A stretch of DNA of 64,000 bases, from assembly GCF_013294065.1 (NCBI RefSeq), contig NZ_JABSNM010000021.1:1-64000 (forward strand). The letters run 5' to 3'. A program made the translations under genes and the position numbers. Under the pieces are notes generated by a model. The model did not search any database. It was not told the DNA's origin and saw only the letters and a list, made by a program, of their open reading frames with translations. Each line of letters begins with the position of its first letter. Within the stretch, counting starts at the first letter, position 1. Positions 1-64,000 of this stretch are shown here, piece after piece. Source of the stretch: Sphaerotilus uruguayifluvii (lineage in GTDB: Bacteria; Pseudomonadota; Gammaproteobacteria; Burkholderiales; Burkholderiaceae_C).

Positions 1-83
1 GGAAGAACTGCGAGCGCTGGCTCAACACCAGCCTGCAGTTCGTCCATCTCGCCTTTCTGGCCTTGCTCCTCAGGAGATCGTGA
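1..83 (+). mobile_element. 3' end of a probable IS5-type transposase gene (cut by window start)
   Basis: An open frame enters from the left edge and stops at 81-83. The last residues have the shape of IS5-family DDE transposase tails: a basic/aromatic stretch (KNCERWLNTS), then a hydrophobic helix, then LLLRRS. Only 26 residues are visible, so the catalytic DDE residues lie outside the window. I could not define a terminal inverted repeat after the stop. The family call rests on the tail pattern alone, and another origin for this short C-terminus is possible. Confidence 0.45.
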
Positions 84-260
84 ACACGCTCTTAGAAGGA
101 TTACCAGTTGTTTCGAATTTCTCAGGAAATTGCGTCCGGTACTACACTTTCCGCACTTTCCACATTCTCGGCCGGCCTCACCCCTGATTCGAGGGTCGGA
201 GCTTCCGTCAGGGCTGCCGACAGAGAAACGACTCAATTCCTCCGGCATAAGATCAGGTAC

Positions 261-704
261 ATGAAAGTTCCGATGCAACGCGTCCTCAACGCGTCCCTGG
301 CCGTTGCGGCCCTGATGGCAGGATGGATGTCGATGAAGTGGCTGGGTCTGGTGCTGGCCGTCACGGTGATCGCCTTCTGGATGGTGCTCCAGTTCAACCG
401 GGCCAGCCGCCAGCTGCGCAATGTCGCCGACCGGCCGAAGGGCATGGTCGACAGCGTCATCGCGCTGCAGTCCAGGCTCGGTCACGGCATGAGCATGGCC
501 GACGTGCTGGCCATCTCCAACAGCCTGGGCCAGCGCGTCGAAGGCACGAACGGCGACTGGATGTGGCGTGACAGCTACGGCAACCAGATCGTCGTGACCT
601 TCCGCCGCGGCGGCGTCGAACGCTGGGCCGCGACCCGCACCGACAGCTCGGCGCCTGCCGCCGGCGTTCCCGCCAAGACCCTGCCGACCGCTGCCGCGGC
701 CTGA
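261..704 (+). CDS. Small membrane-anchored protein with BamE/SmpA-like tail
   Basis: The product has 147 residues from the ATG at 261; the frame is open further upstream, but the residues before this ATG look like random translation. One or two hydrophobic segments span roughly residues 8-38 (VAALMAGWM and LGLVLAVTVIAFWMVL). The soluble part carries a GMSMADVL...GDWMWRD...IVVTF pattern that resembles the BamE/SmpA lipoprotein-assembly fold (GMs..eV...G......W.Y). No lipobox is present, so it would be held by its N-terminal helix. It stands alone between the transposase remnant and the convergent histidine kinase. Function unknown; the BamE resemblance is weak. Confidence 0.55.
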   Translation: MKVPMQRVLNASLAVAALMAGWMSMKWLGLVLAVTVIAFWMVLQFNRASRQLRNVADRPKGMVDSVIALQSRLGHGMSMADVLAISNSLGQRVEGTNGDWMWRDSYGNQIVVTFRRGGVERWAATRTDSSAPAAGVPAKTLPTAAAA

Positions 705-745
705 GCCGCCGCGAACGGACACGGCCCGGCACCGCAGCGCGGCAT

Positions 746-3093
<2,348 letters not shown>

Positions 3094-3097
<4 letters not shown>

Positions 3098-3600
3098 TCG
3101 ACCTCGAGCATCTTGAGCTGCCAGGCCGAGCGGCTGTAGTAGCGCTCGCTGCGCAGCGACTCGTCCGAGTCGAAGGGATAGATGATGAACAGCGGCCCCT
3201 TGTCGCGCACCGACATCGGCCGGTCGTCGAGCAGGCGCGCCAGCACGACCGGATAGCGGGTGGCGTCCTCGACCGGCAGCTCGACCTTGTAGTCGTTCAG
3301 CGCGATCGCCCGCAGCGTGCGCCCCTGCGCGCCGACGGCGGCCAGCACGTCGCGCAGCAGCGGCCCGGTGAACTTGTGCGCCTGCGGATACCAGGGCGTC
3401 TTCGTCGAGAAGCTGTGCTGGGGCAGCGCGGCCAGCATGTCCATGTCGAAGCGGGCCGCGTCGCCGGCGTTGCGGATGCCGATGCGCCCGCTCACCGTCA
3501 GCACCACCCGCCCCTTCGGTTCGGACAGCGCGGCCCGGGAGGCCAGAGGCAGGGCGGCCAGCGCGGCAGCGGTGGCGAGCAGGTGGCGGCGTGTGGTCAT
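3094..3600 (-). CDS. Periplasmic molybdopterin-binding-fold (SUOX-like) protein, cysteine-free
   Basis: 168 residues. The N-terminus (MTTRRHLLATAAALAALPLA) has a twin-arginine-like motif, a hydrophobic stretch and an ASRA cleavage site, so Tat export is likely. The remainder resembles the small oxidoreductase molybdopterin-binding domain (PF00174 type), including the typical LRDVLAAVGA and ALNDYKVELP stretches and a C-terminal WQLKMLEV. The sequence contains no cysteine, so the Mo-ligating Cys of sulfite-oxidase enzymes is missing and ordinary catalysis is doubtful. Its stop overlaps the start of the hybrid histidine kinase, which suggests a binding or sensory partner role. The ATG at 3600 is chosen because it begins the export signal. 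Confidence 0.75.
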
Positions 3601-3676
3601 GTCGGCTCCTCGGCATCCATCATCGGTCCCGCGTGCGGCGCGGTGGCGGCGATGATGCCCGAGGAACCCGAAGTTA

Positions 3677-3697
3677 CCTCGTGCTGATGGCACGAGG
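3677..3697 (-). terminator. Hairpin after ppnP, possible terminator
   Basis: A perfect 8-bp stem (CCTCGTGC / GCACGAGG) with a 5-nt loop lies 15 bp past the ppnP stop, between ppnP and the molybdopterin-fold gene. On the minus strand it is followed only by TAACTT, a poor U-tract, so this is a possible rather than a strong intrinsic terminator. Confidence 0.4.
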
Positions 3698-3711
3698 CAA
3701 GGCGCTGATGC

Positions 3712-4035
3712 TCAGCCGAAGTGGCAGATGTAGTGGTAGGGCTCGCCCTCGACGCGGATCTCGAAGCGGGCGTTGCCGGGCACGCTGAACTTCTCGCCGG
3801 GGCCGAAGGTCTGCCACTCGCTCGCGCCGGGCAGCAGCACGCTGCACGAGCCCGCCACCGTCTCCATGATCTCCGGCGCGCCGGTGCCGAAGCTCAGCTG
3901 CGCCGGCAGGATGACGCCCACGCTCTTGCGGGTGCCGTCGGCGAAGGTGACGGTGTGGGAGACGCAGCGGCCGTCGAAGTAGACATTGGCCTGGGTCGAG
4001 ACGGCGACGCCGTCGAGCTGTGCGGTGATGCTCAT
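3712..4035 (-). CDS. ppnP: Pyrimidine/purine nucleoside phosphorylase PpnP (YaiE/DUF1255)
   Basis: A 107-residue single cupin-type domain that matches the PpnP family over its full normal length (about 95-110). Recognisable parts are [13 protein letters not shown] near the N-terminus, the turn [10 protein letters not shown], the segment [17 protein letters not shown] and the C-terminal [16 protein letters not shown]. The family phosphorolyses several nucleosides to free base and ribose-1-phosphate for salvage in the cytoplasm. It is a single gene with its own start at 4035 and is divergent from the acyl-CoA synthetase gene at 4226. The 190-bp gap between them must hold both promoters; I see no clear consensus there. 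Confidence 0.9.
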
Positions 4036-4225
4036 CGTGGAAGCCGCCGGGCGGCGGACAGCAAGGGGAAAGCGATGCGGGATTGCAGCCGCGGATTCTA
4101 GGCGGCACGCGCCTGTCCCGGCCGCGACAGCGCCTCCGGGACGCCCCGATGCCCGCCGGCCGCGCCCGCGCCTACGCTGCAGGCCTGCTCCCCCTGGAAC
4201 GACCCGACCGAGCGCGAGGTTCACG

Positions 4226-5962
4226 ATGCCGATTCCCGCCGACCGTCCGCACCTGAAGCACTGGCCCGCCCGCCTGCCGCGCGAGCTGGCGGTGCCCGAC
4301 ACCACGCTGTGGTTCAACCTGGAGGTCGCCGCGCAGCGCTGGCCGGACCGGCCCGCCTGGAGCTGCCTGGGCCACGACTGGAGCTGGCGCGAGGTGCGGC
4401 GCCAGGCCGAGGCGCTGGCCGGCTGGCTGCAGGCGCAGGGCGTGGGCCGCGGCGACCGGGTGGCGCTGTTCATGCAGAACTGCCCGCAGTTCGTCGTCGC
4501 GCTGTACGCGGTGGTGCGCGCCGACGCGGTGGTGGTGCCGGTCAACCCGATGAACCGCGCCGACGAGTTCGGCCACTACATCACCGATCCGGACACGAAG
4601 GTGGTCATCTGCGCGGCCGAGCTGGCCGAGGTGGTGCGCCAGGCCGACGCGCGCCTGCCCGAGGCGCAGCGCCTGCGCGCGCTGCTGGTGACCGGCTGGG
4701 ACGACGTGCTCGGCCCGGAGCGCCGGATCGATCCGGACCTGGCGGTGCCGCCGGCGATGCAGGCGCTGCTGCAGGCCGAGCCGCCCCTGCCCGAGGGCGC
4801 CACCCGCTGGGCCGACGCGCTGGCCGCCGGCCTGGCGCCGGGACCGCACCTCGCCCGGCCCGACGACCTGGTGCTGCTGCCCTACACCTCCGGCACCACC
4901 GGCCTGCCCAAGGGCTGCATGCACACCCACCGCACGCTGATGCCCAACATCGTCGGCGGCTCGCTGTGGAGCCATGTCGGCGCCGAGTCGGTCACGCTGG
5001 GCGTGGTGCCCTTCTTCCACATCACCGGCATGGTCTACGGCGTGCTGGCGCCGGCCTGGAGCGGCGCGACGGTGGTGGTGATGCCGCGCTGGGACCGCGT
5101 GCTGGCCGGGCGGCTGATCGCGCGCCACCGCGTCAGCCACTGGACCTGCATCCCGACGATGATCATCGACCTGCTCGCCAGCCCGGAGGCGGCGAGCCTG
5201 GACCTCTCGAGCCTGCGCTTTCTCAGCGGCGGCGGCGCCGCCATGCCGCAGGCGGTGGCCGAGCGGCTGCAGCGCGACTTCGGCCTGACCTTCGCCGAGG
5301 GCTACGGCCTGACCGAGACCGCCGCGCCCAGCCACGCCAATCCGCCCGAGCGGGCCAAGCTGCAGTGCCTGGGCCTGCCGCTGTTCGGCACCGACGCGCG
5401 GGTGGTCGATCCGGTCACGCTGGCCGAGCTGCCCGCCGGCGAGGTCGGCGAGATCGTCACCTGCGGGCCGATGCTGTTCACCGGCTACTGGAAGCACCCG
5501 GCCGCGACCGAGGCGGCCTTCGTCGAGCTGCCCGGCGTGCCGGGCCGGCGCTTCTTCCGCACCGGCGACCTCGGCCGCATGGACGAGGAGGGCTACTTCT
5601 TCCTCACCGACCGGCTCAAGCGCATGATCAACGCCAGCGGCTTCAAGGTCTGGCCGTCGGAGGTGGAGCTGCTGCTCTACCGCCATCCGGCAGTGGCCGA
5701 GGCCTGCGTGATCGGCGCGCGCGACGCCTACCGCGGCGAGACGGTCAAGGCGGTGATCGTGCTGCGCGCCGAGGCCCGCGGCCAGGTGAGCGAGGCGGAC
5801 ATCATCGCCTGGGCGCACGAGCACATGGCCGCCTACAAGGCGCCGCGCCAGGTCGAGTTCGTCGAGACGCTGCCCAAGTCCGGCACCGGCAAGGTGATGT
5901 GGCGGCTGCTGCAGGACCACGAACGCACCCGCGAAAGCGAAAGCGAACGCGAGCGCGCCTGA
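4226..5962 (+). CDS. Acyl-CoA synthetase / long-chain fatty acid-CoA ligase
   Basis: A 578-residue member of the ANL (AMP-binding) superfamily. It shows the P-loop [11 protein letters not shown], the GYGLTET substrate/adenine motif, the hinge [21 protein letters not shown] and the catalytic lysine motif [12 protein letters not shown] close to the C-terminus. It would activate a carboxylic acid to an acyl-AMP and then a CoA thioester. The substrate cannot be read from sequence; medium- or long-chain fatty acids are usual for this type. The ATG at 4226 begins the usual N-terminal region. It is monocistronic, and its stop lies 5 bp from the stop of the next, convergent gene. It is distinct from the ligase inside the pigment operon (24382-25815). 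Confidence 0.85.
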
Positions 5963-5967
5963 ACGTC

Positions 5968-6189
5968 TCAGCCGGGCCGGCGGCGCATCAGCACCCAGCC
6001 CGCGCCCCACAGCAGCAGGCAGGCCAGCCAGCCCGCCAGCGTCAGCTCGGCGAAGGCGCGCAGCCCGTCGATCTCGCAGTGGCGGCCGAGCCAGGCCTGG
6101 CCGGGCTCGCAGCCGAAGGACAGCAGCGCGAAGGCGATGCCGGGGCCGAGGTGCAGGATGGCCAGGCCGTGAAAGAGGATCTTCAGCAT
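5968..6189 (-). CDS. Small hypothetical membrane protein
   Basis: 73 residues with two hydrophobic segments (about 2-25 and 48-67) separated by a short loop containing two cysteines (FGCEPG, RHCEIDG), then a basic tail RRRPG, as in a small two-helix inner-membrane protein with the cysteines on the outer side. I do not recognise the family. It follows the secreted hypothetical gene (6238-6702) on the same strand with a 48-bp gap, so they may be cotranscribed. GC-rich third positions and a plausible hydrophobic topology support a real gene. Confidence 0.5.
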   Translation of the reverse strand: MLKILFHGLAILHLGPGIAFALLSFGCEPGQAWLGRHCEIDGLRAFAELTLAGWLACLLLWGAGWVLMRRRPG

Positions 6190-6237
6190 GATGGCGCGCA
6201 GTCTGGCGCAGCCGTGCCCGGGCGTCGATGCGCCGGA

Positions 6238-6702
6238 TCAGTCCGTCGAGGCCATCAGGCGGGTGCGCATCAGCCCGCGCAGGCCGGCCGGCAGCGGCCC
6301 GGTGGCCATCGGCGGCGCCTGCCAGACCATCAGGCCGGCCAGCCCGGCACCGGACTCGCCCGCCGCCTGCACGCAGTCCGGCCCGGCCGGGCACAGCGGC
6401 TGCCCGCGCTCGTCGTAGAGCCGGTCGAGCGTCTCGTCGGTCTGGGCGAGCGGGCGCACCCGGTAGGCGACGCGGCCCCGGTGGCGCACCTGCCAGATCG
6501 TCCCGGGCTCGCGGCCGAGCACCAGCCGGCGCAGCTGCGCATGCTCGACCCACAGCGGCAGCCGCGCCTGGAGCGCGCGGCTCGCGGCCGCGGCGCTGCT
6601 GCCCGGCTCGGCGCCCGAGGGCAGCGCTGCCATCAGCAGCGGCAGCAGGATGGCCGCGACCCGCGTCGCCTGGCCCTGTCGTGATGCGGACTGGCTCGTC
6701 AC
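6238..6702 (-). CDS. Secreted hypothetical protein
   Basis: 154 residues from a GTG at 6702, chosen because GGGGAGGAG sits 5-6 nt upstream; the longer in-frame alternative has no ribosome site. Residues 1-35 form a signal peptide (basic start, AAILLPLLMAALPSGA). The mature part has the pattern WVEHAQLRRLVLGREPGTIWQVRHRGRVAYRV and two cysteines near CPAGPDC that may form a disulfide. I recognise no family. It lies 132 bp downstream of the kinase-USP gene on the same strand. Confidence 0.55.
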   Translation of the reverse strand: MTSQSASRQGQATRVAAILLPLLMAALPSGAEPGSSAAAASRALQARLPLWVEHAQLRRLVLGREPGTIWQVRHRGRVAYRVRPLAQTDETLDRLYDERGQPLCPAGPDCVQAAGESGAGLAGLMVWQAPPMATGPLPAGLRGLMRTRLMASTD

Positions 6703-6834
6703 CGGCACTCCTCCCCTGGATGGGGCGACCGCGGCCGGCTCCGGCCGGACCGCCTCCGGCGCGAATTCTGCGCACATCCGGCAATAGTGCGCAAGTTGTC
6801 GATCCTGAAGCTGGGGCAATCCGGTCGGGACGGG

Positions 6835-8277
6835 TCAGGCGCCGTCGTCGTCGCCCTGGGCCGCCGGCTGGCGCACCACGGTGACGGTGCAGCCGGCATC
6901 GGCCACCACCTCGGACGAGACGGTGCCCAGGTAGCGCCGCAGCGTCGAGCGCGCCCGCGCGCCCATGACGATGTGGTCGACCTGGGTGCGCCGGGCGAAC
7001 TCGAGCAGCGCACCGGCGACATCGGGCGCCTCCAGCACATGGAAGGTCAGCCGCCCGGTGCCCAGCGCCAGCGACTGCGCGATCGGCCGTGCCCAGTGCT
7101 TCAGGCCGACGAGCTGCTTGACGTGCAGGCTGTTGCCGGAGCGGTCGGTCAGCTCGTCCATGCCGATGCGGTTGGTCTTCATGACGCCGACGCAGGCCAG
7201 GCGCGCGCCCGGCTCGGCCGCGACGATGCGCCGCACCGTCTCGCGCTGCTGGTCGAGCAGCGGCTCGGTGGCGTTGGTGACGTCGACCGCCGCCATGATG
7301 ATCGGTGCGCGCTTGAGCTGCTCGCCGACCGACAGCCGTGCCGAGGGCTCGCTGCCGATCGCGCCCAGCCAGCGCCGCCAGGTCTGCAACCGCCCGGGCG
7401 TGTCCTCGCGGGTGGCGCGCCCGGTCAGCGGCATCTGGTCGGGATGGCTGAGGTCCTGCGCCAGATGGGCCGCGCTCGGATGGCGGTCCTCGGCCTTGAC
7501 CTCCAGGCAGCGCAGGATGATCTCCTGCAGCCACGGCGGGCAGTCCGGCCGCAGCCGGCGCGGCGGCACCGGCGCCTGGTAGAGCCGCTCGCGCAGGCCG
7601 CGCACGCTGGTGGGCGCGCCGAAGGGCCGCGCGCCGGTCGTCAGGTGGTAGAGGATGACGCCCAGCGCGAACAGGTCCGAGCGCGGCTCGCTGCGCAGGA
7701 ACTGCACCTGCTCGGGCGACATGTAGGGCCCGGTGCCCATCGGCAGGTTGAACTCCTCGTCGAGCAGGTCGGGCAGGTGATCGTGCCGGCTCAGGCCGTA
7801 GTCGACCAGCACCGCCTCGCCGCCCGGGCGGAACAGGATGTTGCTCGGCTTGATGTCGAGGTGGATGACGTTCTGGCGGTGCAGGTCGTGCAGCGCGGTG
7901 GCCACCCGCGCGCCGACCGAGGCGATCTCGTCGATCGGCAGCGGTGCGGCCTCCAGCCGCGGGCGCAGCGAATCGCCGGCGATGCCCTCCATGACGATGT
8001 AGGGCCGCGTCGCGAAGTCGCCCTTGGCGATGAAGCGCGGCACATGCACGCCGCGCAGCATCGGCAGGATCATCATCTCGACCTCGAAGCCGACGATGGT
8101 GGCCGGGTCCTCGCCGCCCTTGATGCGCGGCACCTTCATCAGCATCGGCAGGGCGTGCCCGGGATGGCTGACCCGCCACAGGCTGGCCATGCCGCCCTGG
8201 TGGACCCGCTCCTCGAGCAGGAAGCCGTCGACCAGATCGCCCACGCCGAAGCGCACGCCGAACGCGTCGCTGTCCAT
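6835..8277 (-). CDS. Ser/Thr protein kinase fused to a universal stress protein domain
   Basis: 480 residues. Residues about 15-290 form a eukaryote-type kinase: glycine-rich loop near HQGGMASLW, catalytic Lys48 (LMKVPR), catalytic loop HLDIKPSN with Asp141 (HLD instead of HRD), metal-binding DYG at Asp159 instead of DFG, and YMSPEQ for the APE motif. Residues about 330-475 form a UspA domain ending with the nucleotide-site pattern MGARARSTLRRYLGTVSSEVV. All residues needed for phosphotransfer are present. The gene starts 15 bp after the metallophosphoesterase gene on the same strand, so kinase and phosphatase may act as a pair. No transmembrane segment is seen, so it should be cytoplasmic, unlike PknB-type kinases. 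Its targets are unknown. Confidence 0.88.
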   Translation of the reverse strand: MDSDAFGVRFGVGDLVDGFLLEERVHQGGMASLWRVSHPGHALPMLMKVPRIKGGEDPATIVGFEVEMMILPMLRGVHVPRFIAKGDFATRPYIVMEGIAGDSLRPRLEAAPLPIDEIASVGARVATALHDLHRQNVIHLDIKPSNILFRPGGEAVLVDYGLSRHDHLPDLLDEEFNLPMGTGPYMSPEQVQFLRSEPRSDLFALGVILYHLTTGARPFGAPTSVRGLRERLYQAPVPPRRLRPDCPPWLQEIILRCLEVKAEDRHPSAAHLAQDLSHPDQMPLTGRATREDTPGRLQTWRRWLGAIGSEPSARLSVGEQLKRAPIIMAAVDVTNATEPLLDQQRETVRRIVAAEPGARLACVGVMKTNRIGMDELTDRSGNSLHVKQLVGLKHWARPIAQSLALGTGRLTFHVLEAPDVAGALLEFARRTQVDHIVMGARARSTLRRYLGTVSSEVVADAGCTVTVVRQPAAQGDDDGA

Positions 8278-8292
8278 CGCCGCCCTCCCCGC

Positions 8293-9036
8293 TCAGGCGC
8301 CCACCAGCAGCCGCTCGCCCAGCGCGCGCGGCAGGCCCGCGGCGATGATCTTCGCGGCGGTGGCCTCGTGGTCGTAGGGCACGCGGTGGAAGGTCAGCGT
8401 CTGGCGACCCAGGTCGAACATCGCCCAGGCGGCGGCCGGGTTGCCGTCGCGCGGCTGGCCGACCGAGCCGGGAATCGCCAGCCACTGCCGGTGGCCCGGC
8501 ACCGGCACCGCCACGCCCGGAACCGGCGAGAAGTTGGCGATCTTGCCGGTGCTGGAGAGGTGGTAGAGCGCGGGCTGGTGGACATGGCCGCAGAAGGTGT
8601 GGCGGCAGTCGGTGGCCATCATGCTGCGCACCGCCTCGTTGCGGCCGAGGATGTATTCCCAGCCCGACGGCGCCCAGCCGTTGGCATGGACGAACAGGCA
8701 GCCGAACTCCTCGCGGCGCATCGGCAGGCCGGCGAGGAACTCGAGCTGCGCCGGCGAGAGCTGCGAGCGGGTCCAGTCGACCGCGCGGCGCGCGTCCTCG
8801 ACCAGGTTCGGATTGGGCTCGCTGGCGACCGAGTCGTCATGGTTGCCGCGCACAGCGATGGCGCCCTGCGCGACCAGGTCCTGCACGCGCTCGACCACCC
8901 AGGCCGGATCGGCGCCGTAGCCGACGAAGTCGCCCAGCAGCGCGATGCGCTCGGCCCCGTGCAGGTGCGCCTGCTCCAGGCAGGCCTCGAAGGCCTCCCG
9001 GTTGGCGTGGATGTCGGTGATCAGCGCGAGCTTCAT
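8293..9036 (-). CDS. Calcineurin-like metallophosphoesterase
   Basis: 247 residues with the full set of metal-binding motifs of the superfamily: DIHAN (residues 8-12), GDFVGYG, GNHDD, a central histidine in LFVHANG, and GHVHQP. It probably acts as a protein or small-molecule phosphatase in the cytoplasm; the substrate is not readable from sequence. It is the first gene of a probable two-gene operon with the kinase-USP fusion 15 bp downstream, which makes a role in reversing protein phosphorylation plausible. It diverges from the pigment operon at 9225. Confidence 0.88.
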   Translation of the reverse strand: MKLALITDIHANREAFEACLEQAHLHGAERIALLGDFVGYGADPAWVVERVQDLVAQGAIAVRGNHDDSVASEPNPNLVEDARRAVDWTRSQLSPAQLEFLAGLPMRREEFGCLFVHANGWAPSGWEYILGRNEAVRSMMATDCRHTFCGHVHQPALYHLSSTGKIANFSPVPGVAVPVPGHRQWLAIPGSVGQPRDGNPAAAWAMFDLGRQTLTFHRVPYDHEATAAKIIAAGLPRALGERLLVGA

Positions 9037-9121
9037 CGGTCTTCGTCTCCTTGTCGCGACCCAGTGTAGAGCGCCGGGCTGCCGTCTGCCTGAGTGCCGT
9101 CCTGGGGTGCGCCCGGCGTGT

Positions 9122-9150
9122 CAGGTCGCGTCACGCACCTCGCCTAGAAT
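9122..9150 (+). promoter_or_regulatory. Possible promoter of the halogenase-chorismatase operon
   Basis: A TAGAAT hexamer at 9145-9150 is a good -10 candidate about 75 nt before the halogenase start. The -35 position at 9122-9127 (CAGGTC, 17-nt spacer) is poor, so either an activator is needed or the call is wrong. Confidence 0.3.
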
Positions 9151-9224
9151 CGCCGCGTGCCCCGGATTCCGCAACTTCCGCACGATCAGCATCAGCATCC
9201 CGCACCTCAGGCAGGCCCCAGGCG

Positions 9225-10559
9225 ATGAACACGCACGACACCCCGACCCGCGTCCGCAGCCGTGACTGCGACGTGCTCGTCATCGGCGGCGGCCCGGCCG
9301 GCTCGACGCTGGCCACGCTGCTGGCCCGGCGCGGCCGCCGCGTCACGATGATCGAGAAGATGCACCACCCGCGCTTCCACATCGGCGAGTCGCTGCTGCC
9401 GGCCAACGTGCCGCTGTTCGACGACCTGGGCGTGCGCGCCGAGGTCGAGGCGATCGGCATGCCCAAGTGGGGCGTCGAGTTCGTCTCGCCCGACCACGAC
9501 CACCGCAGCTACCTCGAGTTCGGCGACGCGCTCGACAAGTCGCAGCCCTACGCCTGGCAGGTGCGCCGCGCCGATCTCGACGAGATCCTGTTCCGCAACG
9601 CCGCGAAGGCCGGCGCCGCCGCGCTGGAGGGCCACCGCGCCCGCGAGGTGCGCTTCGACGCCGAGGGCGCCGACGTGGACATCGACATCGACGACGGCCG
9701 CCGCGAGACCTGGCGCGCACGCTACGTCGTCGACGCCAGCGGCCGCGACACGCTGCTGGCCGGCCAGATGCGCTCCAAGCGCCGGCACCCCGACCACGCC
9801 AGCTCGGCCGTCTTCGGCCACTTCCGCGGCGCGCGCCGGCTGGAGGGCAGGCTGGAGGGCAACATCACCATCTTCTGGTACCCGCACGGCTGGTTCTGGT
9901 TCATCCCGCTGGCCGACGGCACCACCAGCATCGGCGCGGTCTGCTGGCCCTACTACCTGAAGTCGCGCACGAAGCCGCTGCGCGACTTCTTCATGGACAC
10001 CATCGCGATGTGCCCGCAGCTGGCCGAGCGGCTGCAGGGTGCCGAGCTGGTCGACGACCAGGTGCACGCCACCGGCAACTACTCCTACCTGGGCACGCAC
10101 TGCACCGGCGAGCGCTACGCGATGCTGGGCGACGCCTTCGCCTTCATCGACCCGGTGTTCTCCTCGGGCGTCTACCTGGCGATGCAGAGCGCCTATGCGG
10201 CCGTGCCGCTGGTGGAGGCCTCGCTGGACAAGGCGCCCTCGTCGTGCACCGTCGAGCGCGCGGACTTCGAGAAGTTCATGCGCGCCGGCCCGCGCGAGTT
10301 CTCCTGGTTCATCTTCCGCGTCACCAACCCGACGATGCGCGAGTTCTTCATGGCGCCGCAGAATCCGCTGCGCATGAAGGAGGCGCTGCTGACGGTGCTG
10401 GCCGGGGACATCTACGGCAGCACGCCCTACCGCCGTCCGCTGCAGGCCTTCAAGACCCTGTACTGGCTGGTGTCGATGGCCCATCCGCTGCGCACCTGGC
10501 GCGCATGGAGCCGCCGCCGCGACAACATCCGCGACCTCGAGATCGCCGCGACCCCGTGA
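9225..10559 (+). CDS. Flavin-dependent halogenase-like oxidoreductase of the aryl polyene locus
   Basis: 444 residues. It has a Rossmann FAD site GGGPAGST at 21-28, HIGESLLP at 52-59, Lys81 in MPKWGVEF where flavin halogenases carry their catalytic lysine, the halogenase signature WxWxIP at 223-228 (WFWFIP) and the second FAD motif GDAFAFIDPVFSSGVYLA at about 302-319. Such enzymes use FADH2, O2 and halide to form HOX and halogenate aromatic rings; xanthomonadin-type pigments carry bromine or chlorine on the aryl head. It heads the plus-strand pigment operon, and its TGA overlaps the GTG of the chorismatase. The ATG at 9225 is chosen because it begins the FAD-binding domain. A non-halogenating monooxygenase remains possible. 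Confidence 0.82.
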   Translation: MNTHDTPTRVRSRDCDVLVIGGGPAGSTLATLLARRGRRVTMIEKMHHPRFHIGESLLPANVPLFDDLGVRAEVEAIGMPKWGVEFVSPDHDHRSYLEFGDALDKSQPYAWQVRRADLDEILFRNAAKAGAAALEGHRAREVRFDAEGADVDIDIDDGRRETWRARYVVDASGRDTLLAGQMRSKRRHPDHASSAVFGHFRGARRLEGRLEGNITIFWYPHGWFWFIPLADGTTSIGAVCWPYYLKSRTKPLRDFFMDTIAMCPQLAERLQGAELVDDQVHATGNYSYLGTHCTGERYAMLGDAFAFIDPVFSSGVYLAMQSAYAAVPLVEASLDKAPSSCTVERADFEKFMRAGPREFSWFIFRVTNPTMREFFMAPQNPLRMKEALLTVLAGDIYGSTPYRRPLQAFKTLYWLVSMAHPLRTWRAWSRRRDNIRDLEIAATP

Positions 10560-11542
10560 CATTGAGATTCGAGCGACAGCCGCCCGGCCCGGCCGGCTTC
10601 TCCGCGTTCCCTGCCGCCGCCGTGCTCGCCGAGCGCGGCCATTTCGACGACGGGCGCGCCGCCGGTGCGCCGCGGCTTCTCGCCGGCGAGCCGGCCTGCG
10701 CCGAGCGCTGGCTGAGCGAGGCACCGGCCGCGGCGCGGACCGAGGGCCGCACCGGCCACGTGAGCTGGCACGACGACGGCCGCTGGCTGCACGGCAGCGC
10801 CTGCATCGAGGTGAGCGGCGGCGCGCGGCTGCGCGAGGACACCCGCGCGCTCTACGCCGACCTGTTCGAGGTGCTGCGCCAGCGCGGCGACCTGCACCTG
10901 CTCAAGGTCTGGAACTACCTGCCGCACATCAACGCCGAGCTCGACGGGCTCGAGGTCTACCGGCACTTCAACATCGGCCGCCAGCAGGCCTTTCTCGACG
11001 CCGGCCAGCGTGCCTTCGAGGGCGCGCCCGCGGCCTGCGCGCTCGGGCACCACGAGGGCCCGCTGAGCGTGCATTTCCTGGCCGGCCGCCAGGCGCCGCG
11101 CCCGATCGAGAACCCGCGCCAGGTCAGCGCCTACCACTATCCGTCGAGCTACGGCCCGCGCAGCCCGACCTTCTCGCGCGCGGCGCTGGTCTCGCTGGCG
11201 CCGGGCGAGGAGACGCTGTTCATCTCCGGAACCGCCAGCATCGTCGGCCACCGCACGCTGCATGCCGGCGACGTCGGCGCGCAGACCGCCGAGACGCTGC
11301 GCAACCTCGAGGCGGTGATCGCCTCGGCGCACGCGCAGACCTCGGCCCGGTTCGACCTGCGCACGATGGACCTGACGGTCTACCTGCGCGATCCGGCCGA
11401 CCGCGCCGCGGTCGAGGCGGTGCTGGCCGCCTCGCTCGGCGCGGACGCGCCCGGCCTGCGCGGCGCGCTGTGGCTGCATGCCGACATCTGCCGCACCGAC
11501 CTGCTCGTCGAGATCGAGGCCCAGGGGAGCGCACCGACATGA
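10556..11542 (+). CDS. Chorismatase, XanB2/Hyg5-type hydroxybenzoate synthase
   Basis: 328 residues from the GTG at 10556, which overlaps the halogenase stop. The chorismatase family signature is clear: NYLPHIN followed by YRHFNIGRQQAF, ENPRQVSAYHYP, YGPRSPTFSRA, FISGTASIVGH and the C-terminal ADICRTDLLVEIE. The family hydrolyses chorismate; the XanB2/Hyg5 branch gives 3-hydroxybenzoate (XanB2 also 4-hydroxybenzoate), the FkbO branch a dihydroxycyclohexadiene acid. The Cys in ADICRTD is like the one reported to favour the hydroxybenzoate branch, but I cannot align it here. With ACP, ligase and KS genes nearby it should supply the aryl starter unit of the polyene. Confidence 0.88.
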   Translation: MTLRFERQPPGPAGFSAFPAAAVLAERGHFDDGRAAGAPRLLAGEPACAERWLSEAPAAARTEGRTGHVSWHDDGRWLHGSACIEVSGGARLREDTRALYADLFEVLRQRGDLHLLKVWNYLPHINAELDGLEVYRHFNIGRQQAFLDAGQRAFEGAPAACALGHHEGPLSVHFLAGRQAPRPIENPRQVSAYHYPSSYGPRSPTFSRAALVSLAPGEETLFISGTASIVGHRTLHAGDVGAQTAETLRNLEAVIASAHAQTSARFDLRTMDLTVYLRDPADRAAVEAVLAASLGADAPGLRGALWLHADICRTDLLVEIEAQGSAPT

Positions 11543-12402
11543 GAGCCCTGCCCGCCGCCGCCGGCCTGCTGTCGCTGGGCGCCGCGCTGCTGCTGCCGCC
11601 GGCCGCGCTCGGCGCGCCGGCCGAGTCCGATCCGGCACCGCAGCGGCCGCTGTGGGAGCTCGGCGTCGGCCTGGCCGGCGTGCACCTGCCCGACTACCGC
11701 GGCGCCGATGTCTCGCACGACTACCTGCTGCCGCTGCCCTGGCTGATCTACCGCGGCCGCTGGCTGCGCGCCGACCGCGAGGGCGCGCGTGCGGTGCTGC
11801 TCGAGAGCACGGACACCGAGCTGAACCTGAGCGCCCATGCCTCGGCGCCGGCACGCAGCCGCGACAACCCGGCGCGGCGCGGCATGGCCGACCTGCCCGC
11901 CACCGTCGAGCTCGGGCCCAGGATCGGCCACCGGCTCTGGCGCGCCGCCGACGGCTCGGCCGAGCTGGAGGCGCAGGCGCCGCTGCGCGCGGTCATGACG
12001 CTGCAGCGCTCGCCGCGCTGGGTCGGCACGGTGTTCACGCCGACGCTGGACCTGTCGCTGCCGAAGCGGGTCGAGGGCTGGAACCTGGGCGTGCAGGTCG
12101 GCGCGAGCTGGGGCTCGCGCGGCCTGCACCAGCATCTGTACGGCGTCGACGCGGCCCAGGCCGAGGCCACCCGCCCGGCCTGGAGCGCCCGCGCGGGCTA
12201 CGGCGGCTGGCATGCGCTGGCCGCGGCCTCGCGCCGCCTGCATCCGGACCTCTGGGCGGGCCTGTTCCTGCGCGTCGACCGGCTCGACGGCGCCGCCTTC
12301 GCCGACAGCCCGCTGGTGCGCCGCCACAGCGCCGTCTCCGGCGGCTTCGCGCTGGCCTGGGTGCTGGCGCGCTCCTCCGAGGAGGCCCGCAGTGGCGAAT
12401 GA
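11539..12402 (+). CDS. MipA/OmpV family outer-membrane protein
   Basis: 287 residues with a signal peptide (residues 1-25, ending PAALGAPA) followed by alternating hydrophobic/polar beta-strand segments such as LWELGVGLAGVHLPDYRGAD, a typical MipA/OmpV opening. The ATG overlaps the chorismatase stop (ATGA), so it is translationally coupled to the pigment genes. In this setting it could be the outer-membrane site or scaffold for the finished aryl polyene, but the family is broad and includes MltA-interacting scaffold proteins. Unusually for a beta-barrel, the chain does not end in Phe but in a short charged tail (SSEEARSGE). Confidence 0.75.
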   Translation: MRALPAAAGLLSLGAALLLPPAALGAPAESDPAPQRPLWELGVGLAGVHLPDYRGADVSHDYLLPLPWLIYRGRWLRADREGARAVLLESTDTELNLSAHASAPARSRDNPARRGMADLPATVELGPRIGHRLWRAADGSAELEAQAPLRAVMTLQRSPRWVGTVFTPTLDLSLPKRVEGWNLGVQVGASWGSRGLHQHLYGVDAAQAEATRPAWSARAGYGGWHALAAASRRLHPDLWAGLFLRVDRLDGAAFADSPLVRRHSAVSGGFALAWVLARSSEEARSGE

Positions 12403-13195
12403 GCCTGCCCGGGCGCCACGCCGGCGCGCGCCGCTGCCGGCCCAGGCCCTGCCGCCGGCGCTGCTGCGGCCGCTGCTGTCGGCCTGGATGCTGGTGCTGC
12501 TGGTCTGGCTCGGACTGATCTCGCTGAGCTGGAACGCGACCGCCTTCCTGCTGCAGTGGCTGCCGCTGCCGCCGACGCGCCGCCACGCGATCGGCCGCGC
12601 CGGCATCGCCTACGGCTACCGCTTCTACTGGGCCTGCGCGCGCGCCAGCGGCCTGATGCGGCTCGAGGCCGACGCGCTCGACGCGCTGCGCGACGATCCC
12701 GGCGGCGTCATCATCGCCGCCAACCATCCCAGCCTGCTCGACGCGCTGATGCTGGTGGCACGGCTGCCGCGCAGCGTCTGCGTGATGAAGGGCGCGCTGA
12801 TGCGCAACGTCTTTCTCGGCGCGGGCGCGCGGCTGGCCGGCTACATCGTCAACGACTCGCCGCGGCAGATGATCCGCGCCGCGGTCGACAGCCTGCAGGC
12901 CGGCGGCCAGCTGATCGTCTTTCCCGAGGGCACGCGCAGCCCCGGGCCCGGCGGCACGCTGCACCCGCTGCGTCCGGGCCTGACGCTGATCGCGCAGCGC
13001 GCCGGCGTGCCGATCCAGACGGTGCTGATCGAGACCGACTCGCCCTACCTCGGCAAGGGCTGGCCGCTGTGGCGGCTGCCGCCGCTGCCGATCGTCTTCC
13101 GGGCCCGGCTGGGCGAACGCTTCCCGCCCGAGGCCGACCACGAGGCGCTGCTCGCGCGGCTCGAGGACTACTTCAGGAAGGAGCTCGGCGAATGA
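12392..13195 (+). CDS. PlsC-type acyltransferase (1-acylglycerol-3-phosphate acyltransferase family)
   Basis: 267 residues from the GTG at 12392, preceded by GGAGG. One N-terminal TM helix (about residues 30-50) is followed by the catalytic HX4D motif NHPSLLD and the glycerolipid-binding FPEGTRS motif, so the enzyme should act at the inner face of the cytoplasmic membrane. It overlaps the MipA gene by 11 bp and the glycosyltransferase by 4 bp. Aryl polyene and xanthomonadin loci normally carry such acyltransferases to join the pigment to a lipid or sugar-lipid anchor. The acceptor here is unknown. Confidence 0.82.
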   Translation: MANEPARAPRRRAPLPAQALPPALLRPLLSAWMLVLLVWLGLISLSWNATAFLLQWLPLPPTRRHAIGRAGIAYGYRFYWACARASGLMRLEADALDALRDDPGGVIIAANHPSLLDALMLVARLPRSVCVMKGALMRNVFLGAGARLAGYIVNDSPRQMIRAAVDSLQAGGQLIVFPEGTRSPGPGGTLHPLRPGLTLIAQRAGVPIQTVLIETDSPYLGKGWPLWRLPPLPIVFRARLGERFPPEADHEALLARLEDYFRKELGE

Positions 13196-13992
13196 ACGCC
13201 CGCCCCGCCCCGCCGCGCTCGCGCACCCATGCGCTGCTGATCCCCAGCTACAACACCGGCCCGAAGGTCTACGAGACGGTCGCCGCCGCCCGCGCGCAGT
13301 GGGCGCCGGTCTGGGTCGTCGTCGACGGCAGCACCGACGGCACGCCCGAGGGCCTGCGCCGCCTGGCCGAGGCCGATCCGGACCTGCACCTGATCGTGCT
13401 GCCGCACAACCGGGGCAAGGGCAGCGCGGTGCTCGCCGGCCTGCAGGCCCTGCGCGACGCCGGCTACACCCACGCGCTGACGATGGACTCCGACGGCCAG
13501 CATCCGGCCGACCTGATCGGTCTGTTCATGCGCCGCTCGCAGGCCCAGCCCGACGCGATGATCCTGGGCAAGCCCGTCTTCGACGCGTCGGCGCCGCTGC
13601 TGCGGGTGCGCGGACGGCGCATCTCCAACGCCTGGACCGACCTGGAGACGCTGGGCGCGGGCATCGGCGACTCGCTCTACGGCTTCCGCGTCTACCCGAT
13701 CCATCCGCTGATCGCGGTGATGCGCCGCCAGCCCTGGATGCGCCGCTTCGACTTCGACACCGAGGCGGTGGTGCGCCTGGCCTGGCGCGGCGTGGCGCCG
13801 CTGAACCTGCCCGCGCCGGTGAAGTACCTGCGCCCGGAGGACGGCGGCGTCTCGCACTTCAACTACCTGCGCGACAACGTGCTGCTGACCTGGATGCACA
13901 CCCGGCTGGTGCTGGAGTTCCTGCTGCGGCTGCCGCTGCTGCTGGTGCGCCGGCTGCTGCGCCGCCCGCCCTTCCAGATGCTCGATTCCTGA
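13192..13992 (+). CDS. GT2 family glycosyltransferase of the pigment operon
   Basis: 266 residues. The GT-A fold is shown by LIPSYNTG (residues about 16-23), VVVDGSTDGT, HNRGKGSAVLAGL and the metal-binding MDSDGQHPADL. The C-terminus holds one amphipathic or membrane-peripheral helix (LLRLPLLLVRRLLRR). It resembles dolichyl-phosphate-mannose-synthase-like enzymes that put sugars on lipid carriers. The start overlaps the acyltransferase stop (ATGA). A sugar transferred to the aryl polyene lipid is the likely role; donor and acceptor are not readable. Confidence 0.82.
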   Translation: MNARPAPPRSRTHALLIPSYNTGPKVYETVAAARAQWAPVWVVVDGSTDGTPEGLRRLAEADPDLHLIVLPHNRGKGSAVLAGLQALRDAGYTHALTMDSDGQHPADLIGLFMRRSQAQPDAMILGKPVFDASAPLLRVRGRRISNAWTDLETLGAGIGDSLYGFRVYPIHPLIAVMRRQPWMRRFDFDTEAVVRLAWRGVAPLNLPAPVKYLRPEDGGVSHFNYLRDNVLLTWMHTRLVLEFLLRLPLLLVRRLLRRPPFQMLDS

Positions 13993-14093
13993 TCTTCGTC
14001 GGGATCGTCCGCGGAAGAAGCGGTTCTTCACAAGGGTGACTGGCGGTCGCCGTGCAGCGTGGGCACACTGGGAGACTGGACCAAGGAGGCCGA

Positions 14094-15056
14094 ATGAGCC
14101 ACGAACGATCGAAGCACGATCTGCAGCGCCGCCGTCTGCTGGGAGCGGCGGCGCTGGTGCCGCTGGCGGCGTCGCCGCTGCTGCTGGGCGGCTGCGCGAG
14201 CACGCCGCCGCTGGCGCCGATTCCGTCCGACGAGCGGACGCAGCCGGAAGCCGCCGCGCTGCTGGCCGAATCCGCCGCCGCGCACGGCCTGCCGGCCTGG
14301 CGCCGGGTACGCGACCTGAGCGTGTCCTACCGGGGCGAATGGCGCCCGCTGATCGACCGGCTGCAGCCCGAGCTGGTCGACGCGCGCTTCCGCGTCGCCT
14401 CGGAGGAGCGCCTGATTCCCGGCGAAGGCCTGATCGCGCAGTCGCACACCGGCCCCGGCGGCCACAAGCATGTGGTGCGCCAGTCGGGCCGCGGCGGCAG
14501 CGCCGACACCGGCGGCGTCACGGTCGCCTACAACGGCGTGCCCACCACCGACGAGCCGCTGCGCCAGGCCAGCGCGCTGGTGGCCGACGGCTACCGCCTC
14601 TTCCTGCTCGGCCCGATGGCGCTGGTCGACGGCGGCCACACGCTGCGCCTGGCCGGCCTGGAGCAGGTCGGCGAGCATGCCTGCGAGCGGCTGATGGTGC
14701 GGCTGGCGCCCGGCCTGGGGCTGTCGCCGGTGGACCAGCTGGTGCTGTGCATCGACCGGCGCACCCGGCTGATGCGCCGCGTTCGCTTCACGATGGACGG
14801 GCTGGCCTCGACGCGCGGCGCGCTGGCCGAGGTCGACACCTTCGACTTCCAGAACATGCACGGCATCGAGTGGCCGACGCGCTTCCACGAGCGGCTGCGC
14901 CGGCCGATCCCGCGCCTGCCGGTGCACGACTGGCAGCTCACCGGGCTGGACATCAACCGCGGCCTGAAGGCGGCCGACCTCGGCGGCACGCAGTTCGCCG
15001 GCGTGGCGCGCGGCCCGGCGCGTGCGCTGCCCGGCGCGTCGCCCGACCCGGCCTGA
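14094..15056 (+). CDS. Lipoprotein of the pigment locus, function unknown
   Basis: 320 residues with a clear ribosome site (AAGGAGG, 14083-14089). The N-terminus has a twin-arginine-like QRRRLLGAAAL and a lipobox LLGGC, so it is an exported lipoprotein, perhaps via Tat. The rest is probably a beta-rich LolA/LppX-like lipid-binding fold (RVRDLSVSYRGEW..., PVHDWQLTGLDINRG), although I cannot assign a named family. It is the last gene of the plus-strand pigment operon, 101 bp after the glycosyltransferase and convergent with the ketoreductase. A role in carrying the hydrophobic pigment is a guess from context. Confidence 0.7.
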   Translation: MSHERSKHDLQRRRLLGAAALVPLAASPLLLGGCASTPPLAPIPSDERTQPEAAALLAESAAAHGLPAWRRVRDLSVSYRGEWRPLIDRLQPELVDARFRVASEERLIPGEGLIAQSHTGPGGHKHVVRQSGRGGSADTGGVTVAYNGVPTTDEPLRQASALVADGYRLFLLGPMALVDGGHTLRLAGLEQVGEHACERLMVRLAPGLGLSPVDQLVLCIDRRTRLMRRVRFTMDGLASTRGALAEVDTFDFQNMHGIEWPTRFHERLRRPIPRLPVHDWQLTGLDINRGLKAADLGGTQFAGVARGPARALPGASPDPA

Positions 15057-15080
15057 GGCGGCTTGAGGCGGCTTGAGGCG
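15051..15080. repeat. Three tandem 10-bp repeats at a convergent gene end
   Basis: Three copies of GC(C/T)TGAGGCG in a row; the first holds the stop codon of the lipoprotein gene. The repeat sits in the 41-bp space between two converging genes, next to GGCCGGGGCCGGCCCGG, which can fold into a GC-rich stem. It was probably made by slipped replication; a termination role is possible. Confidence 0.6.
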
Positions 15081-15097
15081 GCCGGGGCCGGCCCGGC

Positions 15098-15874
15098 TCA
15101 GATCATCCCGCCGTTGACCGAGATGACCTGGCCGGAGATGTAGCCCGCCTCGTCGCCGGCGAGAAAGGCCACCAGCGCGGCGACCTCCTCGGGCGTGCCG
15201 GCACGCCGGGCCGGCACCATCTGCGCGACGGCCTTGGCGTCGAAGACCGCGTCGGCCATCGCCGAGGCGATGATGCCCGGCGCCACCACGTTGACGGTGA
15301 TGCCGCGGCTGGCCAGCTCCAGCGACAGCGACTTCGAGGCCGAGTGCAGCGCGCCCTTGGCCGCGGCGTAGTTGACCTGGCCGCGGTTGCCCGCCACCGC
15401 CGCGACCGAGCTGATCGAGATGATGCGGCCCCAGCGGGTGCGGATCATCGGCATCGTCAGCGGCTGCGTCACATGGAAGAAGCCGTGCAGCGACACGTCG
15501 ATGACGCGGTGCCACTGCGCCGCGCTCATGCCGGGAAAGACCGCGTCGTCGTGCAGGCCGGCGTTGTTGACGATCACCTGCACCGGGCCGCCGGTCTCGA
15601 CGCAGGCCTCCAGCGCGGCGCGGCTGGCCTCGGCATCGGTGACGTCGAAGGCCAGCGCACCGGCCGAGCCGCCCTCGGCGCGGACCTGCGCCGCGACCGC
15701 TTCGGCGGCATCGAGCCGCGAATGGGCGTGGCACAGCACATGGAAGCCCGCGCGGCCCAGCCGCAGCGCGATCGCGCGGCCGAGGTCGCCGCTGGCGCCG
15801 GTCACCAGTGCGCGGCGCGGCGCGGCGGCGGGCGCGGCCGCGGCGGAGACGGGGGAAGAGGAAGCGGCGGTCAT
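15098..15874 (-). CDS. 3-ketoacyl-ACP reductase (FabG/ApeQ-like) of the aryl polyene operon
   Basis: 258 residues, short-chain dehydrogenase/reductase. NADPH site TGASGDLG at 25-32, NNAG at 103-106, catalytic Ser156, Tyr169 and Lys173 (NYAAAKGAL), and the C-terminal ISVNGG of FabG enzymes. It would reduce the 3-keto group after each chain extension on the ACP. It is the last gene of the 13-gene minus-strand operon and overlaps the dehydratase gene by 4 bp. The start at 15874 gives a 20-residue Ala/Ser-rich leader before the core fold; a start nearer to residue 20 is possible. Confidence 0.88.
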   Translation of the reverse strand: MTAASSSPVSAAAAPAAAPRRALVTGASGDLGRAIALRLGRAGFHVLCHAHSRLDAAEAVAAQVRAEGGSAGALAFDVTDAEASRAALEACVETGGPVQVIVNNAGLHDDAVFPGMSAAQWHRVIDVSLHGFFHVTQPLTMPMIRTRWGRIISISSVAAVAGNRGQVNYAAAKGALHSASKSLSLELASRGITVNVVAPGIIASAMADAVFDAKAVAQMVPARRAGTPEEVAALVAFLAGDEAGYISGQVISVNGGMI

Positions 15875-16347
15875 GGCTGTCGGGTCTCCGGGGCGGGCGT
15901 CGTGCCGGCCAGCGCGTCGAGCACCACCGCCAGCCGGCCCTCGACGACGACCTCGCCGGCATGGCGCACGGCGAAGCCGTAGAGCAGCTGGCGCGCGTCG
16001 CCCGCCTGGCGGACGGCCTCGATCTCGAGCGGACCGGGCAGGTCGTCGAGCCGCAGGCGGTGGAAGGTGATGGCGCGGGCGCTGGCCAGGTAGCCGGGCG
16101 CGGCGGTGGCGCCGTCGGCCTCGGCCAGCAGACCGCCGTGCAGGGCCGCGGCCTGCGCGGCGTATTCGATCGCGGCGGCCGCCGGCAGGCCGTGGCGGCC
16201 GCGCAGCGGGTTCAGCGGATCGGCGTGCGAGACGGCGCGCGCGCGGATCGCCTGCGCGTCCCAGCCCAGCGCCGCGTCGAGCAGGCACATCGTGCCCTGG
16301 TGCGGAATGCGCGCGGCGATCCCGGCGTGATCGAGCCCGCCGCTCAT
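15871..16347 (-). CDS. Hotdog-fold 3-hydroxyacyl-ACP dehydratase (ApeP-like)
   Basis: 158 residues, the length of the ApeP/FabZ-like dehydratases of aryl polyene clusters. IPHQGTMCLLDAALGWD near residues 14-30 matches the family opening (hPH...m.lld.v). The central AAIEYAAQAAALHGGL is the hotdog helix with the acidic catalytic position. It should remove water from the 3-hydroxyacyl-ACP to make each trans double bond. Its start overlaps the chain-length-factor stop and its stop overlaps the ketoreductase start, so the three are coupled. A second, different dehydratase lies at 24039-24389. Confidence 0.8.
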   Translation of the reverse strand: MSGGLDHAGIAARIPHQGTMCLLDAALGWDAQAIRARAVSHADPLNPLRGRHGLPAAAAIEYAAQAAALHGGLLAEADGATAAPGYLASARAITFHRLRLDDLPGPLEIEAVRQAGDARQLLYGFAVRHAGEVVVEGRLAVVLDALAGTTPAPETRQP

Positions 16348-17189
16348 GCCGGGAATTCCAGCACCAGCCTCAGCGACTGCGCCGGCGACACCGGCAGCAC
16401 CACCACCGCCGGCAGCCGGCGCGCCAGCGCCTCCAGCAGCGGCAGCGCCTGCGCGGCGGGAATGGCCTGGCGCAGCGCCTCCAGGCCGGCGTCGCGGCAG
16501 CGGGTGGGCACGCCCGCACGCTCGGCCGGCAGCAGCGCCGCGCCCAGCCAGCAGCGCGCCTCGCCGGGGCCGGCCGGCGCCAGCAGCAGCGCCACGCCCA
16601 TCGTGTCGGGCAGCGGCCGGGTGGCGTGCAGCGGCTCGGGGTACGGCGTGTCGCTGGCCACCAGCAGCACCGGCGCGGCATCCGGACGCAGCTGCGTCAG
16701 CGCCGCGACCAGGCCGGCGGCGAAGCTGCCGTCGAAGCCGCACAGGCTGGTGGACGCCTCGGGGCTGCCCACGGCGATGTGCCAGTAGCCCGAGGCGGCG
16801 TTGTGGACCGAGTTGGTGAAGCGCGTCGGCGAGACCAGGCGCGCGGCCGGGTCCTCGGCCGCCAGCGTCTCGCACAGCGCGTGGCAGTTGGCGCCGTCGC
16901 CGCTGGACGACGCGAAGACGGTGGCCAGCGTGGCCGGATCGGCCTCGGCATGCGCGCAGGCGGCCTCGGCGGCGGCCAGCGCGATGCGGATTGCCGCGCC
17001 GGCGCGGCGGCGCTCGGCCGGCGGCAGGCGCATCGGCACCGGCACCACGGTGCGCTCGGCGGTGTCGGCCGCGGCCTCGCCGCGCAGCACCGCCTGCGCG
17101 GCGTCCCACGAGGGCAGGCCCGGCCCGATCAGGCCCAGGCCGAGCAGGTCGGCGCGGATCGTCGCACCCGTCACGGAGGTCGTCATCAT
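16344..17189 (-). CDS. Chain-length-factor-like ketoacyl synthase (ApeC-like)
   Basis: 281 residues, much shorter than a full ketosynthase, and fitting the Ketoacyl-synt_2 type found as the KS partner in aryl polyene clusters. The nucleophile-elbow region reads STSLCGFDGSFAAG, where the true KS has STACSSSAK; in the simple alignment the Cys position holds Leu, and the C-terminal half with the two catalytic histidines is absent. It should pair with the KS encoded just upstream (17186-18379) and set chain length rather than condense. Start codons ATG ATG at 17189 overlap the KS stop. The frame is well supported by its position between two coupled genes. Confidence 0.8.
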   Translation of the reverse strand: MMTTSVTGATIRADLLGLGLIGPGLPSWDAAQAVLRGEAAADTAERTVVPVPMRLPPAERRRAGAAIRIALAAAEAACAHAEADPATLATVFASSSGDGANCHALCETLAAEDPAARLVSPTRFTNSVHNAASGYWHIAVGSPEASTSLCGFDGSFAAGLVAALTQLRPDAAPVLLVASDTPYPEPLHATRPLPDTMGVALLLAPAGPGEARCWLGAALLPAERAGVPTRCRDAGLEALRQAIPAAQALPLLEALARRLPAVVVLPVSPAQSLRLVLEFPA

Positions 17190-18379
17190 CGTCCCAGGAT
17201 CAGGCTGGCGTTGGAGCCGCCGAAGCCGAAGGAATTGCTCAGCACCCGGCGCAGCGGCGCGGCGCGGTTCTCGGCCAGGTAGTCGATGCGCAGCGTCGGA
17301 TCGCGCTCGCGCAGGTTCAGCCCGCCGGGCATCAGGCCGTCCTGCAGCGCCAGCAGGCAGAGCACCGCCTCGACGCCGCCGGCCGCGCCCAGCGTGTGGC
17401 CGGTGGCGCCCTTGGTCGAGCTGGCCGGCACCCGGTCGCCGAAGACCGCGAAGACCGCGCGGTCCTCGGAGGCGTCGTTGTTGGGCGTGGCGGTGCCGTG
17501 CAGGTTGATGTGATCGATGTCCTCGGGCGCCAGGCCGGCGGCGGCCAGCGCCTGGCGCATCGCGGCGATCGCGCCCCGCCCTTCCGGGTGCGGCGTGCTC
17601 ATGTGGTGGCCGTCGTTGCTCTCGCCGGTGCCCAGCAGCCGGCCGACGGACGCCTGTCCGGGCCGCGCCTCGCGCTCGAGCAGCGCGAAGGCCGCGGCCT
17701 CGCCCAGCGACAGGCCGCGCCGGCCGGCGTCCCACGGCCGGCAGATCTCGGGCGAGAACAGCTCGAGCGCATGGAAGCCGTACAGCGTCGTCAGGCACAG
17801 GCTGTCGACGCCGCCGACCACCGCCGCGTCGACCCAGCCGGCCTCGATCAGCCGCGCGGCATCGGCGAAGACCTTGGCGCTGGACGAGCAGGCGGTCGAC
17901 ACCACCCAGGCCGGGCCGTCCAGACCCAGCGCTTCGCGCACGAAGCCGGCCAGCGAGAAGGTGTTGTGCGTCTCGGCGTAGCGGAAGTCGGCCGGCAGCG
18001 CGCCGTCGGGGCCGCGGCGGCGGTAGGCGTGCTCGGTCTGCAGGATGCCGGAGGTGCTGGTGCCCAGCAGCACCGCGACGCGGCCGGCGCCCCAGCGCGC
18101 ATGCGCCGCGGCCACCGCCTCGGCGAAGCCGTCCTGGTTCAGGCCCAGCCAGGCCAGGCGGTTGTTGCGGCAGTCGTGGCGCGCCAGCGCCGGCGGCAGC
18201 GCGGTCTCGCCGGGCCGGTCGAGCGCGTCGACGACGCCGATCCAGCCGGGCAGCTCGACGTCCTCGAAGCGGCAGGGGCGCAGGCCGCTGCGGCCGGCGG
18301 CCACCGCCTCGCGGTGGGCCTGCAGGCCGGCGCCGAGCGCGGTCGTCAGCGTGGCGTGCGTGATCGGCAGCGGAGTCAT
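17186..18379 (-). CDS. Beta-ketoacyl-ACP synthase (ApeO/FabF-like) of the aryl polyene operon
   Basis: 397 residues with an intact KS triad: Cys164 in STACSSSAK, His294 in LHGTATP and His328 in KGATGHTLGAAG, and the C-terminal SNSFGFGGSNASL. It would carry out repeated malonyl-ACP condensations on the aryl starter. The gene follows the methyltransferase by 31 bp and overlaps the chain-length-factor gene. No Shine-Dalgarno is visible before the ATG at 18379; instead a 5-codon open frame (ATG at 18391) ends with a TGA that overlaps this ATG, which could recycle ribosomes. Confidence 0.9.
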   Translation of the reverse strand: MTPLPITHATLTTALGAGLQAHREAVAAGRSGLRPCRFEDVELPGWIGVVDALDRPGETALPPALARHDCRNNRLAWLGLNQDGFAEAVAAAHARWGAGRVAVLLGTSTSGILQTEHAYRRRGPDGALPADFRYAETHNTFSLAGFVREALGLDGPAWVVSTACSSSAKVFADAARLIEAGWVDAAVVGGVDSLCLTTLYGFHALELFSPEICRPWDAGRRGLSLGEAAAFALLEREARPGQASVGRLLGTGESNDGHHMSTPHPEGRGAIAAMRQALAAAGLAPEDIDHINLHGTATPNNDASEDRAVFAVFGDRVPASSTKGATGHTLGAAGGVEAVLCLLALQDGLMPGGLNLRERDPTLRIDYLAENRAAPLRRVLSNSFGFGGSNASLILGR

Positions 18380-18410
18380 GACAGCAGGAACATCAGCAGA
18401 AGAAAGGAGA

Positions 18411-19166
18411 TCAGCGCCGGGACCGCTCGGCCACCAGCAGCACGTTGGCGAAGGGCGTGCCCTGGCTCATCGGACGCGGCTCGACGGCGAAGCCCAGCGC
18501 CTGCAGCGCGGCGATCCAGGCCTCGAGCGGACGGCCCCAGGTCGGCGGCACCTGGTGCCCGCGGATGCGCGTGACCACCCGGTCGACCCACTGGCTGACC
18601 GCGAAGCCCTGGCGCTGGCTGGCGTCGCCCACGCGCAGCAGCAGCCGCCCGCCCGGCACCAGCGCCGAATGCACGCGCGCCAGCAGCCGGTCCTGCGCGT
18701 CGATCGGCACGTAGTGCAGCACGTCGAGGATGACCACCACGTCGCAGGCCGGCAGCGGCACCTCGCGCATGTCGCCCTCGATGAAGACGGCGTCCGGCGC
18801 CTGCCCGCCCAGCGCGGCGCGGGCCCGCGCCACGTCGCGCGACATCAGCTCGATGCCGGTGACGCGCGCGCCCGCCGGCGCCGCAGGCCATTCCGCCGGC
18901 CAGCCGCCCTCGCGCGCCAGCTCGCCGCAGGCGCGCAGCAGGCTGGCCAGCAGGCCCTGGCCGCAGCCGATGTCGACCACCCGCGCCCGCGGCCCGATCA
19001 GGCCGTGGCCGAGCAGATGGCGGAACACCGGGTCCATGCCGAGCTTGCCGCGCGCGAAATGCCAGGCGAAGCGGCCGGCACCGCGGTACGGGGCGGCCGC
19101 GCGGTCGAGCAGGCGGCGCCAGCCGGCATCGGCCGGCGCGATCGTGGCGGGAGCGGGCACGCTCAT
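18411..19166 (-). CDS. SAM-dependent methyltransferase of the aryl polyene operon
   Basis: 251 residues, class I fold. Motif I is VVDIGCGQGLL (about residues 63-73), the acidic motif after strand 2 is GIELMSRD, motif II is CDVVVILDVLHYV and motif III is LVPGGRLLLRVGD. Aryl polyene loci commonly carry a methyltransferase that methylates the phenol oxygen or the ring. The start overlaps the stop of the NodB-fold gene (ATGA). The exact methyl acceptor cannot be read. Confidence 0.82.
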   Translation of the reverse strand: MSVPAPATIAPADAGWRRLLDRAAAPYRGAGRFAWHFARGKLGMDPVFRHLLGHGLIGPRARVVDIGCGQGLLASLLRACGELAREGGWPAEWPAAPAGARVTGIELMSRDVARARAALGGQAPDAVFIEGDMREVPLPACDVVVILDVLHYVPIDAQDRLLARVHSALVPGGRLLLRVGDASQRQGFAVSQWVDRVVTRIRGHQVPPTWGRPLEAWIAALQALGFAVEPRPMSQGTPFANVLLVAERSRR

Positions 19167-20032
19167 GCGCCCTCCTTCATCGCCTCGGGCAGCGTGACCG
19201 CGCGCAGCCCGGCGCGCTCGAAGGCCGCCAGCAGCTCGGGCAGCACCGCCAGGATGACAGGCCGCCCGTCGGCGCCGCGCGCGGCGTTGGCGTCATGCAG
19301 CAGCAGGATGTCGCCGGCGGCCAGGCCCGCGGTCAGCGTCGCCAGCACCCGCGCCGGATCGCCCTCGCGGGTGTCGTAGGCGCGGCGCGTCCAGCTCGCC
19401 AGGCGCAGGCCCAGGCGGTGCAGCACCGGCTCGAGAAAGGGATTGCGCAGCCCGGCCGGCGCGCGGAAGAAGGCGGGCGTCTGGCCGGTCAGCGCGGTGA
19501 AGATGGCCTGCGCCTGGCTGATCTCGTCCCGGAAGCCTTCCGGGCCGAGCAGCGAGAAGGTGTGGCGGTGGTGGCGGCTGTGGTTCTGCACGCTGTGGCC
19601 GCGGCGCAGCATCTCGCGCAGCAGCTCGGGGTGGGCGCGCGCGCGCTCGGCGATGCAGAAGAAGGTGGCCTTCGCGCCGGCGGCGTCGAGCAGGTCGAGC
19701 ACCTGCGGCGTGACCTCGGGGTCGGGACCGTCGTCGATGGTGAGCGCGACCTCGCCGCGCGCGACCGCCGCGGCCGGCAGCCGCGTCAGGTTGGGGCCGA
19801 GCCAGTCGCAGCGCGGCCACAGGCCGGCGAAGGTCAGCAGCGCATGGTCGGCCGCCAGCAGGCCCAGCCAGGCCGGCCACAGGTCGGGCCGGGCGGCAAA
19901 GGCCACCGCCGCGCCGACATGCAGGGCCGCGCTGGCGCGCAGCAGCGGCGGCATCGTCCACGGGGTCGCGGCGGTCGTGGCGGAGGCACGGGCCGCGGTG
20001 TCGTCTTCGGGGCGGTACAGCGTCTGGGTCAC
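19163..20032 (-). CDS. Polysaccharide deacetylase (NodB homology) family protein in pigment operon
   Basis: 289 residues if it starts at the GTG at 20032; an ATG at 19954 is the alternative and neither has a good ribosome site. One or two hydrophobic helices come first (about residues 30-65), then the NodB domain: TIDDGPDP (metal and base Asp), NHSRHHRH (metal His pair), FFRAPAGLRNP and ILLLHD. All metal and catalytic residues seem present, so it should be an active de-N- or O-acylase anchored in the membrane. It lies between the MMPL exporter and the methyltransferase. It is not one of the core aryl polyene enzymes I know; it may trim the sugar/lipid anchor. Confidence 0.8.
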   Translation of the reverse strand: MTQTLYRPEDDTAARASATTAATPWTMPPLLRASAALHVGAAVAFAARPDLWPAWLGLLAADHALLTFAGLWPRCDWLGPNLTRLPAAAVARGEVALTIDDGPDPEVTPQVLDLLDAAGAKATFFCIAERARAHPELLREMLRRGHSVQNHSRHHRHTFSLLGPEGFRDEISQAQAIFTALTGQTPAFFRAPAGLRNPFLEPVLHRLGLRLASWTRRAYDTREGDPARVLATLTAGLAAGDILLLHDANAARGADGRPVILAVLPELLAAFERAGLRAVTLPEAMKEGA

Positions 20033-20061
20033 GGTGACGGATCGGGCAGGCGGCGGGATTT

Positions 20062-22455
20062 TCACACAGCCGCCGCCCTGCGGGGCTGACGGATGAAGGC
20101 CGCCGACAGCAGCAGCGCCAGCAGCGCGCCCGGCGCGACCGTCTGGCCGACCGCCGCCAGCGCCGGCACCTGCGCGGTGGCGAGCAGGCCGAAGGAGGCC
20201 ACCGTCGTCAGATTGGCCATCAGCAGCGAGGCCAGCAGGTCGGCCCCGGCCTGCGCGTCGTCGCCGTCGGCCGGGGCGGTGCCCGAGGTCGCGGCGAGGT
20301 GGTCGAAGAACAGCGCGTAGTTCGACCCGACCGCCACCACCAGCAGCAGCCCGACCAGGTGCAGCACGCCCAGCGGCTGGCCCGACGCGGTCAGCCCGGC
20401 CAGCACCAGCACGCCGCTGGCCGCCAGCGGCCACAGCACCCGCGCCAGCCGCCGGCCCGAGCGCAGATGCCAGGCCAGCAGCGCGACGACCGCCAGCGCG
20501 CCCAGTCCGGCCTGCCAGCGCGCCTGCGTCAGGTAGCCGGCGTAGATCGCGTCCAGCTCGGGCTGGATGCGCACGACCCGGGTGTCGGGCAGCCCGGCCA
20601 GCGCCCGGTCCAGACGCGCGGCCGCCGCCGGGTCGGCCGCGGCTGCCGGGGTCATGCGCAGGCTCAGCAGCGCGGTCCACGGCGCGCCGGCCTGGCGCGG
20701 CGCGACCAGCTGCGCGTCCAGCGCGGAGGCCAGCGGCGTGCCGGCCAGACCGGCCCGGGTCAGCACCGGCGCGCGGCGCTGCGCCTGCACATCGTCGACG
20801 AAGGCCTGCAGCGACCCGGCCGGCAGCGGCCCGCCGGCGGTGGCCTGCGCCAGCGCCTGGCGCAGCGCCGCGGCCTCGGGCAGCGCGGCGCGGCGCGCGA
20901 GCTGGGTCGACGGGCTGGGCAGGCGCTGCGCCGGCGAGTCGTAGCCCGCCAGCACGCCGGCCTGGACCAGCGCCTCCAGCCGCGCGCCGGCCTGCTCGGC
21001 ACGCTGCAGGGCCTGCGCCTCGTCGGGCGCCTCGATGGCGACCAGCACGCCGGCCTCGGCCGCGCCCAGGTCCTCGCGCAGCGAGGCGTCGAGCGCCATC
21101 GCCTCGGCCGGCACCGGACTCAGCGCGGCCAGCGTGCCGCGCCAGGGCGAAGGCTGCAGCGCCAGCCAGAGCGCGGCACCCGCCGCCAGCAGCGCCAGCG
21201 GCCGCGCCAGCCGCGGCAGCGCGCCGGCGAGCCGGCCGGTCGCGCGGCCCAGCGGCCCGCGCAGGCCCAGGCCGGGGCTGCCCTGCGGCGCCAGCACCGG
21301 CAGCACGAAGCGGGTGGTCAGCGTCGCGGCGACCAGGCCGCTGATCGAGAACAGCCCGAGCTGCACCAGCCCGGCGAAGCCCGAGAAGGCCAGCGCCGCG
21401 AAGCCCGCCAGCGAGGTCAGCAGCCCCAGGCGCACCGTCGGCCAGTGCTGCCGGCGCCAGCCCGCGGCGCCCAGCGCGCGCGCCTGGATCAGGTAGTAGA
21501 TGCCGTAGTCGACCGCCTCGCCGATCAGCGTGGTGCCGAAGCCCAGCGTCAGCCCGTGCACCGTGCCGGTCAGCAGATCGACCGCGACGATGCCCGCCAG
21601 CACGCCCGCGCCCACCGGCAGCGCCGCCAGCAGCAGCGCCTGCGGCCGCCCGAAGGCGATCAGCAGCAGCACCAGCATCACCGCGCCGCCCGCCTTGGCC
21701 AGCCGATCGACCTCGGCGTGGATCAGCGTGCGCGACTCGACCGCGAACACGCCCGGCCCCGACAGCTCGAGCTGCAGGCCCGGCCCGGCCTGCGGTGCCA
21801 CCGCCGCAAAGGCCGCGCGCACCTGCTGCTGCGCGGCGGCCTGCGCGTCCAGGTCGTCGCCGTCGGCGCGGGTGGTGGCCACCAGCAGCGCGCGCGGCTC
21901 GCGGCGCGACACCCAGACGCCGTCCTCGACGCGGGGCGCGACCGCCGGCAGCATGGCCTCGGCCATGCGCACCGTCTCGCCGGTGGGGTCGCGCATCAGG
22001 ATCGGCTTGATCATCGCGCCGGCCGGCGTGCCCAGCAGCGACAGCGTCTCGTCGATGCCCGCGCGCAGGCCCTCCGGCTGGAAGCGCGCCGCGTCCACCG
22101 CCGGACTCAGCAGATAGCGCCGCTCGAACAGCAGCCGGCCCAGCGCCTGCTGCTCCGGCCCGCCGGTCTCGCCGTTGTGGACCGCGTCGAAGGCGCCGCT
22201 CTGGCGCAGCCGCGCCGCCAGCCGGCGCGAGGCCTCGGCCCGCGCGGCCGGCTCGCCGCCGCGCACGCCGATCAGCAGCACGCGGGCGGTGGCGCCGTTG
22301 CGCAGCTGCTCCATCAGCACGCGCTGGCCCGGCGTCGGCGCCGAGGGCAGGAAGGCCGACAGGTCGGCGACATAGCTGGCGCGGGCCGCGACCAGCCCGG
22401 CCAGCGCCATCAGCGCCAGCCAGATCGCCAGCGTCCAGGCGGCGGCGCGGCGCAT
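20062..22455 (-). CDS. MMPL/RND-type exporter of the pigment operon
   Basis: 797 residues, a size usual for the MMPL exporters of aryl polyene clusters. TM1 is at residues 8-24, followed by a large periplasmic loop, then TM bundles (AVMLVLLLIAFGRPQALLLAALPVG, GTTLIGEAVDYGIYYLIQA, LVVAVGSNYALFFDHLA). The paired Asp/Tyr motifs EAVDYGIYY and VGSNYALFFDHL are the proton-relay helices of both halves. It would use the proton motive force to lift the pigment lipid out of the inner membrane. Its start overlaps the stop of the LolA-like gene. Confidence 0.87.
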   Translation of the reverse strand: MRRAAAWTLAIWLALMALAGLVAARASYVADLSAFLPSAPTPGQRVLMEQLRNGATARVLLIGVRGGEPAARAEASRRLAARLRQSGAFDAVHNGETGGPEQQALGRLLFERRYLLSPAVDAARFQPEGLRAGIDETLSLLGTPAGAMIKPILMRDPTGETVRMAEAMLPAVAPRVEDGVWVSRREPRALLVATTRADGDDLDAQAAAQQQVRAAFAAVAPQAGPGLQLELSGPGVFAVESRTLIHAEVDRLAKAGGAVMLVLLLIAFGRPQALLLAALPVGAGVLAGIVAVDLLTGTVHGLTLGFGTTLIGEAVDYGIYYLIQARALGAAGWRRQHWPTVRLGLLTSLAGFAALAFSGFAGLVQLGLFSISGLVAATLTTRFVLPVLAPQGSPGLGLRGPLGRATGRLAGALPRLARPLALLAAGAALWLALQPSPWRGTLAALSPVPAEAMALDASLREDLGAAEAGVLVAIEAPDEAQALQRAEQAGARLEALVQAGVLAGYDSPAQRLPSPSTQLARRAALPEAAALRQALAQATAGGPLPAGSLQAFVDDVQAQRRAPVLTRAGLAGTPLASALDAQLVAPRQAGAPWTALLSLRMTPAAAADPAAAARLDRALAGLPDTRVVRIQPELDAIYAGYLTQARWQAGLGALAVVALLAWHLRSGRRLARVLWPLAASGVLVLAGLTASGQPLGVLHLVGLLLVVAVGSNYALFFDHLAATSGTAPADGDDAQAGADLLASLLMANLTTVASFGLLATAQVPALAAVGQTVAPGALLALLLSAAFIRQPRRAAAV

Positions 22456-23096
22456 CAGGGCGCCACCGGCTCGATGCGCAGCTGGGTGCGGTCGCCGTCG
22501 CTCATCGTCATCTGCACCTCGCGCAGCTGCGCCTGCGCGCCCAGGATGCGCAGCTGCGCGACCTGGCCGCGCAGCCGCGCGTCGCGCGGCACCAGCTCCA
22601 GCGTCCAGCGCGCCGCCTCGCCCGACAGGCGCGGCACGAACAGGCGCTCGAGCAGCTCGCGGTTGCCGGTCAGCGTGCCGCGGATCGCCTCGACGATCAC
22701 CACCGCCTCCGGCACCGAGTCCAGCGTCGTGGTGCGGCTGCGCCCGCCCTGGCTCATCGTCAGCTGGTTGCCCTGCACCGCCAGGCGCTCCTGGCGCGGC
22801 TTGAGCGTCTCGCGCACGAAGGTGTCCGGCGCGGCGAAGCTCAGCCGCCCGCTCGACTCCAGCGCCAGCGGCGAGCCGCGCTCGTTCTGGAAGACCTCCC
22901 GGCGCTCGACGAAGGTGGCCTCGCCGGCGCGCACCTGCGTCAGCCGCGCCATCAGCGCGTCAAGGTCGAAGCCGGCCGCGTGCGCCGGCCCGCCCGTCGG
23001 CAGCACCAGCAGAAGCGCCAGCGCCGCCATCAGGCGGCGTCGGCCGGTCAGGGGTGCCGTCGGCGTCGTTCGCATCGGCTGCATCGGCTGCTTCAT
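22455..23096 (-). CDS. LolA-like periplasmic carrier of the pigment operon
   Basis: 213 residues if started at 23096; starts at 23084, 23075 or 23030 keep the same signal peptide (TGRRRLMAALALLLVLPTGGP, cut after AHA). The mature part follows the LolA/LppX layout: FDLDALMARLTQVRAGEATFVERREV, then SSGRLSFAAPDTFVRETLKP, then Val/Leu-rich strands. It is a different protein from the housekeeping LolA at 50819-51487. Such proteins in aryl polyene loci probably ferry the lipid-linked pigment across the periplasm. Its 5' end overlaps the acyltransferase gene by up to 137 bp. Confidence 0.8.
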   Translation of the reverse strand: MKQPMQPMRTTPTAPLTGRRRLMAALALLLVLPTGGPAHAAGFDLDALMARLTQVRAGEATFVERREVFQNERGSPLALESSGRLSFAAPDTFVRETLKPRQERLAVQGNQLTMSQGGRSRTTTLDSVPEAVVIVEAIRGTLTGNRELLERLFVPRLSGEAARWTLELVPRDARLRGQVAQLRILGAQAQLREVQMTMSDGDRTQLRIEPVAP

Positions 23097-24042
23097 TGGC
23101 GTCCGCCCAGAAATCGAAGAAGTTGAACCAGTTGCACGGCGTCTCGCGGCACAGCCGCTCGAGCAGCGCGACATAGCGCCGCATCGCCTCGTGCACCGCC
23201 GCGTCCAGCGCGGCCTGCGCACCGGGGCCACGCGGCGGGCGCTGGCGGAAGTCGGCCAGCGTCTCGAAGCGCAGCTCGTAGCGGCGGCCGCCATGGTAGA
23301 GCCCGGTCATGAAGACCACCGGCCGGCGCAGCATCGCCGCGAGCCGGAACGGTCCGTCCGAGAAGGACGCCGGCTGGCCGAGAAAGTCCAGCCGCAGCGT
23401 GCGGCCGCGGCCGCCGGCGGGCGTGCCCCCGGCGCCACCCGGCGCGATCGTGCGATCGGCCAGCAGCCCGGCGACGCCGCCGGCGTCGAGCCACTCGCGC
23501 AGCTCCAGCATCGCCTCGAGCCGGCCCAGGCCGATCACCTTCAGCTCCACCCCGGGCGCGATCGCGCGCAGCGCGGCGTTGATCTGGCGCGCGTTGTCCT
23601 CGTACATCACCATCGCGACCTTCAGGCCGCGCCGCGCCTGGCCGAGCGCGCGCAGCGCCTCGAAGCTGCCCAGATGCGCGCCCACCAGCAGCACGCCCTG
23701 GCCGTCGAGCAGCACCTGGTCGAGGTGATCGACGCCGGTGACCTTCACGTCGAACAGATCGAAGCGCCCGCGCAGCAGGTAGACGCGGTCCAGGATGGTC
23801 GCGGCGAAGTGGTGCACATGGCGGTAGCGCTCGCGCCAGCCGGGGGCGCGACCGCACGCCCGCGCCAGGTAGGCGCGCGAGGCGCGCGTCGCCGCCCCGC
23901 CGAAGGCCAGGAAATACAGCGTGATCGGATGCAGCACCGCCCGCGAGACGCGCCGGCCCAGCAGCACCGCGATCCAGCGCATCAGCGTCAGCGCCAGCGC
24001 GTTGCTGCGCTCGCGCTGCGCGGTCCAGGCCGGCGTGCTCAT
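22960..24042 (-). CDS. LpxL/HtrB-like acyltransferase of the pigment operon
   Basis: 360 residues. The core (1-315) matches the lipid A lauroyl/myristoyl transferase family: TM-like segment near the start, the HX4E motif in GAHLGSFEALR, RTIAPGG and the closing NWFNFFDFWAD. After this natural end the frame runs on for about 45 residues as an Ala/Asp/Gly-rich tail, which is read through the start region of the LolA-like gene. Aryl polyene clusters usually have this enzyme, probably to acylate the lipid anchor or transfer the polyene. The start at 24042 overlaps the dehydratase stop. Confidence 0.83.
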   Translation of the reverse strand: MSTPAWTAQRERSNALALTLMRWIAVLLGRRVSRAVLHPITLYFLAFGGAATRASRAYLARACGRAPGWRERYRHVHHFAATILDRVYLLRGRFDLFDVKVTGVDHLDQVLLDGQGVLLVGAHLGSFEALRALGQARRGLKVAMVMYEDNARQINAALRAIAPGVELKVIGLGRLEAMLELREWLDAGGVAGLLADRTIAPGGAGGTPAGGRGRTLRLDFLGQPASFSDGPFRLAAMLRRPVVFMTGLYHGGRRYELRFETLADFRQRPPRGPGAQAALDAAVHEAMRRYVALLERLCRETPCNWFNFFDFWADANEAADAADANDADGTPDRPTPPDGGAGASAGAADGRAGARGRLRP

Positions 24043-24389
24043 CGGGCAGGCGTCGGCTCGATCTGGCCCAGCGCCACCGGCAGGCCCTCGGGCGGATCAC
24101 CCGCCTCGTGGCGGCGCAGCTCGAAGTTCAGCCGCCGGCCGGCCTCGGGCGCGCTCCAGCCGATCGACAGCCGTGCGCCCGGCAGCACCGGCGCGACGAA
24201 CTTGACGCTGCTGCAGCGCGGCGCCGCGCCCATCCAGGCAGCCGTCTGCGCGTCGTCCTGCAGCGCCTCGAGCACCGCGCCGAGCAGCACCACGCCGGGC
24301 AGCAGCGGCCGCCCCGGGAAATGGCCGGCGAAGGACGGATGATCCGGCGGCACCGTCCAGCGCACGCGCTCCATCCAGCCCTCAGCCAT
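24039..24389 (-). CDS. FabA/FabZ-like 3-hydroxyacyl-ACP dehydratase (ApeI-like)
   Basis: 116 residues. DHPSFAGHFPGRPLLPGVVLL is the active-site region of FabZ-type hotdog dehydratases (catalytic His in GHFPG), followed by the central helix and APVLPGARLSIGW. The start at 24389 overlaps the ligase stop by 8 bp; a second ATG at 24374 is possible. With the ApeP-like protein at 15871-16347 the operon has two dehydratases, as in known aryl polyene systems where the two differ in chain-length preference. Confidence 0.82.
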   Translation of the reverse strand: MAEGWMERVRWTVPPDHPSFAGHFPGRPLLPGVVLLGAVLEALQDDAQTAAWMGAAPRCSSVKFVAPVLPGARLSIGWSAPEAGRRLNFELRRHEAGDPPEGLPVALGQIEPTPAR

Positions 24390-25815
24390 GGCCACCTCCG
24401 GCGCCGCGCGCCGCCTCGGCCAGCAGCTGCGCAGCCAGCTCGGCCAGCCGCCCGGCCGGCAGCTTGCCGCTCGGATCACGCGGCAGCGCCTCGACCCGCA
24501 GCACCCGCCGCGGCACGAAGGCCGCATCCACCCGCTGGCGCAGGCCCGCGCGCAGCTGCTCGGCGCTCACGCCGGCCTCGGCCACCACCAGCGCGACCAG
24601 GCGCACCACGCCGTCCTCGGGCTCGGGCGGCAGCCAGAAGGCGCCGTCGCGCACGCCGGGCAGGCTGTTGAGGTGGTAGTTCAGGTGCGCCAGCGAGCTG
24701 CGCTTGCCGGCGATGTTGATCAGGTCGTTGGAGCGCCCGAGCAGCCGGAAGCGCGTCGGCGACTCCACCTCGAGCACGTCGGCCAGCCGGGTCGGCTCGG
24801 GCACATGGCCGCCGCGGACCACCGCCGCGTCGCCGTCGCCGTCCAGGCGCAGGCCGTCGAAGGTCTGCCACTCCGGCCCGGCCGTCGGGCGCCGGGTCGC
24901 GACCTGGCCGGCCTCGGTGCAGCCGTAGATCTCGATCAGCGGCCCCTGCAGCGCGGCCTCGGCCCGCGCGGCAAGCTGCGGCGACAGCGGCGCGGTGGCG
25001 CTCACCGTCAGGTCCACCGGCGGCAGCGCGTCCGGCGGCAGGCCGGCGTCGAGCAGCGTCTTCAGGTGGAAGGGCGTGGTCACCAGCACCCGCGGCCGCG
25101 GCACCGAAGCCAGCACCTGCGCGATGTCGCCCGGGAAGAAGGGCCGCTCGGCGGCGAAGGCCGCGCCGCCCAGCATCGCCACCAGCACCGTCGACTCGAA
25201 GCCGTACATGTGGTGCGCCGGCACCGTGCCGACCAGGGTCACGCCCTGCAGGTCCGGCCGCCCCAGCACCTCGGCCAGACGCGCGGCCTCGGCGCGCAGG
25301 TTCACATGCAGCAGGTCCCAGCGCTTGCCATGCGGCATCGGCTGGCCGGTCGAGCCGGAGGTGAGCACCTGCGCCGCCTCGTGCGCGCCGGCGATCATCG
25401 GCATCGCCGCGCTGCCTGCCGCGTCGTTCCCGCGCGGGCGGCAAGCCGCGCCCGCCCCCTCGTCGAAGCGCACCGTCGGCAGGTCCACCGCCGGCGCCTC
25501 GTCGTCGGCCAGCACCGAGGCCTGCGGGAACAGCGCCCGCAGCCGCGCGATCATGTCCGGCGTGTGGTTGGGCGGCATCAGCCCGGCCTGGCCGCGGCAC
25601 AGCGCCGCGCCCAGCGCCAGCGCGAAGCGCCAGCGGTCCGAGGTCATCGCCAGCACCGGCCCGCCCTCGGGCAGGCGCGGCGCCAGCGCGGCGACCTCGG
25701 CGAGATAGGTGCGGCGGTCGAGCGGCTTCCCGGCCCGCCAGGCCAGCGGCGCCTCGAGCGGCACGTCGGCGGCCAGCAGCGGCAGCCGTGCCGCCGGCAT
25801 CGTCGTCATCGTCAT
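24382..25815 (-). CDS. Aryl acyl-AMP ligase loading the starter onto ACP (ApeH/XanA2-like)
   Basis: 477 residues, ANL superfamily. P-loop TSGSTGQPMPHGKRW, the YGCTEAGQVATRRP adenine/substrate motif, hinge LLGRSNDLINIAGKRSS and the catalytic lysine in LPRDPSGKLP. It is shorter than the stand-alone acyl-CoA synthetase at 4226 and matches the ligases of aryl polyene loci that activate hydroxybenzoate and pass it to an ACP. ATG codons at 25815, 25809 and 25800 are all possible starts; 25815 overlaps the TGA of the membrane protein gene. Confidence 0.84.
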   Translation of the reverse strand: MTMTTMPAARLPLLAADVPLEAPLAWRAGKPLDRRTYLAEVAALAPRLPEGGPVLAMTSDRWRFALALGAALCRGQAGLMPPNHTPDMIARLRALFPQASVLADDEAPAVDLPTVRFDEGAGAACRPRGNDAAGSAAMPMIAGAHEAAQVLTSGSTGQPMPHGKRWDLLHVNLRAEAARLAEVLGRPDLQGVTLVGTVPAHHMYGFESTVLVAMLGGAAFAAERPFFPGDIAQVLASVPRPRVLVTTPFHLKTLLDAGLPPDALPPVDLTVSATAPLSPQLAARAEAALQGPLIEIYGCTEAGQVATRRPTAGPEWQTFDGLRLDGDGDAAVVRGGHVPEPTRLADVLEVESPTRFRLLGRSNDLINIAGKRSSLAHLNYHLNSLPGVRDGAFWLPPEPEDGVVRLVALVVAEAGVSAEQLRAGLRQRVDAAFVPRRVLRVEALPRDPSGKLPAGRLAELAAQLLAEAARGAGGGHG

Positions 25816-26330
25816 CGCGGACTTCCGTCGGCCTGGTGCGCCCGCCAGGCCCGCACCGACGCCATCAGGCCGACACGCTCGAACTCCGGATGCAGCCGGT
25901 AGCGCAGCAGGTGCTCGCCGGCGAACATCGCCAGCAGCGACAGCGGCGTGACCGCGTTGACCAGCAGCGACCAGGCCTCGACCCACCCGGCGCCATGCAG
26001 GGCCAGCGACAGCAGCGCGATCGTCAGGAAATACAGCACCCAGACCTGGGTGAGCCGGCGGGTGTAGGCCGCCATCGCCGGCGTGAAGCCGGTGCGGCCG
26101 TGCACCCGCCGCGCCAGCTGCGAGATCAGCGGCTGCTGCCCGCGGCGCAGCGTCAGCGCGAAGCCCAGCGCCAGCGCGGCATGCACGCCGGCGTGCTGCA
26201 CCAGCACCGCCCATTGCAGCGCGACCGCCAGCAGGCCGCCGCTCTCGGCGGTGCGGGTGATCAGCCAGTGCGAGCCGAAGGCGACGGCCAGGGCCGCCGC
26301 GGCGATCGTGGCCGGACGCAGCAGTTGCAC
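25812..26330 (-). CDS. Membrane protein of aryl polyene clusters (COG4648-like)
   Basis: 172 residues from a GTG at 26330, taken because a GGAG lies 8 nt upstream; a GTG at 26339 is the alternative. It has about four hydrophobic helices (6-25, 32-55, 98-118, 125-145) with the conserved-looking LQWAVLVQHAGVHAALALGF and GRTGFTPAMAAYTRRLTQVWVLYF. A protein of this sort lies between ACP and ligase in aryl polyene loci; its job is not known. It lies 22 bp after the ACP gene and overlaps the ligase gene. Confidence 0.72.
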   Translation of the reverse strand: MQLLRPATIAAAALAVAFGSHWLITRTAESGGLLAVALQWAVLVQHAGVHAALALGFALTLRRGQQPLISQLARRVHGRTGFTPAMAAYTRRLTQVWVLYFLTIALLSLALHGAGWVEAWSLLVNAVTPLSLLAMFAGEHLLRYRLHPEFERVGLMASVRAWRAHQADGSPR

Positions 26331-26352
26331 GCGATCCACTCCAGGGCCGGAC

Positions 26353-26622
26353 TCAGGCGGTGCGATGCGCCGCGATGTGGTCGGCCAGGCTGGCCAGCGA
26401 CGCGAAGATGCGCACGTTGTTCTCGTCGTCCGAACGCAGCTGGAAGCCATAGCGCTTCGAGACGACCAGCGCGACCTCCAGGATGTCGATCGAGTCCAGG
26501 CCGAGGCCGTCGCCGTAGAGCGGAGCCTGCGGATCGATCTCCTCCGGGGCCATCTCGAGATTCAGCGCCTCCACCAGCAGGGCGGCCACCTCCAGGCGAA
26601 GCGTGTTGTCGGCAGTGCTCAT
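26353..26622 (-). CDS. Acyl carrier protein of the aryl polyene operon
   Basis: 89 residues, acidic. The phosphopantetheine attachment motif is GLGLDSIDILE with Ser44. The loop and helix after it (VALVVSKRYGFQL) and IFASLASLADHI are typical ACP helices III and IV. It is the first gene of the minus-strand operon and the only ACP seen, while many aryl polyene loci have two. The aryl starter and the growing polyene should be carried on Ser44 after modification by a phosphopantetheinyl transferase, which is not encoded in this window. Confidence 0.88.
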   Translation of the reverse strand: MSTADNTLRLEVAALLVEALNLEMAPEEIDPQAPLYGDGLGLDSIDILEVALVVSKRYGFQLRSDDENNVRIFASLASLADHIAAHRTA

Positions 26623-26716
26623 TCGGGGTCTGTCCTTGTGGGGAGGCCGGTGACGGGGCCGGCGCCGGTGTCGTTGAAGGTCGGAAACCTGGATCAGGCA
26701 TCAGGATCAACCCCAG

Positions 26717-26744
26717 ATTTTAACCAGCCCCTGCACCCGATCAG
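26717..26744 (-). promoter_or_regulatory. Possible promoter of the 13-gene pigment operon
   Basis: On the minus strand TAAAAT (26722-26717) is a 5/6 match to the -10 box and lies in a small AT-rich island. CTGATC (26744-26739) is a weak -35 at 16-nt spacing. The leader to the ACP start would be about 88 nt. The region also lies upstream of the divergent methyltransferase gene. Confidence 0.35.
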
Positions 26745-26818
26745 GGTCGACAAGAACTCGACGGAATTAGGATGAGGGCCCGCGAGCCCCCCGTCTCCGC
26801 GTCCGACACCGATCCGCC

Positions 26819-27622
26819 ATGCCGCCGCCCACCGCCTCCCGCTCCTCCGCCCTGCCGACGCCCGGTGCCGGCGCCCCCGCCGGCCTCGTCCACCTGCCGC
26901 ATGCGCCGCTGCCCGACTACTACCGCAGCGACGACGAGGCCGAGCGCGAGCGCTTCCTGCGCCGCACCTTCGACGACACCGCGGTCGACTACGACCGGCT
27001 GGAGAAGATCCTCGGCCTGGGCACCGGCTCCTGGTACCGCCGCCAGGCGCTGCAGCGCGCCGGCCTGCGCCGCGGCATGCAGGTGGTCGACGTCGGCATG
27101 GGCACCGGCCTGGTCTCGCGCGAGATCCTGCGCCTGACCGGCGAGCCGGCGCGGCTCGTCGGCGTCGACCCGAGCCCGGGCATGATGGGCCAGGCCCGCT
27201 TCGACGTGCCGGTCGAGTGCCGCGTCGGCCGCGCCGAGGCGATTCCGGTGCCCGACGCCAGCGCCGACTTCGTCGTCATGGGCTACGCGCTGCGCCACAT
27301 CGCCGACTTCGCGGCGGCCGCGGCCGAGTTCCGCCGCGTGCTCAGGCCCGGCGGCCGGCTGCTGATCCTGGAGATCACCCGGGCCGAGAGCCGCTGGGGC
27401 AATGCGCTGCTGAAGGCCTACATGCGCGGCGCGGTGCCGCTGCTGGCGCGCGCCGTCTCGAAGGCCGAGGCCACGCCGATGCTCTGGCGCTACTACTGGG
27501 ACACGATCGAGGCCTGCGTGCCGCCGGCCGAGGTCATGCGCACGCTGGCCGCGCACGGCCTGGCCGAGGTCGACCGCCATGTCGAGCTCGGGATCTTCTC
27601 GGAGTACCGCGCACGCGGCTGA
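26819..27622 (+). CDS. Class I SAM methyltransferase (UbiE/COQ5-like) beside the pigment operon
   Basis: 267 residues. After a Pro/Ala-rich head of about 25 residues come RRTFDDTAVDYDRLEKI (UbiE-like entry), motif I VVDVGMGTGLVS, SPGMMGQARFDVP, motif II DFVVMGYALRHIADF and motif III LRPGGRLLILEI. In xanthomonadin-like loci a methyltransferase can act on the phenolic head; UbiE-type enzymes also methylate quinones. It diverges from the ACP gene and shares the 196-bp intergenic region, which suggests co-regulation with the pigment genes. There is no good ribosome site before 26819, so the true start may differ. Confidence 0.78.
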   Translation: MPPPTASRSSALPTPGAGAPAGLVHLPHAPLPDYYRSDDEAERERFLRRTFDDTAVDYDRLEKILGLGTGSWYRRQALQRAGLRRGMQVVDVGMGTGLVSREILRLTGEPARLVGVDPSPGMMGQARFDVPVECRVGRAEAIPVPDASADFVVMGYALRHIADFAAAAAEFRRVLRPGGRLLILEITRAESRWGNALLKAYMRGAVPLLARAVSKAEATPMLWRYYWDTIEACVPPAEVMRTLAAHGLAEVDRHVELGIFSEYRARG

Positions 27623-27641
27623 GCGGCGCACCAGGGACATT

Positions 27642-27656
27642 TGCTGCAACGCAGCA
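27642..27656. promoter_or_regulatory. Perfect dyad TGCTGC-N3-GCAGCA, copy 1
   Basis: A 6-bp inverted repeat with a 3-nt spacer (7-bp arms if the flanking T and A are counted), 55 bp before the gene at 27711 and 20 bp before a TATCAT -10-like box (27676-27681). An identical-arm dyad occurs at 30558-30572. It looks like an operator for a dimeric regulator; the CTGC-Nx-GCAG form recalls sites described for PhaR-type repressors. No regulator is identified. Confidence 0.4.
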
Positions 27657-27710
27657 ACCTGACGCAGGCCGGCCGTATCATGGGCCATCCCGATTCATGC
27701 CCGTCACGCC

Positions 27711-28109
27711 ATGTCACCCGAACTCCGATCCCGCCCGGACTCCGACTGGGTCGCCCAGATGGAACAGGTCTGCGAGGACCTCAACCTGCGCATCGCCCGG
27801 CTGGCGATGGTGCTCGGCGTCGCGCTGGAGAAGCCCGAGGAGCTCGCGCGGGTGATCGACCATCCGGTGCCCTCGCCCGGCACGCTGCCCTGCGGCAGCG
27901 CCGAGCGGCGCGAAGCCGAGACCCGCACCGAGCTGCGCGGCCTGCTGCTGCTGCGCGGCGAGCTCGAGAAGCGCTGCGTCGACGAGTTCGGCCCGGTGGC
28001 CGCCGGCGAGATGCTGCTCGACGTCGAGGCCGAGATGGCGCGCCACGGCTTCGCGCCGGGCGCCGACGGGCTGGACGTGCGCGCCCTGTTCGGCCTGCCG
28101 CCGGCCTGA
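27711..28109 (+). CDS. Hypothetical protein, conserved-looking
   Basis: 132 residues, charged and largely helical, with no signal peptide or membrane segment. The central part (RTELRGLLLLRGELEKRCVDEFGP) looks like a coiled or helical bundle and the end is AEMARHGFAPGADGLDVRALFG. I recognise no domain. It has its own upstream region with the TGCTGC dyad and a -10-like box, and it converges on argF (stops 22 bp apart). Codon bias agrees with its neighbours, so it is probably real. Confidence 0.6.
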   Translation: MSPELRSRPDSDWVAQMEQVCEDLNLRIARLAMVLGVALEKPEELARVIDHPVPSPGTLPCGSAERREAETRTELRGLLLLRGELEKRCVDEFGPVAAGEMLLDVEAEMARHGFAPGADGLDVRALFGLPPA

Positions 28110-28131
28110 GCCGGCGCACAGGCGGGTCGCG

Positions 28132-29073
28132 TCAGCCGATGCGGCCCAGCAGCAGATACTCCATCAGCGCCTTCTGGACGTGCATGCGGTTCTCCGCCTC
28201 GTCCCAGACCACCGACTGCGGGCCGTCGATCACCTCGGCGGTGACCTCCTCGCCGCGGTGCGCGGGCAGGCAGTGCATGAAGAGCGCGTCCGGCCGGGCC
28301 ACCGCCATCATCTCGGCGTCGACGCACCAGTCGGCGAAGGCGGTGCGGCGGGCCTCGTTCTCGGCCTCGTAGCCCATGCTGGTCCAGACGTCGGTCGTGA
28401 CCAGATCGGCGCCGCGGCAGGCCTCGCGCGGATCGGTGAAGACCTTGTAGCAGTCGCTCGAGCGCACGCCGGCGACCTTCGGATCGACCTCGTAGCCGCT
28501 GGGCGTGCTGACATGCACCGTGAAGCCCAGCGTCTCGGCCGCCTGCAGCCAGGTGTTGGCCATGTTGTTGCCGTCGCCCACCCAGGCCACCACCTTGCCC
28601 TTCAGGCAGCCGAGGTCGTAGCCGTTCGCCCCGACCGGCGCGCGGTGCTCCAGGTAGGTGAACAGGTCGGCCATGATCTGGCACGGGTGGAACTCGTTGG
28701 TCAGCCCGTTGATGACCGGCACGCGGCTGTGCGCGGCGAAGGCCTCGATCTTGGTGTGCTCGAAGGTGCGGATCATGACCAGATCGGTCATGCGGCTGAT
28801 GACGCGCGCCGAGTCCTCGATCGGCTCGGAGCGGCCGAGCTGGCTGTCGCCGGTGGTCAGGTGCACCACCGAGCCGCCCATCTGGTACATGCCGGCCTCG
28901 AAGCTGACGCGGGTGCGGGTGCTGGCCTTCTCGAAGATCATCGCCAGCGTGCGGTCGGCCAGCGGCTGGTAGCGCTCGTAGTTCTTGAAGCGACGCTTGA
29001 TCAGGCGCGCGCGCTCGAACAGGTAGGCGTACTCCTCGGCGCGGAAGTCCTTGAACTGCAGGTAGTGCTTCAT
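28132..29073 (-). CDS. argF: Ornithine carbamoyltransferase
   Basis: 313 residues. The carbamoyl-phosphate site is FEKASTRTRVSFE, then HLTTGDSQLGRSEPIEDSARV, NGLTNEFHPCQIMAD (HPCQ loop), WVGDGNNMANTW, and the ornithine/catalytic motif MHCLPAHRGEEV. It forms citrulline from ornithine and carbamoyl phosphate in arginine synthesis. The start at 29073 (MKHYLQFKDF) is the usual family start and has GGAAA about 9 nt upstream; an ATG at 29094 overlaps the argD stop and could be used through coupling. It lies in an operon downstream of argD. Confidence 0.93.
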   Translation of the reverse strand: MKHYLQFKDFRAEEYAYLFERARLIKRRFKNYERYQPLADRTLAMIFEKASTRTRVSFEAGMYQMGGSVVHLTTGDSQLGRSEPIEDSARVISRMTDLVMIRTFEHTKIEAFAAHSRVPVINGLTNEFHPCQIMADLFTYLEHRAPVGANGYDLGCLKGKVVAWVGDGNNMANTWLQAAETLGFTVHVSTPSGYEVDPKVAGVRSSDCYKVFTDPREACRGADLVTTDVWTSMGYEAENEARRTAFADWCVDAEMMAVARPDALFMHCLPAHRGEEVTAEVIDGPQSVVWDEAENRMHVQKALMEYLLLGRIG

Positions 29074-29090
29074 CAGGCTGTTTCCGGGTT

Positions 29091-30302
29091 TCATGCTGCG
29101 GCGGACTCGGCGAGGAAGGTCTTGATCACGGGCACCAGGATCGCGACGATCTCGTCGGACTCGGCCACGCTCAGCGTCAGCGGCGGCACCAGGCGCACCA
29201 CGCTGTCGGCGGTCACGCTCAGCAGCAGGCCGGCCTCGAGCGCACGGGTCAGCACCACGCCGCACGGGCGATCCAGCTCGATGCCCAGCATCAGGCCGGC
29301 GCCGCGGATCTCGGTCACGCCAGCCACGCCGGCGAGCTCGCGCTCCAGCGCCGCCTTCAGGTGCGCGCCGACGGCCGCGGCGTTCTCCAGCAGGCCTTCC
29401 TCTTCCATGATGCGCAGCGTCTCGACGCCGGCGCGCATCGACAGCGGGTTGCCGCCGAAGGTGGTGCCGTGGTTGCCGGGCTTGAAGATGTGGGCCGCCC
29501 GCGGGCCGCACACCACCGCGCCGATCGGCACGCCCGAGCCCAGGCCCTTGGCCAGCGGCATCACGTCCGGCCGGATGCCGGCCCACTGGTGCGCGAACCA
29601 CTTGCCGGTGCGGCCGATGCCGCACTGCACCTCGTCGAGCATCAGCAGCAGGTCGTGCTCGTCGCAGAGCGCGCGCACCGCACGCAGGTAGTCCCAGCGC
29701 GCCGCGTGGATGCCGCCCTCGCCCTGGATGGTCTCCAGGAAGACCGCGGTGATGTTCGGGTTGGACTCGACCGCGGCGCGGATCGCGTCGATGTCGTTGA
29801 GCGGCACGCGCACGAAGCCCTCGACCAGCGGGCCGAAGCCGGCCTGCACCTTCGGGTTGCCGGTGGCCGACAGCGTGGCGATCGAGCGGCCGTGGAAGGC
29901 CTTCTCGAACACGATCACCTCGGGGCGCTCGATCCCCTTGTCGTGGCCGAACTTGCGCGCGAGCTTCAGCGCCGCCTCGTTGGCCTCCAGGCCGGTGCTG
30001 CAGAAGAAGGCGTTGCTGAGACCCGACAGTTCCACGAGCCTGGCCGCGAGCTGCTCCTGGCCGGGGATGTGGTAGTAGTTCGAGCAGTGGATCAGGGTCG
30101 CGACCTGCTCCTGCAGGGCCGCGACGAACTTCGGGTGCGCGTGGCCCAGCGTGTTGACCGCGATGCCGCCCAGGCCGTCGAGGTACTCGCGGCCGGCCGA
30201 GTCCCAGACGCGGCAGCCTCGGCCTCGCACCAGCGCGATCGGCAGGCGGCCGTAGGTCGTCATCACGTGGGGTTCGGCGATCGTCGCGGACTCGGCGGTC
30301 AT
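29091..30302 (-). CDS. argD: Acetylornithine aminotransferase
   Basis: 403 residues, class III PLP aminotransferase. CSTGLEANEAALKLAR contacts the cofactor phosphate, FLETIQGEGG and LMLDEVQCGIGRTGKWF hold the ring-stacking and Asp positions, and Lys252 in LAKGLGSGVPIG is the Schiff-base lysine. GNHGTTFGGNPL is also typical. It transfers the amino group from glutamate to N-acetylglutamate semialdehyde; ArgD enzymes often also serve in lysine synthesis. The start at 30302 gives the family's normal N-terminus. It is first in an argD-argF operon with a possible hairpin leader upstream. Confidence 0.93.
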   Translation of the reverse strand: MTAESATIAEPHVMTTYGRLPIALVRGRGCRVWDSAGREYLDGLGGIAVNTLGHAHPKFVAALQEQVATLIHCSNYYHIPGQEQLAARLVELSGLSNAFFCSTGLEANEAALKLARKFGHDKGIERPEVIVFEKAFHGRSIATLSATGNPKVQAGFGPLVEGFVRVPLNDIDAIRAAVESNPNITAVFLETIQGEGGIHAARWDYLRAVRALCDEHDLLLMLDEVQCGIGRTGKWFAHQWAGIRPDVMPLAKGLGSGVPIGAVVCGPRAAHIFKPGNHGTTFGGNPLSMRAGVETLRIMEEEGLLENAAAVGAHLKAALERELAGVAGVTEIRGAGLMLGIELDRPCGVVLTRALEAGLLLSVTADSVVRLVPPLTLSVAESDEIVAILVPVIKTFLAESAAA

Positions 30303-30353
30303 CTTGGGGCGCTCCGTGGAGGGGGGTGGAATCCAGTCGGGAAAAATGCAGAA

Positions 30354-30387
30354 GGCGCCGCACGAGGACGGCGCCCGACCCATTGTA
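30354..30387 (-). promoter_or_regulatory. argD promoter -10 and leader hairpin
   Basis: On the minus strand a perfect TACAAT (30387-30382) is followed at once by a 7-bp inverted repeat GGCGCCG / CGGCGCC (30375-30354, 8-nt loop) and, 7 nt later, a TTTTT run. The order promoter, hairpin, T-run resembles an attenuator, but the stem starts almost at the expected transcription start. No good -35 is seen. Confidence 0.4.
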
Positions 30388-30557
30388 AGGAAAGCCGACG
30401 ACAGCACGCCGACAGACGCCTGAGCGATACTCGCTCCCCGCGCGCCAGTGCCGACGCGCAAGAACCGCACAGAACGAGACGCAGAGACCCGACGCCGTCC
30501 GCGGTGCCGGCCGATATCTGCCCTGACTCCACGGCTGTTCCGTCATGCCCGAGCGGC

Positions 30558-30572
30558 TGCTGCGCTGCAGCA
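30558..30572. promoter_or_regulatory. Perfect dyad TGCTGC-N3-GCAGCA, copy 2
   Basis: Same arms and spacer length as the dyad at 27642-27656, here overlapping CACAAT (30571-30576), a possible -10 box 61 bp before the DUF3579 start. A bound regulator would block this promoter. Confidence 0.4.
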
Positions 30573-30636
30573 CAATACCGGCCTGACGGGGCAGCCGCAT
30601 GCGCTTGTCACCGCAAGCAGAACAAGGCAGCAGCCC

Positions 30637-30975
30637 GTGACGAACAACTCGAAACCCAAACCCCGCGAAGTCTTCATCCAGGGCATCACCCGCGACGGCC
30701 GCACCTTCCGCCCGAGCGACTGGGCCGAGCGCCTGGCCGGCGCGATGTCATGCTTCCGCCCGGGCGGAAACACCCGCTCGGGCATCGGCTCGGCGATCGG
30801 CTACTCGCCCTACTGCATCCCGACCGTCATCGGCAGCACCAAGTGCGTGGTCGTCAGCGAGGCGCTGAAGGACCTCGAGCCGATGGCCTGGGACTTCGTG
30901 ATGAACTTCGCCCGCGACAACGACCTGCAGGTCATGGAAGCCTGCCTGATCCCGGATCCCCCGAAGAAGGGCTGA
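30637..30975 (+). CDS. DUF3579 family protein
   Basis: 112 residues from the GTG at 30637, with AAGG about 10 nt upstream. The body EVFIQGITRDGRTFRPSDWAERLAG ... FRPGGN ... YSPYCIPTVIGSTKCVVV ... ALKDLEPMAWDFVMNFARDNDLQV matches the DUF3579 family, found mainly in Betaproteobacteria and usually near arginine synthesis genes, as here. No biochemical function is established; it looks like a small soluble cytoplasmic protein. It is divergent from argD. Confidence 0.85.
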   Translation: MTNNSKPKPREVFIQGITRDGRTFRPSDWAERLAGAMSCFRPGGNTRSGIGSAIGYSPYCIPTVIGSTKCVVVSEALKDLEPMAWDFVMNFARDNDLQVMEACLIPDPPKKG

Positions 30976-31119
30976 ACGCCCGCGACGCGCCGCCCCGCGC
31001 GGGCCTACCTCTTTTGCCGTCCTTTGCCGCTCGAGTTCCGCCGATCACGGCCGGAGCGGGCGGCGCATCATGCACCGGTCCCCAGATGACCCGCCGCGAC
31101 CGTCCGTCCGGTGCATGCC

Positions 31120-32355
31120 ATGCCCTCCCCCATCCCGTCCGCCCGTTCTCGCGCCAGCGTCCCGGCCACTCCTGCGGTACGCCGCCGCCGGGTGCACTAC
31201 TTCAGCGGCTTCGACCCGCGCGGCGCCGGCCACTACCACCGCCTGTTCAGCCAGCAGGGTGAACGCCCCCAGCCCGGCGGCGGACGCATCGTCACCGGCG
31301 AGCGCCAGCGCGCCGGCGAGCGCTTCCACCAGTGGACCGTCGACTGGTCGCCGCAGGACGGCGTCGCGGGCGACGTGCCGGCGACGCCGGTGCGCACCGA
31401 ACAGGTCTTCATGAGCTGGGACGACATCATCCGGCGCCACTGGAGCCGCCAGCCGCTGGCGCTGCTGCGCGAGTTCGCGCGGGTGCATGTGGCGATGCTG
31501 CGCGACGTCGGCCTGCGCCGCATGCATGCGCTGCGCCCGACCGCGCTGCTGACCGCGCTGCTGCCGCTGCTCTACCTGCTGGCGACGCTGCTGGTGGGCG
31601 GCTTCGTCGCCGCAGCGGTGGCGGCGCTGCCGCTGACCGCGCTGGGCCAGACCGGGCTGCGCACCGTGGCCACCGGCGTCGGCCTGGCGCTGGTGGGCAT
31701 GCTGGTCTCGATCGGCGCGCAGGCCGGGCTGTTCTGGCTGATGCGCATCTACCACTTCACGCTGTGCCTGGGCCGCGGCGAGGTCGAGGGGCTCGACGGC
31801 CGCATCCGGGAATGGGTCGAGCATGTCATCGAGCGCCAGCAGGCCGATCCGGTCGACGAGGTGGTGCTCGCCGGCCACAGCGTCGGCACGCTGGTCATGG
31901 TCGAGGCGGTCGACGCGCTGATGCGCGATCCGCGCTGGCAGGCGCTGCAGGCCGGCCGGCGCACCGGCATGCTGACGCTCGGCCAGTGCTATCCGGCGCT
32001 GACGCTGCTGCCCGGCGCCGGCGCGTTCCGCGAGGCGCTGCTGCGGCTGTCGCGCCACCCGGACCTGGTCTGGCTGGACGTGAGCGCGGCGATCGATCCG
32101 ATGTGCTTCGTGCGCACCGCGCCGCTGGCCGGCACCGAGCTGGCGCCGCAGGCCGGGCCGCTGCCGCGCCAGCGCGCCGCGAGCTTCTTCCAGATGTACG
32201 ACCCGCTGCACTGGGCCGCCATCCGCCGCGACAAGCTGCAGGCGCATTTCCTGTACCTGATGACGCCGGACCGCGCGGGCAACTTCGACCTGTTCGCGAT
32301 GCTCTACGGGCCGCGCCCGTTCGAACAGCAGTTCGCCGATTCGCGCCGACGCTGA
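31120..32355 (+). CDS. Membrane-associated alpha/beta hydrolase-like protein
   Basis: 411 residues. An N-terminal cytosolic part contains RVHYFSGFDPRGAGHYHRLF; two TM helices lie at about 145-172 and 185-210; then comes a domain with the nucleophile elbow LAGHSVGTLV typical of alpha/beta hydrolases, and a His-containing tail (FDLFAMLYGPRPFEQQF). I do not recognise a named family. It lies 41 bp before the cytochrome P450 gene and is probably in one operon with it, so lipid or fatty-acid chemistry is plausible. The ATG at 31120 is chosen; an in-frame GTG lies at 31111. Confidence 0.72.
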   Translation: MPSPIPSARSRASVPATPAVRRRRVHYFSGFDPRGAGHYHRLFSQQGERPQPGGGRIVTGERQRAGERFHQWTVDWSPQDGVAGDVPATPVRTEQVFMSWDDIIRRHWSRQPLALLREFARVHVAMLRDVGLRRMHALRPTALLTALLPLLYLLATLLVGGFVAAAVAALPLTALGQTGLRTVATGVGLALVGMLVSIGAQAGLFWLMRIYHFTLCLGRGEVEGLDGRIREWVEHVIERQQADPVDEVVLAGHSVGTLVMVEAVDALMRDPRWQALQAGRRTGMLTLGQCYPALTLLPGAGAFREALLRLSRHPDLVWLDVSAAIDPMCFVRTAPLAGTELAPQAGPLPRQRAASFFQMYDPLHWAAIRRDKLQAHFLYLMTPDRAGNFDLFAMLYGPRPFEQQFADSRRR

Positions 32356-32396
32356 GCCCCGGCCGCGCCTGGCGCGGCCCGCCCTGAGGATCCGCC

Positions 32397-33788
32397 ATGT
32401 CCCGCTTCTGCCCTGCCTACCCTGCCCCGCGGCGCCAGCGCGCCTCGGGCCTGCTGATGTTCCTGAGCGCGCGCCACTCCTGGCTGGATGCGCTGTACGA
32501 GCGCAGCTACCGGATGCAGATGGGCGAGGTGCGCCTGCCCGGCCTCGACCTCTACATGGTCAACGAGCCTGCGCTGGTGCGCCGGGTGCTGGTCGAGCAG
32601 GCCGAGGACTTCCCCAAGAGCGAACTGCTCGGCCAGGCGCTGGCGCCGCTGCTGGGCGAGAGCATCTTCACCACCAGCGGCGAGCAGTGGCGGCGCCAGC
32701 GCGCGATGATGGACCCGGCCTTCGCGCAGGCCCGGCTGCAGGTGGCCTTTCCGGTCATGGCCGCCGCGACCGAGGCGATGCTGGCGCGGCTGGAGCAGCT
32801 TGCCGAGGGCGCCGAGCACGACATCGAGGTCGAGATGACCCATGTCACCGCCGACATCATCTTCCGCACCATCTTCTCGGTGCCGATGGAGGGCGAGGAC
32901 GCGCGGCGCGTGTTCGACGCCTTCGCCCGCTACCAGGCGCTGGTGCCGCGGCTGGTGCTGCCGTCGATCTTCGGGCTGCGCTGGCTGGTCTGGCCCTGGG
33001 ACGCCTGGCGCGCGCGCCGCGCCGCACGCGAGATCCGCGGCCTGCTCGAGACGCTGATCCGCCCGCGCTTCGAGGCCCGCCGCGCCGGCGCCGAGCATCC
33101 GCAGGCCGACATCCTCGCCGCCTTTCTCGACGCACGCGACGAGCAGGGGCGCGCCTTCGGCTTCGAGGAGCTGGTCGACCAGGTCGCGATGCTCTTCCTG
33201 GCCGGACACGAGACCTCGGCCAGCGCGCTGACCTGGGCCTGCCACCTGCTGGCGCGTGCGCCCGACATCCAGCAGCGCGTCCATGACGAGGTCGCCGTGC
33301 AGCTCGGCGCGCGCGCGCCCGGCGTGCCCGACATGAAGAGCCTGACGCTGACGCGCAACGTCTTCCGCGAGACGCTGCGGCTCTTCCCGCCGGTGGGCTT
33401 CATGGCCCGGCAGGCGCGCACCGGCTGCCCGATGCGCGGCAAGCGGGTCGAGGCCGGCTCGACCGTCGTCGTCTCGCCCTGGCTGATCCACCGCCACCGC
33501 GACGGCTGGCACGACCCGGACGCCTTCGATCCCGACCGCCACGCCCGCGACGACGAACCCGGCCAGGCCCGCGCCGGCTACCTGCCCTTCGGCATGGGCC
33601 CGCGGGTCTGCCTCGGCGCGGCCTTCGCGCTGCAGGAGGCGACGCTGATCCTGGCGCGGCTGATCGGGCGCTGGCAGCTCGAGGCGGTCGACGGTCACGA
33701 GCCGCGCCCGGTCGGCCGGCTGACGATCCGCTCGGCCAACGGCGTGCGCCTGCGCCTGCGCCGGCGTGCGGAGGTGGCAGCCGGATGA
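32397..33788 (+). CDS. Cytochrome P450
   Basis: 463 residues. I-helix oxygen-binding motif AGHETS, K-helix ETLR (ExxR), the PERF-like region DAFDPDRH and the haem-binding FGMGPRVCLGAA with Cys405 as thiolate ligand. No TM anchor is present, so it should be soluble and need separate ferredoxin or flavoprotein partners, none of which lie next to it. The clan looks like bacterial P450s that act on fatty acids, alkanes or terpenoids; the substrate is not readable. It sits between the hydrolase-like gene and a small membrane-protein gene whose start overlaps its stop. Confidence 0.93.
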   Translation: MSRFCPAYPAPRRQRASGLLMFLSARHSWLDALYERSYRMQMGEVRLPGLDLYMVNEPALVRRVLVEQAEDFPKSELLGQALAPLLGESIFTTSGEQWRRQRAMMDPAFAQARLQVAFPVMAAATEAMLARLEQLAEGAEHDIEVEMTHVTADIIFRTIFSVPMEGEDARRVFDAFARYQALVPRLVLPSIFGLRWLVWPWDAWRARRAAREIRGLLETLIRPRFEARRAGAEHPQADILAAFLDARDEQGRAFGFEELVDQVAMLFLAGHETSASALTWACHLLARAPDIQQRVHDEVAVQLGARAPGVPDMKSLTLTRNVFRETLRLFPPVGFMARQARTGCPMRGKRVEAGSTVVVSPWLIHRHRDGWHDPDAFDPDRHARDDEPGQARAGYLPFGMGPRVCLGAAFALQEATLILARLIGRWQLEAVDGHEPRPVGRLTIRSANGVRLRLRRRAEVAAG

Positions 33789-34132
33789 AGGAGCGTTCGG
33801 CAGGCATCCTGCTGATGTGCGCGATCGTGCCGCTGGCGGTGATCGGCTATCTGATGCTGGTCTGGATCGGCCTGTTCGGCCCGAACCGGCGCGGGCGTGC
33901 CGGCGTGCGCGCGCTCGACCATTTCGTCAACGCGACCGTCTTCGACGGCCATGCCTGGGAATCGATCTCGTCGCACGCCTGGCGGGTGCGCGAGCACAAG
34001 CGCTGGGCGCGCCTGGTCATCCGCCTCACCGACCTGTTCCAGAAGGACCACTGCCGCCGCGCCAACAAGCGCGAGCAGCCGCTGGTGGACCTGGCACTGC
34101 GCGCCGGGCTGGATCGGCGCACCATCCGCTGA
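33785..34132 (+). CDS. Small N-terminally anchored hypothetical protein
   Basis: 115 residues; the ATG overlaps the P450 stop (ATGA), so it is co-translated. Residues 7-31 form a strong TM helix (ILLMCAIVPLAVIGYLMLVWIGL). The rest is basic and helical (HAWRVREHKRWARLVIRLTDLF). I recognise no domain. Because of the coupling it may help the P450 or the upstream hydrolase at the membrane. Confidence 0.7.
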   Translation: MKERSAGILLMCAIVPLAVIGYLMLVWIGLFGPNRRGRAGVRALDHFVNATVFDGHAWESISSHAWRVREHKRWARLVIRLTDLFQKDHCRRANKREQPLVDLALRAGLDRRTIR

Positions 34133-34152
34133 CGGAGCCCGACCGGAAGCCG

Positions 34153-34188
34153 GAAAAAGAAAAGGGACTGCTCGTCGAGCAGTCCCTT
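34153..34188 (-). terminator. Intrinsic terminator of the tRNA-Arg pair
   Basis: A perfect 12-bp stem (34162-34173 with 34177-34188) with a 3-nt loop, followed on the minus strand by TTTTCTTTTT. It starts 6 bp past the 3' end of the second-transcribed tRNA-Arg gene. This is a textbook Rho-independent terminator. Confidence 0.92.
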
Positions 34189-34194
34189 GATGTC

Positions 34195-34271
34195 TGGTGC
34201 GGCTGGCAGGATTCGAACCCACGACCCCTTGGTTCGTAGCCAAGTACTCTATCCAACTGAGCTACAGCCGC
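34195..34271 (-). tRNA. tRNA-Arg (anticodon ACG), promoter-distal copy
   Basis: 77 nt including an encoded 3' CCA. The acceptor stem starts GCGGCTG and pairs with CAGCCGC; the T-arm has GTTCGAATC; the anticodon stem CTTGG/CCAAG frames the loop CTACGAA, giving anticodon ACG, normally read as ICG after deamination. It is identical to the copy at 34308-34384 and cotranscribed with it. Confidence 0.96.
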
Positions 34272-34307
34272 ATCGATCTCTCGATCATCTCGGCGAATTC
34301 GTCTTTA

Positions 34308-34384
34308 TGGTGCGGCTGGCAGGATTCGAACCCACGACCCCTTGGTTCGTAGCCAAGTACTCTATCCAACTGAGCTACAGCCGC
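34308..34384 (-). tRNA. tRNA-Arg (anticodon ACG), promoter-proximal copy
   Basis: 77 nt with encoded CCA, same sequence as the copy at 34195-34271, and separated from it by 36 bp. The pair forms a small transcription unit with a promoter at 34409-34438 and the terminator at 34153-34188. Such genes are common attachment sites for integrative elements, but no integrase is seen nearby. Confidence 0.96.
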
Positions 34385-34408
34385 CATGCGAATTTCGCTG
34401 AGAAAGCA

Positions 34409-34438
34409 ATTATGGCACAGGGCAAAAAAAGAACGCAA
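34409..34438 (-). promoter_or_regulatory. Promoter of the tRNA-Arg pair
   Basis: On the minus strand CATAAT (34414-34409) is a 5/6 -10 box; TTGCGT (34438-34433) is a fair -35 with an 18-nt spacer that holds a T-run. The first tRNA begins 25 nt after the -10 box. Confidence 0.65.
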
Positions 34439-34469
34439 GCCTTTTGTCGAAGTTTTTTCTTCGCGCCGC

Positions 34470-35717
34470 TCAGAGGCTGCGCGCGGCCTCGCGATAGCAG
34501 CGCTGCGCCAGCGCCTCGTCGCCCTCGCTCTCGGCGATCTCGGCCAGCGCGCGCCAGGCCTTCATGCGCAGCGCGGCATGGGCTTCGGACGAGGTCGCGG
34601 CCGACTCGAGCAGGCGGTGCGCCCGGCCCCAGAGCTGGCGCTCGGCCATCGCGCGGCCGGCCACGTAGGCCAGATGCGCGTCGCGCGGCAGCGCCTCGAC
34701 GCTCGATTCCAGCAGCGGCAGCCAGTCGGCCGGCAGACCCGGCAGCACCTCGACGAAGGCCTCGAGCACGTCGCTGCGCTCGCGCTCGCCCAGCTCGGCC
34801 AGGCGCTCCCAGTGCGGACGCAGCCAGCCGCGCGCATCGGACAGCGCCTCGACCTCGGCCGCACGGCGCGCGGCGCGGGCGGCGACATACGGATCGCGCC
34901 GATCGGCCGCATCGAGCTGCAGCCAGATGCGGCGCAGCTGATCGGCGTCGCGCGCGGTGTCGATCGCCTCGACCGCCAGCGAGCGCAGCAGCCCCTGCGC
35001 GGCCACCGGCGTGAAGCCCTGGTGCTTGGCCAGCAGGCGGGCGGTCTTCAGCGCCTCGAGCGGCTGGCGCGCCAGCCGGGTGGCCTGCAGCTTCAGGCGC
35101 AGCGCATGGGTGCGGCGCGCCACGCCGGCGGGCAGCTGCGCGAGCTGGTCGAGCGCACGCTCGGCATCGCGGTCGTCGACCGCCCACTCGGCCGCCAGCA
35201 TCCGCGCGCCCTCGCCCACCGCGGTGCCCGAGGGCATGTCCGACAGCAGCGCCTGCGCCCGCGAGAGCTGCTCGTCGCGGCGGACCTGGTCCTGCAGCCG
35301 GTGCAGCGCGCTGGCCGACAGCAGATGGGCCAGCACCGGGAAGTCAGGCTCGAGCTTCAGGTCCGGCGACTGCGCGCGGATCTCCAGCGCCTGCTGCGCG
35401 GCCTTGTGCGCGCGGCCGTAGCGGCCGGCGAAGAGCTGGGCGATGGCCTCGCGCAGCGACTTCTGCGCCGCCTGCTCGCGCTGCTGCGTGCGCCACTGGC
35501 GTGCGCGCTGCGGCAGGTCGATCAGGCTCGAGACCGCGCCGACCAGCACATGGCCGACGAAGCCCGCGGCCAGCAGCAGCAGCACGAACACGTTGATCGA
35601 CAGGTCCACCCGCCACGGGGCCCAGTAGACCGACACCAGTCCGTCGTTGGCACCGAAGGTGCTCGCCGCCAGCACCGCGACGGCGAACATCGCCAGCAGC
35701 CACACCACCTGACGCAT
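34470..35717 (-). CDS. hemY: HemY-like inner-membrane TPR protein
   Basis: 415 residues, with AAGGAGG before the ATG at 35717. Two TM helices at 1-25 and 40-62 frame the HemY_N motif YWAPWRVDLSINVFVLLLLAAGF. The rest is TPR-like helices (AHKAAQQALEI, RAQALLSDM, LRMKAWRALAEIAESEGDEALAQRCYREAA). This gammaproteobacterial/betaproteobacterial-type HemY is not the protoporphyrinogen oxidase that shares the name; it is thought to scaffold haem-synthesis enzymes at the membrane. It is last in the hemC-hemD-hemX-hemY operon, 13 bp after hemX. Confidence 0.87.
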   Translation of the reverse strand: MRQVVWLLAMFAVAVLAASTFGANDGLVSVYWAPWRVDLSINVFVLLLLAAGFVGHVLVGAVSSLIDLPQRARQWRTQQREQAAQKSLREAIAQLFAGRYGRAHKAAQQALEIRAQSPDLKLEPDFPVLAHLLSASALHRLQDQVRRDEQLSRAQALLSDMPSGTAVGEGARMLAAEWAVDDRDAERALDQLAQLPAGVARRTHALRLKLQATRLARQPLEALKTARLLAKHQGFTPVAAQGLLRSLAVEAIDTARDADQLRRIWLQLDAADRRDPYVAARAARRAAEVEALSDARGWLRPHWERLAELGERERSDVLEAFVEVLPGLPADWLPLLESSVEALPRDAHLAYVAGRAMAERQLWGRAHRLLESAATSSEAHAALRMKAWRALAEIAESEGDEALAQRCYREAARSL

Positions 35718-35730
35718 CGTGGATCCTCCT

Positions 35731-36972
35731 TCAGCGGCCGGCCAGCGCGGCCGCGGTCGCGGCCAGCGTGTCATCCGGACGCGGGATGCCGACCAGGCGG
35801 CTCTGCGAGGCGACCTGGCGCAGCAGCTCGGCGGCGATCTGCGTGCGCCGGGCCCCCATGTCGAAATAGGTCACCAGCGAGCGCTGCGCCGCCTGCAGGT
35901 CGGCCGAGGCCGCCTCGGGCTGGCGCGACAGCAGCGACAGCCGGGCGTTGAGCAGCCGCAGCTTCAGGTTCTCGCGCAGGAAGAAGCCCTGCTCCGGCGA
36001 CAGCAGCATCGCCTCCGGGTGGTCGATGCGCGTCACCCGCAGCAGGCTGCCGATCTCGGTCCAGACCCGCTGCAGCGGCACGTCCCAGTCGAGCAGCCAC
36101 TGCGGCCAGACCGACGAGGCGCCCTCGGCGGACATCGAGGCCCGCGCGGCCGGAGCGGCGGCGCGGGCCTGCTGCGCGGCAGCGACCGCGCGGCCCGAGG
36201 TCGCCGACTGCGACACCAGCGGCAGCTCGTCGGCCAGGCGCACCGACTCGTCGAGCTTGATCAGCAGCGAGCCGATGTCGGGCACCGCCACCGAGCGCAC
36301 CCGGTCCATGTCGCGCGCGATGGCTCGACGCAGCGGCTCCAGCCGCGGCTGGCTCAGCCGCGCCAGGCGCTCGTCGGCGCTGCGCAGCGCCACCATCAGC
36401 GGCTCGGCGCTGCCGGTCAGCGTCGACTGCTGCAGCGCCACGCGCACCGCCGCGTCGATGTCGGAGACCGCGTTCTCGTCGCGCGAGCGCGACAGCGACT
36501 GCAGCAGCTCGTCGATCTGGCCACGCTGCAGCGCGACCTCGGACACCCGCGCCTCCATCAGCGCGACCTTGGCCGCCGCGTCGCGCGCGACCTCGTCGGC
36601 CTGGCGGGCCAGCACGCGCGCCTCGGAGGACTGCTCGCTGCTGCCCTGCTGGCGCTTGACCAGCTCCATTTCCAGCGAATGCACCCGCTGCTGCGTCTGC
36701 CAGCTGGTCCAGGCGCCGCCGGCGGCCAGCAGCGCCAGCACCAGGCCCAGCGGCATCGCCCAGCCCGGCAGCGCCGGCGCGGCCGCTGCCGCATGGACCA
36801 CCACCGGCGCGGGAGCCAGCGCAGGCGCGGGTGCAGGGGCCGGGGCGGAAACAGGCGCCGGCGCAGCGGCGGGGGGCGGCGCTGCCGGCGCGGAAGCGGC
36901 CACGACCTCGGTCGGCGCCTCGGCGCCGGACTGCGGAACCGGACTGCTGGAGGGAGAGGATTGATCGTTCAC
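35731..36972 (-). CDS. hemX: HemX-like protein
   Basis: 413 residues from the GTG at 36972. A 65-residue Pro/Ala-rich cytoplasmic head, a TM helix (WAMPLGLVLALLAAGGAW), a coiled-coil (SLEMELVKRQQ through ALMEARVSEVALQR) and a C-terminal HemX domain with LLRVTRIDHPEAMLLSPEQGFFLRENLKLRLLNARLSLLSR. Despite names in databases it has no methyltransferase domain. It follows hemD after a 76-bp gap that holds its own possible -10 box, and precedes hemY. The GTG has only a weak ribosome site, so the exact start is uncertain. Confidence 0.85.
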   Translation of the reverse strand: MNDQSSPSSSPVPQSGAEAPTEVVAASAPAAPPPAAAPAPVSAPAPAPAPALAPAPVVVHAAAAAPALPGWAMPLGLVLALLAAGGAWTSWQTQQRVHSLEMELVKRQQGSSEQSSEARVLARQADEVARDAAAKVALMEARVSEVALQRGQIDELLQSLSRSRDENAVSDIDAAVRVALQQSTLTGSAEPLMVALRSADERLARLSQPRLEPLRRAIARDMDRVRSVAVPDIGSLLIKLDESVRLADELPLVSQSATSGRAVAAAQQARAAAPAARASMSAEGASSVWPQWLLDWDVPLQRVWTEIGSLLRVTRIDHPEAMLLSPEQGFFLRENLKLRLLNARLSLLSRQPEAASADLQAAQRSLVTYFDMGARRTQIAAELLRQVASQSRLVGIPRPDDTLAATAAALAGR

Positions 36973-36991
36973 GGGCAATGCGGATCCGGGA

Positions 36992-37019
36992 GGAGGGACC
37001 TCCCTCCGGAAAGATTGTA
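36992..37019 (-). promoter_or_regulatory. Possible internal promoter and hairpin before hemX
   Basis: On the minus strand TACAAT (37019-37014), inside TATACAAT, is a good -10 match in the hemD-hemX gap. A GGAGGG/CCCTCC stem (37007-36992) follows directly. No clear -35 is visible because that position lies in the hemD 3' end. Confidence 0.35.
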
Positions 37020-37048
37020 TAGAGCGGACCGCGCCTGCGTGCGACGCA

Positions 37049-37855
37049 TCACGCCTGCGGCTCCTGCGAGGGGTCGAGCGCCTGACGCACCTCAAGCGGA
37101 TCCGGACGCACCGGCACGACCGCGGCAAAGCCGGCCGCGCGGGCGGTCTCGGCGATGCGCGGATGGGTGGCCAGCGCCGGCACGCGGCGCAGGGCCGACG
37201 TCGCACCGGCCTCCAGCGGCGCCGCCAGCAGGTGCGCGATGCACTGCGAGCTGCTGAACAGCCAGACATGCGCAGCCGGATCGCGCCCGACCGCAGCCAG
37301 CGCGGCGCACTCCGCCGCGGTCCAGGCCGGCTCGGCACGCGCGTAGGCGGCCAGGCAGTCGACGCGCGCGCCCGCCTGACGCAGCGTCGCGGCCAGCCAG
37401 TCGCGGCCGTCCTCGCCGCGCACGATCAGCACGAGCTGGCCGGACCAGTCCAGCCCGGCCAGCGCATGGCGCCACAGCGATTCGGCATCGAAGCTCGCCG
37501 CATCCTCGGGGGGCGCGGCGATCGAGCGCGCCTCGACGCCCTGCGCGCGCAGCGCCGCGATCGTGCCGGGACCGGTCGCGCCGGCCAGCGTCTGCGCCGG
37601 CCAGGCGGCGCCCTCGGGTCGCCCGGCGAAGAAGGCCAGCACCGCGTTCGGGCTGACGAACATCACCAGCCGGTGCCGCGCCAGATCGCTCCAGGCCGCA
37701 CGCACCGCCGCGTCGAAGCCCTCGCGGCGCACGATGCGCATCAGCGGCAGGGCCTGCGCCGGCGCGCCCAGCGCCTGCAGCCGCGCGACCCAGTCGTCGG
37801 CCTGCGGCTGCGGCCGGGTGACGAGCACCGTCGGCAGCGCGGCGGCTGGCGTCAT
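37049..37855 (-). CDS. hemD: Uroporphyrinogen-III synthase
   Basis: 268 residues. The two-lobed HemD fold shows as [22 protein letters not shown] at the start, [11 protein letters not shown] in lobe one, [32 protein letters not shown] at the hinge, and [11 protein letters not shown] and [15 protein letters not shown] in the second half. It closes hydroxymethylbilane to uroporphyrinogen III. Sequence divergence is normal for HemD. Its start overlaps the hemC stop (ATGA). Confidence 0.9.
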
Positions 37856-38811
37856 GCGCCGGCCGACAGCGCGGCGGCCGCGTCCAGGCAGACCTGGCCG
37901 CCGGCGGCGCGCAGCTGGCGCGCGGCCTCCAGGCCCAGCGCCTCGGCCGCGGCGGTGTCGGTCACCGCGGCCGACACGTTCACCACATGCAGCGGATATG
38001 CCGCCTCGACCGGATGGCCCAGCCGCGCCTGCAGCACCAGCGTTCCGCCCTGCCAGTGCGCCCAGGCGGCCAGCGGCATGCTGCAGCTGCCGCCCAGCGC
38101 ACGCGACACCGCGCGCTCGGCATGCACCGCCAGCCAGGTCGGCGCGTCGGTCAGCGATTCCAGCGCCTCGCGCAGCGCGGTCGAATCGGTGCGCACCTCC
38201 AGGCCCAGCGCACCCTGCCCGGCCGCCGGCAGCATCACGTCCGGATCGATCACCGCGCGGATGCGCGCGGCCAGGCCCAGGCGCTTCAGGCCCGCGGCGG
38301 CCAGCACGATGCCGTCGTACTGGCCCTCGTCGAGCTTGCGCAGCCGGGTGTCGAGGTTGCCGCGCAGAGGCTGCACGTCCAGGTCCGGCCGGATCGCCTT
38401 GAGCTGCACCACCCGGCGCAGGCTCGAGGTGCCGACGCGCGCGCCCTGCGGCAGCGCCTGCACCGACTCGAAACGGGGCGAGACCCAGGCGTCGCGCGGG
38501 TCCTCGCGCTCCAGCACGGTGCACAGCGAGAAGCCCTCGGGCATCTCCATCGGCACGTCCTTGAGCGAATGCACCGCCAGGTGGGCGCGGCCCTCCTCCA
38601 GCGCGACTTCCAGCTCCTTGACGAACAGGCCCTTGCCACCGACCTTGGACAGTGCGCGATCCAGGATCTGGTCACCCTTCGTCGTCATGCCCAGCAGCTC
38701 GACGCTCCAGCCGAAGCGCTGGCGCAGCAGGGACTGGACATGCTCGGCCTGCCACAGGGCCAGGCGGCTTTCGCGGGTGGCGATGATGCACGGTGACGAC
38801 AGTGTGTTCAT
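37852..38811 (-). CDS. hemC: Porphobilinogen deaminase (hydroxymethylbilane synthase)
   Basis: 319 residues. [16 protein letters not shown] at the start, [61 protein letters not shown], and Cys243 in [12 protein letters not shown], which binds the dipyrromethane cofactor. It joins four porphobilinogen units in haem synthesis. The start at 38811 has AAGGA about 10 nt upstream; earlier ATGs at 38829 and 38847 would add residues not usual in the family. It is first in hemCDXY and divergent from ppc. Confidence 0.93.
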
Positions 38812-38944
38812 GCCGCGATTGTCCTTCATCGGCGTGACCGGCTTCATGGACCTTTCCTGGTCCGGAAGCTGCTCTGGATCAGGGTTTCGGGTGCTAACAT
38901 GCGCCGCGTAACCCGGTTACCACTCCATCGCCATCGAGGTTTCA

Positions 38945-41812
<2,868 letters not shown>

Positions 41813-41831
41813 TGCGCAGATTAATTACAAA

Positions 41832-41860
41832 TTGACACATCCGAACCTGCAGCGCATTCT
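41832..41860 (+). promoter_or_regulatory. Promoter of the HAF-repeat protein gene
   Basis: A perfect TTGACA at 41832-41837 with a 17-nt spacer to CATTCT (41855-41860, 3/6). It is the only exact -35 consensus noticed in the window and lies in a small AT-rich patch after ppc. The leader to the ATG at 41925 would be about 58 nt and holds a CCGGGCC/GGCCCGG stem (41877-41902). Confidence 0.55.
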
Positions 41861-41924
41861 CGTCGCCACACCATGACCGGGCCCCTCCCTGCGGTGGCCC
41901 GGCAGACGACAGGGAGTGCCCATC

Positions 41925-43895
41925 ATGCTGAATGCCGCTTTCCGCCGACCGGCCCGTCCGGTCGGCGGGCCCTTTTCTTCCCTCTTCGTGGTGCTGGCGC
42001 TGCTGTGCACCACCCCGGCTGCACAGGCGCAGCAGACCTATCGCCTGACCCGACTGGGAACACAGTACGCCAACGCGATTGCCGCCAAGCCGTTCAACAG
42101 CCTCGGTCAGGTGATCTTCCAGGACCGCCAGGGATCCTCGGATCCCGGCCAGGGCGCTTTCTACGATGGCACGACGACCCATCGGATCGGCCTGTTGAAT
42201 GCAGGCACGCGTTCAGAGGCTCATGCCGTCAACGACGCCGGACAGGTCGTCGGCGAGGCGGATCTCGGCATCGTCCTGCTGCCCGCAGGCACACGCCTGA
42301 CGCATGCAGTGCTGTGGAGCCGCGCTGGCGGCCTGGTCGACCTCGGTTCGATGGGATATGAGACCGCCTCGGCGGTCGCGATCAATGCATCCGGACAGGT
42401 GGTGGGCAACGCCCGCTCCACCGCAGGCATGGAGCACGCCTTCTTCTGGTCAAGCACGACCGGCATGATCGACATCACCCCGCCGGGCAGCCTCAGTTCC
42501 ACGGCCATGGACATCAATGCCAGCGGCCAGGTCCTGGGCAGGCACCTGCGGGCTGACGGCAGCGAAGGCGCCTTCCTCTGGACACGCAGCGGGGGCTGGA
42601 CCGAACTGCCGCTCTACCCCCAGCATCTCACCGATGCGGGTCAGGTGGATGTCTGGGGATGGGTCCAGCAAAGGAGGCTGGCCCAGCTCTGGTCGCCGGG
42701 CACCGGCCTGGTGGATATCGGGTCCAGCACCTGGCAGGAGTCCTGGTCCTGGGGCATCAGCCAGAGCGGGCAGGTGGTCGGCGGCTACCGCCTCACCGTC
42801 GCTGGCGCGCTCCGAGCTTTCTCGTGGACAGCAGCCACCGGCCCCGTGGACCTGGGCAATCCAGGCGGCCCCGACGGCTCGGTCACCACGTCCATCCATC
42901 AGACGGTCAACCGCGCCGGGCAGGTGGTCGGGAACTATCGTCTCGTCGAGGGCGGGACGTCCGCGGCCTTCGTCTGGCACGCCTCGACCGGCATGGTCGA
43001 TCTGCAGCGACAAGTGATCGACCTGCCCGCGGGCCTGCTGCTGCTCAATGGCAAGTCCATCGCCGAGAACGGCAACATCCTCGCCGCAACGAACGAAGGT
43101 CTGGCCCTGCTGAGCGCGAATCCGGTCGTCGCGGCCTCGCCGGTGCTGGGCACGATCGAGGCGGCCGACCCGGTCGCGACCGGACGGACGCTGGACCTGA
43201 GCGCGGCCTTCACCGATGCCGACAAGGCCGACACCCACACGGCGACCTGGTCCTGGGGTGACGGCAGCCGCCCCGTCGCCGGCACGGTGAACGAGGGCGG
43301 CGGCCGTGGCACGGTCACCGCCAGCCATGCCTTCGGCGCTCCGGGAACCTACACGGTGACGCTGACGCTGACCGACAGCACCGGCAGAAGCGACAGCACC
43401 AGCCGCGACATCAGCGTCTACGATCAGAGCCGAGGCCACATCGTCGGCGCAGGCAGCTTCATGTCACCACCCGGGGCGTTCAGGACCCATCCGAAGGCCG
43501 AGGGAAATGCGGTGTTCGCGCTGGTCACCCGCTACCAGCCCGGCGAGAGCGATCCGCCAGGGCGGATGGTGTTCGCGCTGCGCGGCACCGAGCTGACCTT
43601 CCGTGGCCAGCCCCAGGGCAGCGTGACCCTGAACGGCACACGCGCCTCCTGGAGCGGCACCGGGCGCATGAACGGCATCGACGGCTACCGGTTCGCGATC
43701 ACCGCGCTCGATGCACGCACCCCGGGCGCGCTGGGCCGCGGCCGGCTGCACCTGCGCATCTGGCATGCCGACCGGCAGGGCTCGCCGGTGATCGACTACG
43801 ACAACCTCGGCGATCCGGCCACGCTGGGCACGCTGCGCGAGGGCTCGGTCCCGCAGACCGGCCGCATCCTGGTGCGCAGCCGGGCCACGCCCTGA
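41925..43895 (+). CDS. Secreted HAF-repeat protein with a PKD domain
   Basis: 656 residues from the ATG at 41925, which has GGGAG 8 nt upstream. Signal peptide FSSLFVVLALLCTTPAAQA with cleavage before QQTYRL. Residues about 45-370 contain repeated HAF units (patterns like DINASGQVLG, AINASGQVVGNA, HAFFWSS, GMIDITP), as in probable extracellular HAF proteins. A PKD-type domain follows (about 400-495: WSWGDGSRP, HAFGAPGTYTVTLTLTDSTG). The C-terminal 150 residues are a beta-rich unit with HLRIWHADRQGSP. No PEP-CTERM or membrane anchor is seen, so it is probably released or surface-bound. Function unknown. Base composition looks slightly less GC-rich than in neighbouring genes. Confidence 0.8.
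   Translation: MLNAAFRRPARPVGGPFSSLFVVLALLCTTPAAQAQQTYRLTRLGTQYANAIAAKPFNSLGQVIFQDRQGSSDPGQGAFYDGTTTHRIGLLNAGTRSEAHAVNDAGQVVGEADLGIVLLPAGTRLTHAVLWSRAGGLVDLGSMGYETASAVAINASGQVVGNARSTAGMEHAFFWSSTTGMIDITPPGSLSSTAMDINASGQVLGRHLRADGSEGAFLWTRSGGWTELPLYPQHLTDAGQVDVWGWVQQRRLAQLWSPGTGLVDIGSSTWQESWSWGISQSGQVVGGYRLTVAGALRAFSWTAATGPVDLGNPGGPDGSVTTSIHQTVNRAGQVVGNYRLVEGGTSAAFVWHASTGMVDLQRQVIDLPAGLLLLNGKSIAENGNILAATNEGLALLSANPVVAASPVLGTIEAADPVATGRTLDLSAAFTDADKADTHTATWSWGDGSRPVAGTVNEGGGRGTVTASHAFGAPGTYTVTLTLTDSTGRSDSTSRDISVYDQSRGHIVGAGSFMSPPGAFRTHPKAEGNAVFALVTRYQPGESDPPGRMVFALRGTELTFRGQPQGSVTLNGTRASWSGTGRMNGIDGYRFAITALDARTPGALGRGRLHLRIWHADRQGSPVIDYDNLGDPATLGTLREGSVPQTGRILVRSRATP
41942..41980 (+). terminator. 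Terminator-like hairpin inside the first codons of the HAF-repeat gene
   Basis: A perfect 11-bp stem (41942-41952 with 41958-41968), 5-nt loop CCCGT, then GCCC and TTTTCTTC. It lies at codons 6-19 of the reading frame. It may end leftover ppc transcripts, or act as an attenuator that stops transcription unless ribosomes load early. Confidence 0.55.
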
Positions 43896-43914
43896 TCAGG
43901 CGCGGGCGGCGACC

Positions 43915-44472
43915 TCAGCGGTAGCCGCTCTCGCTGGCGCTGTGAATGATCCAGATGAGGTTGCCGCCGGTGAAGTCGCCCAGGCTGCCGCCGGCGAAGA
44001 TCAGGCGGCCCTGGCCCTTGTAGGCCATCTCGTAGCGGTGACGGTCGCTGCCGAAGTAGAACGGGATCCAGGCCTTGCCGGTCATGTAGGCGCCCTGGTC
44101 GGTCGGCTGGCCGACCAGATCGGTGACCTGCTTCATCGACATGCCGATCTGCAGCCGCGTGAAGCGGCTGCCCGGGGCCGGCCTGCCGGTGATCTCGCCT
44201 TCCCATCCGCCCAGGCCCTTGACCTGCTGGCCATGGCCGGCCTCGACCTTGCTCGCGTCGACGACCTCGCCGGCGGCATTCATGCCGGGGCCGACCTTCG
44301 CGCGGGCGCCGGCCGGCGCGGGGGCGGTCGCCGGCGCCGGTGCATTCGCCGCGGACTCGCCCTCCTGACGGGCCCCGGTGGCGATGCAGCCCGACATCAG
44401 CAGGCTGGCCGCCGCCAGCAGCGACAGGCCGACCCAGGGCGCCGGACGGCCGGCAGGATTCATCTTCGACAT
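43915..44472 (-). CDS. BamE/SmpA-like lipoprotein
   Basis: 185 residues, with GGGAG before the ATG at 44472. Signal peptide with lipobox LMSGC, then an Ala/Pro linker, then a domain RFTRLQIGMSMKQVTDLVGQPTDQGAYMTGKAWIPFYFGSDRHRYEMAYKGQGRLIF, which fits the BamE fold (GMs..qV..llG.P) with a Tyr-rich second strand. It is probably attached to the outer membrane. It is not certain that it belongs to the BAM complex, as several BamE paralogues exist. Monocistronic, convergent with the HAF gene. Confidence 0.78.
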   Translation of the reverse strand: MSKMNPAGRPAPWVGLSLLAAASLLMSGCIATGARQEGESAANAPAPATAPAPAGARAKVGPGMNAAGEVVDASKVEAGHGQQVKGLGGWEGEITGRPAPGSRFTRLQIGMSMKQVTDLVGQPTDQGAYMTGKAWIPFYFGSDRHRYEMAYKGQGRLIFAGGSLGDFTGGNLIWIIHSASESGYR

Positions 44473-44545
44473 GGCATCTCCCTCGAACGAAAAGCGGATC
44501 GAGCGGCCATTCTCGTCCGAAAGATGCGCGACAGGGGTGACAGGA

Positions 44546-45607
44546 TCAGGGGCGCGGCAGGGACGCGACAAGCCCCTCGAGCACGTTGACGACGTTGCCG
44601 CCGACCTCGGCGACCGCGTAGCCGCCCTCCATCGTCAGCACCACCGGCAGGCCGGCGCGCGCCAGGCGCTCGCCCAGGCGCAGGTAGTCGTCGGCGCGCA
44701 GGTGGAAGCCCGAGATCGGGTCGCCCTCGAAGGTGTCGACGCCCAGCGCCACCACCAGCGCCTCGGCGCGGTGGGCGGCCACCGCGGCCAGGCCCGCCTC
44801 CAGCGCCTCGAACCAGGTCGCGACCGAGGTGCCGCGCGGCAGCGGCAGGTTCAGGTTCGCGCCCAGGCCGGCGCCCTCGCCGCGCTCGTCGGCGTGGCCG
44901 AGGAAGAAGGGGTATTCGGTGCGCGGATCGCCGTGCAGCGACACCGTCAGCACGTCGTCGCGGCCGTAGAAGATCGTCTGCGTGCCGTTGCCGTGGTGGT
45001 AGTCGACATCGAGCACCGCCACCCGCGCCGCGCCGTGGTCGCGCAGCGTCTGCGCCGCCAGCGCGGCGTTGTTGAGAAAGCAGTAGCCGCCGAAGAAGTC
45101 CGGCCCGGCGTGGTGGCCGGGCGGCCGGGTCAGCGCGAAGGCGGCGCGCTCGCCGCCCGACACCGCCAGCGCGGCCGAGCGGGCGCAGGCCGCGCCCTCG
45201 CGGGCCGCCGCCCAGGTGCCGGCCATGACGGGGCTGCCGGCATCGAAGGAGAACAGGCCGATGCGCGCGGCGAAGCTCTCGGGCAGCACGTCGGCACGGA
45301 AGCCCCGCACCGGCCAGACCGCCGGCAGGATGTCGAGGTCGGCGTTGGCCGGATCGAGCGCCACCCACTCGTCCCAGGCACCGGCCAGGAAGTCGAGGTA
45401 GCGCGGCGCGTGGATCGCCGCCAGCGCCGCGTCCAGCGCGGCGTCATCCGGCGCGGGATCGTGCAGCGAGCCGACCGGCCGGCGCGCCAGCTCGGCCAGC
45501 ACATGGTCCAGCCGCGCCGGCGTCTCGTGGCAGGGCACGAGGCGCCCGCGGTACATCTCCAGGCGCGCGTCGTGGCGGCGGTGGAGGGCGTTGCGGAAGA
45601 TCTTCAT
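44546..45607 (-). CDS. Histone deacetylase family protein (acetylpolyamine amidohydrolase type)
   Basis: 353 residues. Zn-dependent HDAC motifs are all there: RPPGHHAG (catalytic His pair), GGYCFLNNAA, DVDYHHGNGTQ (Zn-binding Asp/His), GVDTFEGDP (second Asp) and EGGYA with the transition-state Tyr. Bacterial members remove acetyl groups from polyamines or other small amides, rarely from proteins. It starts 27 bp after the livF stop on the same strand, so it may be a distal part of that operon. Substrate not determinable from sequence. Confidence 0.9.
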   Translation of the reverse strand: MKIFRNALHRRHDARLEMYRGRLVPCHETPARLDHVLAELARRPVGSLHDPAPDDAALDAALAAIHAPRYLDFLAGAWDEWVALDPANADLDILPAVWPVRGFRADVLPESFAARIGLFSFDAGSPVMAGTWAAAREGAACARSAALAVSGGERAAFALTRPPGHHAGPDFFGGYCFLNNAALAAQTLRDHGAARVAVLDVDYHHGNGTQTIFYGRDDVLTVSLHGDPRTEYPFFLGHADERGEGAGLGANLNLPLPRGTSVATWFEALEAGLAAVAAHRAEALVVALGVDTFEGDPISGFHLRADDYLRLGERLARAGLPVVLTMEGGYAVAEVGGNVVNVLEGLVASLPRP

Positions 45608-45634
45608 CTGGACCGGCCCTCCCCGCCGGACGAC

Positions 45635-46372
<738 letters not shown>

Positions 46373-46400
46373 GGTCTGTTCCTGTGCGGTTCGGCCGGTC

Positions 46401-47192
46401 TCAGTGGGCCTTGTGGCCGGCGCCGAGGTAGGCCTCGATCACCTTCTCGTTGCGCTGCACCTCGGCGGCGGTGCCTTCGGCGATCTGCTTGCCGTAGTCG
46501 AGCACCGTCAGCCGGTCGCACAGGCCCATCATCAGCTTGACGTCGTGCTCGATGATCAGGATGGTGCGGCCGTCCTTGCGGATGCGGTCGATCAGCTCGC
46601 GCAGCACCACCTTCTCGGTGGCGTTCATGCCGGCGGCCGGCTCGTCGAGCGCGATCAGCTTCGGGTCGGTGGCCAGCGCGCGGGCGATCTCCAGGCGACG
46701 CTGGTCGCCGTAGGACAGCGTGCGCGCCTTGAACTCGGCGTACTTGCCGATGCCGACGTAGTCGAGCAGCTCCTGTGCGCGCCGGGCGATCGCGGCCTCC
46801 TCGGCCTTGAAGCCGGGGGTGCGGAAGATCGCGCCGATCAGGCCGCTGGAGGTGCGCACATGGCGGCCGACCATCACGTTCTCCAGCGCGGTCATCTCGG
46901 GGAAGAGACGGATGTTCTGGAAGGTGCGGGCGATGCCGGCGGCCGCCACCTCGTGCACGGCGGTGGGCGTGTAGGGCGCGCCGCCGAGCTGGAAGGTGCC
47001 GCCGTCGGGCGTGTACAGGCCGGTGATGACGTTGAAGAAGGTCGTCTTGCCGGCGCCGTTCGGTCCGATCAGGCCGTAGACCTGACCCTTGCGGATGGTG
47101 ATGCCGACGTCGGAGAGGGCCTGCAGGCCGCCGAAGCGCTTGGAGACGCCCTTGACCTCGAGGACGATCTCGGATTGCGTGCTGTTGCTCAT
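46401..47192 (-). CDS. livG: Branched-chain amino acid ABC transporter ATP-binding protein LivG
   Basis: 263 residues. Walker A GPNGAGKTT, signature SYGDQRRLEIARALA, Walker B LIALDEPAAGMNATE, H-loop IEHDVKLMMGLCDR. The LivG-specific insertion after Walker A (VGRHVRTSSGLIGAIFRTPGFKAEE) is present. It partners LivF on the LivH-LivM membrane pair. It follows livM by 19 bp and precedes livF by 28 bp. Confidence 0.93.
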   Translation of the reverse strand: MSNSTQSEIVLEVKGVSKRFGGLQALSDVGITIRKGQVYGLIGPNGAGKTTFFNVITGLYTPDGGTFQLGGAPYTPTAVHEVAAAGIARTFQNIRLFPEMTALENVMVGRHVRTSSGLIGAIFRTPGFKAEEAAIARRAQELLDYVGIGKYAEFKARTLSYGDQRRLEIARALATDPKLIALDEPAAGMNATEKVVLRELIDRIRKDGRTILIIEHDVKLMMGLCDRLTVLDYGKQIAEGTAAEVQRNEKVIEAYLGAGHKAH

Positions 47193-47211
47193 GAGGTGCT
47201 TCTCCTGGGGA

Positions 47212-48303
47212 TCACTTCGCGGCCGGGGCGGCCTTGCCGTGCTCGGGCGCCGGCCACAGACCGCGCGGGCGCATCAGCATCACGACGATCATCGCCAGCG
47301 CGATCAGCAGCTGACGCAGGATCGCGGCGTCGAGGCGGCCGCCCGTCATCGCCTGGATGTCGCCGGCGACATAACGCAGCACTTCCGGCAGCGCCGCCAG
47401 CATCACCGCGCCCAGGATCACGCCGGGAATGTGGCCGATGCCGCCCAGCACCACCATCGCGACGATCATCACCGACTCGGCCAGCGTGAACGACTCCGGC
47501 GAGATGAAGCCCTGGAAGGACGCGAACATCGCGCCCGACACGCCGCCGAAGGTGGCGCCCATGCCGAAGGCCAGCAGCTTCAGGTTGCGGGTGTTCAGGC
47601 CCATCGCCTTGGCGGCGATCTCGTCCTCGCGGATGGCCATCCAGGCGCGGCCGATGCGCGACAGCTCGATGCGATGGCAGATGATGACGGTGAAGACCAC
47701 CAGGATCAGGAACAGGTAGTAGTACAGCGTCACCGACGGGAAGCTGTGGCCGAAGAGCTCCAGCGGCTTGCCGAAGTTCAGGCCGCCGATGCTGATCGGG
47801 TCGATCTGGCTGATGCCGCGCGGGCCGTTGGTGATGTTGAGCGGGTGCTCCAGGTTGTTCATGAACACCCGGATGATCTCGCCGAAGCCCAGCGTCACGA
47901 TCGCCAGGTAGTCGCCGCGCAGCTTCAGCGTCGGCGCGCCCAGCAGCATGCCGCACAGCGCCGCGACCGCCGCGGCGATCGGCACGACCGCCCAGATCGG
48001 GAAATGCATCCCGTTCGGATAGGCCGCCCGGATGGACTCGAAGTTCTCCATCAGGTGGGGCGAGGCCACCAGCGCGTACAGGTAGGCGCCGACGGCGTAG
48101 AAGGCGACATAGCCCAGGTCGAGCAGGCCGGCGTAGCCGACGACGATGTTCAGGCCGAGGGCCAGCATCACGTACAGCAGCGCCAGCGCCATGATGCGCA
48201 CCCAGCCCTGTCCGAACTGCGCCGCCACCAGCGGCAGCGCCAGCAGCGCGACCGCCGCCAGCACGAAGACGACGATCTGCTTGGTCTTGTCCATGTGTTG
48301 CAT
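47212..48303 (-). CDS. livM: Branched-chain amino acid ABC transporter permease LivM
   Basis: 363 residues from the ATG at 48303, preceded by GAGGAGA; an earlier in-frame codon lacks a ribosome site. About nine TM helices; the family motif LALGLNIVVGYAGLLDLGYVAFYAVGAY is near residue 55-85 and GRAWMAIREDEIAAKAMGLNTRNLKLLAFG is the EAA-like loop that contacts the ATPases. It forms the permease with LivH. Confidence 0.92.
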   Translation of the reverse strand: MQHMDKTKQIVVFVLAAVALLALPLVAAQFGQGWVRIMALALLYVMLALGLNIVVGYAGLLDLGYVAFYAVGAYLYALVASPHLMENFESIRAAYPNGMHFPIWAVVPIAAAVAALCGMLLGAPTLKLRGDYLAIVTLGFGEIIRVFMNNLEHPLNITNGPRGISQIDPISIGGLNFGKPLELFGHSFPSVTLYYYLFLILVVFTVIICHRIELSRIGRAWMAIREDEIAAKAMGLNTRNLKLLAFGMGATFGGVSGAMFASFQGFISPESFTLAESVMIVAMVVLGGIGHIPGVILGAVMLAALPEVLRYVAGDIQAMTGGRLDAAILRQLLIALAMIVVMLMRPRGLWPAPEHGKAAPAAK

Positions 48304-48325
48304 GAGAGTCTCTCCTCGGGCGGCG

Positions 48326-49261
48326 TCAGGCGCGGTCGGCGACACGTTCGCCCATCAGGCCGCTCGGGCGCAGCGTGAGGACCAGGATCAGCACCAGGAA
48401 GGCGAAGATCTCGACATAGTGGCTGCCGAACAGGCCGCCGGTCAGGTCGCCGAGGTAGCCGGCGCCGATGGCCTCGATCAGGCCCAGCAGCACGCCGCCG
48501 ACCATCGCGCCGGTCAGGTTGCCGATGCCGCCGAACACGGCCGCGGTGAAGGCCTTCAGGCCGGGCATGAAGCCCATGCTGTGCTGCAGCGTGCCGTAGT
48601 TGGCCGCCCACATGATGCCGGCGATGGCCGCCAGCGCCGCGCCGATCACGAAGGTGGCGCTGATGATGTGGTCGGGGCGCACGCCCATCAGGCCGGCCAC
48701 GCGCGGGTTCTCGGCGGTGGCGCGCATCGCGCGGCCGAGCTTGGTCTTGTTGACCAGCCACAGCAGGCCGGTCAGCACCACCGCGGTGATCACCAGGATC
48801 AGCACCTGGGTCAGCGTGATGACCGGGCCGTCCTCCCACAGGAAGAACACCTCGACCGGCAGCAGCTGCGGGTACGGCTTCGGGTTCGGCTTCCAGATGA
48901 TCATCGCCAGCGTCTGCAGCAGCAGGCTCATGCCCATCGCGGTGATCAGCGGGGCCAGGCGCGGCGCGTTGCGCAGCGGGCGGTAGGCGATCTTCTCGAT
49001 CGAGTAGTTGAGGGCGGCGCACGCGACGATCGCGGCGATCGCCGAGATCAGCATGATGAGCCAGCCCGGCAGGGTCGACCCCGCCTCCTGGAAGGCGGTC
49101 GCGACGGTCCAGCTGACCATGGCGCCGACCATGAGCACCTCGCCGTGCGCGAAGTTGATCAGGCTGATGATGCCGTAGACCATCGTGTAGCCCAGCGCGA
49201 CGAGGGCATACATGCTCCCGAGCACCAGACCGTTGATGATCTGCTGTACAAAGATGTCCAT
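48326..49261 (-). CDS. livH: Branched-chain amino acid ABC transporter permease LivH
   Basis: 311 residues. Starts with the typical QQIINGLVLGSMYALVALG, then GYTMVYGIISLINFAHGEV, and holds the coupling loop LGRAMRATAENPRVAGLMGV. About eight TM helices. AGGAGA before the ATG at 49261 supports the start. It is first in livHMGF; the 204 bp upstream (to rarA) must hold the promoter. No periplasmic binding protein (livK/livJ) lies in the window, so the specificity of the system is unknown. Confidence 0.92.
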   Translation of the reverse strand: MDIFVQQIINGLVLGSMYALVALGYTMVYGIISLINFAHGEVLMVGAMVSWTVATAFQEAGSTLPGWLIMLISAIAAIVACAALNYSIEKIAYRPLRNAPRLAPLITAMGMSLLLQTLAMIIWKPNPKPYPQLLPVEVFFLWEDGPVITLTQVLILVITAVVLTGLLWLVNKTKLGRAMRATAENPRVAGLMGVRPDHIISATFVIGAALAAIAGIMWAANYGTLQHSMGFMPGLKAFTAAVFGGIGNLTGAMVGGVLLGLIEAIGAGYLGDLTGGLFGSHYVEIFAFLVLILVLTLRPSGLMGERVADRA

Positions 49262-49466
49262 TCCAAGATCTCCTGTGGCTGGGTCGGAAATCGCAAGGCC
49301 CGTGCCAGCCTTGCCAGACTTCCGCAAACCCGGCCCCCGCCAGGGGATTCCCGGATCGTGACATCCTGCCGCGGCAGGCCGCCCTCGCGGCCATGCGCCC
49401 GGCCCGGCCGGATCGGATCCGGCGCCACGCCACCCCTGCCGCAAGAGATGCGGCCGTCACGCCCGA

Positions 49467-50822
49467 TCAGCGATTCTTTCTCGCCTCTTCGTCCAGTTCA
49501 CGCAATCTCTCGAGCTTCTCGCCGATGCGGATCTCGAGTCCCCGGTCGACCGGCTGGTAGAAGCGCGGGGCCGGCGCCAGCCCGTCCGGGAAATAGTTCT
49601 CGCCGGACGGATATCCGTCCGGCTCGTCGTGGGCATACCGGTAATTCCGTCCGTGCCCCAGGTCCTTCATCAGCCGGGTCGGCGCATTGCGCAGGTGCGC
49701 CGGCACCGGCCGCGAGCCGTCCTGCTTCACGAAGGCCTGCGCCGCCTTCCAGGCGACATAGGCGGCGTTGGACTTCGGCGCGACGGCCAGGTAGAGCACC
49801 GCCTGCGCCAGCGTCAGCTCGCCCTCGGGCGAGCCGAGCCGCTCGTAGGTCTCCGAGGCATCCAGCGCGATGCGCAGCGCGCGCGGATCGGCCAGGCCGA
49901 TGTCCTCGCTGGCCATGCGCACCAGGCGCCGGGCGATGTAGCGCGGATCGACGCCGCCGTCGACCATGCGCGCGAACCAGTACAGCGCGCCGTCCGGACT
50001 GCTGCCGCGCACCGCCTTGTGCAGCGCGGAGATGGCGTCATAGAACTGGTCGCCGCCCTTGTCGTAGCGGCGCAGCTGCGCGCCCAGGCAGCGCTCCAGC
50101 GCCGCCTCGTCCAGCGGCCGCTCGGTGCCGGCCATGCGCACCACGTTCTCGAAGGTGTTGAGCAGCCGGCGCGCGTCGCCGTCGGCGTAGGCGACCAGGC
50201 GCTGCGCCGCGGCGGGCTCCGGGGCGGGCGCGGGCAGCGCCTCGCCGGCGCGCACCAGCAGCGCGAGCAGCTCGGCCTCGCCCAGCGGCTCCAGCACATG
50301 CACCGTCGCGCGCGACAGCAGCGCCGAGTTGACCTCGAAGGACGGGTTCTCGGTCGTCGCGCCGATGAAGGTGAACAGGCCCGACTCGACATGCGGCAGG
50401 AAGGCATCCTGCTGCGCCTTGTTGAAGCGGTGCACCTCGTCGACGAAGACGATGCAGCGCCGCCCCCGGGCCTGCGAGCGCTGCGCGCGCTCGACCGCCT
50501 CGCGGATGTCCTTCACGCCGCCCAGCACCGCCGAGATCGGCACGAAGTCGGCGTCGAAGGCCTCGGCGGTCAGCCGCGCCAGCGTCGTCTTGCCCACGCC
50601 CGGCGGACCCCACAGGATCATCGAATGCGGCCGGCGCGACACGAAGGCCGCGCGCAGCGGCTTGCCCGGCCCCAGCAGGTGGGTCTGGCCGATCACCTCG
50701 TCGATGTGGCGCGGGCGCAGCCGCTCGGCCAGCGGAGCTTCCGGCGTCGACAGATCCCCGGCAGCGCCCGGATCGACGGTCGACGGATTTCCGTCCGGCA
50801 GGTCGCCGAAGAGGTCGCTCAC
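49467..50822 (-). CDS. rarA: Replication-associated recombination protein RarA (MgsA)
   Basis: 451 residues from the GTG at 50822, which overlaps the lolA stop (GTGA). AAA+ ATPase: RPRHIDEVIGQTHLLGPGKPL, Walker A GPPGVGKTT at 72-80, Walker B IVFVDEVHRFNKAQQDAFLPHVE, sensor 1 IGATTENPSFE, then the DUF/tetramer domain with YDAISALHKAVRGS and the end HDEPDGYPSGENYFPDGL. It acts at stalled forks with clamp-loader-like ATPase activity. The ftsK-lolA-rarA order is conserved in many Proteobacteria. Confidence 0.94.
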   Translation of the reverse strand: MSDLFGDLPDGNPSTVDPGAAGDLSTPEAPLAERLRPRHIDEVIGQTHLLGPGKPLRAAFVSRRPHSMILWGPPGVGKTTLARLTAEAFDADFVPISAVLGGVKDIREAVERAQRSQARGRRCIVFVDEVHRFNKAQQDAFLPHVESGLFTFIGATTENPSFEVNSALLSRATVHVLEPLGEAELLALLVRAGEALPAPAPEPAAAQRLVAYADGDARRLLNTFENVVRMAGTERPLDEAALERCLGAQLRRYDKGGDQFYDAISALHKAVRGSSPDGALYWFARMVDGGVDPRYIARRLVRMASEDIGLADPRALRIALDASETYERLGSPEGELTLAQAVLYLAVAPKSNAAYVAWKAAQAFVKQDGSRPVPAHLRNAPTRLMKDLGHGRNYRYAHDEPDGYPSGENYFPDGLAPAPRFYQPVDRGLEIRIGEKLERLRELDEEARKNR

Positions 50823-51487
50823 TGCTGCAGCACGTCGGCGCCGGCCGGCGCGCTGAAGCGGAAGCGCTCGGCCGGCAGCTTCAGGTTGGCCTCGAAGCGC
50901 GCGAAGTCCAGCCGCGAGCGCTGGCCCAGCGCATCGGTCAGCTCGATGGCCGCCAGGTCCTTGCCGCGGAAGCCCACCCGCAGCTGGCGGATCTGGCTCT
51001 CCTTCGCCTTGGGCTGGGCGGCGACCCACTGCAGGCCGCCCTGGTCGGGCTCGGCCGACAGCGTGAAGTCGCGCTCCAGGCTGCCGCCGGCCAGCAGCGC
51101 CGCAGGCGTGGCGCCCAGCGCCTGATCGAACGGACGCACCGTCACCTGGTTCAGGTCGACGTCGAAGAGCCAGACCTTCTGCCCGTCGGCGACGATCTGC
51201 TGCTCGTAGGGTTTGGCATAGTCGAAGCGGAAGCGGTTCGGGCGCTGGAACTCGAACTCGCCGCTGGAGGTCTTCTTCTTCGCGCCGTCGGGCGAGGTGG
51301 CGACCTGCGTGAAGGCCGCGCGGCCCGACTGCACCGTCTGCACGAAGCCGCGCAGCGTGTCGACCGCGTCGGCGGCACGTGCGGGCAACGCACCGGCCAC
51401 CGCGGCCAGCGCCAGCACCGGCAGCACATGACGGCGGGAGAGCCTCCTCGAGAGGGCGGAGAAGGATTCAGGAGAGAGCAGCTTCAT
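50819..51487 (-). CDS. lolA: Outer-membrane lipoprotein carrier protein LolA
   Basis: 222 residues. Signal peptide cut after ALPARAA, then [66 protein letters not shown], which is the typical LolA strand order. It carries lipoproteins from LolCDE to LolB across the periplasm. Start overlaps the ftsK stop and its own stop overlaps rarA. This is the housekeeping copy; the LolA-like protein at 22455-23096 belongs to the pigment operon. Confidence 0.94.
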
Positions 51488-54303
51488 TCTTCCTTGCGCG
51501 CCGGGACGAGGATGTCGCGGTTGCCGTTGGTGGACATGCTCGATACGAGTCCGGACTTCTCCATTTGTTCCAGGAGCCGTGCCGCACGGTTGTAGCCGAT
51601 GCGCAGATGGCGCTGCACCAGCGAGATCGAGGCCTTGCGGTTCTGCAGCACGATGGCCACCGCCTGGTCGTACATCGGATCGGCCTCGGGGTCGCCGCCG
51701 CCGCCCTCGGCGTTGGTGTCGTTCGCGCCGCCCTCGCCCTCGAGCGTGCCGCCTTCCAGGATGCCCTCGATGTAGTTGGGCTCGCCCTGGCTCTTCAGGT
51801 ACTCGACGACGCGGTGCACCTCGTCGTCGCTGACGAAGGCGCCGTGCACCCGCACCGGCACGCCGGTGCCCGGCGCCAGGAAGAGCATGTCGCCCATGCC
51901 CAGCAGCGCCTCGGCGCCCATCTGGTCGAGGATGGTGCGGCTGTCGATCTTGCTCGAGACCTGGAAGCTCAGCCGGGTCGGGATGTTGGCCTTGATCAGG
52001 CCGGTGATCACGTCGACCGACGGGCGCTGCGTGGCCAGGATCAGGTGGATGCCGGCCGCGCGCGCCTTCTGCGCCAGGCGGGCGATGAGCTCCTCGATCT
52101 TCTTGCCGACGACCATCATCAGGTCGGCCAGCTCGTCGATGACGACGACGATGTGCGGCAGGCGGTCGAGCGGCTCGGGCTCCTCCGGCGTCAGGCTGAA
52201 CGGATTGGGGATCAGCTCCTCGCGCTCATGGGCCTCGCGGATCTTAGCGTTGTAGCCGGCCAGGTTGCGCACGCCCAGCCGGCTCATGATCCGGTAGCGC
52301 CGCTCCATCTCGGCCACGCACCAGTTGAGCGCGTTCGAGGCCTGCTTCATGTCGGTGACCACCGGCGCGAGCAGGTGCGGGATGCCCTCGTAGACGCTCA
52401 TCTCGAGCATCTTCGGATCGATCAGGATCAGGCGCACGTCCTCCGGCTCGGCCTTGTAGAGCAGCGACAGGATCATGCCGTTGATGCCCACCGACTTGCC
52501 CGAGCCGGTGGTGCCGGCGACCAGGCAGTGCGGCATCTTGCCCAGGTCGGCCACCACCGGCTGGCCGACGATGTCCTTGCCCAGGCCCATGGTCAGCAGC
52601 GAGGCGGCGTTGCGGTAGACCGGCGCGCCCAGCACTTCGGACAGGCGGATCATCTGGCGCTTGCGGTTGGGCAGCTCCAGCGCCATGCAGTTGCGCCCGG
52701 GGATCGTCTCGACGACGCGGATCGACACCAGGCTCAGCGAGCGCGCCAGGTCCTTGGCGAGGTTGACGATCTGCGAGCCCTTCACGCCCACCGCCGGCTC
52801 GATCTCGTAGCGCGTCACCACCGGACCCGGCATCGCCGCGATCACCGTGACCTCGACGCCGAAGTTCTTCAGGTGGCGCTCGATCATCCGGCTGGTGGTC
52901 TCGAGCTCCTCGGGCGTGGCGGATTCGGCCTGCGGCGGCGCGGCGTCGAGCAGCTCGACCGCCGGCAGACCGTGCTCTCCCCCGGCGACGGCCGCCGCGG
53001 CGACCGGACGGGCCGGCACCGGCGGCGCGACGAAGACCGGCGGCGCGGCCACCGGCACGGCCGGCATCGCCGCAGGCTGCGGACGCGCCGGCGGCTCGTC
53101 CTCGTCTTCCCAGGGCGGAACCGGACGGGCCGCTGCGGCAGCGACCGGTGCGACGGTCGCCGCAGCCGGGGTGACCGAGGGGGGCGGGGCGACCGGCGCC
53201 GGCCGCCGCGCCACCGGCTGCAGCTCGGCTACCGGCTCGACGCTGAACGGCACCGGCCGCGAGACCGGCGCCTCGTCCGGCTCGGCCAGGAAGACCGGGG
53301 CCTGCGGCACCGTGTCGACGAAGTCCGGCTCGTGCATCGCCGGCGCGGCCACCGCCGCGGCCGGTCGCGGCACGGCGGCCAGCGCGTCGATGTCGCCGAA
53401 GACCGGCTCGACCGGCGAGACCGCCGGCTCCGCCGCCGCGGCGCGCTCCTTGCGGGCGCGGCGCGGCGCGGCGGCCGCCGCGGCCGGGGCGACCGGCGGC
53501 GGCACCGCCACCTCGTCGAGCGCGCCATGGCCGGTCACCTCGCGCTCGCGGGCGCGCAGCGCCTGCTCGCCGATGCGCTTGTCCTCGGCCTCGGCGCGGC
53601 GCTCGACGCGGCGCTCGCGCCAGATGTCGAACAGCGCCCCGATGCGCTCGGACAGCCCCACCCACGAGAAGCGGAAGGCCCAGGCCAGCGCCAGCAGCAT
53701 CACGATGATCCACAGCACGCCGCTGCCGACGAAGCCGAGCAGGCGCATGCTCAGCGGTCCGAGCATCGCGCCGAAGACGCCGCCGGCATGGGCTCCGGCG
53801 ACCAGGCCCTCGTGCTGATACAGCCGCGTCCACTCGAGCGCGGTGCTCGACAGCAGCAGCATCGCCAGCCCGGCCCAGGCCAGCCACCACGGCCGCCAGT
53901 GCACCGGACCGGTCAGCTCCATCGGCGCCAGGTCGGCGCGCAGCAGCTTCGCCACCGCCGACAGCCAGGCGCGCACGCCGAACAGCAGCACCCACCACGA
54001 CGACAGGCCGAACAGCACGAAGGACAGGTCGGACAGCCAGGCACCGATCACGCCGGCCTGGTTGCGCAGCGCATGGCCGTCGCCGGAGGTGGAGAAGGCG
54101 GCGTCGCCGGGGTGATGGCTGAGCATCGCGATCAGCCACAGCACCAGCAGCGTGCCGCCGAGCGTGATGCCGAGCTGCAGCCGCCAGCGCGAGACCGGAC
54201 GGGGGGCGGAAGGACGGGCGGATGGGGCGGGAGCCGGAGCGGCGGCCGCGCCGCGCAGCGAACCGAGCGGGTAAGTCATGCCGGCATTGTCCGCGATCGC
54301 CAT
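51484..54303 (-). CDS. ftsK: DNA translocase FtsK
   Basis: 939 residues. Four TM helices in the N-terminal 200 residues, a Pro/Ala/Val-rich linker to about residue 430, then the motor: [23 protein letters not shown], Walker [12 protein letters not shown], Walker [24 protein letters not shown], and the winged-helix gamma domain at the end ([23 protein letters not shown]) that reads KOPS sites. It pumps chromosome ends at the septum. AAGGG precedes the ATG at 54303; an ATG at 54279 is the alternative. Confidence 0.95.
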
Positions 54304-54381
54304 GGACGCCCTTGCAACGACAACCGGGGCGCGAACCGCCCGATTCGATCAAGCAGACGCACCGGCAGGTGCACAGACGGC

Positions 54382-54412
54382 GACGCCGCGCCCCGGAAGG
54401 GTGCGCGGCGTC
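54382..54412 (-). terminator. GC-rich hairpin between the Crp/Fnr gene and ftsK
   Basis: A perfect 10-bp stem (GACGCCGCGC with GCGCGGCGTC) and an 11-nt loop, 39 bp past the stop of the regulator gene. No T-run follows, so it may be a weak terminator or a processing/stability element. Confidence 0.35.
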
Positions 54413-54450
54413 GTGTCGTCCCGCCGATCCGGCTCGCGCCGGTCAGGACC

Positions 54451-55119
54451 TCACTGCGAGGCCAGGCGCTCGGTCAGAACGACCCAGCCGTTCTCCTGCG
54501 TCTCGATCAGGCCGCGCTCCTCGAGGTCCTTCATGACGCGGCTGACCATCTCGCGCGAGGCGCCGACGACCTTGGCCAGATCCTGGCGCGAGACCTTGGA
54601 GCGGATGACGCGGCGGCCCTCGTCGTCCTCGGCCATGTCGAGCAGCGCGCGCGCCACCCGGCCGTAGACGTCGAGCAGCGCGAGCGACTCGATCTGGCGG
54701 TCGGCATTGCGCAGGCGTGCGACCAGGCCGCGCAGGATCGCGTAGGACAGGCTGGAGTTGTCGGGCAGGCAGACCGCGAACTCGTTGCGGCCCAGCACCA
54801 GCACGTCGGTCTGGACCTCGGCGCGCACGGTGGCCGAATGCGGCTCGTTGTCGATCAGGCTCATCTCGCCGAGATAGTCGCCCGCCTCGAGCACCGCCAG
54901 GATGACCTCGCGGCCACGCGCGTCCGAGGTGATCACGCGGGCGCGGCCGCTCAGCAGGATGAACAGCGCGTCCGACTTGCGCCCCTGCTCGACGATGATC
55001 TCGCCGCGACGGTAGCGGCGCTTGACCACGCCATCGGCGATCGTCTGGGCCTGCTCGACGGTCAGCATCGAGAACAGCGGCACGCGCCGGATCAGATCGA
55101 GATTCGAGAGCATCGCCAT
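54451..55119 (-). CDS. Crp/Fnr family transcriptional regulator
   Basis: 222 residues. Cyclic-nucleotide-binding fold (residues about 10-125, with GEIIVEQGRKSDALFILLSGRARV and YLGEMSLIDNEPHSATVRA) and a C-terminal winged helix with VSRQDLAKVVGASREMVSRVMKDLEERG as the recognition helix. It has no N-terminal cysteine cluster, so it is not an oxygen-sensing FNR. It is closer to Crp-like regulators, but conservation of the cAMP-contact residues is not clear by eye. Divergent from trxB, and upstream of ftsK on the same strand. The start at 55119 has AGGAG upstream. Confidence 0.88.
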   Translation of the reverse strand: MAMLSNLDLIRRVPLFSMLTVEQAQTIADGVVKRRYRRGEIIVEQGRKSDALFILLSGRARVITSDARGREVILAVLEAGDYLGEMSLIDNEPHSATVRAEVQTDVLVLGRNEFAVCLPDNSSLSYAILRGLVARLRNADRQIESLALLDVYGRVARALLDMAEDDEGRRVIRSKVSRQDLAKVVGASREMVSRVMKDLEERGLIETQENGWVVLTERLASQ

Positions 55120-55275
55120 GTGGGGGCCACTCCTGTCCTTGTTTGGTTTCTGTCGTTGAGATCGGGATCCGGGCATGGTGTGCGTCGGCAGCCCCTGGCG
55201 ACCGGGGACGATCGGGAACCGCTAAGCTCTCGAATCGCACCGCGTCACGACACGCCCGATGCGACGCGACTCTAA

Positions 55276-56328
<1,053 letters not shown>

Positions 56329-56362
56329 AGCTCGTCGCCTGGGGCTTTGCCCGTTTTCAGGC

Positions 56363-56368
56363 TACAAT
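56363..56368 (+). promoter_or_regulatory. -10 box of the rpmB-rpmG operon
   Basis: TACAAT (5/6) at 56363-56368, 35 bp after trxB. The matching -35 (56340-56345, TGGGGC) is poor. The transcript would carry a leader of about 135 nt before rpmB. Confidence 0.5.
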
Positions 56369-56396
56369 CGACGTTTTGCCGCCAAAAGAGACCCGA

Positions 56397-56451
56397 GGCA
56401 CCGGACGGTGCCATCGGAGGGGTAGTCATCAGACCAGGCACCACAAGTGCC
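56397..56451 (+). promoter_or_regulatory. Two small stem-loops in the rpmB leader
   Basis: Two stems with related arms: GGCACCG/CGGTGCC (56397-56412) and GGCAC/GTGCC (56437-56451), separated by a GGAGGGG purine tract. This could be a control region for ribosomal protein L28/L33 synthesis; no known leader family is recognised. Confidence 0.3.
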
Positions 56452-56510
56452 GCAAGTTCCCGGCGGGCGGGTCTGCGCTGGCTGCTGTAACCATAGATCG
56501 GAGAAGCGTC

Positions 56511-56744
56511 ATGGCACGCGTCTGTCAAGTCACGGGCAAGGGCCCGATGACCGGGAACAATGTTTCCCACGCCAACAACAAAACCAAGCGCCGCTGGCTG
56601 CCCAACCTGCAGTACCGCCGCTTCTGGGTCGAGAGCGAGAACCGCTGGGTCCGCCTGCGCATCTCGAACGCTGCGCTGCGCCTGATCGACAAGAAGGGCA
56701 TCGACGTGGTCCTGGCGGACCTGCGTGCTCGCGGCGAACTGTAA
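56511..56744 (+). CDS. rpmB: 50S ribosomal protein L28
   Basis: 77 residues, the full family length. [33 protein letters not shown] is the characteristic opening, followed by [18 protein letters not shown]-type residues ([17 protein letters not shown]). GGAG precedes the ATG at 56511. It sits in an operon with rpmG 15 bp downstream, the normal bacterial order. Confidence 0.97.
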
Positions 56745-56759
56745 TCGGAGACCGACACC

Positions 56760-56930
56760 ATGGCAGCCAAAGGCGGACGCGAAAAGATCAAGCTGGAATC
56801 CACCGCGGGTACCGGCCACTTCTACACCACCAGCAAGAACAAGAAGACCACGCCTCAGAAGCTGGAATTCATGAAGTTCGACCCGAAGGCGCGCAAGCAC
56901 GTCCTGTACAAGGAAGTCAAGCTGCGCTGA
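56760..56930 (+). CDS. rpmG: 50S ribosomal protein L33
   Basis: 56 residues. [24 protein letters not shown] and [23 protein letters not shown] match L33 over the full length. It lacks the CxxC zinc pairs, so it is the zinc-independent form. GGAGA precedes the ATG. It is followed by an intrinsic terminator at 56980. Confidence 0.97.
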
Positions 56931-56979
56931 TCGGTCAGGATGGCGGCCCTCGAGGTCGCCACCGGACTTCGCGACAAGC

Positions 56980-57011
56980 CCGCCCGGACGACTGTCCCGG
57001 CGGTTTTTCTT
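56980..57011 (+). terminator. Intrinsic terminator of rpmB-rpmG
   Basis: A 10-bp stem with one mismatch (56980-56989 with 56994-57003), 4-nt loop GACT, followed by TTTTTCTT. It lies 50 bp after the rpmG stop. Confidence 0.88.
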
Positions 57012-57163
57012 CGTGGCCTCTCCGTGGGCGACACACCCTGCGCATCCCCCGAAAGGCGGCCCACCGACGGGTGATGGTCGCCCGCCCCTGCCCTGCCTAG
57101 AGTCCGCAGCACGCCGCTCCCGCCTTCCGGTGCGCGGCGCCAGGAAAACGGGGAGGATGCCCG

Positions 57164-58747
57164 ATGCTGCCGACGCTGCCTCGTCGCCTGCTGGCCGGCC
57201 TGATGCTGGCGACCGCGCTGGTGCGCCCTGCACCGGCCCAGTCCATCGACACCTCGATGGCCGGCGCGGTGATCGGGGAGCCGGTCGCGATGACGCTGCT
57301 GGTGCGCGCCTTCGACTGGCCGGCCTCGCACCTGCTCGGCGACTGCCTGACGGTGAGGCTGCAGCACGCGGACAGCGGCGAGCCGCTGGCTCCGCTGCAT
57401 CTGGCCCTGGTCGCGACCGGCCAGGACAACCAGGTGCAGGTGCGCATCAGCAGCGACGAGATCGTGCGCGAGCCGGTGCTACAGGGCCGCATCGAGCTGC
57501 TCTGCGGCGCGCGCTACGGCCGCGAGTTCACCGTGCTGGCCGACCCGCCGCGCGCCCGCGCCGGCCTGCGCCACGCCCCACCGACGCCCCGCTCCGCCCG
57601 GATCGCACCCCCTCGGCACGATCCCGCAGGCGCGCCCCTGGCGCCGGCGCGCGAGCCGGCCGTGACCGCGGCACGGCCCTCGCCGATCACGCGCTCGGCC
57701 GACGACGACGAGGCCCGCGTGCTGCGCATCGCCGCGGCTGTCGCAGCGATGCTGCCCGCCGCCCGCGAACGCCCGGAGGACGAGCGGCTGCGGCCCGCCT
57801 GGATGGCCGGATGGAACGAGGAACAGCAGCAGACCCGCGCCACGCTGGCTGCGCTGCAGGCGCGCATCGAGCGCAGCGAGCGCACCACCTGGCATGACGC
57901 GGTCCTGGTCGGCTCGACGCTGGCCGGGCTGGCGGTCGGACTGCTGCTGGTGCGGCTGATCACCGAGGTGCTGCTGCCGCGCTGGAGCACCGGCCCCGAT
58001 CCGGCACGGTCCGCCCGGTCGCGCCGACGCCGACGGACACGGGAGGTCGCGACGACGCGCGAGGCACCTGACCCGCTCGGCATCATGGAGCCGATCCTGC
58101 CGGACTTCACGCCCTCGCCGGAACGGATGGCCGATCCGACGTCCGAGGCCCTGCGTGCCACGCCGGATCAGGCCGCCCACCAGGCCGCCAGCCCGCCCGC
58201 ACCGGCGGCGCCGGCCGGCGACGAGGACCGTGTCAGCTGGCGCGACAGCAACTTCGGCAGCCCGGACCTGGGCTGTCTGGCCAGCCGGGACCTGCTGGGC
58301 GAACTGGAGACGCAGGGCGACGACTGTCCGCTCGGCTGCGTGGTCATTCTCGAGCAGCGCCTGCTCGAGGGCCCGGGGCGCTGCCCAAGGCTGCTGCTGC
58401 GGCTGCTGGCGCTGTACCGACAGCTGGAGCAGCCCTGGAACCACGAGCGCGTCGCCGCCCAGCTGGAGGCGCTCTACAACGTGCGGGTGCCGCCGATGGA
58501 CGGCGCCGTGCAGGCCGGTGGCGGGCGCTCGCTCGAGGAGCAGCCGGAAACGCTGGAGCGCGTCACCGCGGCGTGGTCACACGAGGACCAGGCCGGACCG
58601 GCCGTGGAAACGCTGCTGCTGAGGCCGACCGCGGTCGAGGAGCTCGACCTTCCGGCCTTCGAGGAGCTGCTGATGCTGCACGAGCTGCTGCTGCGCCGCG
58701 GCAGCGTGTCGCAGCATCGGGCGGCCGCCTGGGAGCTTGCGGCCTGA
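57164..58747 (+). CDS. FimV-like membrane protein
   Basis: 527 residues, with GGAGG 7 nt before the ATG at 57164. Signal peptide (1-25, ending PAPAQ), then a 90-residue beta-rich periplasmic part with AGAVIGEPVAMTLLV and two cysteines (GDCLTVRL, ELLCGARYG), reminiscent of the FimV N-terminal region. A linker with a coiled stretch (QQQTRATLAALQARIERSE) follows, then one TM helix (about 245-268, VGSTLAGLAVGLLLVRLITEV). The cytoplasmic half contains a helical part LLLRLLALYRQLEQPWNHERVAAQLEALYNV like the FimV C-terminal TPR-like domain. The overall layout fits FimV/TspA-like proteins of pilus and polarity systems, but sequence identity cannot be confirmed by eye. Confidence 0.6.
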   Translation: MLPTLPRRLLAGLMLATALVRPAPAQSIDTSMAGAVIGEPVAMTLLVRAFDWPASHLLGDCLTVRLQHADSGEPLAPLHLALVATGQDNQVQVRISSDEIVREPVLQGRIELLCGARYGREFTVLADPPRARAGLRHAPPTPRSARIAPPRHDPAGAPLAPAREPAVTAARPSPITRSADDDEARVLRIAAAVAAMLPAARERPEDERLRPAWMAGWNEEQQQTRATLAALQARIERSERTTWHDAVLVGSTLAGLAVGLLLVRLITEVLLPRWSTGPDPARSARSRRRRRTREVATTREAPDPLGIMEPILPDFTPSPERMADPTSEALRATPDQAAHQAASPPAPAAPAGDEDRVSWRDSNFGSPDLGCLASRDLLGELETQGDDCPLGCVVILEQRLLEGPGRCPRLLLRLLALYRQLEQPWNHERVAAQLEALYNVRVPPMDGAVQAGGGRSLEEQPETLERVTAAWSHEDQAGPAVETLLLRPTAVEELDLPAFEELLMLHELLLRRGSVSQHRAAAWELAA

Positions 58748-58754
58748 CCCGGGC

Positions 58755-59978
58755 TCAGGCGCGCACCGAGCGCAGCGTGCGGGCGAAGTCCTGCAGTGCG
58801 ACGATGCCGCTGGCCTCGGCGCGCTGGCACCAGGCCTGCAGGTCGTTGACCAGCTGCTCGCCCGACACGTTGGTGCGGGTCCAGAGCTGACGCAGCTCCT
58901 CGCGCATCGTCACCAGCTTCGCCAGTGCCGGGCTCTGGTCGCAGGCCTGCGCGACGCTGGCCTTGAATTCGGCCGGGATCTTCTGCTCGTCGCGGTGCAG
59001 CCAGCGCTGCGCCAGGCGCATCTGCGCCCAGCGCTCGGTATTCTGAGCGCCCTGCTGCTTCAGCCGCTCGAGCTCCTCGTTGCAGGCGCGACGCAGGCCG
59101 TTGGCGTACTGCGCCATCATCTCGTAGCGGTTGGCGATCAGCGCCTCCAGCGTCTGGCTGTCGGCCACCGCCTTCATCTCGCCCAGCTTGAGCTGCGGCG
59201 CGGTCTTGCGCACCTTGGCCTGGCCAAGCATTTCCAGCAGGCGGATGTAGCCCCAGCCGATGTCGAACTCGAAGGGCTTGACCGACAGCTTGGCCGAGGT
59301 CGGGAAGGTGTGGTGGTTGTTGTGCAGTTCCTCGCCGCCGATCCAGAGGCCCCAGGGCGAGATGTTGGTCGAGGCGTCGGCCGCCTCGAAGTTGCGGTAT
59401 CCCCAGTGGTGACCCAGGCCGTTGATGATGCCGGCCGCATGGATCGGGCTCCACAGCATCTGCACCGCCCAGACCGTCAGGCCGAGCGCACCGAACAGCG
59501 CCACGTCGATGATCAGCATCAGCGACACGCCCAGCGCCGAACGGCCGGTGTAGAGATGGCGCTCGACCCAGTCGTCGGGCGTGTTGTGGCCGTACTTCTT
59601 CAGCGTCTCGGGCACCTTGGCCTCGGCGCGATAGAGCTCGCTGCCGCGCAGCAGCACCGTCTTCAGGCCATGCGCGACCGGGCTGTGCGGGTCATCGACC
59701 GTCTCGCACTTGGCGTGGTGCTTGCGATGGACCGCGACCCATTCCTTCGTCACCATGCCGGAGGTCATCCACAGCCAGAAACGGAAGAAATGCGAGGCGA
59801 TCGGCCCGAGGTCCAGCGAGCGATGCGCCTGGCTGCGGTGCAGGAAGACGGTGATCGAGACGATCGTGATGTGGGTCACCACGAGCGTGAACAGCAGCAC
59901 CTGCCACCATGAGGCATGCAGCAGGCCGTGAGCCAGCCAGTCCAGCAGGACTGCCCAGATCGTCGAAAGGTCGGACAT
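58755..59978 (-). CDS. Acyl-CoA/acyl-lipid fatty acid desaturase
   Basis: 407 residues. Membrane di-iron desaturase with histidine boxes HRSQAH (about residues 47-52), HRKHH (about 83-87) and HNNHHTFP (about 220), plus GHHWGYRN; several TM helices lie between. It should place a double bond (delta-9 type) in membrane fatty acids. After the last box the chain goes on for about 170 mostly helical residues, longer than usual for this family. Start at 59978. The gene converges on the FimV-like gene with only 7 bp between the stops. Confidence 0.9.
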   Translation of the reverse strand: MSDLSTIWAVLLDWLAHGLLHASWWQVLLFTLVVTHITIVSITVFLHRSQAHRSLDLGPIASHFFRFWLWMTSGMVTKEWVAVHRKHHAKCETVDDPHSPVAHGLKTVLLRGSELYRAEAKVPETLKKYGHNTPDDWVERHLYTGRSALGVSLMLIIDVALFGALGLTVWAVQMLWSPIHAAGIINGLGHHWGYRNFEAADASTNISPWGLWIGGEELHNNHHTFPTSAKLSVKPFEFDIGWGYIRLLEMLGQAKVRKTAPQLKLGEMKAVADSQTLEALIANRYEMMAQYANGLRRACNEELERLKQQGAQNTERWAQMRLAQRWLHRDEQKIPAEFKASVAQACDQSPALAKLVTMREELRQLWTRTNVSGEQLVNDLQAWCQRAEASGIVALQDFARTLRSVRA

Positions 59979-60217
59979 CGGAGACTTCCAGGAGACGCGG
60001 GGAACGGAGCCTGCGACAGGCATGGGCGCAGGCGGGGGGCGCCAGCGTTCCGGAAGATCCGCGACGAGGAAGTCCGAGGCACAGGCGGGACGTGGATTCT
60101 ATTCGCCCCGTCGTGCGCAGGGACAAGGGCAAGTCCCGAGACGGGACATTGAAGCCCCCGGCATCGCTCCGAATGCGCACACTGCGGCCGGGCCAAGCCC
60201 GGGCCGGCCGCGGCAGT

Positions 60218-61486
60218 TCAGCGCCGGCGCCAGACCGCGGCGAAGAAGCCGTCGGTGCCGTGGCGGTGCGGCCACAGCCGCAGCATGCCGTCGTGGCACA
60301 GCGAGGCGGCCTGCTCGACCTTCTGGCGCTCGAGCACCTCGGCGGCATCAAGCATCTCGAAATCCGGATGAGCCTCGGTGAATGCACGCACGATGGCCTC
60401 GTTCTCGGCCTCGAGCACGCTGCAGGTCGCGTAGACCAGCTGGCCGCCGGACTTCACCAGGCGAGCGGCGCTGTCCAGGATGGACCCCTGCTTGGCGGTC
60501 AGCTCGGCCACCGACTTCTCGCTCTGGCGCCACTTCAGGTCGGGATTGCGGCGCAGCGTGCCCAGGCCGGAGCACGGCGCGTCGACCAGCACCCGGTCGA
60601 TCTTGCCCGCCAGGCGCTTGACGCGGTCGTCGCGCTCGTGGGTGATGCCCGCCGGATAGACGTTCGACAGCCCGCTGCGCGCCAGGCGCGGCTTGAGCGC
60701 CGCCAGCCGGTGCGCCGACACGTCGAAGGCGTAGAGCCGGCCGGTGTTGCGCATCATCGCGCCCAGCGCCAGCGTCTTGCCGCCGGCGCCGGCGCAGAAG
60801 TCCACCACCATCTCGCCGCGCCTGGCCTCGGTCAGCAGCGCCAGCAGCTGGCTGCCCTCGTCCTGCACCTCGACCTCGCCGCGGTTGAAGACCTCGGTGC
60901 GGTTGAGCGCCGGCTTGCCGTCGACGCGCAGGCCCAGCGGCGAGAACGGCGTCGGCTGCGCACGGATGCCCTCGGCGGCCAGCGCCTCCTGCGCGGCCTC
61001 GCGCTTGACCTTGATCGCGTTGACGCGCAGGTCCAGCCCGGCGGGCTGCAGCAGCGCCTCGGCCAGCGCGTCGAACTCCTCGCCGACCTGCGCCTTCAGC
61101 GGCTCGACCAGCCACTCGGGCAGGTTGTGCACCAGCGCGGCGTTGTGGCCCTTGGAGGCCTTCATCGGGTCGAACTGGCGGCAGTTGTCCAGCCAGGTGC
61201 GCTCGCCCTCGGTGATCGCGGCGTTGAGGTAGGCCTCCGAGCCCTGCCAGGCCAGCAGGATCAGCCGGCGCTCGATCGAGCCGTGGCCCGAGCGCGCCAG
61301 GTACTGGTACTTGGCGCGCCGGCGCAGCACCTCGTAGACCGTCTCGGCCAGCGTCTGGCGCTCGCGGGCGCCCAGCGCACGGTTCTGGCGGAAGAAGGAC
61401 GACACCACCGCATCGGCGGGCGTGGTGAAGCGCAGCACCTCGTGCAGCAGCTCGTCGCACAGGGCGAACAGGGCCTTGGGGGTCAT
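60218..61486 (-). CDS. RsmB/NOP2-family rRNA cytosine-C5 methyltransferase
   Basis: 422 residues, with GAGGAG before the ATG at 61486. An N-terminal helical domain is followed by the NOP2/Sun methyltransferase: motif I VVDFCAGAGGKTLAL, DVSAHRLAALKPRLARSGL, motif IV DAPCSGLGTLRRNPDLKW (Cys for release), and motif VI YATCSVLEAENEAIV (nucleophilic Cys). It is RsmB-like, but without a clear NusB domain, so the exact rRNA position is open. It lies 49 bp downstream of purN. Confidence 0.88.
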   Translation of the reverse strand: MTPKALFALCDELLHEVLRFTTPADAVVSSFFRQNRALGARERQTLAETVYEVLRRRAKYQYLARSGHGSIERRLILLAWQGSEAYLNAAITEGERTWLDNCRQFDPMKASKGHNAALVHNLPEWLVEPLKAQVGEEFDALAEALLQPAGLDLRVNAIKVKREAAQEALAAEGIRAQPTPFSPLGLRVDGKPALNRTEVFNRGEVEVQDEGSQLLALLTEARRGEMVVDFCAGAGGKTLALGAMMRNTGRLYAFDVSAHRLAALKPRLARSGLSNVYPAGITHERDDRVKRLAGKIDRVLVDAPCSGLGTLRRNPDLKWRQSEKSVAELTAKQGSILDSAARLVKSGGQLVYATCSVLEAENEAIVRAFTEAHPDFEMLDAAEVLERQKVEQAASLCHDGMLRLWPHRHGTDGFFAAVWRRR

Positions 61487-61535
61487 CGAGGGCTCCTCGG
61501 GAACGGAATCGGAAGATCGGACAGGAAAGGACGGC

Positions 61536-62174
61536 TCAGCGCGGATCGAACAGCCACTGCTCGGCGCCGTCAAGATGGCGCACGACGCCCGACTCATCGA
61601 CCGCGAGGCGGTCCTCGACGAACCAGCGCACCGCGCGCGGGTAGATCACATGCTCGCAGCGCAGGATGCGCTCGGCCAGCGTGTCGGGCGTGTCGCCCTG
61701 GCGCACCGGCACCGCCGCCTGCACGACGATCGGACCATGATCCAGCTCGGGCGTCACGAAATGCACCGTGGCCCCGGCGAACTTGCAGCCCGCCTGCAGC
61801 GCACGCTCGTGCGTGTGCAGCCCGCCGAAGGACGGCAGCAGCGACGGGTGGATGTTCAGCAGCCGGCCGGCGTAGCGCGCGACGAACTCGGGCGTCAGGA
61901 TGCGCATGAAGCCGGCCAGCACCACCAGGTCGGGCTGGTGCCGGTCGATCTCCTCGGCCAGCGCGGCGTCGAAGGCGGCGCGGTCGGCATGCGCGCGGTG
62001 GTCCAGGCCGACCGCGGCGATGCCCTGCGCCCGGGCCCAGGCCAGCCCCCCGGCCTGCGGCCGGTTGCTGATGACGGCGACGACGGAGGCGGGCCAGCCC
62101 TCGGCCATGCAGGCCTTCTGGATGGCCTCCATGTTGGAGCCCCGGCCGGAAATCAGGATCACGATGCGTTTCAT
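61536..62174 (-). CDS. purN: Phosphoribosylglycinamide formyltransferase
   Basis: 212 residues. LISGRGSNMEAI binds the GAR phosphate; catalytic Asn107, His109 (NIHPSLLPSF) and Asp145 (ELDHGPI) are present, as is AGFMRILTPEFV. It transfers a formyl group from 10-formyl-THF to GAR in purine synthesis. Start at 62174 gives the standard N-terminus. Probably in one operon with the RNA methyltransferase gene. Confidence 0.95.
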   Translation of the reverse strand: MKRIVILISGRGSNMEAIQKACMAEGWPASVVAVISNRPQAGGLAWARAQGIAAVGLDHRAHADRAAFDAALAEEIDRHQPDLVVLAGFMRILTPEFVARYAGRLLNIHPSLLPSFGGLHTHERALQAGCKFAGATVHFVTPELDHGPIVVQAAVPVRQGDTPDTLAERILRCEHVIYPRAVRWFVEDRLAVDESGVVRHLDGAEQWLFDPR

Positions 62175-62337
62175 GGGTGCGGGAGTGTAATCGGCGCCCG
62201 GCAGAGGACCCGGCCATTGGTCGCATGACAAGGTCATGGAAACCGGTCACAGTAGCCCCCGCGCCCCCGGCGCAGCGTGAACCTTGTCGCGATTCACGAT
62301 CTTCTTTCTTCGTTTCGATTCCAACAGGAGAACACAG

Positions 62338-62805
62338 ATGGGACTGCTCGACTCTCTGGTCGGCTCGGTGGTGAGCCAGGCGCTCGGTGGCTCGCAGCAG
62401 GGTGGCCAGGCCGCCCTGATCCAGGCACTGATCGGCATGCTGATGAACGGCGGCCTCGGTGGCGGCGGCGCGGCCCAGGCCGGCGCGCCGGCCGGCGGCC
62501 TGGGCGGACTGCTGGAGCAGTTCCAGCGCAGCGGCCTGGGCGACGTGGCCTCTTCCTGGGTGTCGACCGGCCAGAACCTGCCGGTCTCGGCCGAGCAGAT
62601 CGGCCAGGTGCTCGGCCCGGACGTGCTGGGCCAGCTCGCGCGCAGCGCCGGCATGGACAGCGGCGCAGCCGGTGGCGCGCTGGCGCAGATCCTGCCGCAG
62701 GTGGTCGACGCGATGACGCCGGACGGCCGCCTGCCGCAGCAGGGCACCGACCTGGGCGCGATGCTGCCGCAGATCCTCGGCGGCCTGCTCGGCGGCGCGC
62801 GCTGA
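62338..62805 (+). CDS. YidB family (DUF937) protein
   Basis: 155 residues, with AGGAG before the ATG at 62338. It starts MGLLDSLVGSVVSQALGG, has a Gly/Ala-rich segment and the core GGLLEQFQRSGLGDVASSWVSTGQNLPVSAEQIGQVLG, then LARSAGMDSGAAGGALAQILPQVVDAMTPDG, which defines the YidB/DUF937 family. Function is not established; the protein is small, helical and probably cytoplasmic. Single gene, divergent from purN. Confidence 0.88.
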   Translation: MGLLDSLVGSVVSQALGGSQQGGQAALIQALIGMLMNGGLGGGGAAQAGAPAGGLGGLLEQFQRSGLGDVASSWVSTGQNLPVSAEQIGQVLGPDVLGQLARSAGMDSGAAGGALAQILPQVVDAMTPDGRLPQQGTDLGAMLPQILGGLLGGAR

Positions 62806-62821
62806 GCCGCCGCTGAGCCCG

Positions 62822-62850
62822 GCCCGCCCCTGACGATGCCGGGGGCGGGC
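62822..62850 (+). terminator. GC-rich hairpin after the YidB-like gene
   Basis: Perfect 9-bp stem GCCCGCCCC / GGGGCGGGC with an 11-nt loop, 17 bp past the stop. There is no T-run, so it is a weak or Rho-assisted terminator at best. Confidence 0.4.
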
Positions 62851-62874
62851 GTCGGCCGCTATGCTCGCGTGGCC

Positions 62875-63309
62875 ATGGCCGACATCCACATCACCGACAT
62901 CGAGAACGCCATCAACTGGTGGCGCCGGCGCAGCCCCTCGCCCGACGGCGTCGAGCTCGGCGCGCCGCTGCGCGCGCTGGCCGAGGTCTACGCGCGGATG
63001 AGCTACTTCCGCGAGACCGCGCACGACGAGGACACGCTGCCGCCGCCGGCCCGCGAGGCCTGGCTGGCCTGGTACGACAGCACGCCCGACGCGCCCTGCA
63101 TCGCGATCTGCTCGACTGCCCAGGGCGACGCGGTCTGCAAGGGCTGCGGGCGCAGCTTTGAGGAGGTCCGGCACTGGCCGGCGATGAGCCCGGGCGAGAA
63201 GCGCGTCATCTGGCGCCGCATCATCGCCGAGGGCAGCGCCTGGCGCTTCAACCGCTATGCCGACCGAGCGCCGGAGCGTCGTCGCCCAGCATCGGACTCG
63301 GCAGCGTGA
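62875..63309 (+). CDS. DUF3717/DUF1289 domain protein
   Basis: 144 residues. N-terminal ITDIENAINWWRRR fits DUF3717, and the C-terminal part with CIAICSTAQGDAVCKGCGRSFEEVRHW is the DUF1289 motif with its four cysteines (CxxxC...CxGC), probably a small metal-binding unit. Short insert between the two. Function unknown; both domains are common in Betaproteobacteria. Its last 62 bp overlap, on the opposite strand, the 3' end of the sensor kinase gene. Confidence 0.82.
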   Translation: MADIHITDIENAINWWRRRSPSPDGVELGAPLRALAEVYARMSYFRETAHDEDTLPPPAREAWLAWYDSTPDAPCIAICSTAQGDAVCKGCGRSFEEVRHWPAMSPGEKRVIWRRIIAEGSAWRFNRYADRAPERRRPASDSAA

Positions 63310-64000
63310 TGACGAAGCAGGTGCCGCCGCCCTCGCGGCCCTCGCAGCGCACCCTGCCGCCGTGGCGCTCGGCGATCTGGCGCACCAGCGACAGCCCGAG
63401 GCCGACGCCGCCCGCGCGCTCGGCATGGCCGGGCAGGCGGTAGAAGGGCTCGAAGATGCGCTCGCGGAACTCCGCCGGCACGCCGGGGCCGCGATCGCGG
63501 ATGCTGATCTCGATGCGGCCGTCCGGCAGCGTGCCGACGTCGGCCGAGACCTCGTCGCCGCCGTAGCGGCGCGCGTTCTCCAGCAGGTTGCGCAGCGCGC
63601 GGCGCAGCAGCCGCTCCTCGCCGAGCACCTGCACCTCCTCGCCGCCGGCCTCGGCCCCGACCCGCGCGGCCTCCTCGACCAGCAGGCCGAGCAGATCGAC
63701 CAGCTCGGGCTGCATGTCCGAGCGCGCATCGAGCCGGCTGGCCAGCAGCACCTCCTCGACCAGCTCGTCGAGCTCGCGGATGTCGCGGTCGATCTCGCGG
63801 CGCAGTTCCTCGTGCTGGGCCGGATCGGCATGGTCGAACATCGACACGGCCATCTTCAGCCGCGCCAGCGGCGAGCGCAGCTCATGGCTGGCGTTGGCCA
63901 GCAGCGAGCGGTTCGAACGCACCAGGTCCTCGATGCGCTGCGCCGCCTGGTTGAAGCTCGCGGCCACGGCAGCGACCTCGTCGCGCCCGCGGGCATCGAC
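63248..64000 (-). CDS. Sensor histidine kinase, C-terminal part (cut by window end)
   Basis: 251 residues visible; the frame stays open to the window edge, so the N-terminus lies outside. Visible parts: end of a HAMP domain (RGRDEVAAVAASFNQAAQRI), HisKA with NASHELRSPLARLKM, N box ENARRYG, G1 RDRGPGVP, F box FEPFYR, G2 GVGLGLSLVRQIAERHGG. It is a classical two-component kinase of EnvZ/CpxA-type architecture. The partner regulator is not in the window. The gene ends inside the DUF1289 gene on the other strand (62-bp convergent overlap). Confidence 0.93.
   Translation of the reverse strand, partial: VDARGRDEVAAVAASFNQAAQRIEDLVRSNRSLLANASHELRSPLARLKMAVSMFDHADPAQHEELRREIDRDIRELDELVEEVLLASRLDARSDMQPELVDLLGLLVEEAARVGAEAGGEEVQVLGEERLLRRALRNLLENARRYGGDEVSADVGTLPDGRIEISIRDRGPGVPAEFRERIFEPFYRLPGHAERAGGVGLGLSLVRQIAERHGGRVRCEGREGGGTCFVITLPSPMLGDDAPALGRHSG

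Follow-up and report, generated by a model that had tools for sequence, protein, structure and literature searches.

A candidate xanthomonadin-like aryl polyene pigment locus in the betaproteobacterium Sphaerotilus uruguayifluvii

Gene content and organization of the locus

The window, namely the whole stretch of DNA analysed, covers 64,000 nucleotides of Sphaerotilus uruguayifluvii (contig NZ_JABSNM010000021.1). Between nt 9225 and nt 27622 it carries 20 open genes, arranged as two facing operons plus a divergent methyltransferase gene, flanked by phosphoesterase and kinase genes to the left and by a small ORF, argF and argD to the right. The presence of the genes, their open frames and order, their family placement and the conserved active-site residues are direct observations. 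Most of the locus genes passed the curated Pfam cut-offs, with the MMPL exporter and the ApeP-like hotdog dehydratase scoring below theirs (arc-like designations refer to the Azoarcus loci discussed below).

The plus-strand operon opens with a FAD-dependent halogenase-like enzyme (arcA-like, nt 9225–10559; Trp_halogenase, 86.9 bits, and FAD_binding_3), followed by a XanB2/ArcB-like chorismatase (nt 10556–11542; FkbO_Hyg5-like_N, PF21168, 122 bits; structures 5ag3, 4bps and 5a3k), a MipA outer-membrane protein (arcC-like, nt 11539–12402; PF06629, 142 bits), a PlsC-type acyltransferase (arcD-like, nt 12392–13195; PF01553, 58.8 bits) and a GT2 glycosyltransferase (arcE-like, nt 13192–13992; PF00535, 68.5 bits). 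On the same strand, at the junction between the operons, lies a lipoprotein gene (nt 14094–15056) whose product gave no Pfam or NCBIfam match and for which a structure model and fold search predicted a LolA/LolB-like fold.

The facing operon, on the minus strand, comprises a ketoreductase (arcH-like, nt 15098–15874; adh_short, 171 bits), an ApeP-like hotdog dehydratase (arcI-like, nt 15871–16347; PF22817, 17.9 bits, below the cut-off of 27), which in many related loci has a homologue close to the KS-CLF genes, a chain-length-factor-like half ketosynthase (CLF; arcJ-like, nt 16344–17189; Ketoacyl-synt_2, PF13723, 90 bits) and a ketosynthase (KS; arcK-like, nt 17186–18379; PF02801 and PF00109). 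These are followed by a SAM methyltransferase (arcM-like, nt 18411–19166; PF13649, 51 bits), a NodB-fold (CE4) deacetylase (arcN-like, nt 19163–20038; Polysacc_deac_1, PF01522, 105 bits), an MMPL/RND exporter (arcP-like, nt 20062–22455; PF03176, 20.3 bits against a cut-off of 20.5, and HpnN-like, 49.6 bits, below cut-off) and a LolA-like periplasmic carrier with an uncertain start codon (arcQ-like, nt 22455–23096; LolA_3, PF19574, 69 bits; flexirubin LolA2 model, 37 bits, below cut-off). The remaining minus-strand genes code for an LpxL-type acyltransferase (arcR-like, nt 22960–24042; Lip_A_acyltrans, PF03279, 26 bits, cut-off 22.3), an ApeI/FabA-like hotdog dehydratase (arcS-like, nt 24039–24389; PF07977, 31.4 bits, cut-off 23), an aryl acid acyl-AMP ligase (arcT-like, nt 24382–25815; PF00501, 56.6 bits), a small arcU-like membrane protein (nt 25812–26339), which has no Pfam match and is called from its reading frame and from homologues that related clusters have between ligase and ACP, and an acyl carrier protein (ACP; arcV-like, nt 26353–26622; PP-binding, PF00550, 33.7 bits), whose Ser44 is kept in all 32 aligned rows, the window included. 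Divergent from the ACP gene, on the plus strand, is a UbiE-type methyltransferase (nt 26819–27622; PF01209, 81.6 bits), a recurrent neighbour found within or beside the cluster in several relatives.

All the activities listed in an earlier note on this DNA, among them ligase, ACP, ketoreductase and both dehydratases, were recovered by the Pfam scan where that note had placed them, those of the MMPL exporter and ApeP-like dehydratase at sub-threshold scores. The arcU-like membrane protein and the junction lipoprotein are absent from its list. Among the locus proteins that were scanned, none had a profile match to a thioesterase family.

Ketosynthase pair and halogenase-like enzyme

The KS (397 aa) and the CLF (281 aa), a stand-alone ketosynthase and a half-length partner, are encoded by genes overlapping by 4 bases. 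The Cys-His-His triad, described as intact in the earlier note, is indeed so, with C164, H294 and H328 invariant in the 15 aligned KSs. Both proteins point to the same two solved KS-CLF pairs, the best PDB matches being 6qsp_A and 7f28_B for the KS and 7f28_A and 6qsp_B for the CLF. The CLF retains S120, found in 45/45 aligned rows, and Q166, which is not universal (33/45 rows); in Lysobacter ORF16, according to the available part of the report, pigment was abolished by Q166A and not by S120A (PMC3691225).

In a tree without rows of Xanthomonas, Azoarcus BH72 or E. coli, the window KS fell in a 50-row clade (support 100/96) with KSs of Lysobacter, Luteimonas and Pseudoxanthomonas, the Xanthomonadales sequences forming a separate subclade inside it; the nearest named KS was that of Variovorax boronicumulans. 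The KS thus sits with the xanthomonadin-type KSs of Xanthomonadales and is separate from other ape-like KSs.

Flavin-dependent halogenases are marked by GxGxxG and WxWxIP motifs and an active-site lysine. The halogenase-like enzyme of the locus carries GGGPAG, GWFWFIP and K81, with the lysine present in 14/14 rows and W223, W225, I227 and P228 in 15/15, and its best PDB matches include the flavin halogenases 5buk, 7fco, 3e1t and 5dbj. On the other hand, its scores reached none of the NCBIfam halogenase cut-offs, and the QhpG monooxygenase model (166.9 of 240) came out just ahead of the CmlS halogenase model (165.7 of 900), as might be expected of a hydroxylase or an inactive relative leaving the pigment unhalogenated. 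Given the conserved motif and lysine and the structural matches, we consider this a serious possibility, albeit the less probable one, and a halogenase-like function is retained in the pathway proposed below.

Chorismatase, junction lipoprotein and state of the site in the genus

The chorismatase scored above the cut-off for PF21168 and below that for TIGR04444 (217.7 of 325), and its Gly225 was found in all 13 aligned rows. With the own genome included in both samples, UbiC (PF04345) was found in 0/13 genomes of the genus and in 18 of the 60 genomes searched, and XanB2 (PF21168) in 9/13 and 13/60, respectively. On these Pfam counts XanB2 might be the only 4-hydroxybenzoate source of the genus. 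Four genus genomes (G003, G004, G009 and G011), however, matched neither family and one of these, G011, has the pigment cluster, so the Pfam model may miss divergent UbiC or another source exists.

Six other members of the genus have a polyene-type KS, and in three of them (G002, G008 and G011) the junction lipoprotein adjoins the cluster; in G017, of the same family, it lies beside chorismatase, MipA and GT2 genes. It also occurs in G005, G010 and G004, all lacking a polyene-type KS match, and was thus rejected as a pigment-specific part; it is probably accessory. Of the 12 other genomes of the genus, 7 have the GT2 gene at 79–92% identity. The states of the site within the genus are a full cluster, XanB2 with the lipoprotein, the lipoprotein, and MipA.

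Of the pigment genes, the sister species G005 and G010 have at this site only the chorismatase, together with the lipoprotein, the two standing in the same order and between the same flanks. Since both genes persist there, we tentatively propose, as a possibility somewhat short of even, that both of them, XanB2 and the LolA/LolB-fold lipoprotein, serve the genus in a pigment-independent role. If this were true, the locus could serve as a natural test of two ideas: that XanB2 generally supplies 4-hydroxybenzoate (ubiquinone) or a diffusible signal, and that pigment export has recruited a lipid carrier in the lipoprotein. Such patchiness at one site within a genus lends itself, as a natural series, to finding out which parts have other functions; loss of the cluster is apparently untreated in the literature found by our search.

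Proposed pathway and comparison with known systems

Gene content, KS tree, PDB matches and the Variovorax boronicumulans KS as nearest named relative all bear out the earlier reading, namely that a betaproteobacterium here carries a xanthomonadin-like aryl polyene locus. As judged from sequence, the locus almost certainly directs the synthesis and export of such a pigment, and the gene set for a yellow, membrane-bound aryl polyene is apparently intact. By analogy with relatives, the chorismatase would convert chorismate to 3-hydroxybenzoate (perhaps also 4-hydroxybenzoate), which the acyl-AMP ligase would load onto the ACP; KS-CLF, ketoreductase and the two dehydratases would then build a conjugated polyene on it from malonate units, and methyltransferases together with the flavin halogenase-like enzyme would tailor the aryl head. 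Joining the polyene to a lipid or sugar anchor would fall to the two acyltransferases, GT2 and the NodB-fold deacetylase, and transport of the pigment to the outer membrane to the MMPL pump, the LolA carrier and MipA, perhaps with the LolA/LolB-fold lipoprotein. The anchor steps and a working halogenase are the least certain parts of this pathway.

The 18-gene ape cluster of E. coli CFT073 (PMC8253772, as far as its available text goes) shares with the locus ligase, ACP, KS and CLF, ketoreductase, two dehydratases, methyltransferase, LolA-like protein, RND exporter, and acyltransferase and GT functions, and these common core functions would fit a canonical E. coli/Vibrio-type cluster. However, that cluster has two ACPs, the GT/acyltransferase ApeJ, ApeK, ApeN and ApeR, and chorismatase, halogenase, NodB and MipA are absent from its 18 genes; the two ACPs, ApeJ and ApeR, which mark the canonical type, were not found at our locus, which instead has a single ACP, encodes GT2 and acyltransferases separately, and includes chorismatase and halogenase-like genes. 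Moreover, the KS of the locus is not part of an 18-row clade (95/100; no E. coli row included) whose loci have a second KS match in 17/18 cases and a CLF match in 3/18. A canonical ape cluster is thus a most improbable reading.

The closest gene content is that of the Azoarcus arc set, whose product, according to the accessible part of the paper, carries a dialkylresorcinol (DAR) (PMC3949708), and one might suppose here too an arcuflavin-type hybrid, with the polyene esterified to DAR made elsewhere in the genome. We regard this as quite unlikely, even if slightly less so than the canonical ape type. The DarB protein is of the KAS III type. The own genome yielded a single KAS III C-terminal domain (PF08541), on contig C15, in a search run with no known DarB as positive control; its gene lies 2.2 kb from a FabF-like KS, and the protein looks like the housekeeping FabH. 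A plain xanthomonadin-like polyene is therefore likelier than a DAR hybrid.

The xanthomonadin-like reading agrees with the Xanthomonas/Lysobacter systems, which share, in the text available (PMC3691225), a stand-alone KS, a half CLF with S120 and Q166, a XanB2 homologue, two dehydratases, ketoreductase, ACP, LolA-type carrier and exporters; gene order differs, and the Lysobacter OH11 cluster is described without a halogenase.

In Azoarcus sp. BH72, arcuflavin polyene genes form two unlinked loci, arcA-L and arcM-X; insertion in arcK or arcT gave colourless mutants, and 3-HBA was ArcB-dependent (PMC3949708, in its available part, also for what follows). By annotation and order, not by sequence, arcA-E, H-K, M, N and P-V are matched here, that is, a first set of halogenase, chorismatase, MipA, acyltransferase and GT, a second of ketoreductase, dehydratase, half KS and KS, and a third of methyltransferase, polysaccharide deacetylase, exporter, LolA, acyltransferase, dehydratase, ligase, arcU and ACP. 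All lie in one locus here, whereas arcF, arcG, arcL, arcO, arcW and arcX have no counterpart among the genes called; the UbiE methyltransferase and the LolA/LolB-fold lipoprotein are present here, and the KAS III search turned up no DAR gene candidate.

In gene order and in its 'extra' NodB and MipA genes the locus does differ from the E. coli ape cluster, as the earlier note had it, but the novelty seen in them has to be given up, since the two genes correspond to arcN and arcC by annotation and order, recur in relatives and are regular betaproteobacterial arc content. The NodB motifs TIDDGP, NHSRHH, FFRAPAG and LLLHD are present in the translation; a homologue at at least 50% identity was found in 17/80 related named loci, in 11 of which GT2 and PlsC face the KS operon. 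The gene points to an anchor step, for which no account of the chemistry was found in the literature searched and, apparently, no treatment apart from the Azoarcus paper, as far as its available part goes. The same kind of system being already described in Azoarcus and Xanthomonas, the locus extends a known family by one member and is no new system; neither it, nor its NodB gene, nor the patchy site changes the picture of the family, and it adds to the arc/xanthomonadin type one compact, single-locus example in which NodB and MipA are ordinary parts.

Organisation of the pigment locus and placement of its ketosynthase

The pigment locus, at 9225–27622 of contig C21 in a source genome of 4.89 Mb in 48 contigs, is a real, ordinary member of the arc/xanthomonadin type. 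Genes were called with reading frames, codon-position GC and domain matches, the start codons being our own choice. Two convergent operons were found. The first (9225–15056, + strand) comprises genes for a halogenase-like protein, a chorismatase, MipA, PlsC, GT2 and a lipoprotein. The second (− strand, from 26622 to 15098) holds ACP, arcU-like, ligase, dehydratase, LpxL-like, LolA-like and MMPL genes, followed by NodB, methyltransferase, ketosynthase (KS), chain-length-factor-like half KS (CLF), dehydratase and ketoreductase (KR) genes, while a UbiE-type methyltransferase gene (26819–27622, + strand) lies divergent to the ACP gene. Genes overlap at 13 of the 17 intra-operon junctions, at 12 by a few bases and at one by 137 bases, the latter being the LolA junction, where the LolA start is uncertain. 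No internal stop occurs in the 20 called frames, and the pigment gene set is apparently intact. Next to the locus (6835–8277), a single protein is encoded that has a universal stress protein domain after its protein kinase domain; in several genus members, such a gene is adjacent to that for the phosphoesterase. Two tandem tRNA-Arg(acg) genes were seen at 34195–34384.

The KS Cys-His-His triad, described as intact in the earlier note, was recovered as C164, H294 and H328 in 15/15 aligned sequences. The top two solved-structure matches of the KS were 6qsp_A and 7f28_B, and the same two entries gave the only CLF matches at E ≤ 0.001 (7f28_A and 6qsp_B); we take both to be aryl polyene KS-CLF pairs. 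The KS tree had 89 rows: the window, a FabF-like KS from the source genome, and the 87 of 95 loci (L033–L127) in which one match covers 80% or more of the query; rows from Xanthomonas, Azoarcus BH72 and E. coli are not part of it. Together with six genus rows, a genome of the same family and Variovorax boronicumulans, the window formed a clade of nine rows (100/100), nested in a 50-row clade (100/96). The latter also contains Lysobacter, Luteimonas, Pseudoxanthomonas sacheonensis, Azonexus and Noviherbaspirillum, in agreement with the xanthomonadin-type assignment originally proposed. A separate 18-row clade (95/100; Shewanella, Stutzerimonas, Pectobacterium and others), with a second KS match at 17 of its loci and a CLF match at 3, was taken to be the canonical ape type. 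Among 45 CLF rows (the window and matches with at least 38% identity and at least 60% coverage), S120 was present in all and Q166 in 33. Both residues are carried by Lysobacter ORF16, where pigment is reported to have been abolished by Q166A and not by S120A (PMC3691225).

Active sites and the junction lipoprotein

In the halogenase-like protein, K81 was found in 14/14 rows and W223, W225, I227 and P228 in 15/15; in the profile search no NCBIfam halogenase cut-off was reached. Alignment of the chorismatase with 5ag3, 4bps and 5a3k showed that its residue 225 is Gly, as at the equivalent position of 5ag3, where FkbO (4bps) has Ala. Gly225, which presumably goes with 3-HBA formation, was present in 13/13 aligned rows. 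The window NodB has all four motifs; among the 17 loci whose homologue shares 50% identity or more, counted over the matched stretch alone, TxDDGP was seen in 17, NHSxxH in 13, FFRxPxG in 12 and LLxHD in 13.

The lipoprotein at the operon junction (14094–15056, + strand, 320 aa) carries RRR at its N terminus, as well as a hydrophobic stretch and a lipobox-like GGC motif, and had no family match in Pfam or NCBIfam. Its structure model, built from nine sequences (mean pLDDT 77.8, pTM 0.77), resembled DUF1329, LolA-superfamily, LppX/LprG, RseB and LolB folds in a PDB fold search, where 24 chains had E ≤ 0.001, the best of them with E 4e-9 and TM 0.48/0.62. A role as outer-membrane acceptor, in the manner of the LolB-like ApeN of E. 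coli (PMC8253772), is possible. The lipoprotein is not pigment-specific, since some of the 10/60 genomes with a match (own included) are without a polyene-type KS.

The same site across the genus

Of the 13 genus genomes, seven gave a polyene-type KS match (own, G001, G002, G007, G008, G011 and G012). G011 has the cluster (L033), with no chorismatase match between the halogenase-like gene and MipA or genome-wide (PF21168); similarly, a pig-like cluster without xanB2 is reported for Ralstonia solanacearum. In G007 (L038) and G001 (L039), a second KS-CLF-MMPL-arcU-ACP set lies past phosphoesterase and kinase genes, and MMPL had no match in the main cluster. The second KS clusters with a second KS of G017, the same-family genome, and with Variovorax sp. 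Sphag1AA (92/97); G007 and G001 may have two polyene systems with a common exporter.

In the close relatives G005 and G010, whose flanks share 86–92% DNA identity with the window, the phosphoesterase-argF interval contains just chorismatase, lipoprotein and a small ORF, leaving no space for other genes, and the remaining pigment genes are absent from this site. The two retained genes (L141 of G005, 7977–10068; L142 of G010, 9177–11280) keep the window order, at 81–83% DNA identity, below that of the flanks. The lipoprotein gene adjoins the phosphoesterase gene in G004 (83% complete, many contigs; L143, 5765–6694), and a MipA homologue lies between argF and phosphoesterase in G009 (L175, 4983–5729); no other cluster gene sought at the site was found in either. 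A contig end of G006 (68% complete) holds halogenase-like, chorismatase, PlsC and GT2 genes, among which MipA was not found. Loss of pigment genes at this site seems simpler than repeated gain.

Predicted product and comparison with known polyene clusters

PF08541 had a single match in the source genome, 2.2 kb from a FabF-like KS, which makes a dialkylresorcinol moiety on the pigment unlikely and leaves a xanthomonadin-like polyene as the best guess from sequence. Its loading, extension and export steps would follow those of homologues. Azoarcus cells with insertions in arcK and arcT are reported to lack colour, and 3-HBA to occur solely with ArcB (PMC3949708).

NodB homologues of at least 50% identity occurred at 17 of 80 named loci, these being the best 80 of a longer match list, so that counts over them are not natural frequencies. 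Twelve of the 17 are at least 20 kb long: all have CLF, MMPL, LolA, LpxL, ligase and both dehydratases; 11 have KR, ACP and arcU, 10 PlsC and GT2, six the NodB-adjoining methyltransferase, five the chorismatase and halogenase-like genes (the latter count taking in weak matches to other FAD enzymes), four MipA and UbiE, and none the junction lipoprotein. GT2 and PlsC face the KS operon from the opposite strand in 11 of the 17, some with intervening genes.

The first Azoarcus sp. BH72 locus lists arcA (halogenase), arcB (chorismatase), arcC (MltA-interacting protein), arcD (acyltransferase), arcE (glycosyltransferase), arcH (KR), arcI (dehydratase), arcJ (half KS) and arcK (KS) (Table 1 of PMC3949708); the second has arcM (methyltransferase), arcN (PS-deacetylase), arcP (exporter), arcQ (LolA), arcR (acyltransferase), arcS (dehydratase), arcT (ligase), arcU and arcV (ACP) (PMC3949708). 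NodB and MipA, regarded in the earlier note as unusual extras, are indeed missing from the 18-gene E. coli ape list (PMC8253772), but are regular arc members because both are annotated in the Azoarcus loci (arcN and arcC). Matched by annotation and order, the window has a gene for each listed annotation in the same relative order; unlike in Azoarcus, where they are split between two loci, all arc-type genes of the window lie in one.
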